Below the pieces are notes generated by a model. It was not told where the DNA came from and searched no databases. It saw only the letters and a list, made by a program, of their open reading frames with translations. A stretch of 64,000 nt of DNA from Whitmania pigra (lineage: Eukaryota > Annelida > Clitellata > Hirudinida > Haemopidae): positions 979,001-1,043,000 of the forward strand of contig JAJTWR010000248.1 of NCBI GenBank assembly GCA_021613335.1, read 5' to 3'. Positions 1 to 64,000 of the stretch are shown piece by piece; within the stretch, counting starts at the first letter, position 1, and every line of letters starts with the position of its first letter. The position numbers and the translations under genes are program-made.

Positions 1-495
1 ACCCGGACTTCGAACTAGCCTGCGATCCCGCAAGAATCGAAAATAAATATGAAGACTGTTCGACTTTTTGTCGACGGATTTGAAGGCTTAGCTGATGATG
101 AGGAATAATTATTGGTCTTCTGATTGAATTTTTGAATGTGCATTATGTCTGTTAATAAAGTGTTTAAAAACTTCAAAGAACTGGTTAACGATTCATGAGA
201 TCGCTGCATTTGACCAAAATTGGTCACGAGCCGTCGTTTCGGTATTGCGTTCTCTCTCCAATTCTTCCTCGAAACTCTTTTTATTTTAAGATTTGCATCA
301 ACTTCCTACTTTGGAATGCATATTGTTTACGCATAATAATTTGTAAGACAAAAGTGAAGCAATACTTTAAAGGACGGTAACGAACTCGTTAACCAATTCC
401 ACGCTGCAAAGAGTCCGCTTAACAAGTCTCTGTGTCCCATAAATCCCTAAATACGGAAAGCACATATTATAAATGTAAAAAAGCATTTTAAAACA
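1..495. other. AT-rich stretch without recognised gene
   Basis: I see only short open frames with no recognisable domain and no repeat shared with the rest of the window. Nothing here can be supported as a gene. Confidence 0.4.
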
Positions 496-499
496 TTCT

Positions 500-850
500 T
501 GGAGTATATTATGAAGTTAAGCAGATGTACCATGCTGCGAGACAGCTTCACTGGAAGGTATAGAATTGTTGAGGTCCAAACAGTACATCAATTATAACAT
601 AAAATTTCATGAGATTTCAAAGTAAAAGTATCCCTTTCAAGAACCATAAATGGATCATTGATTTGAGCATGAAATGTAGCTCATGTACAATAGGCTTTAT
701 AATTGCATTGAAAGAAACAAGGATTTTTAAATAAATTGAGATCAATTCTTAAAGCAGATACTGAAGTTATGCAGATGTACCATGCCCTGGGACCAGGGGC
801 GCCGAGAGCCAACAAGGTCCCCAGGGCAGGACATCATTGCGGTCTCCTTG
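500..850. repeat. dispersed repeat, left copy (hAT-like non-coding arm)
   Basis: The part around 530-640 matches 2610-2700, with the shared core of a tract reading cttcactg(t)gaaggtat followed by a similar AT-rich run. The GC-rich block at 785-835 resembles, inverted, the block at 2545-2600. Paired GC-rich arms of this kind are typical of degenerate DNA-transposon ends. The family is not identified. Confidence 0.4.
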
Positions 851-856
851 TCAAAA

Positions 857-1035
857 TACTGTCAATTCCGGATATAGTTAAGTCGGTTACAGTCAAGTTT
901 CGGATACAGTCAAGCTGATCTCTTGCACCGTGTAAACCATACGTAGCTTACTATTTTCGATTATAGTAAATATTCGGATATAGTCAAGTCAACAGCCCAC
1001 CGTTTTGGACGTGACTATATCCGGAATTGACCGTA
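857..1035. mobile_element. MITE with TA duplication (Tigger/pogo-like)
   Basis: Two inverted copies of about 20 bases (CTGTCAATTCCGGATATAGT on the left, near-perfect complement on the right) bound a 175-base element at 859-1033. TA dinucleotides flank it on both sides, as expected for the Tc1/mariner/pogo superfamily. Extra copies of the sub-motif atagtcaag lie just inside the ends. It has no coding capacity. Superfamily assignment rests on the TIR and TA only. Confidence 0.65.
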
Positions 1036-1496
1036 TTTAGAAATTTTGTCGCTATGATAAAACCTGTAAATCGAGCTAAATGTTACATGCAAGGTTCAAC
1101 ATTCGCGCATACATGGTGTTAAATTAAAATACAGAAATGACTTTTGCAAAGGTAAACGATGTTCGTCATCTAATTTGAATTTATTTGTTTTACAGTTAAT
1201 CAAAATGAAAGTAGTAATTTTTGGTGGTCAAGCACGCAGCGAGGCGCTTTAAATTAGCCAACTCTAATCATAGGTGAGCTTATCAGTTTTTCATTTCATC
1301 ATAATTGTGTCCTTATCTGCAACGACCATTAGACCATACAGCCTTAGTCAAAGATAACCAGCCACATGGCACAGCCCACATAGATTTTTGTGCATTAAAC
1401 AAACTGGTGTTTCGACGAAGATTAAGCACAAAACACAAGTTCTTAAAAACGATGTAATTATGTGGAACCGACTTTTACGACATGCAAGAGAGATGG

Positions 1497-2040
1497 CTAC
1501 AACAAAACTTTGCGGGCTTTTCTGCGTGAAGGCAGTTCAATTATACTGTTGTAATCAATCGTTCTTGCAAATCGACCTTCCACTTCCAGCATTCCAAGGC
1601 TGGTCAGGTGTTCTTGACACATTGTCGATCTCAGAACATTTTTAACTCGGGCAAATGTGATGTAAGATCGTTCTGCTTGAGCAACGGTAACCGGAAGCGT
1701 GCAGAAGATACGTATCATAATGACAACGTTTGGAAACAGTGTATCGGTTTTCAAAGTGTGTAGACGGTTCATCAAGTCGAATGGCGACAGACTTTTCTGT
1801 CCGAGGTTTGCAACGTGTATAGTTTTCAGATGCTCCAGCTCATTCAACAGCATATAGACTGAATTTCTAAGAGGCCGACTGTATCCATGGAATTCCCAAC
1901 AATTTCCCTTCTAGAGTAAGTGATGCATCAGCCCTGTCGTGTAGAGGCTCAACACGCGCCGACTTTTCGACTGCATCAGTTATTTCAGAGAAAATTTCAT
2001 GAACGTCAGTTTGTAACCTAACATGTGGTAGAGAAATGAC
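1497..2040 (-). pseudogene. hAT transposase C-terminal remnant
   Basis: The minus-strand frame at 1853-1497 carries a hAT-family C-terminal dimerisation region (ZMYM1-like). It has LFPNVVIMIRIFCTLPVT followed by VAQAERSYITFARVKNVLRS. The expected S-x-x-ERSFS core is degraded to AQAERSY. Weak coding similarity seems to continue upstream to about 2040. No intact catalytic region is present, so this is a fossil. Confidence 0.75.
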
Positions 2041-3065
2041 GTCCAATGCGATTATATAAATTGCAAGAGAGCGTTATAAAATGTTTAACTCGAAGTGGGC
2101 GTTTCTGTATTATCCTGCGTTTTCCTAGTTATGACGCCATTATTAAATGACACAATAACATAGCTGTTGTTATTTATTATAGCAACGGATAGGCTCTTTC
2201 AATATCGTGATAGTTTGACAAATTAAGTGTGTAAGATTTTTACATCCTTTAGACCAAAAATCAACTTTAGCCGTAATCTAGTGTGTACAACTCCACAGAA
2301 ATACAAGTGATGGTAAATCAAACCTTTCCTGCTAGAGAACAACACAAATCAAAGGATTTCGCCTAAAATGGTGTGGGGGTCCTACACCACCTTACCCTAG
2401 CGTCTCACAGCAGAACACAGAGTTTGAACACCCTACGTGAAATGGACTGTTTGTTCGGCATTATAAAATCTAAAACTGTGGGGCTATTAAGATATTAAAT
2501 TCTGTCGCCTACGGTAAACGATGAGACTTGCAAAAATTGACATGATCGGGCCTGCCGGGCCCCCTGGCAGGGACCCCACCTGCCCCCCTCTCGGCGTCAC
2601 TGCCTGGGACACAACTTCACTGTGAAGGTATGGAAATGTTGTGACCAAACAATGAACCAACTATAACATGAAAGTATAGTAAGCTTCATATAATTCTTGG
2701 CATCCAATGATATGCTCTTATTCGTTACAGTTACCAATTTGAATCTTCATAATGAGGTCCAAGAGAATAGGCTAAGACTTTCATTTTGTTTTCCAATAAA
2801 GACTGCAAAAGACTGATAACTGACAGTAATATCAAAATTGTATCTATTTTGTTCCATGCTTTTGAGAAGTGTTCAAAGAGTTTTTATAACAGGACCATTA
2901 AGAGATTGAAGACATTTGCTACAATAAATCCATGCATGTGATGTTTGACTACTAAAATGTTAAATACCATCAACCAAATCTCTATCTGAAACCAGTGCTG
3001 AAAAAACAGTCATACAAAGTGAAAACTCTAACATCAAATATAATTGAAGACCACACCGAAAGAAC
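2041..3065. other. no gene seen; right copy of a dispersed repeat inside
   Basis: This holds the partner of the 500-850 repeat (about 2530-2720), with a GC-rich block at 2548-2600. The remainder is AT-rich and has no open frame I can interpret. Confidence 0.35.
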
Positions 3066-3260
3066 GGGCATAGTCACATTTTGAAAAAAATTGAGATTTT
3101 CATCTTGGCTTATTCTCTATTTTATTATCTTCAGTCTATCAAAACATCAACCAGAAAAACAGGCTCAGTCACAAATGACTCAAGGAAGAAAATAGTTTAT
3201 TCTTTGAAAGAACGGGAGATGTCACAAGTCTCCACTGTAAAAACGAGCATAGTCACATAC
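3066..3260 (+). repeat. short internal repeat upstream of an unknown ORF
   Basis: The motif g(g/a)gcatagtcacat occurs at about 3066 and 3243, with the related ggctcagtcacaaat between them near 3160. This may be the sub-terminal repeat of a DNA transposon. No matching inverted end was found on the right. Confidence 0.35.
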
Positions 3261-3397
3261 GTCTAACCACGTGACGTAAATCAGCGGATTGGAATATTTC
3301 TCGTTCGTTTTGTTTGCTTTAGCGTTCAATTCGGTTATCATACATTTTAAGCATTACTTTATTATTAAGAGTTTGTGATAAGTTTTTAGTTTGTTTT

Positions 3398-3853
3398 ATG
3401 AACATGGCGGATGCAATCTGCAATCCCCAATTAACTGAAAAACCAAAAAAGAGGAGAAAACTTGAAAGCAAATCTGAATGTTTGAAAAAACAGAGATTAT
3501 CAAACCATCAAGTGGGTGAAGATTGTAAATGTATTCGATATAAATGTTTTGAGATGACAACAACAGAAGAAAGGAAGAACCTTGTGAATCAATTTAATGG
3601 GATGTCTAATAAAGATGAACAGGATTCATACATAAGTACAATGATCAACATTAAACCAATAAAAAGACGTCATCCAAGAACCAGTTCACAAGTTTCATCA
3701 CCAAATGATTACAGTTATGAATACAATATTCCTATTGTTCGAAACAACAGTGTCCAATGCATACAAGTTTGTTTTAAGGCGTTTATTTCTATCTTCGGGA
3801 TAACTAAACGTAGGGTCAGCACAGTTAAAACTGCCTTGATTACTACAGGCTAG
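3398..3853 (+). CDS. basic, cysteine-containing hypothetical protein
   Basis: A 151-residue open frame begins with a lysine-rich stretch (KPKKRRKLESK near residue 15) that could act as a nuclear signal. It is followed by CKCIRYKCFEMTTTEERKNL and later by VQCIQVCFKAFISIFGITKR. This pairing (a Cys-rich ER-x-x-L segment, then a C-x-x-F-F/I-x-x-(T/I)-x-G-I segment) recurs in many animal proteins of unknown function that travel with DNA transposons. I recognise the pattern but cannot name the family. The frame stops abruptly after TTG, so this is probably an N-terminal fragment or first exon. No promoter was identified. Confidence 0.45.
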   Translation: MNMADAICNPQLTEKPKKRRKLESKSECLKKQRLSNHQVGEDCKCIRYKCFEMTTTEERKNLVNQFNGMSNKDEQDSYISTMINIKPIKRRHPRTSSQVSSPNDYSYEYNIPIVRNNSVQCIQVCFKAFISIFGITKRRVSTVKTALITTG

Positions 3854-3959
3854 TAAATATTTGTTATATTTTTTCTGTCAAATCTGACTGGTTTTCAAAG
3901 TAAAAATTCTAATAAAACTAATTATTTCTTCTTTTAGGAATTAACTATTATTATTTAAA

Positions 3960-5046
3960 TAAAAATCAATTTTCCAAGTCTTTCTCTAAAGTTGCAATTT
4001 CTGTCGCTTTTGCCTTGCTATCTTTCCTCAGGCTATTTACCTGGACCAAAAGATCCATGTTCCTCGTTTTTACACTTTCGCCCATTAATATTCGAAATTC
4101 TCTGTCCAACATATCCCTGTCATGTTTTGGAGTCTTCAGCTTCTTCCTCTGAGCATGTTCTCTTCATCTGCTTTACGTTTTGAGATTACAGTTGCCTGTC
4201 ACTCTTCCTCATGCAAGGTATCCAAACAAAATTTATATCTTTGTCTTGATGCTTTAAAGGACAGATTTATCTATCCTAAAATTGCCTATACCTCCAACAC
4301 TGTTAACATCGTCTCTAATTATCCTCGTTGAATTCAAGTTCTATTCTTTTTGATTCTCACAAATCATACTTTTATTTATGGAGAAACCTCTTTCAACAGA
4401 TGCCTGACCATGACTCAAAGTTTACAAAACTGTTACTATGTCCCTCCATATCAATGCGTAGTCATCGCAACTGCCCACGCTCCCTGAAGAAAATATCAAG
4501 TCTTTGCTCCCTTTTATATGCATTAAGAATTGTTCTGTTAGAATTTGCAAATTTTGAATATTCTTTCAGATATCTATCGCAGTCTGATGCTTGGACGTGT
4601 GTTGTAACTGCTGTAACTCCAATTTCGAAATGTCAAAGTTCTTTTTGCAAGCGCAACAATACGCCTTTTGGGAATCTGTAGTATTCCTTCTCAGCCAACT
4701 CCATTCTTCATTGTCTAGCCATTTGCTATTGAAAACACAAAGTCCAGGCATGATTGATAGTGCTATCAAAACTTAAAGGATCAAACAGACAAGCGAACGA
4801 ACGTAACAGGAAACTTAATTGGGTGAGTTCCCACTAGAACAATGAGACCGCAAGAACAAAGGGACCGATTTCCAGCTAATTGTTATTTCAATAAAACTTA
4901 TTGAACATTATTATTTTTTTTTAACCTTTATCATTTTTAGTACTTTTTTAAATTTTTTAGGACCTCCTTCACTTTTGTAGGACATTTTAGTACTAAAAAA
5001 CCGAATTTCGGAAATTTAGGACTTTTTAGGACCTGTACCAACCATG
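3960..5046 (-). pseudogene. internally deleted hAT element (TTF/BED-type finger plus C-terminus)
   Basis: The minus-strand frame 4769-4566 has WLDNEEWSWLRRN and the finger-like CCACKKNFDIS...HTSKHQ, a zinc-finger start common in hAT transposases. Further along the same strand (about 4560-4000, with stops) is LSHGQASVERGFSINK, the hAT dimerisation signature. The right flank has repeated ttaggac motifs and begins near 5046 with CATGGTTGGTAC, which resembles a hAT terminus. The catalytic middle is missing. Confidence 0.65.
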
Positions 5047-6094
5047 GTAACAAATAGTTGAATAATTATGACATAAATAAATTAGTACAAAACCCCACAA
5101 GTTTCTTATAGTTGCCATCAATTAATTTCAGCTAAATTCAAGTTGGCGACTCAAATTCGAGAGCCGGACAATGCAGTGATTAACGGGACTGCTTTGCCCC
5201 ATGCTTTTGTAAGCATATATCGGAAGTTCTTTATGCAATGCATTAACGCCCAACCAATTCTAAACTATTTAAAATGAAAAATATATTCTAAAGCTTTTAC
5301 AAAAAAATACAATCAATAGTCTGTGCTATCATTTAAATTTTTTATTTTTGTTGGTCGGGAATCAAATTCATGTAAATTTAATCTAGCATACCACGCATAC
5401 GATTATAGCACACATATTGGGGTGCTCGCTACGTAAATTCGCTACGTAACATAACGCGCGTATAATATGGGTGAAAATACGGTAGCTTTAGGTCAGCGCA
5501 TGAGGCTCGGGAATCAAAACAAAAATATCTATACTTGTTGCTCATCATTGTATAAGCATTCATAAAAAGTTGTTAAAAAGTTGTTTATAAATTCAAATTT
5601 AATAAACAAATTAAAACTATTTTAATTTAAATTTATTTATGTTTTCGTTTACGTCTATACGCATTTTTAATCTTCGGCCAATTTTAGAATTTTCCCACTC
5701 AAAAATTATTTTCGGTTAAACTTTAATGTCGATGTCATCTCATGTATTTTGATTGGCAAGCTTCTACAATTTATGTGGAAAAATGAGGTATCATTTGGAA
5801 TTTTTGGCAGGCCAGCAATGTCCTCAGGTTATATAAGAATCTGAGAATTCTTTATTCACAAAATTATAGTCTGTGTCAATATCTTCTCATTGAAAAAACG
5901 GAATCTTCTTTATATAAATCAAAGTCCGAAACAGAAACTATTTTCATGGGAATAAAGATAAATTTTTTTGCCATAGATTAGTTTCTGAGATTAGAGATGC
6001 TCATTGACGTAAACTTGTGAGCTGTCGCATGTTCCACGTTTTTTGCTACGTATACCTTATCTCTGACTTTTTTATCTGAGAATTACTCGACAGG
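5047..6094. other. AT-rich spacer, nothing recognised
   Basis: No open frame with a domain and no clear repeat were seen. The spacer ends where the segment duplicated at about 47990 begins. Confidence 0.35.
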
Positions 6095-6299
6095 ACGAGG
6101 ATCCTTATTTCCATATATTTGACAATAATTGATTTCATCCTCGACCCGCAACACTCTAGTATGCTACGGATTGTGTTACATTACATTCAGCGTATATTTT
6201 GTACTTTTATAAACTGACTTTTATAAGCTGGAGTTATTATAAGTTAAATTGCGAGAATGTTAGAATCTATAAATTGCAATTTATTATGGTTAAGTATTG

Positions 6300-6620
6300 C
6301 CACAGCGCTGGATCCTAGATTCAAATACCTCAAATGCCTATACGAAGACAATTAGTATCATTTGCTGAAGTGAATGCTTTAGCTGCTAAAGTTAGATCAT
6401 TATAGAGCTGAACCAAAGATCAACAAAGCTATTTGTCTAAAATAATGGTCGCAGAAGTGCGCACCATCATATGTTCTTGTTGCTAACTTAGCATTCAAAC
6501 AAATGGCTTCTTCAGCAACCTCAGTGACATGTGAACAGTTATTTTCTCTATTTGGCCATGCTGTAATCATCATCTGACTGAGTATGGATTATGTGTCACA
6601 AAATACTTCATAAATTACTT
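6300..6620 (+). pseudogene. hAT C-terminal remnant downstream of gene A
   Basis: Plus-strand reading gives SATSVTCEQLFSLFGHAVI, a decayed hAT dimerisation motif, interrupted by stops elsewhere. The same remnant sits downstream of gene B (about 48240-48480), so it predates the duplication of the receptor genes. Confidence 0.55.
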
Positions 6621-7021
6621 GAATGAATAACATTTTTTGGTGTAAAAACGAAATGTTTTGGGAAAATAATTGTAAATAAGATGGTACGATTAAAAGCGCG
6701 TTCACTATGATTAAATAAATCGATTTTAAAAACTTATATTTCTTCGATAGTCTTTATTTTTTTATACATTATTCAAATAAGTTTGCATCTTTAACAAAAT
6801 ACTATATTGAAGAGCTATGAAAAATAATCTTGGTTTATGGATCACAAAATAGTTCATTGGAATTAGGTCAATATCCTATGATGACATCAACTTGAATTAA
6901 GATTAATTATATATGAATATTCTATATGAATTCAAACGTAAATGAGTTAAAGTAAGAAGTAATATTAAATAAAATTTAATTTTAGAAGATCATCCCATTT
7001 CTTGAATTTTCATCACAATTC

Positions 7022-7079
7022 TTAGGTACTCGAGGATATCGAAGGTTCGGATGGTATTGAACTTTCTTCCGATGCTCCG
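7022..7079 (-). CDS. gene A exon 11: cytoplasmic tail and stop
   Basis: The acceptor is tttaacag|C. The tail reads GASEESSIPSEPSISSST and then TAA at 7024-7022. It is short, acidic and serine-rich, and has no tyrosine motif. Confidence 0.8.
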
Positions 7080-10000
7080 CTGTTAAAAACAATTCTATAA
7101 ATTATAACGAAAAGTTCGACATTTTTAGACTACAAACCTGCATGCAAATAAGAGACAGAAGAAAGCTATGGTTCCGCCTATTATTAATGGTAAGATATTT
7201 CTCAATCGTTTCAATAAAGATTTATCCTGATCCTCATCAGCAGTCTGGTCTATTAACAAAATAAATTATCACAATTTAAAATCAAGCATTAAACAATAAA
7301 TTAAATGATTATCATTTATTGAAATATTAAAACATAAGCAAATAGCATCAGATCTAAAATATACAATAAAGAAATTGTCTAATTGAATATGTATAAATAT
7401 ACTTGGACTGGTAAGTATTGTAGGTAGTGTTGTAATTTCAGTGGTAGTGGTTGTGGTTGTGGTTGTGGTCGTGGTTGTGGTTGTTGTCGTGGTTGTGGTT
7501 GTTGTCGTGGTTGTGGTTATGATAAAATCTAAAGTAATATCAAGAATATTAATAATAGTAACAAAATAATCGTGTTAGTTGAGCTGACGATATCGTTTCT
7601 TACTTTCGAAAACATTTAATATTACTTAATTCTAATTTGAATTTTGAATATTGACCATAATTGTAATTATCACAATATGTCATCCAGAGAAACAATTCTT
7701 AAAAGGACTAGTTTTCGACGATAGTCCATATGGTAAATAAAAGGATGCGTGGATCGGTTATGTCAATTGTCACGTTTGCAATGTTTAGTCAGAGTATCTC
7801 AGAGTATCAAATGTCTGTGTCTCTGTATGCTGTGGTAATGGCAACAGCTATAATAAGTCATGTTCGCAGACGGGAATCTCCCTCAGGTAGAGGGCAGAAT
7901 TAAAAGTAAGGTGCACACTTTCATTATATAGTCATATTTACATGACTTTCAAAGAAAAAAAAGATTGGCTAAATATAACCAAGCACAACCTTGTTACTTA
8001 TTTTCTAGACTATAAATTATCGATCTTTCAATTGTTATTGTTCACCAATACAGAAAAATCAAAAAATCCGAAATCAGTTAAATTACCTTTATGCATACAA
8101 TATTCACCACTAAACCCTGATTGGCATCCTTTATCGTCGCAAACTCCGTGCATATCGTTGATATTGGCGCACTTCAATAATATGGTGCAATACAGAGAAT
8201 TACTTCTTTTGCATTCTGTCGAGAGGAAGCAATAAAGTAAATAAATTCCCACTTTAGAAATTGATTTTAAAATCAATTTTGAAGTGGAAAGTTGTTTTGT
8301 CTAATAGAATAGGACAGCGGTTCTCAAGGGTATGCAGGTTGGCCGAATGGGTTACGTGTAGAGATGTGAGCGTGAAATATTTCAATTGTTTTATTTCAAA
8401 ATGTTTTGTTCTTTTTGAAATATTTCAAAATCACAAAAAAAAAACACAAAAAAACATAAAAAACAAAACAAAAAATTTATAACTTTAAAAATGAAGTTTT
8501 GATGTTCTAAAGAAACCACCCTTGTTCTGAAATAATTATTTTTTAAGTTTCCCGATGCTTTCCTATATATTTTACAATTGTGCCCTCTGGTTGAAGCACT
8601 TTTTATGGCTTCGAAAAACTGTTCAGGCAAAAGGTCTTCATTTCCTGATAAAATTTTGAATGCCTCGATGAGGTCCCCTCTATTTCTTCTCTTTTCCAGA
8701 GTTGTTAATTTACATCTACTTAATCTTTCCTCGTAACGCAGCTTTCCAAAACCTTCTATCATCCTGGTTGCCCTTTTTTGTACTCTTTCCAACACTTCTA
8801 CATCCTTTCTCAAATGAGGGTTCCACACTTGCACACAGTACTCAAGATGTGGCCTTACTAATGCCTTATACAATCTTAGTATTAAATACTTGTCCCTACT
8901 CACTACTGTTCTCTTTATCATTCCAAGTACTCTGTTTGCTTTTTTAGCAACTTCCATGCACTGTTGAGATGCTTTTCCATTGTTCTGCATTATTACCCCC
9001 TGATCCCTTTCATGATTAGACTGCTCCAGAATGCTTCATCCAAATACATATTCAACTTTCGTGTATTTGCATCCCATATGCATAATGGAGCATTTGCTTA
9101 TGTTGAAAAGCATCTGCCAATCTTCTGCCCATTTGAATAGGTTGTTAAAGTCATCCTTAAGTATACTCAGTGTTTCAGTGCATATTCATTTATCCAAAAT
9201 GATAAACGGAACCAACTCACCACAAACAGAGCTACAAAACTGGTTTTTATTCCCCAAAACTTAAAGCTGTAAGCTTCTTCAGAAGGTAATTACAACTCTG
9301 AAGCAAAAGACTATTTGGTGAAATGGACTCAGAACTTGATTTAAATTAGCACTGTTGCTCTAGTTTTGTATTATTTTTTACTTATGTTGCAATAAACTTG
9401 TTTAACTAATCATGAACCATCACTTTCAACAAATTTAAAAAAGACAAAACAAAAAAAAAACATAAAAAACAATAAAAAAAACCATAAAAAACTCGGACCA
9501 AAAAAAACATGTTTTTTTACATCTCTAGTAACGTGCCTGCATACAGCGGTAATGGCAGCAGTCGTAATGTGTCGTGTTCGAAACCTGCACTGCCGTTGGG
9601 AAGGAGCGCTATATAAATGGTTAGAAGAAGCGCCTCTGATGCTATGCATGGGGCGCCATATAAATGAAGCTAGATGCTGGCCCTTTGGGTTTATTTGAAT
9701 TATTTGCTTTCGCTTTTTGTTTTTCTATATATATAAAACGGCTTGTTTGTATGTTTGATTCAATAAACTCATAATCCAAAAAAAAAAGATGTGTTTTTTC
9801 AAACTTGCAAATGCTTGAAGACATTTCAAATTATTTTCCTAATTTACCTAACACACAATTTGCACTTGATAAAAGTTCGATAGCGTTTTTTTTTCATTTC
9901 AGCCTTGTTGACATAAGCACAATTGTATCATTGTCATATGCAATTTCAAGAAGAATTTGCAAGCATTCAAATCGTCTTACAGCAATGGACCTGTTACTAA

Positions 10001-13000
10001 TAGATTCTTGGTGCGTTCTTTGCAGAACCATTCAAACACTTTACCATTGACTTTTATTTATTTTTTATTTTATTTATTTATCCACACCAGGTCAAAGGGC
10101 TTTTAACATGACCAAGCAATAGAGTTAGACCACAAAAAGGCTCAAAAATTACTTTGTCTCAAGAATGCAATCGTTTCAAAAGCACCTTTAAATCTGAGGT
10201 ATTGGTTAAAGTTTATTTGTCGAATTGCTGATTTGTTTTGAGGTAGAAAAAGACAATTTAGATATGGTTGATGCCTTTTTTATGATATAGTCAATGTGTT
10301 TGAGAAGTGGAGAGAAAAATCAATGAGCACCCCTAGATCTCGAACTATGTCACCTTTTGCTAGCTTGTGACTATCAATCAAATATTCACAAGGTTTAAAA
10401 TTTCTTCTGCAGCCAATCAGCAAAAGAGTCTGGAATTTAGCAGGAGCAAATTGTATGGGTTTCACCAGGGCAATTTTCCATTCCAGAGGTAATTTTTATC
10501 TTTGAAGGATATTTCAAATAAGTGGGATAGTTGAGTAGCTAGTGATGAGGCACATTTTTCAGAAACTAATTTGGGATACCATCAGGTCCTGCTGACAGTG
10601 AAGAATTGAGGCCAAGATTAGTCATCAAGAAAATATCCGGTGTGAACTATATGATTTTCATCTTCTTAGATCAGAATTTTTCAACCTGTTGTTCGCGGGG
10701 AGCTTCAAAGGGGTCCACGGGAACAAATAATCGAGTTGCTCAAAAAAAAAAGTTAGAAAGCAGTCAAGAAGTAATGAGGAGATCTGGTAGAAAATAAAGT
10801 TTCAAAGCTGGAGGGGAAAATAGAGAGCTTACTAGTCACAGTCGACGCTGACATGATTGCCAAAGCTGGCACTAAATACAAGGATCTTGCATGGACAGAT
10901 ATTGCAAAAAAATAATAATAATAATAGTTTATTTCTATGGCGCCTCTGACGCTACGCACAAGGCGCCTTGAGTCTTCAAGGAACTTTTTGAAGAGATGGG
11001 TCTTCAGCTGGCGCTTGAAGAGCTCGAGCGTGGGCTGAGACCGGATGATGGGGGGCAGGCTATTCCAGACGGCGGGTGAGGCATGAGAGAAGCCTCGGTT
11101 GACGATGGATGATTTGTGAACAGGTTGGTAAAGATGAATTATAGAAGATGAGCGGAGGTGATCGGGGATGTGACGGTGGCGAATGAGATGATGGAGATAA
11201 GGGGGGTTAAATGTAGTTAATGTGCGATAAGTGAGTAGAGATATTTTGTAGATGATGCGAAGATGGATGGGTAGCCAGTGCAGTTGTGTCAGGGCCTCGG
11301 AGCTGGTGAGATAGGGATTAAGAAGAACAAGTTTGGCTAACTTGTTTTGAATGCGCTGAAAGGAGAGGGTAAGGGAGGCTGGAGCGCCATACAGGAGGGA
11401 GTTGCAGTAGTCAAGGCGGGAGAGGACCAGGCTGCGGGCGAGAGCAGCAGTCGTGTCAACCGAGAGGAGTGGGCGGATGTGTCGTATAGCCCAGATGAGA
11501 TGATTGCAAGATTTTGCTATGGAGGAGGCATGTTGTTTAAAACTGAGATGGGAATCAAAAGTAACGCCGAGAAGTTTTAGGGTAGAAGAAGGAAGAAGGG
11601 TGCCAGCGATAGTTATTGAAGATGGAGGGGATAGGTTTCTCAGTTGAAGAGGAGTGCCGATGAACATTATTTCGGACTTTTGAGGGTTGAGTTGAAGGAA
11701 GTTTACGAGGTGCCAGTCGTTAATGGCGTCTGTGCACCTTCGCAGATTGTCTAATTGAGCAGAGACGTTGTCGCTGGAGAGGACAGAGTAGAGACTCGTG
11801 TTATCCGCGTATTGGTGGAAGGACACGTCAAAATTTTTGACGATGTCAGACAGGGGTGAAGTGTAGGTTGTGAAAAGTAGGGGTCCCAGGACGGGGCCCT
11901 GGGGGACTCCAGCAAGGAGATCAACAGAAGAGGAAGTATGGCAGCCCAGTTTGACGTATTGGGATCTATTGGAGAGGTAAGATTGAAGCCAAGAAAGTGC
12001 GAGGCCTTCGATGCCGAAGTCGGAGCGGAGTCTGTCTAACAGTATGCTATGGTTGATGGTGTCGAAGGCTGCCGATAGGTCTAGACCGACCATAACGGCG
12101 CAGTTACGATTTCCACAAATGTGAGATATATTGTTGAAAATATGGGAAAGAGCGGTCTCTGTGGAGAAACCAGGTCTGTAGGCGGATTGGAATAGAGAGA
12201 AGTTAGAGGACTTAGTAATATGGGGACTGATTCTAGAAAGGGTGAGCCTTTCTAGTAGTTTTGATATAGTAGAGAGGTTGGAGATTGGTCTGTAATTAGA
12301 CGGGGAGCTAGGGTCGAGGCCTGGCTTTTTTAACAAGGGGAGTACCTGCGCGCGCTTAAAGATGGAAGGGAAGACACCGGAGCTGAAGGAAATGTTAGCG
12401 AGTTTGGAGAGAGTTGGAGCTAGAATGGGAGAGTACTTTTTTTAGGAGAGAGGTTGGGAAAGGATCTAGCGGGGAGGTTTTGTTGGGCAGAGCTCGAATG
12501 GCTTTCAAGACTTCTATCGGCGAGACAGGAGGGAGAGTTGAAAAAGGCGTGCCGGTGAACTGCCTGGCTGGAAGGGATGAGATAGATGATGAAGAAAGTG
12601 TATTGGCGATTGACTGATGAATGTTGGCTATTTTTGAGATGAAAAATGCATTGAATGAGGTGACGAGAGACTGGCACTCAGCGTCGGAGTAGTGTTGACG
12701 AGGGTTGCTGTGCAATAGGCTATGAAGCGAACGCCACATGGAACGTGGATTGGCGTTGGAGCTGAGTTCTTCCTTGATAGAAGATGCCCTGAAGTTGAGG
12801 ATGGCCAGCCTGGCGGCGTCCTTTGCGGATTTGTACTCCTGTTTTGTAGCTGCTGTACGTTTGCGAAGATATAGACGTTCCAAGCGTCGGCAACGTTTCT
12901 TGGCTTCAATAGCTTCGTTGGAGAGCTGGTTGTTTGAGTACTGGCCCACGCGGACGGTCAGCTTCTTGAAGGGGGCGTGTTCGTCGAAGATATGCTCTAG

Positions 13001-16000
13001 CTTTCTGTTGAGGAGAGTGGCGAACCCTTCGGCGTCAAGGTCGCATGTGTGGAGCTCTTCGGAGACTGAGTGGAGGTCCCTCTCGAAGGTGTCCCAGTCA
13101 ATGCTGTTGAGTCGGCGACGGTGAATGGCACGGACCGAGGGCTGGGGTTTCTCCACTGAGATATTGGACGATATGAGATGATGATCGGAATACGTCACAT
13201 CAATTATGTTTATATTGGAGAGTAGGTTGTGAGATGATGACGTGATGAGAAGATCGAGTATGTGGCCATGAGTGTGGGTTGGGGCGGCGACATGCTGTGT
13301 GAGTCCGTGAGACTCGATTGATTCCTCCAGGAGGTGGTGGATCCTTGCCCCTGTGCCAGGTGCGTTGAAGTCGCCGCAGATGACGAAGGGGATGTCATGT
13401 GATGAGATGAAGTCGATATGTTCTTCGAAAGCGGCTAGGAATGAGAGAGTGACGGGCCCGGGAGGGCGATAGATGGATGAGATTATGAATGATGATTTGC
13501 GGGTGTTGAACTTCGAATTCAGCAGAACCCCGCTCTATTTGGTGGGTTTGAGGTCCTGGCGGTGGATGACAGCAATGCCGCCCCCTCTTTTGCCGCGATG
13601 TTGGTGGATTGTGGTGAAGCCGTCTGGGGCAAGGCTATTAGTGATGCAAGTGGGAGCGTCTGAAGCTATCCAAGTCTCCGTTAGGGCAAGGATGTCCAGA
13701 GCCCCATCGCATAGACTGTCTTGAATGAGAGCGGCCTTGTTTACGGCTGAGCGCGCATTTAATAAGCCCAGTTTCAACGAGGCGCGGCGCTTGGAGGCCT
13801 TCCTGCGACTGAGCTCGTTGTAAACTCGTGAGCGAGACTGGCGTGGATTCCAGATATTGTGAGAGAATAAAGTTTTCCTCACCTCTCTCGCAATTTTGAG
13901 GCCATCCTTTGGAGGGAGGAGCGAAAACAAGTCTTCGCTGGTATACCGGATAACGGCCATGTAGATGCGGTCAACAATAACAAGACGAGTGATAATCCAG
14001 GAAGAAATCAAAACACGCGACGTAACTCGCCGACGCTAGATATTTGCCCCTTTTATTTACCTCGAAAAAAGTAAGTTGTTCACCGAAAGACAAGCTAACG
14101 GCAGGGGGCACGAGCAACAGATAAAGACAATTTGAAGAATTGGCTTTAAATCGAGTTTTAATTGCCTAAACGCGAGAGCTTAAACAAAAACAACCGCACT
14201 TATCGCCCGCAGAAAAAGGTAGATTGCTCAGGAGAAAGTAGAAAGAGAAAAGAGAAGAAAAAACATTATACTGTACAGGCTTGAAGAAAACAAAGCAAAA
14301 AGTGAGCAGGAACAGAAAACTGAGGATAGGGATACTTTTAATAGAGGCGGTCACAATGTTTATATTTTGCAGACGATCTTATAACCGCCATCGCGTTATT
14401 TTCGTGGAAGACCTTTTGTTCTGCAAGTCGCGGCCGGGGCGCACAACCGGTGAAGAACTTTTCCGTTGATGCATTTTTTGTAGAATCAAGACTGGCCTGA
14501 CACAATGTGTTGGACTGTGCACGGACGGCGCTGCAGGGATGACTGGTCGTAAGTCTGGTTTAGTCGCACGAGTGAAACAAGCAGCGCCTCAAATAGTATT
14601 TTCGTCACCGCGTGATTCACCGCGAGGCCTTGGCGGCAAAAAACATGAATGAAGATATTGCTGGCGCGTTTTCCAAATGTATTAAAATTGTTAGCTTCAT
14701 CAAAGCCAGACTGTTCAATCACCGTTTGTTTGAAAACATGTGCCGCAAAATGGAAGCCGAACACATTTGTTGCTACACACGGAAATACGGTAGCTGTCAA
14801 TCGGTCGCGTTGTTCGGCATGTTTGTGAATTACGAGACGAGCTGCTCATTTTCCTAAACCAGCATAACAAATCTTCTTTACACACGAGACATGTGTTGCC
14901 AGACTAGCTTATCTTATAGACATTTTTAATATTTGAAATATTTAAATCTGTCATTACAGGGACCTGTTACAAACGTTATGAAAACGCATGACAAAGTCGA
15001 TGACTTCCAGAAGAAACTTCGCATATGGAGGGGAAAATGTGAAGAAAGCACCTATGACATGTTTCCGTTGTCGGCTAACTTTCTTACAGTGAACGATATT
15101 TCGACAGGCATCATTGCATTGAAGTACATATAGCAGCTGTTGCATTATTTTCATCAGTATTTCGGCGACGACAATGTCAGTGCATTTGATTGGATTCGAA
15201 ATCCCTTTGAGTGTGAGCTAACCGATTTAACTGGTCGCGAACAAGAACAATTGGCCGAATTGTCGTCTGACACGACACTGCGCTTGCAGTTCAGCGGACT
15301 GCCACTGTTGTCGTTCTGGCTAGCATGTTTCGCTAGTATTCGCTGCAGTCAGACAAAGCCATCAATATCCTGCTACAATTTTCCGTGACGTAATTGTGCG
15401 AAGCTGCATTTTCTGCTGTTACTGCAATAATGACCAAGTACAGGTCCAGATTGGACATTGAACATGAAATCGCAAAAGTTTATCATGCATACCACCATGT
15501 TTGCACAAACTGTGTAGTGCAAAACAGGCACAGCCTTCCCACTTTCTTTGTGAAAACTGATGAGAAGTAGTTGTTATTGTCAAAGTGTTTGCAATTTCCA
15601 ACCGTTCTCGTGTCAAGATGTTTGAAATCTAACATAAGCACAAATCCAAAGATGCTTGGATTTACCATACAAATTACCTTATTTGATTTGATGCTTTATC
15701 ACCCGCTATTTTTACGAATTTTATTTAACAAAAATATTTCCCTCTATCAAGGTGTCCGTGTTGAATGTTTTTACTACACAAACTTTCAGTCGTTCCAAAA
15801 ATGTGACAACATATAATATAAAATATCACACATGGATCCTGCTTAGCTGAGTGCTAACTTTAAGCTGTGGCAGTCACAGTTGACAAACAATGCTCTATGG
15901 TTTCTGTCACATATTCGCTGTTTAAGGTCGGATATACACCAATATAACTTCTTGGCCTCTCATTAAATAAGAAAATCACAGATGCAACGACCCTAACTAC

Positions 16001-19000
16001 GTCTCTGGTCTACGTTTTTCTTTTCCAACAACAAGCAGTCTTTGTAACTGCACTGGTCATCAAGTAAAAAAGTCTAAGACACAACTAGGACATTGAAGTT
16101 AATTTAGTGAAAGGTAGTCTAATCAATTTTATTGTTGTTGGCTGTCAATGTATAGCAATCGACACTTGTCGCAGCACCAGAAAGGTTGAGAACCGCTGGA
16201 ATAGGAGAACGAGTTACACCTTTAATGTCAACGTAATTCATAGGTTACTTAACTGGTTATTGCAAATGTTCTCACATAAAGTAATTAATATTTACGTTTG
16301 AAGACGGGGGAAACTCCTCTGAGGATCCCTGTCGGAGCTCCAAGGCGGAGTATTTAGTAACTACATCACGGCACTGGCCATTTGGCGATCGGGAACAGAC
16401 CGAGTGGCAACCAGGAAAAACTGGCGACGACCTGGATAGACAGGTGGCATCTCGGAAAGACGAGGTCGCGATTGGGTTAGCTCCCCGTTCGCAACAAAGA
16501 ACAATGCTACAACCACAACAAAGAATATATGCCCCCATGGTCCCAGCCGAAAGGAGGGGGAGAATGACGGACCATCAACGGACTCAAGGATTACCGACTT
16601 TGCTTCCAACAAACTTTCGATTCTGAATAATGCCCAGGACAATGTCGTGCCAGTTAGCAGATGTACGTGTGGTAGAGTTTTCGCAACCGAGAGGGGACTC
16701 AAAGTCCACCAAACCAAATCAAATTGCGGGTGTGAGGCATTGAGACAGAGTACTATCGCAAAGTTGCAGATAGGAAAAACGCCGGACAACACCGGACAGG
16801 AGTCACACCACCGCTCCGAGTGTGTCCAAGTCTCTCGCCAAGGACAAGACCCCCCAAGAGGCAGGATAAGGTTTCCTCGAGGAAACGACAAGAAAGGCTG
16901 GTCAGGACTGGATGAGGAACTTAAGCAAGGACTTAAGAAAAGCCTGAAGGATGGATCAGTGAAATCCTTCAGTGACTTTATCTATAACAAGTGTATCAAA
17001 AGATTTGGGGTCGTGCCTGTCAAACGACCCCAGGAAATGAAGGACTCCAGGCGACAGCGTGAACTCGGACGCCTCAAAGGCGAAAAAAAAGCGCTTCGCC
17101 GTCGGTGGAAAGTGGCCAAAGAAGACAAGAGAGAAGGACTCTCCGTCCTATCGGAGGACGTGAAGAGACGAGTGAGGGACTTGCGCCGCGCTGAAAGAGG
17201 GAGACAGAGGAAATACGAGAGGAGGAGAGCTATGAGAAGCTTCTTTAGCGATCCGTACAGATACGGAAGATCGCTACTAGACCCTCCGAAATCGGGAGAA
17301 TTTTCTGTAGAGCAAGACAAGTTGAAAGAACACTTACTCAAAACGTATAGCGACGCCCTCCGCCATGAGTCTCTACAGGAAAGGGCCGACATCCCAGCGG
17401 TTCCTCTGCCGACCAGTTCCTTTTGCTTGGCGGCTCCTTCGTTTGAGGAGGTGAGAGGAGTTGTGAGGAAAGCGAGAAACCGATCAGCGCCAGGGCCCAA
17501 CGGAGTTCCTTATCTCCTGTACAAGAGATGTCCCAAGACACTATATCTGTTGCATTCCCTCATTCAGAAAGCGTGGTCGTTGGTCACGGTCGATGATGAG
17601 TGGAAAAAGGCAGAGGGCGTCTACATTCCAAAGGAGAAAGACTCCAATGGTCTGAGTCAATTCAGACCAATATCGCTGTTGAACGTAGAGGGGAAAATAT
17701 TTTTCTCTATCATGGCATCGAGGCTCACGGAGTTCGTGATGTCTAATCAGTACGTGGACATTTCAGTCCAAAAGGGAGGCATTCCAGGTGTACCCGGTTG
17801 TATCGAGCATACCTCGATGATCTGGGAAGCTATCATGATGCGGTTTTCCACCAAGACGTACACTACGAGGTGGGTGCCTCTGGAGGTTGGTATAGCAATG
17901 GGGTGCACAATTTCTCCTTCCTTATTCGTACTGACGATGCAGATCCTACTGAAAGCAGCCGGGTCTCGTACTCCAGAGGCGCACATTGATAAAGGTGTGT
18001 ACATGCCTCCAATAAAGGCATTCATGGACGACACCACCCTGATCATGAACAGGAAGAAGGTTGTCCAAAATACCCTGGACAAGTTTAATAATCTTCTAGA
18101 GTGTCGAATGGCTTTCAGACCAGCGAAATCCAGAAGTCTTGCCCTAGTCAGAGGAAAAATTCGCGAGGACGTGTTCTTTGATGTGGCGGAGCAGCGAATC
18201 CCTACAGTATCCGAAGAACCGGTGAAAAGCCTTGGAAAAGTTTTCGACAAGTCTCACCGACGGGAGCATGCGGGACGCCATTCTCCAGCAAACCATCAAG
18301 GGACTGCACCGCTGCAAGGGCGGTTCAAAGTGTGGTTGCTCCAGTTCGTGCTCCTTCCAAGACTTCTCCGGCCGTTAATCATCTATGAGATTGGCTTGTC
18401 AGTGGTCGAGAAGCTAGAGAGGAAAGTTAACCGATACACCAGAAAATGGCTAGGCCTACCTCCAGCGCTGTCATCGGTAGCCCTCTACAGTAGGAGCACG
18501 AGCCTGCAACTACCACTAAGGTCCATCGTGGAAGAGTACAAACTCTCCAAAATAAGAACGCAGTGGATGCTCAACAACTCCGCGGACAGCAGGATCCGTG
18601 AAGTCAAGCCACTGCTTAGATCTGGAAGGAAATTCCGAGCCAGAAGGAGATCGACGAATCAGTTGCCGAGCTGATGTTCGAGGAAGTGAGAGGTCCTACC
18701 CAGACGGACGTCATGCAGTAGAATGGAACCACCTGCCAAAATGGTCCCAGGCGAGCTCATCAGTCAGAGCCGCCATGATTATCCAGGAAAGGAGGCGAAA
18801 AGTGGAACAGGACCGAGTCACGAAGGCAGTCCAGCAGTCACAGCAGGGTAAGTGGACAACATGGGAAGACGTGATGCAACGATCCCTTACCTGGAGCGAC
18901 ATGTGGAAAATGTCCCCGCTCCGACTTGCCTATGCGATAAGGTCAGTGTACGACCAGTTGCCCTTCAGGGACAATTTGCAGAAGTGGGGTATGGTGGAAG

Positions 19001-22000
19001 ACACCGAATGCCGGCTCTGCGGCGGTACCGAGACACTGCATAACGTGCTCAGCAATTGCACGTATGCCCTTGCAACGGTCGGTACACATGGCGACATAAC
19101 CAGGTCCTTCGAGAAATGTGCGAAGCCGCAAAAGCAGCAGTCTCCAAAGCAAACTCGCGTACGATCGCAAATCAGCGACAAACAGACAGCATGCGACATG
19201 AAGGAGCCATTGAGAGCTTTCGCAGTCGCTCCAGTCCAGGCGTCAGTGACCGGCATAACAAGGCCAACGAGTACCTTTTAAAGCCGGCGGTAAGAGTTGG
19301 GTCCAGCAAGACCAAACCGACAGGGACATCCGGCTGATCACCGGATGCGGCCCGCCCCCCGAAAACGTAAGGAGACTCAAAGGGCCGAAAAGTTTGAAGA
19401 CGGGGGAAACTCCTCTGAGGATCCCTGTCGGAGCTCCAAGGGGGAGTATTTAGTAACATTGCAATATATGACATAGTATATAGTCTTTTTAAAATGTTGT
19501 ATTAAGACAAAATTAACTTTTTAAAAGTTATACAAGATAGGAGTCATTATTAAAAAAATACTTTAAAATTTGATTATGAAACAAATATTATATTGTAAAA
19601 ATATTTATTTTGATTCATTAGCGTTTGTTTGGCAAATACACTCAGCCCCATATACATGATCAGTGCCCATCTTTATCTCGACCAACATGCCATGAAAATT
19701 GCTCAGATTTTAGTTTCAAAGTTATGTTTTGAATTTGTTGAAGACTTAATTTTAAACTTAATAAAATATCCGAAAAATATGTTTATGAGGTGACAAAATA
19801 ATGATGGCATAAAAGTCAAAAGTCAATAATACCAGTAAAAATTTATTGAATTTTACACAAAATGTTATTTAAGAAATTGTTTTTTTCTATCATTTTGTTA
19901 AATTAAATTAAAAAGCATCTTTTGTCGCTATTCCAACAGTCAGGACACCCATTGACAATACATTGATAGGGCTCAATCTAGGATCAAAATGCTTGACAGA
20001 GGATGAGGTTGCAGTTGTGAAAGACTTGGCAAAAAGTCTAGAAATAATTGAGATTGGTGCAACCACTCTTTGTAGACGTGACGTCACAATTTCAAAGAGT
20101 GAAACAATTTTTGAGTACGTTCTCAAAAGGCTAACAGAAGAAACAGGAGCTATTTAACAGAAATTATTGACAGCTGTCAATGACAGAATTGAATCAAGGA
20201 GAAATAAAGAGATTTGTGGCCTTGTGATATCTAGAGGTTCCAGACAGTTATGAGCTTGTGGTCGAATTTTCACTCTTCACAAGACATGTTCTTTCACGGC
20301 TTTTCCCCTATGATTCTATTAATGAGAGTGCTGAAAATTTTGGACATAACATCACTAAGGAACCCCCTATGAAAAAGTCCAAAGCAGAAGAGCTCAATGA
20401 CATTTTATGCCAGCCAGATCAACATTTAGATTGTGCTCAAGAAAATATCTTGACACACATTAAGAAAGAAATGAAATTTTACGAAGCAACAAAGGAATGT
20501 CCCAAAATCTTGAAAAGCTTGAAGTTCTATCTAAACTCACTTCCACCCTCCTCTGTTGAAACAGAAATGTGTTTCAATGCTGCTGGACTGTTTATTATAA
20601 AGTTGAGGTCATCGTTAAGTGATGATATGATTGATTCTTTGTGCTTTGCTACTTTATCCGCAAATAATTCTTCTTTGTAGATGAGAAATAAATAAGGTAA
20701 CTAAACTTCAGTATATTGTCTCCAACTAATTTTAAAATATTTCTTGAATTACTTAATTACTTAAGTAATATTTTAAAAATTACTTGTTACTTAAGTATTT
20801 TTTCAAGCTTGCTTGAACTTAGCACTAATCTTTACGATTGATAACGGTATAACCCCCTGTTTTCCTCCTTGTTGCAACAGCACATTAAACAGCATTTATT
20901 TCTCTGGAGAGAATACAATACATACATAAAACTCTTCCTACACTGGATTCTTCATTGTCAGCAGGACCTGATGATGTTCCCAATATATTCCTAAAAAGAT
21001 GCGCGTCATCGCTTGCTGTGCCATTGTCCCACATATATAAAAAATCTTTTAAAGACAAAAAATTGCCCCAGGAATGGAAAGTAGCACTGGTCGCACCCAT
21101 CTATAAAAAAGGACACACTACGGCAACTGGAAACTATAGACCAATCTCCATTACTTCAACAGATGCAGACAGATGCAACAGTTGCAGAGTGATGGAACGA
21201 GTAATAAACAGGGCAATCACGCAACATCTGACTCATCAAAAGTTGATAGATGCCAGTCAACATGTTTTTATATCTGGTTTTGTCCAGGCTCGATCCACAA
21301 ATACAAATAGACTTGAATGCACTCCATTTTGATCGGTCTGAAAGTGAGCCCTAATTTTCTGTGCTTAATCCATCTCTTTCTCTTTTTTTGAACCCTTTGC
21401 CTGATTTGAGCAGTGCCTTGACTTGCCACTGGAATCTGCTGAGTTAATTAACATACACTGTGCCTTTATCATGCCGATCATGAATTTCTCAACGATAGAC
21501 CGTAACGGCAGTCTAAGCCTTGATTTCCTGCTGTTCGACGTCATGCATGGCGGCAAGCCAAGCCACCTTCTGGAAAATCGGTTTAAAATTGCTTGCAATG
21601 TCACGACCGCAGACTGACCGATTTTATAAATCGTCAGCGGCCACATCATTCTTGGAATCAGAATCCAAGTCTTAAATCTTCACAACAGAAGGGACGAAGG
21701 ACACGTCACTGCAGATGTTTCCACTTGTCAGGGCTAAATTTCTGGACTTTGTTGCTTGAAAACCATTCTGCACCATTGTAGCAGTTTGTCCAATTTTGTC
21801 AGAGTCTTTTGAACATCCCTTTTACTGTTAATAACAATCATGCGAAATTCCCGCCCACGTCTTGACTGTTCCAGTTCTACGCTTTCTGCTATAAAACGAT
21901 TTCTTCTTTTTTCTCAGGTTAAGCCAATAAAATTGAGTTATCAGGTCCATCCATTTTGAATTTTGTTTCATCAGAAAAAATTACATTGGTCCACAGAGAT

Positions 22001-25000
22001 ATTCCAGTAACTGAAACTAATACAACTAAAACCAGTAATGAAATTGATATAGAAATAATTCAAATTAAATAACTTAAACTTTATAGAAACGAAAATAAAA
22101 GTTAAAAAACTTTTTTAAAACTTGAAAAATTTTATTTTAGTTTCTATTATTTTTCAAAACACTTTCAGCCATATTTCAAATTTTTATTGTCAATAAAGCA
22201 TCAGATAAAAAAATTCTTCATTACATAGATGACAAATCTACATCTCTGGATAGTTTGCGTAAGTATCCCACAGTGAAGAAACTGTTTGTAAAATGCAACA
22301 CTGATAACCTTGTATTGTTGAATGTTGTGGTATTTTGTATTTTGAATAAAAGTATATCAAATATGTATTTTAATATTGATAGGTTAAATATCTACTGAAG
22401 AAAGTATTTGGTATTTCAAATACTCTTTAGCAATCCTCGCCCTTGATGGGTTCAGTCTTCCCATTCTCGATTTCGGACAATTTAGCTCTGCTTATCATTA
22501 AACTTTGAAATTTTTTTTCTTTGAATAAAAAAGAAAATTTCTTAAAACGTTCAAAACTTCCATAGATATGAATTTCATAGGCTGAGTGTACCTGATACAT
22601 ACTTCATACATATATACGTAATAATTATGACATGTGTTATACTCATGATTTGCCCATCGCTAAGCTGTTATGCTAATATTATGTCTCTTTTTTTATTAAT
22701 TAACTAATAATAAAATATGTATTTGTAATACTTTTGTCATTACCTCTATAAGTAGTCATTCCTATACTACTTCCGCAACCTTGACTTCCATCCCCAGAAC
22801 AACTTTGGTAACAATATTTTCCTGGTTCGATTAAACCCGGTGGTTCTGCGTCCAAACAATTGCAAGTATTCCCAAACTTTTTTTTGAAATAATTATTTGA
22901 AATAATAATTTAAAATAGTTATTTATATATTTTTAGTGTAAATTTATAAAAAAACAAAAAAATATTAAATAATGTTATGTGTAACACTAAACACATCAGC
23001 GATGTTGTAAAAAGTAGCACATTTCAGGAATTAGGTAAAAGTACACGTAATATCTCAAACATTTACTTAAGTAGAAGTAAAAGTATTTGTTCAAATATGT
23101 ACTTAATTAAAAGTAAAACGTTACAGGAATTAAAAATTACTTTTAAAAAAGTAAAAATATTGATGCCGTCGTTATTGTGATCATACGTAATTCCATATTA
23201 ATTGAATGCGTATGTGTCAATTGTTGGTATTAACTGCTAGTTCTTACAGTCATTAAGTATTTAAGCAATAACATTTGAACTAATGAAAATGTTTTTATTA
23301 TTTATTAACCAGCACATGTGTTTGTTAACTTTCAACATAACTAAGTTCTAGTCCAAATGCTGCTCAATGTCAGATATTGACTGGCGAACTATTGTTTTGG
23401 TGAAATTTTCCCTTTCGCTGTCATGGTCGTTGTCTACCTTTCCTTTAATTGCACTTTTTGTCGACAATTCAAATTTTGAAATATGTGCTGGATGCGTGCG
23501 TTCCCCATGTTTCTTCAAGTTTGACGACGAACCTTCCAATGCTGAACACATAGTTTATTTTGTTTGCAAACTTATATGATTTTGATTCCTTTGATTTAAA
23601 TATGAACATTGGGATTAAATGTGGTCATGTGTGCTCTTAAACGTTGTTCCCCTTATCATGCTTTCGAATTCTTCCTCCAGACATGACGTTTCAGGAATTT
23701 GTTGCTTTGAATGATGTGGCAAATGATGCAACGATGATTGTGTCAATAAAGCTAAACCTGAAAAAGCGCTGTCGAGTCTAATCTTACGTCAGCGATTATT
23801 TCCCACCAAGAAGCCTCGATTAAAACATTTAAGCTATTATTGCCAATTATTATTATTATTAATGCAAATTCAACACATTCTTTAGAAAATATATCATTTA
23901 AATTATCGAAGATTCAGGACAAGATCTGGGATGTAAAGTTACGAAACACAGAAAAGCCAAGCTTTTTTTAAAATCTTTTTATTTTAACAAATTGTAATAG
24001 CTGAGTATTTTATTTTTAAATCTTGTCAACAAATATGGTAAATTGTTTTTTATTTATCAATTTGTATGGGTTTACTATTTCCTATCTTATAACATAGACT
24101 CCTTGATATACATCCTGCTCCATGATTTCGGCTAAAAAATGTTTCCTTTTCTAATCTGAGGCCATGCCAATAGAACTGATGACCATCAGGTCCATCTAGG
24201 TTAAATTTCTTCTCATCTGAAAAAATAATATTGCCCCAACCATCTCTGTTAGAAAGCATGGTTTTGGCCCATTCCACTCTTGCCAACTTGTGATGGTTTT
24301 TAAGAGCTGGAATCTTTAATCTTTTTTCATATAATAAAATACCACTAGATCTCAAATAATTTAACACTGTACTTTTACAAATTCTTAAATCAAGTTCATT
24401 TCTAATTTGATTTGCTGAAAGTTTACCTGAAGAAGCCTTTCTTACCAGGAGTCTCTGCTGACGAATCGGCAGTTTTTTAGGTCTTCCATGATCATTTTTT
24501 GCCCCATATTCCTCAGGAGCTTTTACGTAGTTTCAGATGACTGTCTTGGATCGCTTGAGCTCTTTGGCAATTTCCCTGATCGAATAATTTGCTTGTCTGA
24601 AAGCGTCAATCTGCCCCTTCTCCTTATCAGACAACGTTTTTCCTCTAGCCATTTATAAAATAGTAATTTTATAAACTTCACATCAATTTTTAACTTTCTT
24701 TGGGTTTATATATTGATAATATTTGCATAATGTGCATTTTGGTTACATAACTATGACAAATTTCAAGTTTTATTGGGAATAAATAGGGATGTCCTTTATC
24801 GTTTTTAAACGGCCATAAAATGCTATTTTGCATATTTTACAAGATCAGCTTGTTAAATTTTTTTAAAATTTTGCAGGATGTTTTGTCTACCATAAAGAGA
24901 TATTATATAAAAAATTGAGTAATATTGAACTTATATTTAACGAGTTATCACAAAAATATGGGGTGTCCTTAAGGTTTATGTCCGCACTGTAGGGAAAATC

Positions 25001-28000
25001 CGCTCATAGGGTCATTTTATGCTGCGAACAAGTATAGGGAGTTTTTACAGTAAATAAATATGTCCAGTGTCTTTGATAATTGCGCTAAACTTAATTTTTC
25101 GTCTTTCCCCCACCCCCAAACCTTTCAGTTCTGGTTTGTAAATATTGTACAGAATAATTTTGCGGCTCATCATTTTATCAGTTATATCTAATCGAACAAA
25201 AAACATCAGCTTATGATCGCAACGTGTAAGTGCCGAACAGTGTACTCTGGAGGGCTTTAGTTTACCAACCCCTGATTTGAAACATTCTTATATTCAAAAT
25301 GAACTGTTAAAACTGTTAAAAACAGGTTTGAAACTGTTAAAAGAATGCACCAATGAAATGTCTGTTATAAAATCGAACAAGCATGAAAATTCTAACCTAA
25401 AATCATTATATGTTACACTAAGAACATAAATAATAAATATAAATAATAAATAATACATAATATAATTAATAAATAAGAACATAAATAAATATATCGAGAC
25501 TGAAAAGTTATACGAACAGCTAAAATAATTTTGTAGACCATGGGCAACATTTTCGGTGGAAATCACCTAAAAAGAGAATTACCTTCAATATAAAGAAATG
25601 CCATTCGTTGCAACTTCTTAGACATTTTACAGTATTCAAGTAATCATCATGCGACCCAGTTGTATCATAGTAATGAGAATGACATCCAACATAATATGGA
25701 AGTGGAGGTTTGACTAAACATGAAAGCACAATTTAGTAAATATATAAAAATATAACATTGGAAAAAAATGATAAAAGATTTGATTAAACAATGTATTTAA
25801 ATACATAAATAATAAATGAATTATTGCATACTCACTAACGTACACAGAAAAGGCATTCGTGCCCCCGCAGTATCTATGGCCTTCACATGGTATGTCACAT
25901 TCATAATCATCTCTCAATTTACTTTCTTGTAATTCATTAAAGCAGACACAATGACTATTTGCCTTTCAATATTTACATTCATTAATATCTTACTTTTGCA
26001 TGCATTTTTAACCAAAGAAAAATGTATAACATGCACCTAAATCCTCATTTTAAATGTTGATATTCAAAAAAATTGCATGTTAAAATCATTTTTAAAGTAT
26101 AAGTGTGTTATATTTATTTAATCATGCATCAATTGACTAAGAAATATTAAGTTTTGCAAAAATATAAATGCGCATTTGTGGTAACATAACATTGAAATCA
26201 TGTGCTATTATAGTGGGTGATATGACTTCAAAGGGCTCTAAGTTAAAGCTACAACTAAAATCCTTAGTGGAGGTCTCCAACATTTTTGTAAGACTAGGAG
26301 GCAACGGAACTTCTTGCGAGAGGTCTTTTCACTACTCTGTAAAAAAATAGACTCTGTCGCGTGGTTTACTCTCGAGTTTATCAACGCAACTCGAAGGAAA
26401 TAGGAAGCGTTATTATCAACTACTTTACGAGCGGATAGGTTCATTTAACAAATAAAATTGCTATCATCAGCCCGATCTCATTGGTCGTTCTAAAGAAATT
26501 ATAATGCTCGGTTTGTGTGACATATGTCTATTTTTATATTTTAGTTCGATTAGAGATCTTTTGTTACGCTTGCCTATGTCGTCGCCATCTTGTGGTCTGA
26601 ACTGTTTTTGATTAGCTGTTATTGTCATTGTGTTTAGACAGTTAAAGATTAAAATAAACGAAAACGTTACAGTTTGCATTATATGAAATCAAATGTTGCT
26701 GCTATTCAGTATTCTGTGACGTGGTTCCTTAAAGCAGTGGTCGCCAACCTTTTTCTCGCCGCGGAATAGTCAACGTTTGATTATTTTACCGCGGCCCACT
26801 GGGGGTGACGTTAATTGTTTATATTTTATTTAATTTTGTTGATTTAGTTTTTTTGACTTAATTGTATTAAACTGTGCCTTTAAAATAAAATACAGTTACT
26901 GAAATAAATGAATATAAGGTGATTTAACATTTTAACTTGTTAGAAGGCTAAATCAATGAGAACCCTAAGCTTTGTTCCTTTGCAACGAGACGGTTCTATC
27001 TGGGGATAACAGGAGACAATGACAGCCGATGTGTGTTGCTTATGTCCAATTTAATCCATTGTTTTGGTTGCTGTCACTACATATAAAATCCCGCTTCATA
27101 AATATAGCATGTCATAAATGATGATAGGGATTTATTTGCTGTGGAGACAATCTCAGTGTATTCCGCCATGACTTTAATCTAGAACACCGGCAGAGTTGCT
27201 GTCTCGAACTTAGGACGCCGTCATTAGCAATCTCCAGCAGTTGATCTTCTTGCACAGACATGTTAGATTCGCCTGGCTTGTTGACAAATGGGTCATTCAT
27301 TCCTTACCAGTTCTTGGGTCTTTTGTGGTTGGGAAGCGCTCAAAATCGAACCAAACACAGGTGCACCTAAGAGAATGAATGCTCAGGCTCGCGTAAAATA
27401 ATCGATAATGTCTGAAGCATGTTCAAATGCCTCTGTTTACGCTCTGTTCCCACAACTCTAGTTTGGCTTCAAATGCAGCTACTTTGTCTGCCAACATGAA
27501 AACAGCTGCCATTTTCCTTATAAGAGAAGACATGTGTGCTCTGTCCACCTCCTCCCAAAGCTGATCAAACAGGCACGAGTTTAGGGCGTGTTCTTTGAGG
27601 GTTTTATGGTCAATAACTTTAACTTTATTTATTTATTTGATTAGAGTCCGTCGCATAACTAAGATGATTTGTACTTAACTTTAACGACATCAATATTCTG
27701 TTAAATAACACGCTAACAAAGAAATGGCAGCGGTTGTTCTCAAGCCGTACTAACTATTTTAGTTATTGAAATAATTAATAAAATAGAAATAAGTTACTGT
27801 TCCTTGATCGGCCCGGTACTATTTGATCCATAGACCGGTACCGGTCCGCGGGCATATTTACAAACCCGTGTCCAGAACGATGCCGGGCTGATTATTATTG
27901 AAATAACCCGGGAGTCCGCAAATAAGCAAGTTAACTAATAAGTTTATTAGAGCAAATATTTAGTTAGAGGAACTGAATAGCAGAAGTTAGGTGTTTAAGG

Positions 28001-31000
28001 ATTTGCGGTACTTAAGGACGCAAATGAATATTTGGGCTTCTGAATTGACCGGACTGATTGTCAGATGATTAGCGAGAATGCTTTCTATAGCAATAATAGC
28101 GATACCACGTGCACGAAGAAGATATACCAAATATAATTAAATATAAGTTTAATTACATCAGCAATATAAACTTAATTAATTTTAAAAACTATGTTTACAG
28201 CACTACACCCTCCTTAAATCTGTTCGCACCGGAGACCGCTCCCCGTGATACTCCGCCAGTCGGCGGATGTGTGCCACCTTCATTTTTACTCTCGGGACAC
28301 AATCTCTTACATGGTATCCATGTACCACCATCGATTCAATGCAAGCCCGTCCTCCTCCCGCATCTCCACAAAAACGCTTGATGAAAAAGATCAACACAAC
28401 AAATAACAACACTAAAGGCTCGCCCCGAGTCTCCGACGACCTCCGAAGGCCAGAAGGTTCGCCATGGCTGAGAACTCCACAAGTGAATTTCTCAGACACT
28501 GACTCAACCCCCTCAATCTCGGGCTCACAACCTCCGAGCACCTCACCGCCAGCATCTCTACTCTCCGCTGCAATGACATCCACAGCCCCAACCTCCATAA
28601 CATCTACAGCTGAATTGAGTTCGGCCATCTCCAACTCAAATTGCTCTCCACTATCCTCCCTGTTCAGTTTCCCTACCGATTCCTCAACGCAAGGAGGCTC
28701 CACGCAGGTCTCTCCCAAAGTCCCTCTCTCAATTATTTCCTCGGTTCTATTTTCAACCGACACTAACAAGGCAATAGTGCACGGGACTGGCTCATCGGAC
28801 ATTGGCGTGACTTCTTTGGTGTTTGCGAAACTCTCCCTCAGCTCACCGTTGTCCTCATTCTCAACATTGCCTATCCTTATGGGAAGCTCCTCTATTGGAC
28901 TGTCCCTGTCAACACCAAACTGCCCTCACTTACCTCAGCAAAGGTCTCCTCAGCACCGTTCTCCTCATCCAACTCTATTCTCAGCTTCTTCCCCGATTCC
29001 TCACTCCATAGAAGCAACACTTTGATTTCTCCTAAAGTTCTTCCATCTACAATTTCCTCGGTATCTTTCTCAACCGAAACTAGTGTGGCAATCGGTTGCA
29101 CTGCTGACGCTCCAACTGTTGTGATCTCTACTGGTGTTTTGCCATATTTTCTTCTAGTTCGTAGCTAGTGTTCACGGAAGCCTCAGTTACCTTATCCGTG
29201 ACAACTGCTATTTCGCGCCTAATGGACGCCTGCAGGTTTTCCATTCGTGCAAGAAACAATTTATGAAAGGGATCAATAAATAAATAATCCACTGGATCCT
29301 CACCCTGGTCTGTTATCCACGACTGCAGGCGATCCTGCAATTCTTTCCTGGACCCTTTCCAATCCATTTGCTTCAACTTAAGCTCACGTCTCATTTCAGC
29401 AACAGTTAAATTTTCTAAGACCTTGCTCATGACTTACTTTTTTGGATCTCACTCCTGACACCCATGAAATAACCCGGGAGTCCGCAAATTAGTAAGTTAA
29501 CTAATAAGTTTATTAGAGCAAGTATTCAGTTAACGGAAATGAATAACAGAAGTTAAGTGTTCAAGGATTGTAGGTACTTAAGGGCACAAATGAATATTTG
29601 GGGTTCTGAAGTAGCAATACAAAATTAATTTCAAAAACTAAGTTTACAACAATATTTATGTATTAGCTAATTTATTTTTTCCTTTTTTATATTATTGAAA
29701 CACAAAACCAATACAAGTTGGAACCGAAAAGAAAAAAAGGAACGACATAAGAGAAAAATTTCCCGCTAACAGACGTCCTATTGCCATTGACGAGTAATGT
29801 TGCGTTTCAATGTCCCAATAATGTAAGTTATACTAAGTAATATCGAATAATGTACATGATTATTTAGAGTTAGTAATAAAGTATATTAGTGCCTTCTTAA
29901 AATAGTAAAGGTTTGAAAGGTTGGTGATATTACGTGGCGCTATGATTGGACAGATCATCTGTCACAGATGTTTTCCGAAAGTAGGTCACATATAGTTTTA
30001 ACTTCATAAAATAAAAATTTGGCTAAAGTGTCCTTTGATTTAGCTAATTTTAATAAAATAATTGATATTAATTTTTTGTAACAATGTAAGCCAACGAGCC
30101 TTAAACTTGGTTATGATCTAAACATTTCAGGAAAGGCCAACCCTTTATTATATAAATTAATTTGAGTCATGGATTATTTCTATGGTCGATTTATGTTTTC
30201 TTTACTTCACTTATATGTTTATTAATTAATTAATAATAATAATAATAATAATAATAAGTTCATTTGTATGGCGCCATAAGCGTAAGCGTCAGGGGCGCTC
30301 AACCTAATTGTATAGCAAGGGTGCTTTGTGGCGGTGCAAGACACGTAACAACTGTTGCTTTTACCGTCGTTCGCAGGCACGCTACCCTCTGAGCTAACAT
30401 AAAGCCAATCAATAAACAAAAACGCCTGTCGCTAACAATTTTAGATACATACCTATAAGCTAGCACCCTCCAAACCAACCATTCTAAGGAAAATATTAGA
30501 ACACACATATTCCGAATTATTGCAAAAATCTAAAACTTGAAGATTTTTAGAGGATTCATTTAACACTAAAATATTAAGTTAAATATTTTCCCAGATCTTT
30601 ATCTCATTAAACCTCATCCTTTAAAAAATTAGCCACTTAACATAAAAAAAAATTATTTTGAAATACGGTAATCATTTTTATTAAAGTTAACTAAAGCAAT
30701 GGTCACTTTAACCAATTTTATAATTTATGAAGTTAAAACGATATACGTGACATACTTTCGGAGGACATCTGTCCAGCCATAGCGCCTAAATTAGCTAATA
30801 CATGAATATTAATCAGCCCGGCGATGTTCTATACACGGGTTTGTAAATATGCACCCGGGGGTTGGGGACCACTGCTTTAAGGGTTAAGGATTCCAATATT
30901 TGCTCCTCAACCACAAAAGTGTTCTAGATCCTGAATAGATAAATCGTTACTTTACCCCATTTACAGCGTTAGTTATAATCAGAGTTGTTAACAATACTTT

Positions 31001-34000
31001 GAAAAAGTATTAGGAGGCCCGTATTTAAGAGAGGATTAAGGCTTCAATCCTCACGAAATATTAAAAAAGAATATAATTGTAAATTCGATTGATTTGTATA
31101 ACATTATAAAGTCATAAAATTTTAAAACCATCTTTATTTAATATTATAATTTGATTATGATTTTGAAAAATGACAAAATGAACACTTCATAATCATTTTT
31201 TTCTGGCAATACCAATATTTTGTTTTAAAAGTTTGGCTGACGACCAAAAGTATCGGAGATATCAATATCGACACTCAAAAATTATCGGAGATAATATCAC
31301 CGCGATACCAATACTGCTATATTATAATCCTGGTTTTTAACACAGTTGTGTGTGTCTGATTGTCGACAAAGTTGCTCCTGGCGCCAGCATAAATAAGTCC
31401 AGATTGTAACTTCACTTATATAGCGCCATATGCATAGCGTCAGAGGCGCTTCTTGTAACCATTTATATAGCGCTCCTTCCAAAGGGCGCTGGCGGCAGTG
31501 CAGGCTGGGTTTCGAACACGACACATTACGACTGTTGCCATTACCGCCGTATGCAGGCACGTAACCCATTCGGCTAACCTGCACGCCGAACCCATTCGGC
31601 TAACCTGCACGCCATGGGATGGGATGAAACACCTAGTAATGCCACTCCATGCGAGCTAAGGTTAAACCGCTCATGATGAGGTCGAAAGAAAGGGTCGAAA
31701 CGCGTCAACTTTTTTATTCTATAGAACCAGTGGTTTCCTGTTTGTTGGATGGTGTTAACTGTTGTTCTCGAAGTACCGAAAGTGGATAAGGCCTTTTCCT
31801 TTGGGATTCTTACCCTAACTTGCCGGTACCATCCTCGTTGGCAGCTGCAGAGTGAATGCGTGAAGGCGTTTTTTAAAGCAAATAACTTTTTTTAACCCTA
31901 ACCCCAGCCCTAGCCCCTGACATCATGCCATCCGAAACACACAACAATTTTCTAAATCAGTTTATTTTATTAAGATTAGAAGTATTTTTTTTAATTTAAA
32001 AAAAAATTGTAAATTTTGATGGGGTAAAGCATCCTTAGACTTTGGAAAAAATTGATTAAAAAACAAATTTTGACCACCCATTCGAGTTAAAGATACTAAA
32101 AACAGAGAAGCCCCCTGAGGGAGAGCAAGGGAGACAACTCGCCCACCCACTTGGAATAAGCTGAAATAAGTTGGAAAACTTAGGATTCTAAATTCAAATG
32201 ACACTGAAACTATGCATATGGTGTCTTATAAATTAATTAATTATAATTATTATTATTATATTATAATAATTTCTAGAAGTTTTAGGATTTCAAGTTACAA
32301 CCAATATATCAAATAACATAATGCTGACGCCCATCTCTGAATATTTGGAAGATGTCATAACAGATCAAAAACATCATAAAACATCAGTTAAAGCGTATCC
32401 CATTTCCGCACTGGTTTCGGTTGGAACGAAAACCGAGGAAATGGTAAGTGGAAGCACTTTGCGAAAAAAAAAATCAGCCCCGAGGCAAAATAGCCCCGTC
32501 AAAACAGCCCCGCGTCAAAATAGCCCAGGACAAAATAGACCAGTCAAGACAGCCCCGTCATTATAGCCCGGTGACAAAATAGCCCAAAACGAAAAAATCC
32601 CGTCAAAACAACCCAGACAAAATAGCCCCGTCAAAACAGCCCCGTCAATGTATTTAAAAAAAACTTTTGAGTTGAATACATTAACCGATAATTGGTTCCA
32701 AATTTAATTCGAAATTATTGGTTTGAAGATTTATCGTCTAAAATATTATTAGGATTCCGACTACTTCCTCACTTTACATGGACTTTTCAAGTTGTTATTT
32801 AATATAAATTATCATCACGTCATGTGGAAATGCAACAAATCTACAAAGAACCATTTCTACCGCTATTTTGACGGGGCTGTTTTGACGTGGCTATTTTGTC
32901 GCCTGGCTATATTGACGGGGCTGTTTTGTCGGGGGTGTTTTGTCACCGGGTTGTTATGACGGGGTGCCGTTCTCGGACCCCAGGTTATTTCAATACTTAA
33001 ACCCACAAAATTATAATCTAGTGAACACTAATAAATACATGTTTTACTGAGTATTTAAAATAAACTATACATTTCCTAACACAAATAAATTTTTAAAGTA
33101 TACAAATGGCAACATCTTCTAAAATATTGGTTAGATATGGTTTGTATTACCCCATTATATAGACCACAGTTTGTTGTGTTAATAATTAAAATTGTTTTGC
33201 TGAAATTAATTAATTATTGCCACCTTGATTGAAGCAAAAATATAATTTCCGTCGAAGCACTTTTGCTGGCAATTCTCCCAAGACATTTCTTCTGGCACAC
33301 CTTCCATTTGAGCATAACAGCCTCGATGAAACAGCGGATATTTTTCATTTTCTAAAGCTAAATAAATTTTTTCAAGAATTTGTAAATATTCTACATTGCT
33401 TCGTTGTACAAATAAATTTACCCAAGCTTCCAACTTCAAATTCGACAATATCAAAATTTGCTGTATGATCATCATAACGAGGTTTCAATATTATCTCGGA
33501 AAACAATTTATTGTGGTCTCGACAATTAGTTCTCAAAGGAACACCAGCTACGATATGTTTGAAAGGATAATCTGCGCAGTGCTCCGTACCTCTTGGACCC
33601 TTCATGTTTATAATGAAGTATACCAGTGTCTCTCTATGTGCTGCATTTAACAAATTACTGTATTAGTATGTGCGCCAGTAATCTAACTGAAAATGAACAA
33701 AACGAAATCTTAAAATACAAGTTGAAAATACAGTTCGAGTATGTCGCTTTGGTGAATTCCAATTTTTTTAATGATGAAATTGCTTATTCAATAAATGAGT
33801 GCAGACCTGCTTCAATTGTTAAATGTTTTAAGATAAAAATATAAGCATATTTCTTAAAATATTTGTTAAGTATCTAATTCGATTTATCACAAAAAAGTAC
33901 TGACTTTCTCCAGGGTAAATGATGACATAGTTTACGCTATATGGTTTCCCCAATTGTATTTTTAGTTCCGTAGGTCTGCAATTAGTTGCCATGACTAGGC

Positions 34001-37000
34001 TATTTCTGGGATTCTTGTCACCATCCAATAACTTTCCTGACTCAACCACCTTATTGCAAAATGTAGCTACTTTTCCAAGAGCTACGTTGACCATCGTTGC
34101 ATAACCTGCATGTCATTTAATGATTACATGTTTAATAACTCGCATCTTTTGCATCTTTTCTCAATATTGCCATTAACTTATAGGAATATTTTAGTATGGT
34201 GAAATGAACGACGGAACTTTAATTTGCGCAAAGTTTTTTTATTAGTTTTATTTGCCAAATATTTAGTTAAATAATAAGTAAATGAGTTATTAGTATCAAT
34301 TGCGTAACAAGCCTTCAGTAACAAGTGCTGAATATTAGCTGATTGCCAAATGAGGTGTTTTGTGAGATGATCCTAATGATAAAACTGGGGGTACACCGAT
34401 TTGCAAAAAGATATAAAACTGTATAACTGAAATAACCCGAGGGTCTACAAACTAAAAATCTTTTGAAAAAGTTTAATAAGCAGTTTTTTGTTACTCGCAT
34501 CTTTTGGATCTTTCATCAATATTGCTATTAACTTATTTGAATATTTTAGCATGGTGAAATGAACGACGGAACTTTAATTTGCGCAAAGTTTTTTTATTAG
34601 TTTTATTCGCCAAATACTTAGTTAACTAAGGGACGTCATAAGTAAATGAGTTATTAGTATCGATTGCGTAACAAGCCTTCAGTAACAAGTGCTGAATATT
34701 AGTTGATTGCCAAATGAGGTGTTTTGTGAGATGATCTTAATGATAAAAATAGGGGTACACCGCTTTGCAAAAAGATATATAACTGTATAACTGAAATATC
34801 TCGAGGGTCTACAAACTAGAAATCTTTTGAGTAAGTTTATTAAGCAGTTTCTTGTTACTCCGCCTCGGATCTCCGACAGGGATCGAGGATGAGGCTGTTC
34901 CCCTTTTTCGAACGTTTCGAACCTTTGAATCTCCTTACGTTTTCGGGGGGCGGTGATCAGACAGATGTCTCTGTCGGTTTTAATTTTTCGGAACCCAATG
35001 CTTACAGCTGACTGTGAAAGGCATTCGTTGGCTTTCTTATGCCGGTCTCTGCTGCCTGGACAGGAGCGACTCCTAAAGCGCTCAAAGACTTCTTCATGTT
35101 GCCTCATCCTCACCCAAGAAGCAGATGACTCTTGGAGTCTTCTTAGACTTGGAAAAAGCTTTCGATGTGGTTTTGAGAGAAGGGATCATAGGACAGCTTT
35201 CCGAGATGGTTGTCAAGGACGAACCATTGGAATGGATCCACAACTTCCAGAATAGACGTATTCAAGTGAGGGTTGGATCAGATCTTTTCGAACCAGTCGT
35301 ATTGGAAAACAGCACTTCACAAGGCGTATCTCTTTGAGATAGCTGAGTCTAAATCACATGCAGTTTTATTTACAATTAGCTGGGTCAAAAGGAGCGACGC
35401 CAACATCAGATTTCATATCGGATAGGGGGAAATTTCTCTGTCTCCAACAGCCACCTTCTTAGGAATCGTCCTAGACGCAAAACTAAGTTGGTCTGCTCAC
35501 GCAGAGGCTGTCAAGACACGTTGCTTGAAAAGATTCAATGCAATGAGGGCAATCTCGGAAAGCTTATGGGGTGCTAGCAAATCCACTCTGCTACAAGTCT
35601 AGAGAGCCGCCATATGCTCCGTCCTCGACTATGGCTGCGAGGTGGTAGATCTGGGATGCAAACAGATCAGGGACACCTACAACAAGCTTCAGTACCAAGC
35701 GCTGAGGAACTGGTGTAGTGGCATGAGAGGAACAAGTGCCTCGTTTCTACTGGTGGAATGCGGTGAGCTTCCCCTCAACCTACGTCGTAAGAAGCTCATT
35801 GCAAACCACGCCATTAAAAATGAATTTAGTTAAAGCTAAATACTTCATTTCAGGCGGCAAAAATTCCGAGTCTCAAGCTAGGCTCCACTTCAAGATGAAG
35901 AAACGAAAGGAGACAACCCCGTACGAGAAAGTCGAGTCCCTCCTTCCGGCAGACAACTTAAAAGATATCGAAGAGAAAACTTCCACAATTTTTCCTTGGA
36001 GACTGGGATAACCAGTGATTGACACCTCGAATCTCTCCTTCGCATCCGGCGACCCTCTGAGGAAGCTGGTAGCAAGGGAGAAGACATGGGATATCCAGGA
36101 AAGTCTCCTTTGTTATACGGATGCCTCGAAGACGACGAACAACAAGGCAGGCTTAGGGATCCACACCCCGAAGAAAAACGTGAACTTAAGCCTCAAGTCA
36201 CAGTCCATCGAACTAGTAGACATTGAGGACTGTCAGAAAGTATGGATCGTCAATCCCATATCCTATGTCAAAGCTCATCATCAAGATATCCGTGCAATTT
36301 TCCAAACTTATAAATACCTTGGAATTGTTGGAATAGCGACATCAATGTTTTTATTATGTTAATGTTCTCTAGTTGTGACCTAGTCATGCTGTGGAGATAT
36401 ATATAGTTCCTTTGTTACATGTTTAGAGTTCTAAGCTTTTTGTTCTCTAGTCGCCATTGTGTTGTTGAGCTTCTACTGGTTTGTTGATTAAACAACGTTT
36501 TATTTTATCAGGTTATGGGCCCAGTATAGCCCAACAGTTAAAGCTAATCAGTAACAAAAGTTTTGCGACTTAATAGGTTCGGTAAATCGATAGAAGTTTC
36601 GATAGACCTATGTTTTATCATTAGCTATAACGTGCGTTGATAGTTAATAAGTAAGTCGTGTGTTATCTGATAGCTGTAAACAATGGCGGAATCGAATGAT
36701 AACAAGTACACAGTTGCAAAGTTGAACAATTCAAACTACCAAGTTTGGAAGTTTAAAGTAAAGATGTTATTGATTCGAGAAAACACTTGGTCGGTTGTGC
36801 AAGATGAAATTCCTAATCCGGTCCCGGAAGGATGGACAAGAAAAGATGAAAAAGCACAATGTACAATTTCGCTGACTGTTGAAGACAACCAGTTAATTCA
36901 TATCTGCAACTGCAACAGTGCGAAAGACATGTGGTCAGAATTGCAAAAAGTGCATGAAAGATCGAATCTCAACAGTAAAATGTATCTTCGAAAGAAACTT

Positions 37001-40000
37001 TACAAGATAAGGCTACAAAAAGATCAAAACATGCAAGAGTACATCAGTTCTACATTACAACTTGTTGAAGAACTTCGTGGTGTCGGTGAAGAAGTAACTG
37101 ATCAACAAATAGCAACTCTTTTGCTGTGTTGTCTACCAGATGAATATGAAACATTAATAACAGCTCTAGAAGCTAGAGAAAAAGATGAACTCACTCTAGA
37201 ATATGTTAAAAACAAGCTTGTTGATGCATACAAAAGAAAGAAAGATTGTGATGCTGACTCAACTGAATCCAAAACAGAAACAGCTTTGTACTCAGGTAAC
37301 TTCAGATCGAGTAATCAAATGAACAATCGTTATGAAAAACAAAGTAAAGAACAAGAAACAAGAACTTGTTTTGTGTGCAAGAAACCAGGACATTTGAAAA
37401 AGAACTGTCGTATATGGAAAGCAAGACAAGAGCAAAATCGTGGCGAGCAACCAAAGTCAAGACACAAAGTGAAAAGTGCTTTGACAGTCGAACTGACTGG
37501 ATCAGAGGATGATGATGACAGTCATGGTTGTTTCACAACTGGTATTGGTACAACAACAAGTGACTGGTTCATAGACTCTGGAGCCACGACACATATGACC
37601 AACAACCTGAATTTCTTCACAGTGCTTGATCAGACAAAGACTGATAAAATCTACTTTGCAAACGGTTCATCAATTAATGCTGATGGAATAGGTAATGGTT
37701 ACCTAAACTGTTTGTTAAAAGATGGTAAAATACATAGAGTTAAAATCAAAAGTGTCTTGTATGTGCCAACCTTAACTGGCAGTCTATTATCAGTAAAGAA
37801 ACTGACAAGTGAAAATAGAAAAGTAGAGTTTGCTGGAAATCAGTGTTTTATAAAAGACAACAATAGAATATTAGCAATAGGAAAGCTTGATTGTGGTCTT
37901 TATAAGCTATCATGTAAGAATGATTCAACATTTGCTTGTGTGGCTAAGTCTGAAGTAAAGCATCAGGAATGCATTCATTTGTGGCACAGACGCTTAGGGC
38001 ATCGGGATCCAAATGCCATAAAACGAATCATTACAGAAGAAATTGCCACAGGAATTCACATTACTGGGTGTTGTGTGATGATGAAATGTGATCATTGTAT
38101 AAAGGGTAAATCTACACTGAAATCATATCCCAAGATGAGTGAACACTGCTCAAAGCAACCACTAGACCTGATTCATAGTGATGTATGTGGTCCAATGAAA
38201 ACACAAACACCTGGAAAGAACAAATATATGGTGACATTTATTGATGACTACTCACGCTACACAATATGCTATCTCATTAAGAAGAAGGATGAAGTAGCAG
38301 ACAAATATCGAGAATTTGTTGCAGAAGTGAGTAATAAATTTCAAAGAAAACCAAAAGTTTTAAGGTCTGACAATGGTGGTGAATATACTGGAAATAAGCA
38401 AATTGCTTATCTGAAGCAGGAAGGCATTCGTCTGCAAACAAGTGCACCATACTCTCCAGCCCAGAATGGAGTAGCAGAACGGAAGAATCGATCTATTGTT
38501 GAAATGGCAAAGTGCATGTTATTAGATGCTGGATTGTCACAACAATATTGGGGTGAAGCAGTAATGACAGCAGTGTATTTGCAAAACAGATTACCGACAA
38601 CAGCAACGAACAAGTCTCCTTTTGAATTATGGAATGGAGAAAAGCCAGATTTGTCCCACATTAGAATATTTGGTTGCAAAGCATTTGCATACATTCCAAA
38701 AGAAAAGAGATCAAAATTTGATGATCGTGCAACTGAAGCAGTTCTTGTAGGATACAGCGAACAATCAAAAGCATATAGATTGTTGCTAACAGATTCAAAC
38801 AGAATTATTATTAGCCGAAGTGTGACATTTGTTGAAGATGAGTCAAATAGTGGAATGAGAACAGTACAACAGATGAATCCTGATGGAACAAATGAAGAAA
38901 TGCACCCTGCTATAAATGAAAATGATGAAATCAAAATACAAGTTCCTTCAGAAGATATTGAAGACAAGATTGAAAATAATGGTAACATTGAAAAAGAAAT
39001 CGATCAACCCAGACGATCAACTAGAAGTAATAAAGGTGTTCCAGCAAAACGGCTATCATTGATGGTACAAAATGAAGTCAAAAAGGAACCATCATCATGG
39101 AAAGAAATGACATTGCTACCAGAAAAAGAACAGAAAAACTGGATAAAAGCAGCAGAAGAAGAAATGAATTCTCACAATGATAACAAAACTTGGATATTGT
39201 GTGATCTCCCCGCTAATAAGAAAGCAATAGATTGTAAGTGGGTGTTCAAGCTAAAACATGACGTTGAAAGCAATGCACATAGGCATAAAGCACGACTTGT
39301 AGCAAAAGGATTTACTCAAAGGTTTGGTGAAGACTTTGACGATACATTTGCTCCAGTCGCCAGGCATATCACATTAAGAACGCTTCTAACAGTTGCTGCA
39401 TCAAAGAAAATGCAAGTAAATCACTATGATGTCAAAACAGCATTTCTGAATGGACAAATTGATGAAGAGCTGTATATGAAGCAACCAGAAGGCTTTATTA
39501 AACCATGTGAAGAACACAAAGTATGTCAAATAAAGAAAGCGCTCTATGGTCTAAAACAATCAGCAAGAAGCTGGAATCAGAAAATTGATTCAATTCTCAA
39601 GATGAATGGATTCAAGCAAAGTAAAGCTGATTTGTGTCTGTATACAAAGAAATATGATGATAACTTTGCGTTTATATTATTGTATGTTGATGATTTACTG
39701 ATATGTGGTAACTCAGAAATAATCAAGAAAACTGCAAGCATGCTGAATCAACATTTTGAGATTAAGAATCTTGGAGAAGTAAGCCTGTACCTAGGTATTC
39801 AAATTGAAAGAGATAAAGATGGTAGTTTCTTGTTATCCCAGAACAGCAAAATTCAAGATGTTATTTCTGAATTTGGGTTAACTGATGCAAAAGGAATTGC
39901 AACACCAATGCATGCAGATTACTTAAATATCACAGAAGATGAAAATTTGCTTCCTTCAAATGAACAGTATCAAAAGGCAGTGGGGGCTTTACTCTACATA

Positions 40001-42011
40001 GCTACCACTACAAGACCAGATATTGCCGCTGCAATTTCTATTCTATGCCGCAGAGTCAGTGTGATTGGACTGCAGTAAAAAGAGTAATCAGATATTTGAA
40101 AGAGACAATAGAATTGAAATTAAAACTGAAGGCAGTTGAAGACTCACAACTGATTCTTACAGGGTACGTAGATGCAGATTGGGCAGGTGATAAATCAGAT
40201 CGCAAATCAACCAGCGGATACCTGTTCAAACTCGGAGAAGGAATAATTTCATGGCAGTCAAAGAAACAAACATCAGTAGCTCTGTCATCAACAGAAGCAG
40301 AATACATCGCCGCTGCTTTGGCAAGCCAGGAGCTAGTTTGGTTAAGACAGCTTCTCTCTGATCTGTGTGTGCCATGTATTCAGTCAACTGCATTGTATGA
40401 AGACAACCAAGGATGCATAAAAATGGCATGCAATGAGAAAGTCAGTGCACGAACAAAGCACATAGATGTTCGACATCATCATCTTCGTGATTTGCAATTT
40501 CGTGATGTCTTGAACTTGAAGTATTGTGCTAGTGATCAAATGCTTGCTGACGTTATGACTAAACCGCTTACAAAGGACAAGTTTTGTAACATTATTGGTA
40601 TGATTGGTTTGCACATTGAGAACTGAAGGTATTGCTGTCGAGTGGGGGTGTTGGAATAGCGACATCAATGTTTTTATTATGTTAATGTTCTCTAGTTGTG
40701 ACCTAGTCATGCTGTGGAGATATATATAGTTCCTTTGTTACATGTTTAGAGTTCTAAGCTTTTTGTTCTCTAGTCGCCATTGTGTTGTTGAGCTTCTACT
40801 GGTTTGTTGATTAAACAACGTTTTATTTTATCAGGAATAGTAGTCGGGAATTAGAATAGGAATAGAAATAGAAATTAGAAATTAGAAATTATTTCAGCAT
40901 TGGTAATTCGAATTGAGTGGAATTTTTAAGGAATTTGAATGGAATTACAATAAGAACAGAAATTCTTTGGCAAATATTAACGGAATTACTATTGTAATGG
41001 AAATTATTTGGCGAATGAAAATAACATTGGTCGGGACGCGTTTAAAATTCATATCACTGAGGAAAAAAATTCAAAAATCAATTCACGCCATTTCTAGAGC
41101 TCCTCTTAAACCATGCCAGAGGTTGTACTTGCTCGAAGTTCACTTAATATCAAGTCTCATCCATACATTTACGTATGAAAATATTTCTCTTAAAGCTTTG
41201 GCGTCCTCTGACACCGCTATTAGGAAGGCAACAAGAAAATGGGTTCATCTTCCGGAGGTTCCAACACCCTTTTGCCATACTCTTGTCGAATATGGTGGCA
41301 TGGGAATTCTACAAATTAAAGAATAGGTTTCAAGTCTTCGCATCCAGAGATTAAAGTGAATTTTGTTTGAAGCCCATTGAGGGAACAACAATTTCATGGC
41401 CGACGTATTCAATGATAACGTCATGTTGAAAGAATTCAGAAAATTTGGAAAGGATATTACAGAGATGCCAAAAGGTGCGTGGTGAAGGGAGTTAATGAGA
41501 GTTTATGTAGGACGGTAGATGGTTATGGTCTGCGCTCATTCTCCGGGACAGGATTGCGTCATAAATAAGCCGAGATACAAATCTCCTCAGTAATCTTCTG
41601 AGGCCTTTGATCGTTGATGATCCTGCATCTCGACATTTGTGAATTTCTCTAGTTCAGTCTGATGGTTTCAGTGATCGCAACATCAAATTGAAGTAGTTTA
41701 TAATTAAAAAAGATATAACGCGATTCATATAAGTAGTAATCGTAAAAAAATCTTATTTTGTAATGTAGTATTTCTGACGAATCCACGATAATTAATTTTG
41801 TTACGTTTGTTGTGTCTCTAAGGCTGCTTGGACAGCAAATAAATTAGACTAAAATTTCACAATATATAATCAATTTTTGATTATGTAGATTTGTGTTACT
41901 TTTCATGAAATGTATATAATAAATGTTTGCAAGGTTACAAATGTCCAATAAATAACCTGAAACTATTTGAAGAAGCAAAACAATGCAACAAGTGTAATAA
42001 AAACAAGTCAT
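7022..42011 (-). CDS. gene A: F5/8C-WSC-WSC-EGF single-pass surface receptor, 11 exons
   Basis: Predicted 474-residue type I membrane protein. Exons, 5' to 3': 42011-41957, 34105-33905, 33640-33422, 33357-33224, 25962-25836, 25713-25583, 22876-22744, 8215-8087, 7528-7403, 7249-7138, 7079-7022. Every junction is GT-AG and the phases (1,1,1,0,1,0,1,1,1,2) join without a stop. Domains: signal peptide 1-19; F5/8 type C-like 20-158; WSC1 about 160-245; WSC2 247-333; EGF 335-376; threonine stalk 378-418; membrane helix 437-455; 19-residue Ser-rich tail. The start is the first ATG, just upstream of a hydrophobic leader and about 40 bases below a TATA motif conserved in gene B. WSC and discoidin domains commonly bind carbohydrate. 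A recognition or adhesion role is inference. Splicing is unconfirmed, and the last intron acceptors in this AT-rich DNA are weak. Confidence 0.85.
7138..7249 (-). CDS. gene A exon 10: transmembrane segment
   Basis: Residues 420-455: acidic QTADEDQDKS, basic LLKRLRN, then the 19-residue hydrophobic helix ILPLIIGGTIAFFCLLFAC. The basic cluster lies on the extracellular side, contrary to the usual positive-inside trend. The donor is GCAG|gtttgt in phase 2. Confidence 0.85.
7403..7528 (-). CDS. gene A exon 9: poly-threonine stalk
   Basis: On the minus strand the GTT/GTG/GTC-rich plus-strand repeat reads as 26 consecutive threonines followed by EITTLPTILTSP. A run like this is expected to be heavily O-glycosylated and extended, lifting the receptor head off the membrane. 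Both splice phases are 1, so the exon can change length freely in threes. Confidence 0.85.
8087..8215 (-). CDS. gene A exon 8: EGF-like domain
   Basis: Residues 335-376 contain six cysteines with the EGF ending GVCDDKGCQSGFSGEYC. The acceptor is a good polypyrimidine tract (cttcctctcgacag). The intron separating it from exon 7 is 14.5 kb, against 1.6 kb in gene B, because of inserted transposons. Confidence 0.85.
8359..9527. mobile_element. non-autonomous hAT element nested in the SINE
   Basis: It starts TAGAGATGTGAGCG and ends ...ACATCTCTA, giving 9-base inverted ends. It is flanked by 8-base duplications GTTACGTG / GTAACGTG (7 of 8 match), the hAT hallmark. Gene B shows the empty site. Both arms contain A-rich caaaaaaac runs, and the middle holds a LINE fragment. 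Confidence 0.75.
8485..8990 (-). pseudogene. CR1/jockey-type reverse transcriptase C-terminal fragment
   Basis: The frame reads MIKRTVVSRDKYLILRLYKA, LVRPHLEYCVQVWNPHLRKD and VEVLERVQKRATRMI, the post-palm region of CR1-like LINE reverse transcriptases. The frame is open through the fragment, but the polymerase motifs are absent. It lies within the hAT arms. Confidence 0.8.
10080..10690 (-). pseudogene. CR1-like LINE fragment
   Basis: Minus-strand pieces include FAPAKFQTLLLIG, GDIVRDLGVLID and, upstream, LSAGPDGIPN, all standard in CR1/jockey reverse transcriptases. The order is preserved but the frame is broken. It begins next to an AT-rich tail near 10060-10080. Confidence 0.65.
10753..12336 (-). 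pseudogene. LINE reverse transcriptase frame
   Basis: A 527-residue frame covers reverse transcriptase fingers, palm and thumb (motif A DLSAAFD, motif B GVPQGPVLGPL, altered motif C YADNTSLY, then LGVTFDSHLSF and LDYCNSLLYGAP). It ends with ELFKRQLKTHLFKKF, typical of L2/Rex1-like elements. The D-to-N change in the catalytic pair predicts no activity. Confidence 0.85.
12395..13198 (-). pseudogene. LINE endonuclease end and linker frame
   Basis: This starts at the SDHHLI box of the APE endonuclease and runs through the linker (RRRLNSIDWDTFERDL, DPFPTSLLKK) that precedes the reverse transcriptase. One frameshift separates it from the polymerase frame. Confidence 0.75.
13535..14011 (-). pseudogene. 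LINE endonuclease N-terminal frame
   Basis: LGLLNARSAVNKAALIQD, ALDILALTETWI and KRGGGIAVIHR match the first strands of an APE-type endonuclease. The glutamate of TETW is the catalytic metal ligand and is present. Confidence 0.75.
14480..15490 (+). pseudogene. ZBED5/SCAND3-like hAT transposase remnant
   Basis: Plus-strand fragments in order: CVGLCTDGAAGMTGR, then CVIHREALAAKNMNEDIA, IVSFIKARLFNHRLFENMC, NLSLQGPVTNVMKTHDKVDD, a SGLPLLSFW region and CEAAFSAVTAIMTKYRSRL. This is the middle and C-terminal part of the hAT family domesticated in vertebrates as ZBED5/FAM200-type proteins. Several frame breaks make it non-functional. Confidence 0.8.
15500..16295. other. no gene recognised
   Basis: AT-rich sequence with scattered short frames. 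I see no domain and no terminal repeat in this interval. Confidence 0.3.
16647..18674 (+). pseudogene. zinc-finger reverse transcriptase ORF, motif A deleted
   Basis: Residues 6-27 form a C2H2 finger (CTCGRVFATERGLKVHQTKS). The polymerase follows, with SAPGPNGVPYLLYKRCP, FRPISLLNVEGKIFFSIMAS, SVQKGGIPGVPGCIEHTS, MGCTISPSLFVL and the catalytic FMDDTTLI. Between CIEHTS and the WVPLEVGIAMGCT block, the segment that normally holds motif A with the first catalytic aspartate is missing in frame. A frameshift ends the ORF before the C-terminal region. Confidence 0.8.
18674..19290 (+). pseudogene. C-terminal part of the zinc-finger LINE ORF
   Basis: Reading in the shifted frame gives GKWTTWEDVMQRSLTWSD, AIRSVYDQLPFRDNLQKWG and CRLCGGTETLHNVLSNC. 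The last is the C-x2-C-x7-H-x4-C knuckle that precedes the endonuclease in this LINE group. The endonuclease catalytic region is not recognisable afterwards. Confidence 0.7.
19458..19914. other. intron sequence shared with gene B
   Basis: AT-rich. The part 19730-19914 matches 51310-51500 of gene B, which then continues with sequence matching 22559 onward. It therefore marks the left edge of material inserted into gene A. Confidence 0.6.
19915..20690 (+). pseudogene. hAT (Ac-like/ZBED1-type) transposase fragment
   Basis: The plus strand reads LTEDEVAVVKDLAKSLEIIE then ATTLCRRDVTISKSE. Later, in a frame open at 20258-20680, it reads LPPSSVETEMCFNAAGLFI and KLRSSLSDDMIDSLCF, the hAT dimerisation region. 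One stop near 20158 and an altered S-x-E-x-x-F-S core indicate decay. The flank of gene B lacks it. Confidence 0.75.
20940..21332 (+). pseudogene. jockey/CR1-like reverse transcriptase fragment
   Basis: SAGPDDVPNIFLKRCASSLA, QEWKVALVAPIYKKG and NYRPISITS are the opening reverse transcriptase motifs of jockey-like LINEs. The fragment stops after HLTHQKLIDASQH. Confidence 0.75.
21365..21730 (-). pseudogene. fragment of the zinc-finger LINE polymerase thumb
   Basis: On the minus strand WPLTIYKIGQSAVVTLQ, RFSRRWLGLPPCMTS and LRLPLRSIVEKFMIG match the corresponding segment of the 16.3-19.5 kb element. This is an independent truncated copy in the opposite orientation. Confidence 0.7.
21900..22010 (-). 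pseudogene. Tc1-like transposase scrap
   Basis: The minus-strand stretch WTNVIFSDETKFKMDGPDN carries the D of the Tc1 DDE triad context (F-S-D-E-x-K-F). Only about 30 residues are recognisable. Confidence 0.55.
22744..22876 (-). CDS. gene A exon 7: WSC2, second half (hypervariable)
   Basis: Residues 290-333: NTCNCLDAEPPGLIEPGKYC, YQSCSGDG, GCGSSIGMTTYR, a WSC C-terminal half. The acceptor follows a purine run (aaaaaaaag), unusual but at the same position and phase as in gene B. The donor is AGAG|gtaatg. Confidence 0.75.
23003..23600 (-). pseudogene. BED-finger hAT remnant (copy in gene A intron)
   Basis: The minus-strand frame 23551-23348 gives CSALEGSSSNLKKHGERTHP, a BED zinc-finger end. 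The left edge at about 23003 resembles a hAT terminus (agcgatgttgtaaaaagt). The same remnant occurs in gene B (51959-52540), and a better copy begins at 62808. Confidence 0.65.
24111..24993 (-). mobile_element. one-ended Tc1-like element
   Basis: Minus-strand transposase from ATG near 24652: MARGKTLSDKEKGQIDAFRQ, an HTH region, then FSDEKKFNLDGPDGHQFYWH. The right end is a terminal repeat reading tacagtgcggacataaac inward. The left boundary falls abruptly within the transposase after ...RNHGAG, with no inverted repeat. Gene B shows the uninterrupted host sequence at 52745-52765, and TA is present at both borders. Confidence 0.75.
24994..25582. other. intron sequence shared with gene B
   Basis: This matches 52751-53295 of gene B with small indels. 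No coding signal was seen. Confidence 0.6.
25583..25713 (-). CDS. gene A exon 6: WSC2, first half (hypervariable)
   Basis: Residues 247-289. It begins KPPLPYYVGCH, identical to gene B down to the codons, and then diverges strongly (SHYYDTTGSHDDYLNTVK). The WSC cysteines (GC, KC, SC) are retained. The donor is TTGAAG|gtaatt in phase 0. Confidence 0.8.
25836..25962 (-). CDS. gene A exon 5: WSC1, second half
   Basis: Residues 204-245: HCVCFNELQ, YECDIPCEGHRYCGGTNAFS and VYV. This is the canonical C-x-C ... C-x-x-x-C-x-(G)-x-x-x-x-C-G-G-x-x-x-x-x-V-Y ending of WSC domains. The acceptor is gaaag|GCAAAT and the donor is GTTA|gtgagt. Confidence 0.85.
26160..26350 (+). repeat. chimeric LINE/hAT scrap in intron 4 of gene A
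   Basis: The sequence coding KGSKLKLQLKSLVEVS resembles the thumb of the zinc-finger LINE (LQLPLRSIVEEYKLS) and recurs at 53940-54000 and 54300-54360 in gene B. It is followed here by TSCERSFHYSV, a hAT-like C-terminal scrap. Confidence 0.45.
28203..29101 (-). pseudogene. continuation of the SAP-ORF element protein, repeated module
   Basis: Two minus-strand frames each contain a module beginning LVSVE(K/N)(D/R)TEEI(V/I)(D/E)RGTLGE and followed by an E-E-S-G-K-L segment. This suggests internal duplication within the protein. The distal part has a hydrophobic run (VLLFVVLIFFIKRF) and ends at the LTR-adjacent purine tract. A third copy of the module (VSVGTKTEEMVSGSTLRKK) occurs at 32401-32465. 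Confidence 0.55.
29128..29430 (-). CDS. SAP-domain gag-like protein, N-terminal part
   Basis: MSKVLENLTVAEMRRELKLK followed by GSRKELQDRLQSWI is a SAP-type helix-extension-helix motif, known at the N-terminus of some Gypsy gag proteins. It starts 35 bases inside the 5' LTR. The frame stops after about 100 residues, and similar coding continues in other frames (29101-28892, 28802-28203). Confidence 0.65.
   Translation of the reverse strand: MSKVLENLTVAEMRRELKLKQMDWKGSRKELQDRLQSWITDQGEDPVDYLFIDPFHKLFLARMENLQASIRREIAVVTDKVTEASVNTSYELEENMAKHQ
30225..30405 (-). repeat. tRNA-derived SINE with (TTA)n tail
   Basis: On the minus strand the box A-like TTAGCTCAGAGGGTAGCG is followed by a degenerate body and the tail GGCGCCATACAAATGAAC(TTATTATT)n. 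The tail matches the 3' end of the LINE at 10.9 kb. Confidence 0.7.
31385..31610 (-). repeat. tRNA-derived SINE, most complete copy
   Basis: On the minus strand: GGTTAGCCGAATGGGTTACG (box A), GTGTTCGAAACCCAG (box B), then the core GCGCTATATAAATGGTTAC and the tail with GCGCCTCTGACGCTATGC. A short duplication of its head (cacgccgaacccattcgg) lies at 31580-31610. Confidence 0.75.
31655..31712 (+). ncRNA. degenerate hammerhead-ribozyme-like motif
   Basis: TGATGAGGTC (31674-31683), an A/G-rich loop, GGGTCGAAACGCGTC (31692-31706). This has the order UGAUGA, stem II, CGAAAC, short stem III, GUC of the minimal hammerhead known from Penelope-like elements. GGUC can pair with GGGUC only with two G-U wobbles, and the C of CUGAUGA is not in its proper place. 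No Penelope protein is visible nearby. Probably an inactive relic, if real. Confidence 0.35.
31713..32320. other. unassigned repeat-rich stretch in intron 4 of gene A
   Basis: This has no domain-bearing frame. It contains a run (ccctaaccccagccctagcccc) around 31895-31920 and AT-rich sequence. Confidence 0.3.
32321..32476 (+). pseudogene. fragment of the SAP-ORF element
   Basis: The plus-strand frame contains ALVSVGTKTEEMVSGSTL, matching the repeated module of the element at 27.9-29.7 kb. An LTR-like end (ggaccccaggttatttca) follows at about 32976-32993, beyond a fold-back insertion. Confidence 0.6.
32477..32968. mobile_element. fold-back element with tandem-repeat arms, copy 1
   Basis: The left arm is built of agccccgtcaaaac-type units. 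The right arm is the inverted array ending TGTTATGACGGGGTGCC. A unique centre of about 220 bases lies between. The outermost left repeats are decayed, so the start is approximate. It interrupts an older SAP-element/LTR remnant. Confidence 0.75.
33224..33357 (-). CDS. gene A exon 4: WSC1, first half
   Basis: Residues 160-203 with RGCYAQMEGVPEEMSWENCQ and QKCFDGNYIFASIK. The pattern G-C-Y, C-x-x-x-C and a following small aromatic run is that of WSC domains. The upstream intron (33358-33421) is only 64 bases and is conserved in length in gene B. Confidence 0.8.
33422..33640 (-). CDS. gene A exon 3: F5/8C-like domain, second part
   Basis: Residues 87-158. This contains EHCADYPFKHIVAGVP, then NCRDHNKLFSEIIL and the closing strand NFDIVEFEV. 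The last resembles the L-C-E-V-E-V end of fucolectin domains. The donor gggtaaat opens a 64-base intron. Confidence 0.8.
33905..34105 (-). CDS. gene A exon 2: F5/8C-like domain, first part
   Basis: This encodes VNVALGKVATF, then LLDGDKNP and ELKIQLGKPYSVNYVIIYPG, matching the start of fucolectin/F5-8C domains (N-x-A-L-G-K-x-A-T, D-G-D, x-Q-L-G-x-x-x-x-V-x-Y-V-I-I). The acceptor is atgcag|GTTATG and the donor is GAAA|gtcagt. Residues 20-85. Confidence 0.8.
34120..34855. repeat. two tandem copies of a ~370-base upstream sequence
   Basis: 34130-34490 and 34490-34850 are near copies (shared acgacggaactttaatttgc, gtaacaagccttcagtaaca, ggggtacaccg). Gene B has a single partial copy at 56675-56840. 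Each half ends with a cccgagggtctacaaac-like LTR remnant. Confidence 0.6.
34857..35110 (-). repeat. 3' end of a zinc-finger LINE
   Basis: The reverse complement matches the last ~260 bases of the 16.3-19.5 kb element, including gatccctgtcggag, cccgaaaacgtaaggag and the gctccagtccaggc(gt) region. It is a related but clearly different copy. Confidence 0.7.
35110..36325 (+). pseudogene. jockey/R1-like LINE fragment with RNase H end
   Basis: Plus-strand pieces: GVFLDLEKAFDVVLREGI (motif A), FLGIVLDAKLSWSAHAEAV, VLDYGCEVVDLG, LRNWCSGMRGTSASFLLVEC and YTDASKTTNNKAGLGIHTP (RNase H start). The palm is largely deleted and frames change. The Copia element was inserted at its right end. Confidence 0.75.
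36326..36510 (+). repeat. Copia 5' LTR
   Basis: 185 bases, TG...CA termini, containing a tatatatag promoter-like motif (about 36400). Identical by eye to the 3' LTR. Confidence 0.95.
36511..36524 (+). promoter_or_regulatory. Copia primer-binding site, half-tRNA type
   Basis: GGTTATGGGCCCAG directly after the LTR is complementary to the anticodon arm of initiator methionine tRNA (CUGGGCCCAUAACC), not to its 3' end. Drosophila copia is known to prime from such a cleaved half-tRNA. Confidence 0.8.
36683..40078 (+). CDS. Copia gag-pol polyprotein (frameshifted near its end)
   Basis: 1131 residues from ATG in the first good context after the leader. In order: gag (about 1-220); CCHC knuckle CFVCKKPGHLKKNC near 228; aspartic protease WFIDSGATTHMT near 298; pre-integrase zinc motif with LWHRRLGHRDP near 434; integrase catalytic region FIDDYSRY near 519, SDNGGEYTG near 562 and YSPAQNGVAERKNR near 590; reverse transcriptase YDVKTAFLNGQIDEELYMKQ near 915 and LLYVDDLLICG near 1000. 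All catalytic acidic residues are visible. The frame leaves the expected path after AAISILCRRV at about 40055 and ends 8 codons later. It would act in cytoplasmic virus-like particles and in nuclear integration. Confidence 0.9.
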   Translation: MAESNDNKYTVAKLNNSNYQVWKFKVKMLLIRENTWSVVQDEIPNPVPEGWTRKDEKAQCTISLTVEDNQLIHICNCNSAKDMWSELQKVHERSNLNSKMYLRKKLYKIRLQKDQNMQEYISSTLQLVEELRGVGEEVTDQQIATLLLCCLPDEYETLITALEAREKDELTLEYVKNKLVDAYKRKKDCDADSTESKTETALYSGNFRSSNQMNNRYEKQSKEQETRTCFVCKKPGHLKKNCRIWKARQEQNRGEQPKSRHKVKSALTVELTGSEDDDDSHGCFTTGIGTTTSDWFIDSGATTHMTNNLNFFTVLDQTKTDKIYFANGSSINADGIGNGYLNCLLKDGKIHRVKIKSVLYVPTLTGSLLSVKKLTSENRKVEFAGNQCFIKDNNRILAIGKLDCGLYKLSCKNDSTFACVAKSEVKHQECIHLWHRRLGHRDPNAIKRIITEEIATGIHITGCCVMMKCDHCIKGKSTLKSYPKMSEHCSKQPLDLIHSDVCGPMKTQTPGKNKYMVTFIDDYSRYTICYLIKKKDEVADKYREFVAEVSNKFQRKPKVLRSDNGGEYTGNKQIAYLKQEGIRLQTSAPYSPAQNGVAERKNRSIVEMAKCMLLDAGLSQQYWGEAVMTAVYLQNRLPTTATNKSPFELWNGEKPDLSHIRIFGCKAFAYIPKEKRSKFDDRATEAVLVGYSEQSKAYRLLLTDSNRIIISRSVTFVEDESNSGMRTVQQMNPDGTNEEMHPAINENDEIKIQVPSEDIEDKIENNGNIEKEIDQPRRSTRSNKGVPAKRLSLMVQNEVKKEPSSWKEMTLLPEKEQKNWIKAAEEEMNSHNDNKTWILCDLPANKKAIDCKWVFKLKHDVESNAHRHKARLVAKGFTQRFGEDFDDTFAPVARHITLRTLLTVAASKKMQVNHYDVKTAFLNGQIDEELYMKQPEGFIKPCEEHKVCQIKKALYGLKQSARSWNQKIDSILKMNGFKQSKADLCLYTKKYDDNFAFILLYVDDLLICGNSEIIKKTASMLNQHFEIKNLGEVSLYLGIQIERDKDGSFLLSQNSKIQDVISEFGLTDAKGIATPMHADYLNITEDENLLPSNEQYQKAVGALLYIATTTRPDIAAAISILCRRVSVIGLQ
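40045..40626 (+). pseudogene. Copia RNase H region in the shifted frame
   Basis: QCDWTAVKRVIRYLKETIEL continues the thumb. It is followed by the RNase H GYVDADWAGDKSDRKSTSGY, LSSTEAEYIA, YEDNQGCIKMA and TKHIDVRHH. The frame is open to the stop at 40626 but out of phase with gag-pol by a small indel. This makes the copy defective unless frameshifting occurs. Confidence 0.85.
40649..40833 (+). repeat. Copia 3' LTR
   Basis: 185 bases, preceded by the purine tract gagtggggg and followed by the GGAAT target duplication. Confidence 0.95.
41020..41330 (+). pseudogene. R2-like reverse transcriptase C-terminal fragment (unit 1)
   Basis: AISRAPLKPCQRLYLLEVHL, IRKATRKWVHLPEVPTPFC and YGGMGILQIKE match the post-polymerase segment of R2/NeSL-like LINEs. 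An almost identical copy lies at 57395-57705 upstream of gene B, so it was present before duplication. Confidence 0.75.
41957..42011 (-). CDS. gene A exon 1: signal peptide
   Basis: ATG opens MTCFYYTCCIVLLLQIVSG, a short hydrophobic leader ending in a small-residue cleavage context. The donor is TCAG|gttatt in phase 1. It joins the next exon to give the G-Y-A-T-M-V-N-V start of the discoidin-like domain. The matching exon of gene B differs by I for T at residue 7. Confidence 0.8.
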
Positions 42012-42050
42012 GAGCAGGCTTTTTTTTACAGATAAAGTTATTACAATAAC

Positions 42051-42058
42051 CTTTTATA
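42051..42058 (-). promoter_or_regulatory. putative TATA box of gene A
   Basis: TATAAAAG on the minus strand lies 40 bases upstream of the ATG. The motif and its surroundings are conserved at 59124-59117 upstream of gene B. This implies a very short 5' UTR unless a leader exon was missed. Confidence 0.45.
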
Positions 42059-42718
42059 TTTTGATTAGTTATTGCAAATATTTGTTGCAGATTTTAAATG
42101 ACAGCAATAAGTTATTTTTAGGATTTAAATGAACATCTTGAGATTTTGGATTACTAATTCTTAGACTAATTCTTGTTTTAAAAAATTTGTTAGAAACGGT
42201 CGCGTTTTTGTTTATTTGCCTTTTAGGAATGTGCAACCAATATGAGTACATAAAATAATTTTTTTGTTTTTCTGCGTTTTAGTGCAACGTCTAAAAAGGA
42301 AACATGTGGAAATTTATAATAATGATGACTTTAACTTATTAAGGTTAAAAGAGGCGTTACAGTGGCGTGGCCAGGTTATAACACTAGTGGAGCGACCATT
42401 TAAAATAAGGTCCCACCAATAAACACAATTTTTATAATTTAATTAGTTAAATTTATTATGATTATCCGTATTTTGTTATTGTTTCAAAATGAACTCTCAA
42501 AAGGTGTTAAAAAAAAACAAATTTATGTATAGTAATGTGTAAGATAATAACGACTAAATTAATTACAAAAACCTTTTTAGTTCGGCATCCGTCATCTTCT
42601 ACTATTTCCCCATGGAATCTTTCTTTTCCGAATTCTATGTGGCTTACAGTCACTACTAATACTACATTTGAAGCTGAGTTGTGTCATCCTCAATTTCTTG
42701 AAACTCGCATTCAAATCC

Positions 42719-43269
42719 GGCACCTCGTCATAACAGCCCGGCGACAAAATAGCCCCGTCAAAACAGCCCGGCGTCAAAATAGCCCCGTCAAAACAGCCCC
42801 GACAAACCAACCCCTTCAATATAGCCCGGCGACAAAATAGCCCCGTCAAAAGAGCCTCGTCAAAATAGCGGTAGAATTGGTTCTTTGTGGATTTGTTGCC
42901 TGTTCACATGACATGATGATAAGGTGAGGATGATTTATATTAAATACAAACTTGAAAAGTCCACGTAAAGTGAGGAAGTAGCCGGAATCCTAATAATATT
43001 TTAGAAGATAAATCTTCAAACCCCTAATTTCGAATTAAATTTGGAACCAGTTATCGGTTAATGTATTCAACTCTCAAAATTTGTTTAAATACATTGACGG
43101 GGCTGTTTTGACGGGATTTCTTCGTCCTGGGCTATTATCGTCAACGGGCTGTAATGACGGGGTTGTTTTGACGGGGCTATTTTGTCCAGGACTATTTTGA
43201 CACGGGGCTGTTATGATGGGGCTGTTTTGTCGGGGCTATTATGTCGCCGGGCTGTTATGACGGGTCACC
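42719..43269. mobile_element. fold-back element with tandem-repeat arms, copy 2 (bounded by empty site)
   Basis: 551 bases. It starts GGCACCTCGTCATAACAGCC and ends with the inverted GGCTGTTATGACGGGTCACC. The flanking duplication ATTCAAATCC occurs at 42709-42718 and 43270-43279. The paralogous flank of gene B at 59793-59802 has one ATTCAAATCT and no insert. Confidence 0.9.
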
Positions 43270-43479
43270 ATTCAAATCCATTTCGCTTATTTTTTAAATC
43301 ATTTTCATATTGCTGAATCACATAAGAAGCTGCTAAAATCAACAGCACTTTTCTAAAAAAAAATACGTGGACAATTTGAAAGCTTTCTCTGAATGGCACT
43401 TTTTCCAAATTATTGAAAGAACCAAAGATTCATATATAATAAGTGTTACAAGAAGACCGCGTGATCCAGCCAAATTTTT

Positions 43480-43740
43480 AGCAGTGCAGTTTTTATTTCA
43501 CCTCTCGGTTATTTCAATAATATTAATATTAATATTACACATAATTAAACATAATATTATTATTAAAAATCATTGCGCAGCAGTTGAAAATTCAGTTCTA
43601 ATAAATGAATATTTAACTTATTTTAAAGCTTTTGCGGACCTCTCGGTTATTTCAATAATATTAATATTATTATTATTAAAAATCATTGCGCAGCAGTTGG
43701 AAATTACTTCAATTTCTAACTACCTGTCATCTACTTCATG
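43480..43740. repeat. two tandem copies of an LTR-end-like sequence
   Basis: ctcggttatttcaataatattaat followed by aaaaatcattgcgcagcagttg occurs twice (about 43500 and 43640). The gcggacctctcggttatttca core resembles the CCCGGGTTATTTCA end of the LTR family seen elsewhere in the window. Confidence 0.5.
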
Positions 43741-43869
43741 ACATAAGTAGCTATAACTTTATTATTAAATGTCGTCTGACGAACTGATGAATTAAATACG
43801 AAAACGAATTATTAAACATTGGTCAAAGTTATTTATAATTTAGGCTATAACCGTAACTGTAAATTATTT

Positions 43870-44142
43870 GTACATAAACCCCAAACATTGATTTTAAAAA
43901 CATACTTCTTCGACAGTCATTTGTTTTTGAAACATTTCCCAAAGAAGTTTGCATTTAAAAAATTACATGTGGAGTTAGGAAGCATAATATTGGTTTACGG
44001 ATCACAATAATTCAAAGCAGTAACGTCTTCTTCCAAAGAAGATAACAACTTAAATTAAGATGAGCTTTCCAATTGAAATTCATTAAACGATTGAATGATG
44101 GTGTTGTCTTGGTTTTGTTTAAGGTTTAGTTTTGTATTGTAA
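43870..44142 (-). other. 3' UTR-like flank of relic gene D
   Basis: This is similar to the 3' flank of genes A (6726-6960) and B (48640-48850). It is closer still to that of C (60750-60850), sharing gatgagctttccaattgaaa. Confidence 0.6.
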
Positions 44143-44329
44143 TTAAAGTGTCTCATAAACAGTTGGAAGAACTGCATACTCAGTATTTAAAATTCTACTT
44201 ATCTTAAATTCCACATCAACGTACAACGTCAAACCCAATACGCCAGAAGCAAAAGTACCACTGCACTCAATTAATGATATGGGATGAAGCTCCACGGTCT
44301 CATGTGCCTCTCTCGCGGTAGATAGACTC
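44143..44329 (-). CDS. relic gene D: alternative last exon with tyrosine motifs
   Basis: The acceptor atatcttttag|G is followed by 62 codons in phase 2, the phase required by the membrane exon of the family. The stop is TAA at 44145-44143. The tail runs SLSTAREAHETVELHP to TEYAVLPTVYETL and carries two Y-x-x-L motifs close to the C-terminus. The position is that of a last exon in the array, but no membrane exon is found upstream before unit 2 begins. D is therefore probably a remnant, or an exon used by a gene I cannot see. Confidence 0.5.
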
Positions 44330-44659
44330 CTAAAAGATATAAGAAAAAGTTCGGAAGTTTTTAGTAGTAAAATCATCTTATTTGGATATGACTTTCGTTT
44401 TGTTATATTAAGAGGCTCACGATCTCTGACTGTTGCCAGCTGTTTAACCCTCATTCGTTACCTAGCGATTTGTTTTACTACTGTAATCTTACTTTAAAAA
44501 TTATGCCATTTATCTTTTAGGACATTGTAAAAACACCATTTTTACATGTGGTCATGCAAAAAAAAAAAGAAAAACTTCAATATGAATATAGCAGAAAAAA
44601 TTAGTTGATGACGTTGATAAATCAATAAATTTATCATTTTGAAACTAATTATATTTCTA

Positions 44660-44860
44660 TATTTTTAAAATTTATGTTTTAAAACACGACTAGCTGCTTT
44701 TCCAGACGTCTGGACAATGTTTGCTGCCACGAATGCATATAATTCTTGAGCCGACATAACGGTAGTTTCACTCAGAGCACGATCATTTAGGCTATACATT
44801 CCATGTAAAAATGCAAAATATGGAATAAAGGTGTTTTAATGCTGTGACGTGATGCCACAT
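44660..44860 (-). other. unassigned exon-like open frame
   Basis: The minus strand reads IPYFAFLHGMYSLNDRALSE, TTVMSAQELYAFVAANIVQT and SGKAASRV without a stop. It does not look like transposon debris, but no clear splice sites bracket it and I do not recognise the family. Confidence 0.25.
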
Positions 44861-45129
44861 CTTAATCAATAAACATGCAGTCTTACCTTTGGAGGCAATC
44901 AAATAAAGTCATAGTCAGGGTGCACGTGTTGTGAAATGATGACATCACCTTGGTACAAAAATGGTCGGTAGGAGATAATCTATTCACAACAATTGCTTAT
45001 CCAAGGTATGACCTGTATGATAACCACTCAAGAATAAACGAGACATTACTCAAAGCACGCTAGGCACAAAACAGAGTCGAATTATCAAATCGCATTAACT
45101 ATTGACATATTTTTATTATTATAAAATAT

Positions 45130-45375
45130 TGTTGTAAACGTGGCGCGTAATTAAGTTTATAATTAATTATTTTCAGTATCTTTTTCTGGGTAGTCAAAAC
45201 ATTATAACACAACGAAACCAGTGGAGGCAATTCAGAGCCACAAGTATTCATTTGCGTCCTTAAGTGCCTCATTCCTTAAACACTTAACTTCTCTTATTCA
45301 GTTCCGTTAACTGAATACTTGCTCTAATAAACTTATTAGTTAACTTACTTATTTGCGGACTCCCGGGTTATTTCA
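45130..45375 (+). mobile_element. solo LTR of the SAP-element family
   Basis: TGTTGTAAACG...CCCGGGTTATTTCA, 246 bases, flanked by the 4-base duplication ATAT on both sides. This is the same family as 27899-29652. It probably arose by recombination between two LTRs. Confidence 0.8.
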
Positions 45376-45379
45376 ATAT

Positions 45380-45605
45380 TATCTCCCTATCTCTGTCATC
45401 TCATCTACCAACGCCAAATCCCTGATCACCTTCGCTCATCTTCTACAATTCAGTCCATAAATCATTCATCGTCAACTGCGGCTTTTCCCAAGCTTCGCCC
45501 GACACTCGAGCTCTTTAAACGTCAGCTAAAGACCTATCTCTTCAAGACATCCACACAGGAACCAAATCGCATCCGAAACGAAATATTATTATTGTTCTAG
45601 ACGCG
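45380..45605 (+). pseudogene. 3' end of the CR1/L2-like LINE
   Basis: QRQIPDHLRSSSTIQSINHS and PTLELFKRQLKTYLFKTS match the end of the reverse transcriptase ORF at 10.8-12.3 kb, followed by attattattg as its tail. Confidence 0.7.
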
Positions 45606-45674
45606 CGGATGCAGCTAGTTTATCATAAATCATAATAATTCATCATAATAAACAAAAAATCCGATACATGGGGC

Positions 45675-46518
45675 ACCTTTGCGGAATAATCCATCTGCTC
45701 TTAAGAAACGGCAATGTTTTTAAATTTTTTCCAATTTCTTCCACATTTCCTACCGTGAATGCCATTTAGAACTGTTTTCAATATCACTTGGGCCAGAGCG
45801 TGGACAATCCATCCAAATGCCCGTGAAGTATACCGACCGATTTTTTCGTGGTCAACCGCCGAGTACCTACAATCTTAGGCCTGCCAAGATGTTTGGAGCC
45901 GAACCTGATAAGCAGGATTGACAGCGTGACACAGCTGCCATGAAGAAAGACTTTAGAGAAATATCAAGATGTCTTCCAAGAATTCGGATGGTATCCCAAA
46001 GAGCATCAAATAGTCGTCGATGCTTCCATTCGATGCACAAGAGCTCCAAAGTCTCTGCTGGTGCCCCAATCGGTTAATGGCCAAAACAACTAAAAAACTT
46101 GAAGAAAAAGCAGCTGTACTGCGACAGAGAAGCTCGTAGTCTATCAGAACTGCAGCCAGGAGAAACAGTTAGAATACGTCATCTAGGCCAGTGGATTTTA
46201 GGACAAGTGGATGATAAGCATGACGCCCCTCGATCGTACATTGTGACAACAGAGTCGGGTGGAAAACTCAGGAGAAATCGGCGTCATCTCATAGCCACAG
46301 AGGATTCTCCTCCAGTCAAGGCAGTTCAAACGCACTCCATAGAGGCCAGTGAAAACAACCAAGAACCGACTGAAGCACCTTCAGTACACCCCACTGATGC
46401 TGCTATGACTGGATATCGGACTAGGTGGAAAGGTCAGAAAGGATCTCCAAACCTCCAATCCGTTTTGCAGATCTCTGAAGGAAGGAAGTGTAACAATTAT
46501 ATGGTCATAAAATTGTAA
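45675..46518 (+). pseudogene. Gypsy integrase C-terminal fragment
   Basis: The frame 46099-46518 has YCDREARSLSELQPGETVRI, WILGQVDDKHDAPRSYIV and GGKLRRNRRHLI, the chromatin-side C-terminus of K02A2.6-like Gypsy integrases. Preceding sequence (45675-46090) appears to be decayed integrase. No polymerase remains. Confidence 0.75.
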
Positions 46519-46790
46519 AATATCTTTATGACCAAAATTACTATTCAGTATCTTTGATTGTTAACCTCAGCTTTGAATTTGATAAATAAAACAGCTTACT
46601 GTCTTAGAGCTTAGTGTCTATATCATAGCTTATAGCTTGCTACATAAGTGATCATCGCTTACAACTTGCACACAACAGTACAGCTCACTATTCACTCCAT
46701 ATAGCGTAGTTGACAATATATATATATATATAACCAAATATATGTAACAGACTTGTGAATACTGTGGTGCCTTCTTTGGATAAACGAACT
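46489..46790 (+). repeat. possible 3' LTR of the Gypsy fragment
   Basis: A purine tract gaaggaag is followed by TGTAACAATTATATGGTC and a sequence rich in short gcttac/agctta repeats. This is the expected place for a 3' LTR. The right boundary is uncertain. Confidence 0.4.
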
Positions 46791-46791
46791 A

Positions 46792-47085
46792 AACTCTTCC
46801 AAAAGTATGCAAAATAATGTCATAATGGAAAAGTTTTGGTTCAACATTTATCGGCAGTTCCTGATCTTCATCTAGATTTATTAACGACAATTTCAGCAGA
46901 GACAAAAAATGTCCTTGAACATATCCGAAAATAGCTTTCGCTTTAGCTTTCACTTTAATGGGGGCAGAAATCAAAGCACCTCCTGGGGTTGGACCATACT
47001 GCTTTCGATTTATAAACAAATTTACCTCATGGTTTCTCCACTCTACATAAACGATCATCACAAACCATCCTATGGACAGCTGTAT
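46792..47085 (-). other. unassigned exon-like open frame
   Basis: A minus-strand frame preceded by tccatag reads VEWRNHEVNLFINRKQYGP then GGALISAPIKVKAKAKAIFG and FHYDIILHTFGRV before the stop. It has balanced composition unlike the surrounding AT-rich noise. Family not recognised. Confidence 0.3.
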
Positions 47086-47129
47086 ATATCCGACTCAGGC
47101 GAGTCAACAATAAACGCATTGATTTTCGG

Positions 47130-47860
47130 GGATGGGAAAATTACAGGCCTCCATGTAATTTAGTTACCAATTACAAATTACTCCAAGAAATGTAATTTAG
47201 ATACCAATTACAAATTACGTGTGTCAAATGTGGTAAATTACAAATTACTTTAGCAGAACATCTTTTATTGCATTGCGATAGTCGATGAGCCACTGAACTA
47301 CTAAATTAGAAAGACACTAAAAATAAAAATAAAATTTTAAATATGCACGAAGCACCTTAACGATATATATATCACTGTGAACGAGTTTAAAAAAGATGTG
47401 CCTATCACAGTAAAGCGTGAGTCTGAAACACGTCGGAGAGCTATCCATGAAAAACTAGATGAATTATATTAGGGCTGCCAGACAAATTATCGGAGGATTC
47501 AACTGTGATGCAGTTACTGACTTATAAAATCCTAACTTCATAGTTTTCTGGAAGGCCATTCTTAGAAACATTTATCGCTTACAAGATTCTACTATGAATT
47601 TCAAGGAATCAGCTACTGATATTGAATCTTTGGAGGAAGAACTTGTCAAGCTTCATGATGATTTGGGTGAAGTTGCTGTAGAAAACGCCCAAACAAAATG
47701 CATATCCAGGGGTTTGAGCTGGACAGAAGTATTAGGCGACTTTGAAAATACAAAGTTACACAGGTAACCAAATTACATAAATTACAAACCTCTGCCTTAT
47801 GTAGGCATTAAGAAAACTTGATATTTTTGATAGTTATGGAAGAATATCTCTCAATTTTAT
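47130..47860. repeat. hAT-like terminal repeats and unassigned sequence
   Basis: 47150-47260 contains several copies of accaattacaaattac, resembling sub-terminal repeats of the hAT element at 62808 (ttaattacattttttgg). The rest has broken frames and no domain. Confidence 0.35.
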
Positions 47861-48239
47861 ACATAGCATCACTTTATTGTATATAAACATCTTGTAAATT
47901 TCAATTAAATTTGACGATTAGAACTTGTAAAATGTGCTCAACAGTATAATCGTTTTTTCGTTCACTTAAGAGCACAAAGATGCTTACCTCCATATATTTG
48001 ATAACAATTGACAATATCATTACTGGTGATATCAAGTTTCATCCGCGACCTGCAACACTCTAGTATGCTACGGATTGTGTTACGTTACATTCAGCGTATA
48101 TTTTGCTAGTCGAAATTTGTACTTTTATAAACTGAGTTATTATGAGTTTTAAGCTCGAGAATGTTATAATCTATAAATTGCAATTTATCATAATTAAGTA
48201 TTGCCATAGAGCTATACCTCAAATGCCTAAGCGAAGACG

Positions 48240-48480
48240 ATTAGTATCATCTGCTGCAGTGAATGATTTATCTGCTAAAGTTAGATCATTAGAGAGCTGA
48301 ACCATTGATCACCAAAAGAACCAAAGCTATTTGTTCATTGCAATGGTTGCAGAAGTGCGCACCATCATATGTTCTTGTTGCTAACTTTGCATTCAAACAA
48401 CTGGCTTCTTCAACAACCTCAGTGACATGTGAACAGTTATTTTCTCTATTTGGCCATGCTGTAATCATCATCTGACTAAG
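48240..48480 (+). pseudogene. hAT C-terminal remnant downstream of gene B
   Basis: This is the counterpart of 6300-6620 and reads TTSVTCEQLFSLFGHAVI. Confidence 0.55.
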
Positions 48481-48919
48481 TATGGATTATTTGTCACAAA
48501 ATACTTCATAAATTACTTGATTGAAAAACATTTTTTGGTGTAAAAACGAAATGTTTTGGGAAAATAATGGTAAATAAGATGGTACGATTAAAAGCGCGTT
48601 CACTATGATTAAATAAATCGATTTTAAAAACTTATATTTCTTCGATAGTCTTTATTTTTTTATACATTTTTCAAATAAGTTTGCATCTTTAAAAAAATAC
48701 TATATTGAAGAGCTATGAAAAATAATCTTGGTTTATGGATCACAAAATAGTTCATTGGAATTAGGTCAATATCCTATGATGACATCAACTTGAATTAAGA
48801 TTAATTATATATGAATATTCTATATGAATTCAAACGTAAATGAGTTAAAGTAAGAAGTAATATTAAATAAAATATAATTCTAAAAGATCATCCCATTTCC
48901 TGAATTTTTATCACAATTC

Positions 48920-59077
<10,158 letters not shown>

Positions 59078-59116
59078 GAGCAGACTTTATTTTACAGATA
59101 AAGTTATTACAATAAC

Positions 59117-59124
59117 CTTTTATA
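59117..59124 (-). promoter_or_regulatory. putative TATA box of gene B
   Basis: TATAAAAG 40 bases upstream of the ATG, embedded in a block conserved with gene A. Confidence 0.45.
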
Positions 59125-60977
59125 TTTTGATAAGTTATTTCAGATATTTGTTACAGATTTTACATTAAAAATGAATGTTTTTAACGATTGAAATGATAGC
59201 AATATGTTATTTTTAGGATTTAAATGAACATCTTGAGATTTTGGATTACTAATTCTTAGACCGTGTTTTCAAAAATTTGTTAGAAACGGTCGCGTATTTG
59301 TTTATTTGCCTTTTAAGAAAGTGCAACCAATATGAGTACATAAAATAATTTTTTTTATGTATTTCTGCGTATTAGTGCAACATCTAAAAAGGAAATATGT
59401 AGCAATTTATAATAATTTAACTAATGATGACTTTAAATTATTAATGTTAAAAAGAGGCGTTACAGTGGCGTAGCCAGGTTTTAAAACTAGTGGGGCGACC
59501 AATAAAAATAAATTTTTATAATTCAATTAATTAAATTTATTATGATTATCCGTATTTTGTTATTGTTTCAAAATGAACTCTCAAAAGGTGTTTAAAAAAA
59601 AACAAATTTATGTATAGTAATGTGTAAGATAATAACGACTAAATTAATTACAAAAACTTTTTTTTTCGGCATCCGTCATCTTCTACTATTTCCCCATGGA
59701 ATCTTTCTTTTTCGAATTCTATGTGGCTTACAGTCACTACTAATACTACATTTGAAGCTGAGTTGTGTCATCCTCAATTTCTTGAAACTCGTATTCAAAT
59801 CTATTTCGCTTATTTTTTAAATCATTTTCATATTGCTGAATCACATGAGAAGCTGTTAAAATCAACTATACTTTTCTAAAAAAAATAAAAAAATACGTGG
59901 ACAATTTGAAAGCTTTCTCTGAATGGCACTTTTTCCAAAATATTGGAAGAACCAAAGATTCATATATAATAAGTGTTACAAGAAGACCCCATGCCGCAGC
60001 CAAATTTTTAGCAGTGAAGTTTTTTTCCACCACATGCCAATCCTTGCAGAGCCACTGCTAGCGCGGTATTCTGAAACACTACATCTACTTTTGATTTCAT
60101 CGATGTCCATCTAGCAGCGACAATCCAAGAGAAGAAAGGTGTGGCAGAAAGTGCCAAGGGGCGGCCTTTTGAGGGAGTACGTAAAAATTACAATAATTAA
60201 CAAATGTCCAGTTATTCAAAACAATTGTTCTCCAGCTTTTCTGCTGTGTCAGAACAGATTTCAATTTGTCATTTGGTATAACGTATCAACTGATGTACAA
60301 TATGTACGAGCCACTCATCAAAGAGAATCACTTAACACCTTAAATCACTGTAACCCTCATCACGTCACACCTGTTCATCATCTAGTCTAATGAGTCTTTT
60401 GATCAGAAGGGTGTATACGGAACTATTCCGAGACCGTAGCTTATTGTACATTGAATCATTCCGTTTTCATTAACTTGCTACTTTCATTCACGATAGTTAT
60501 TGTTATATTTATTATTGTTATATTATTAATATATATATTATTGTTGTAAAGATTCTTTTTAAGTAAATGTTTGGATTCGCAAGTATCTCGGTATTTGGTT
60601 AATATAAGCTTAACGAAAGCTAACGACTCTAATCAGATGAATCTTATATGAAAGGGGAAGGGGGTCCATAGGAAGGCTCGAACCGACACTGTTTTTTCGG
60701 AGGCTCTGGATCACAAAATAGTTCTACGCAATAAGATCTTCTTCCAAAGAAGATAACAAATTGAATTAAGATGAGCTTTCCAATTGAAATTCATTAAATG
60801 ATTGAATGCTGGTCTTGGTTTTTTTTAAGTTTTAGTTTTGTAATGTAATTAAATTAATTTTCTTAATGTCTTTTCAGGAATAAATTGAGTGAAGTATTTA
60901 CGAGAAATTACTAATAAACAAAAACTAATTTTATAAGATTGTCCAATATCTTTAATTTCTATTTCGATGGTATCGAA

Positions 60978-61516
60978 CTATTCTTTTGATCCGCTATTAT
61001 GAATAATTGCCCAAAAATATAATGCCTGGTCTACATTTCTTGGATGATGTTGCACGCGGACTTCCGAACTTGCTGCAAACAGACTGCAAACTGGAGGACA
61101 TACAAAACGAATGTGAACACATTCTGACTCTTAGTAAAGATGTAAATGCCATTGCAAAATTTTCAAGTGCTGTGCATGTGGTCTAGAGAAACAGCAAAAG
61201 GAAGCATCGACCTGAGTTCCGTAGCAAAAAACCCGGCCGACCTTTCATCTGTGACGAGACAACTTATATAAAAAATATTAAAATAACCCGGGGATCAGCT
61301 AATAAGTTTATTAAAGCAATAAGTTTATTAGGCCTCTCCCACAGTCCCTCCTTCGATTATTTCCTATGTTCTCTTTCCAGCATCGGCATTTTTAGACTGC
61401 TAACCTGCATGCACACATGAGACAGCAGAGAGCTATGGTTCCGCCTATTATCAATTGTAAAATATTTCTCATTCGTTTCACTAAAGTTTTCTCCTCGTCC
61501 GTAACAGTAGTCTGGT
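60978..61516 (-). CDS. gene C, last two exons (membrane segment and tail)
   Basis: Exon 61516-61405 encodes QTTVTDEEKTLVKRMRN and the helix ILQLIIGGTIALCCLMCAC, with the same length and phases (1 in, 2 out) as in A and B. The last exon 60993-60978 gives SGSKE then TAG. The following non-coding sequence still resembles the tails of A and B, so an early stop truncated it. Earlier exons are not visible. LTR and hAT insertions follow on the right, and the rest of the gene may lie beyond the window. Confidence 0.7.
61265..61330 (-). repeat. LTR fragment of the SAP-element family
   Basis: aaataacccggggatcagctaataag matches the inner end of the family LTR. It is truncated. Confidence 0.5.
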
Positions 61517-61650
61517 CTATTAAAAAGTAAAGTATCACAATTTATAATGAAGTATTAAACAATAAAGTAAGTGATTATCATTTATTTAGATATTAACTCA
61601 TCAGCAAATAGCATAGATCAAAAATATACAATAAAGATGTTGTATTGTAT

Positions 61651-61928
61651 TGTTGTAAACTTGGCAATAAATGTTTAAAATTATATTGCCGAGAATAATT
61701 AGATTTAAATCTAATTATATTTGGGGTAATATTCATTATCTTTTTGTACGTAGTCGTATCTACTTTATGACACACAAAGAGGCCAACAACATCTCAGTAC
61801 AACTTTCAGTTCTAAAGTTCTTCATATCCTTGGCGCACTTACCTTCGATTATTCAGTTCAGTTAACTGAATACTTGCTTAATGAACTTACTCTAAAACTT
61901 ACTAGTTCCCGGACCCCAGGTTATTTCA
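61651..61928 (+). mobile_element. solo LTR with GTAT duplication
   Basis: TGTTGTAAACTTGG...CCAGGTTATTTCA, flanked by GTAT at 61647-61650 and 61929-61932. A diverged member of the same LTR family as 45130-45375. Confidence 0.75.
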
Positions 61929-61932
61929 GTAT

Positions 61933-62807
61933 GTTGAAGAGATAACTCGTAATTGTAATAAGACAAGACCACTTTATTAGAACTGAAACTCGCGGCAACA
62001 TCGACTCGAAACGTAAACAACATCTAGGTCAAGTGCAACTAAAAGTAGTCCACAATATTCATGCGGACACAACACCTCTCCACCAAGTTAAAGTCCCCGG
62101 TTGGACTATTGCCTGAGGCGTTCTGACCTTCTCGGAAGAGTCCGCTCTTCGACCGTAGTCTCGAAATTTTCAGGCCCAGCAAATCTCACTCTCTTCCTTG
62201 GTTTCTTGGTCGTAGGAAGGTTGATTTTGTCCGATGACTTATTCCAATGATAATTACCCGGATCATTATCTTGGTCTACTCCGTACCTGGGACGAATCTG
62301 CTCCACATGTCTCTTCCACAACAGTCCATGCGGAACAGATTTCACTAGCATGTGTCTTGTGCCCAGTCTCTTGAAAATGGTGGCAGGAACCCACCTTGGT
62401 TGACGGTCTCTCCGAGGGCCGTAGTATTTAATGTAGCACGGTTGTCCCATCGAATACTTGGCTGAATTTTGTTGCCTTTTCTCCTCTTTGTAAATGGGGC
62501 GTAGAGTATCTATTTTTGTCCTAATTTGTCGACCGTGCAGTAGTTGGCTTGGTGACTGTCCATTATCCAACGGTGTCCTTCTGTATTGCATCAAAAACTC
62601 TTGTAATGCAACATCCACTGGCAATGACGTTTTGGACAAGGATCTTTTGAAAGTTTGGATAAATCTCTCTGCTTGTCCATTTGTAGCAGGATGATAAGGA
62701 GCACCCGTCAGGTGTTGAATTCCTCTCTCCTTCATGTAAGTTTGAAATTCCTCTCCAGTGAATGCACGAGCATTGTCCGCTACGATTGAAAGGGGATACC
62801 CAAAATG
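61933..62807 (-). mobile_element. Gypsy element 3' part (integrase end plus LTR)
   Basis: The minus-strand frame down to 62106 is integrase: GAPYHPATNGQAERFIQTFK, GQSPSQLLHGRQIR and WVPATIFKRLGTRHMLVKS. It ends RRSERLRQ. A purine tract (ggtggagagg) and a TG...CA segment (about 62073-61933) follow as a probable 3' LTR. Upstream is cut by the hAT element at 62808 within the sequence preceding the NGQAER motif. The DDE core is incomplete. Confidence 0.8.
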
Positions 62808-64000
62808 CAGTGTTGTGCAGTATCGAATTACATGTAATTCGTTACTGTAATTAATTACATTTTTTGGTAATTTTTACTTGTAATAATTATAAAAAAAATT
62901 TTTGTACTCTTACTTGTAACAAATTACTATTTTTGGTCATACTTTTAATTCGTTACCTTTTTGGCGCAAGACGTTACAAAGTAACATAAATAACATTTTA
63001 AATTAGTTTAATTTATTTTAAAAAAATTTAAATTCTAGATTGTTATTCTTTGGTTCGTTCGAGAACCTTCCCCTTCCCGATCATCGCTCTTTTGTTATTG
63101 TGGTTATCGCCGGTCGTTTTTGTTTTAAATCGGAAATTGTTGATTAGTCATACCGAAGCTTTTTTAATATATAATATTATATACTTATAATAATATAAGA
63201 TTTAATATATCGTAGTATGGATTCATTTGAAGCCATTTTTAGTGTCGTTAGCGAAGATAAGAGGAACAAGGGTGAAGATAGTCCGTGGCCGTATTTGAAC
63301 AAAATGTTCAGATTTCAATCAAAGGAAAATCATATAAGTATGCATGCCTACTCTGCCAACAGAAACAAAAACTACATGTTCAGCGTATGAAGGTTCTTCA
63401 TCTAACTTGAAGAAACACGTGGAACGCATGCATCCAACAGAAGTTGAGGAATATGGGATATCTGTTGCCAAACGTTGTCAAGCTTCATGAGAAACTGGTA
63501 GCCAAAATAGCATCTTCTAATGCAGCAATGGTGGACGAGCTGAAAACATCTCATTCATCTGATGCTGACAGTATTGAAGACAGTTTCTTCAATTGCACAA
63601 GGTCAACTGATATTCTGATGCAGTATCTTCGAGACCGATCAGATGACATGAACATTATTACTGGAAGCGATACCCTGAAGAAATTATTTATCCAGTTCAA
63701 CACTCCTCTGCCAGCTAGTGCAGCTGTGGAACGTTTATTCAGCTCTTCTGGTATGACAAAGAACAGCTGAAGGACCATAATGAGTGACAAACTATTCGAG
63801 AACTTAGTTATGTGAAAAATTAACAAAAATTTGTGATTGTAATGTAATAAATAATAAAAACACCAAAAGAATGCATTAGTTCAAATGTTATTACTTAATG
63901 ACTGTTAGTACTAGCAGTTAATACCAGTAATTGTTTTAACGATAAGAGAAACAATTCCTTTTAAATAATACGGAATGATGTATGATCACAATAATGGCGG
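62808..64000 (+). mobile_element. BED-finger hAT element, internally deleted, runs off the window
   Basis: Begins CAGTGTTGTGCAG, with ttaattac sub-terminal repeats. From ATG near 63218 it reads MDSFEAIFSVVSEDKR, then a BED finger ending SAYEGSSSNLKKHVERMHPT. It then jumps to the C-terminal region LFIQFNTPLPASAAVERLFS. Its 3' flank (63830-64000) matches, inverted, 23175-23350, so the right end should lie about 160 bases past the window. Confidence 0.75.

What the first reader, a model, noticed from the sequence alone, without database searches (positions are those of the whole stretch)
7022..61516. Undescribed tandem array of F5/8C-WSC-WSC-EGF-TM receptor genes
Two complete 11-exon genes and the 3' ends of two more lie head to tail on one strand. 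The architecture (signal peptide, discoidin-like head, two WSC domains, EGF, pure threonine stalk, one helix, short variable tail) is not one I know as a named receptor family. Clustered, stalked, lectin-like surface proteins are what one expects of self/non-self or cell-recognition systems. The gene models come from sequence, with all 20 junctions GT-AG and in phase. The functional reading is inference.
Basis: partly seen in the sequence, partly recalled or inferred. Interest (0 to 1): 0.95.

Follow-up and report, generated by a model that had tools for sequence, protein, structure and literature searches.

The report
Leech stalked receptors, one diversified domain
The window carries two complete neighbouring genes of a leech family of stalked cell-surface proteins, in which one small domain has changed far faster than chance while the rest stayed alike, as expected of molecules that must recognise changing partners.

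Summary
The gene models are right: two complete 11-exon genes on the minus strand (A 42011-7022, B 59077-48920), 20 of 20 introns GT-AG, same phases. Of the "two more" 3' ends I find one, a lone TM exon at 61516-61405. The genome (178.17 Mb, 381 contigs) is a leech, probably Whitmania pigra (inference). It holds two more intact copies and an allelic contig, and at least 40 related head exons outside probable haplotigs. Pfam confirms only the WSC domains; head and EGF fall below cut-offs. New result: the second WSC domain is hypervariable between paralogs. Nonsynonymous divergence is 25-34%, against 6-13% in adjoining introns (Fisher p 8e-9 to 5e-19) and 7-17% at its synonymous sites. Head and first WSC show no such excess. 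Its eight cysteines are fixed in the four copies. A young pair on another contig repeats the pattern in one exon. Best reading: a germline-diversified surface-recognition family with WSC2, perhaps EGF, as specificity module. Ligand, tissue and expression are unknown; allelic self-recognition is not supported by the one allele pair seen.

The parts
41957..42011 (-). Gene A exon 1, start and signal peptide (MTCFYYTCCIVLLLQIVS)
   Evidence: Conserved ATG-hydrophobic-donor exon in five of five copies; borders
33905..34105 (-). Gene A exon 2, head (discoidin/fucolectin-like) first half
33422..33640 (-). Gene A exon 3, head second half
33224..33357 (-). Gene A exon 4, WSC1 first half
   Evidence: Pfam WSC
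25836..25962 (-). Gene A exon 5, WSC1 second half
25583..25713 (-). Gene A exon 6, WSC2 first half (hypervariable)
   Evidence: dN/dS
22744..22876 (-). Gene A exon 7, WSC2 second half (hypervariable)
   Evidence: acceptor set by hand
8087..8215 (-). Gene A exon 8, EGF-like
7403..7528 (-). Gene A exon 9, threonine stalk
   Evidence: microsatellite
7138..7249 (-). Gene A exon 10, transmembrane helix
   Evidence: hydropathy
7022..7079 (-). Gene A exon 11, short cytoplasmic tail and stop
59023..59077 (-). Gene B exon 1, start and signal peptide (MTCFYYICCIVLLLQIVS)
56445..56645 (-). Gene B exon 2, head first half
55961..56179 (-). Gene B exon 3, head second half
55766..55896 (-). Gene B exon 4, WSC1 first half
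53553..53679 (-). Gene B exon 5, WSC1 second half
53296..53429 (-). Gene B exon 6, WSC2 first half (hypervariable)
51722..51854 (-). Gene B exon 7, WSC2 second half (hypervariable)
49989..50117 (-). Gene B exon 8, EGF-like
49316..49423 (-). Gene B exon 9, threonine stalk (96 nt on the other haplotype)
49051..49162 (-). Gene B exon 10, transmembrane helix
48920..48989 (-). Gene B exon 11, short cytoplasmic tail and stop
61405..61516 (-). Gene C relic: lone transmembrane exon, no upstream exons found

Best explanation
These are type I surface receptors of a family expanded in a leech. Shown from sequence: a hydrophobic leader, a compact head that resembles discoidin/fucolectin domains, two 8-cysteine WSC domains, a 6-cysteine EGF-like domain, a threonine stalk encoded by a microsatellite of varying length, one helix, and a tail of 19-26 residues without an ITIM or YxxPhi motif. 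Also shown: the copies arose by duplication, and after duplication amino-acid change was driven in WSC2, and less clearly in EGF, while its cysteine scaffold and the head and WSC1 stayed alike. Inferred: the (presumably O-glycosylated) stalk holds the head above the glycocalyx; the head and WSC1 bind a shared ligand or partner chain; the variable WSC2 loops give each paralog a different specificity for a changing counterpart, most likely glycans or proteins of microbes, gut symbionts or parasites met on blood cells or epithelia. Signalling, if any, goes through a partner, because the tail is short.
For: Four intact copies, open across 11 exons, 40 of 40 introns GT-AG, same phases. WSC2 pooled dN 0.363, dS 0.148, ratio 2.45, above 1 in 6 of 6 pairs; head 0.74, WSC1 0.76, EGF 1.93. 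WSC2 nonsynonymous 0.25-0.34 against adjoining introns 0.06-0.13, Fisher p 8e-9 to 5e-19; N above S at p<0.05 in 5 of 6 pairs. Codon model free against omega=1: WSC2+EGF 2dLL 8.99, p 0.003; WSC2 alone p 0.035. WSC2: 31 of 88 ungapped columns invariant against 68 of 86 in WSC1, with 8 invariant cysteines in each. Independent young pair on C37: WSC2a nonsynonymous 13/96.7 against introns 10/396, p 6e-5, and above WSC1b nonsynonymous, p 0.02. 40 of 48 head-exon places lie on seven contigs outside probable haplotigs. A profile of the four copies aligns over WSC2 with the solved chain 7pz2, E 0.0034 (that 7pz2 is the yeast Wsc1 domain is recalled).
Against: No transcript evidence. The six pairs come from four paralogs and are not independent. 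TM+tail also has a pooled ratio above 1 (1.43), not significant (p 0.25), and WSC1 exceeds 1 in 1 of 6 pairs. In the C37 pair N against S alone is not significant (p 0.19), only WSC2a could be compared, and one copy has lost a WSC2a cysteine. WSC2 synonymous divergence is slightly above introns in 2 of 6 pairs (p about 0.04). EGF alone is not significant in the codon model (p 0.08). IQ-TREE omega values were not read, and kappa under omega=1 came from a grid. The F-type lectin sugar motif is absent. Stalk, TM and signal exons were not established for the C352 and C37 genes.
Confidence: 0.6

Rival explanations
1. Self/non-self or gamete recognition: the proteins are allo- or gamete-recognition determinants, polymorphic between individuals.
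For: Clustered, fast-evolving, stalked surface proteins; WSC2 dN above dS. A paper on sea urchin REJ sperm proteins holds the term 'WSC domain' once (PMC1934368, search listing only).
Against: Alleles B and B' differ by one base in WSC2 apart from a single-base deletion, against 4 changes in the head's first exon; one allele pair only. The diversity seen lies between paralogs.
Confidence: 0.15
2. Relaxed constraint or recombination: WSC2 is dispensable, or its exons were swapped in from old paralogs, so it drifts.
For: WSC2 synonymous divergence is a little above introns in 2 of 6 pairs; many possible donors exist; one C37 copy lacks a WSC2a cysteine.
Against: Drift cannot push nonsynonymous change two- to fourfold above introns. 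Swaps from old donors would raise synonymous divergence as much. In the four close copies all 8 cysteines and the KPPLPYYVGCH entry are kept.
Confidence: 0.1
3. Mechanical or adhesion sensor like yeast Wsc1: WSC domain, Ser/Thr-rich spring, one helix, short tail.
For: WSC, then Thr-rich stalk, helix and short tail; WSC2 aligns with the solved chain 7pz2 (its identity as yeast Wsc1 and the Wsc1 layout are recalled).
Against: A strain sensor gives no reason for diversifying selection in one domain or for so many copies; the head, second WSC and EGF have no counterpart there (recalled).
Confidence: 0.08
4. Relatives of secreted annelid proteins such as glycerotoxin, acting on prey or host.
For: Glycerotoxin has two WSC domains and an EGF domain, a signal peptide, and at least three paralogs in an annelid (PMC5336659 passages).
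Against: These proteins have a TM exon and tail in 4 of 4 intact copies, no CCP match, about 470 residues and not about 140 kDa, and carry a head that the passages seen do not mention. No sequence comparison was made.
Confidence: 0.07

Closest known systems
Kremen (Kringle-WSC-CUB-TM)
   Same: Type I membrane protein with a WSC domain; a phase-0 intron inside the WSC of Xenopus kremen 2 (PMC3927609 passage), as in both WSC domains here
   Different: One WSC, Kringle and CUB, no discoidin-like head, EGF or Thr stalk (domain list from the passage; few genes and no diversification are recalled)
Glycerotoxin of Glycera (annelid)
   Same: Two WSC domains and an EGF domain, signal peptide, at least three paralogs (PMC5336659 passages)
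   Different: A venom protein of about 140 kDa with a CCP domain; no TM helix or discoidin-like head in the passages seen
F-type lectins / fucolectin-related and F5/8C domain proteins
   Same: Similar pattern in the head; best though weak PDB profile hit is fucolectin-related 2j22 (E 0.45); Pfam F5_F8_type_C_2 listed for 5 of 6 heads, best E 9e-4
   Different: Member 1 is under both Pfam cut-offs; fucose motif HX24RXDX4(R/K) absent in 4 of 4 (motif from a PMC5712786 passage; test)
Yeast WSC sensors (Wsc1 type)
   Same: WSC domain, Ser/Thr-rich stretch, one helix, short tail (recalled); profile hits 7pz2 at E 0.0034
   Different: Two WSC plus head and EGF; an expanded animal family with diversifying selection
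Diversified invertebrate recognition families (FREPs, Dscam, Alr, Themis; recalled)
   Same: Multigene or variable recognition molecules with hypervariable segments
   Different: Other domains (Ig, fibrinogen, PKD1-like); no WSC variable module, as recalled

Membership tests
WSC domain (PF01822) | Profile score over the curated cut-off | tested here: met
   B: 42.8 bits (whole protein) and 45.1 bits against 27.8, two stretches; 4 of 4 copies listed, best E 9e-16
WSC domain (PF01822) | Eight conserved cysteines | tested here: met
   8 invariant cysteine columns in WSC1 and in WSC2 across four copies; that eight is canonical is recalled; one C37 copy lacks one in WSC2a
F5/8 type C / discoidin | Profile score over the curated cut-off | tested here: not met
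   Member 1: F5_F8_type_C 15.8 bits against 28.2, F5_F8_type_C_2 13.4 against 27.8; bits of the other 5 heads were not shown, best E 9e-4
F-type lectin | Fucose motif HX24RXDX4(R/K) | tested here: not met
   Absent in 4 of 4, also with a relaxed spacing
F-type lectin | Cation motif h2DGx with h = V, A or I | tested here: not met
   LLDGD in 4 of 4: similar shape but Leu
EGF-like domain | Profile over cut-off | tested here: not met
   EGF_STAB1-2 15.1 bits against 27
EGF-like domain | Six cysteines | tested here: met
   Six invariant cysteines in the EGF exon in four copies; spacing judged by eye, pairing not tested
Type I membrane receptor | Signal peptide and one C-terminal helix | tested here: met
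   Hydropathy 2.5-2.9 over 19 residues at the C end and a hydrophobic N end in 4 of 4; no dedicated predictor run
Glycerotoxin family | CCP domain, no TM, secreted | tested here: not met
   TM exon in 4 of 4 intact copies; no CCP match in the Pfam scan of B
Allorecognition determinant | High allelic polymorphism segregating with acceptance or rejection | tested here: inconclusive
   One allele pair only, nearly identical in WSC2; behaviour not testable
Kremen | Kringle and CUB domains | tested here: not met
   Neither appears in the Pfam scans

The most novel reading that the evidence does not exclude
Leeches carry a germline receptor repertoire in which a WSC domain is the variable, specificity-giving module, set between a conserved lectin-like head and a microsatellite-encoded threonine stalk: a new kind of variable domain in animal recognition.
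Probability: 0.35. Interest if true: 0.8.

Novelty: new variant of a known kind. Interest (0 to 1): 0.6.

Why it matters
Annelids have no well-known diversified recognition receptors (recalled). A family with at least 40 related head exons, and selection aimed at one small disulfide-rich domain in the copies tested, gives a concrete candidate and shows which domain and residues to test. So far as the listings I saw go, a WSC domain under diversifying selection in an animal receptor has not been described.

Tried and rejected
Homologs: no protein scored E 0.01 or better in the large protein collection (1588 candidates, none), no PDB hit by single sequence, none in viral contigs. These collections are mostly not animal (my understanding), so absence says little. 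Paper searches: 0 papers hold both 'WSC domain' and 'allorecognition'; the listings (25 of 174 seen; 20 of 30; 2 of 2; 12 of 107; 4 of 4; 4 of 4; 12 of 23) showed no description of this family. The search for the assembly by its numbers failed. Four COX1 matches lie in frames of 542-715 residues and were not read. Rfam found nothing at gathering thresholds in the window. I considered drift, exon swapping, a secreted toxin-like role and a Wsc1-like sensor: see rivals. Structure prediction was not tried, since a protein joined from exons is not read letter for letter from one stretch of DNA. In the six-row head alignment the C37 row lacks the start of its second exon, which I left out; searches used that row.
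Full report
What is there. The minus strand carries two complete genes. Gene B runs from 59077 to 48920 (472 codons) and gene A from 42011 to 7022 (474 codons). Each has 11 exons: signal peptide, head in two exons, WSC1 in two, WSC2 in two, EGF, threonine stalk, transmembrane helix, tail. GT-AG borders hold at 20 of 20 introns (the acceptor of A's WSC2b exon was set by hand, since one search returned none). Phases are 1,1,1,0,1,0,1,1,1,2 in A, B and two further copies, and among the ten exons before the tail lengths differ only by multiples of three. The signal exon was found because the same short ATG-hydrophobic exon with a donor in the right phase recurs in five of five copies. Introns of A are long (up to 14.5 kb) and hold frames of mobile elements.

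The third gene. One more exon of the family lies at 61516-61405. No convincing head, WSC or EGF match follows upstream up to C146:1073000, and the allelic contig C145 shows the same lone exon. I call it a relic. I did not find a fourth 3' end; about 150 bases at 43999-44147 resemble a stretch at 60708-60853, which in turn resembles the 3' flanks of A and B.

Domains. Pfam accepts only WSC (42.8 and 45.1 bits against 27.8 for B; 4 of 4 copies listed). The head of B falls under the cut-offs of F5_F8_type_C (15.8 against 28.2) and F5_F8_type_C_2 (13.4 against 27.8); the latter is listed for 5 of 6 heads, best E 9e-4, bits not shown. A profile of six heads hits a fucolectin-related structure first, but at E 0.45, followed by ribosomal proteins. 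The fucose motif of F-type lectins is absent in 4 of 4 (motif read in a PMC5712786 passage; test). So a fucolectin-like fold is plausible but sugar binding of that type is not indicated. The EGF exon has six invariant cysteines but is under cut-off. A profile of the four copies aligns over WSC2 with the solved chain 7pz2 at E 0.0034 (its identity as the yeast Wsc1 domain is recalled). Both WSC domains are split by a phase-0 intron, as reported for Xenopus kremen 2 (PMC3927609 passage), and the introns between domains are phase 1, the usual sign of exon-shuffled extracellular modules (recalled).

Organism. The window is C146:979001-1043000 of a genome of 178,173,256 bases in 381 contigs. It has 44 innexin matches, 4 of them over the whole model in one open frame, 5 matches to the erythrocruorin linker family, 4 over cut-off (that this family marks annelids is recalled), 58 antistasin matches and one hirudin match over 19 of 64 positions (E 2e-4). 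A published Whitmania pigra assembly has 178.87 Mb in 483 contigs with N50 about 2.0 Mb (PMC10111769 passage); another has 181.4 Mb in 437 contigs (PMC10087013 passages). I infer a leech, probably W. pigra; no sequence of that species was compared.

Family. In some searches I count 48 distinct places that match the first head exon; 40 lie on C335 (16), C352 (10), C37 (7), C146 (3), C351 (2), C220 (1) and C3 (1), and 8 on C145 (1), C85 (4), C77 (2) and C114 (1). C145 is a second haplotype; that C85, C77 and C114 are too is inferred from rows with equal scores. Counts are lower bounds for matches, since the tool scores only the best candidates, and I did not show that every head exon belongs to a whole gene. 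Intact close copies are A, B, Z (C146:973672-940107, outside the window, 469 codons) and one on C3 (305661-295915, 468 codons, its stop three codons later than in B). Their synonymous distances are 0.08-0.18. Within the 30 kb fetched, C3 shares only the gene and about 1 kb upstream with C146, so it looks like a dispersed duplicate. C145 is collinear with C146:1017609-1061962 at 98.2-99.98% identity over the longer pieces, with several interruptions, so B' is an allele of B. B' differs by five point changes outside the stalk, three substitutions and a 12-base deletion in the stalk, one single-base indel in WSC2a and two in EGF; the indels may be sequencing error. More distant genes with head, WSC, WSC and EGF exons in the same order are seen on C352 and C37, mostly at 35-60% identity per exon; their signal, stalk and TM exons were not established. 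The Pfam head domain gives 61 matches, many on C18, C362, C192, C89 and C74.

Selection. I compared A, B, Z and C3 by Nei-Gojobori counts. Pooled over six pairs the ratio dN/dS is 0.74 for the head, 0.76 for WSC1, 2.45 for WSC2, 1.93 for EGF, 0.37 for the stalk, 0.41 for the signal exon, 1.43 for TM+tail and 1.15 overall. WSC2 exceeds 1 in 6 of 6 pairs, WSC1 in 1 of 6, the head in 0 of 6. Introns give a larger neutral reference: nonsynonymous sites of WSC2 differ by 25-34%, adjoining introns by 6-13%, Fisher p from 8e-9 to 5e-19 (intron counts rebuilt from rounded proportions); WSC2 synonymous sites differ by 7-17%, above introns at p about 0.04 in 2 of 6 pairs; nonsynonymous exceeds synonymous at p<0.05 in 5 of 6 pairs. 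A codon model with free omega beats omega=1 for WSC2+EGF (2dLL 8.99, p 0.003) and WSC2 (p 0.035), not for signal+head+WSC1 (p 0.09), EGF alone (p 0.08) or TM+tail (p 0.25); the omega estimates were not read, and kappa under omega=1 came from a grid. In WSC2 31 of 88 ungapped columns are invariant against 68 of 86 in WSC1, and eight cysteines are fixed in both. The pairs share sequences and are not independent.

Replication. Two young paralogs on C37 give the same picture in the one WSC2 exon that could be compared: WSC2a nonsynonymous 13/96.7, synonymous 1/29.2, introns and flank 10/396 (p 6e-5 against introns; p 0.02 against WSC1b nonsynonymous; p 0.19 against synonymous sites), while WSC1b (4/101.8, p 0.50) and EGF (5.5/101.9, p 0.11) do not differ significantly from introns. 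One of the two lacks a WSC2a cysteine.

How it most likely works. Shown: a stalked type I protein, duplicated several times, with selection for change in WSC2. Inferred: WSC2 loops, perhaps with EGF, meet a partner that changes, such as microbial or symbiont surface molecules, and each paralog covers another variant; the head and WSC1 do a shared job; the tail of 19-26 residues lacks ITIM and YxxPhi motifs, so signalling needs a partner. A self-recognition role is less likely because the one allele pair is almost identical in WSC2.

Novelty. In print I saw two WSC domains with EGF in the annelid glycerotoxin (PMC5336659 passages), a venom protein with a CCP domain, and WSC in Kremen. Discoidin-type (F5/8C) proteins are reported in leech saliva as possible lectins and immune components (PMC7191736 passages). 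The listings I saw show no paper on this architecture or on diversifying selection in animal WSC domains; several were capped and the library lacks most subscription journals.

Noticed in passing
32471-32964, 42718-43269, 50485-51095, 54531-55489: Four foldback-like elements whose arms hold inverted arrays of a 14-base unit (such as CCCCGTCAAAATAG). The one at 42718-43269 is flanked by a 9-10 base duplication (ATTCAAATC) and is absent from the matching place in B (59793-59801) (inverted arms checked for two of the four). They resemble Foldback/MULE elements (recalled) and could help duplicate the genes.
   Followed up: partly
36326-40835: A copia-type retroelement (class recalled from its frames) in intron 1 of gene A, opposite strand, with 187-base end repeats that are 100% identical, so a recent insertion.
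   Followed up: no
49316-49423 and C145:10712-10807: Stalk length differs between two haplotypes of gene B by 12 bases (four codons) and between paralogs from 90 to 126 nt; the stalk is a coding microsatellite.
   Followed up: partly
G000 contigs C18, C362, C192, C89, C74: Further clusters of exons with the Pfam galactose-binding head domain (61 matches in all). C18, C362, C89 and C74 have no WSC match in the list, C192 has many: a wider expansion of such proteins in this leech.
   Followed up: no
C49:87323-88759, C360:1526649-1527977, C47:141167-142459, C115:43339-44682: COX1-type frames of 542-715 residues without stops in the standard code, which may mean bacterial contigs in the assembly.
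   Followed up: no
58197-58471: A long GT microsatellite inside intron 1 of gene B.
   Followed up: no
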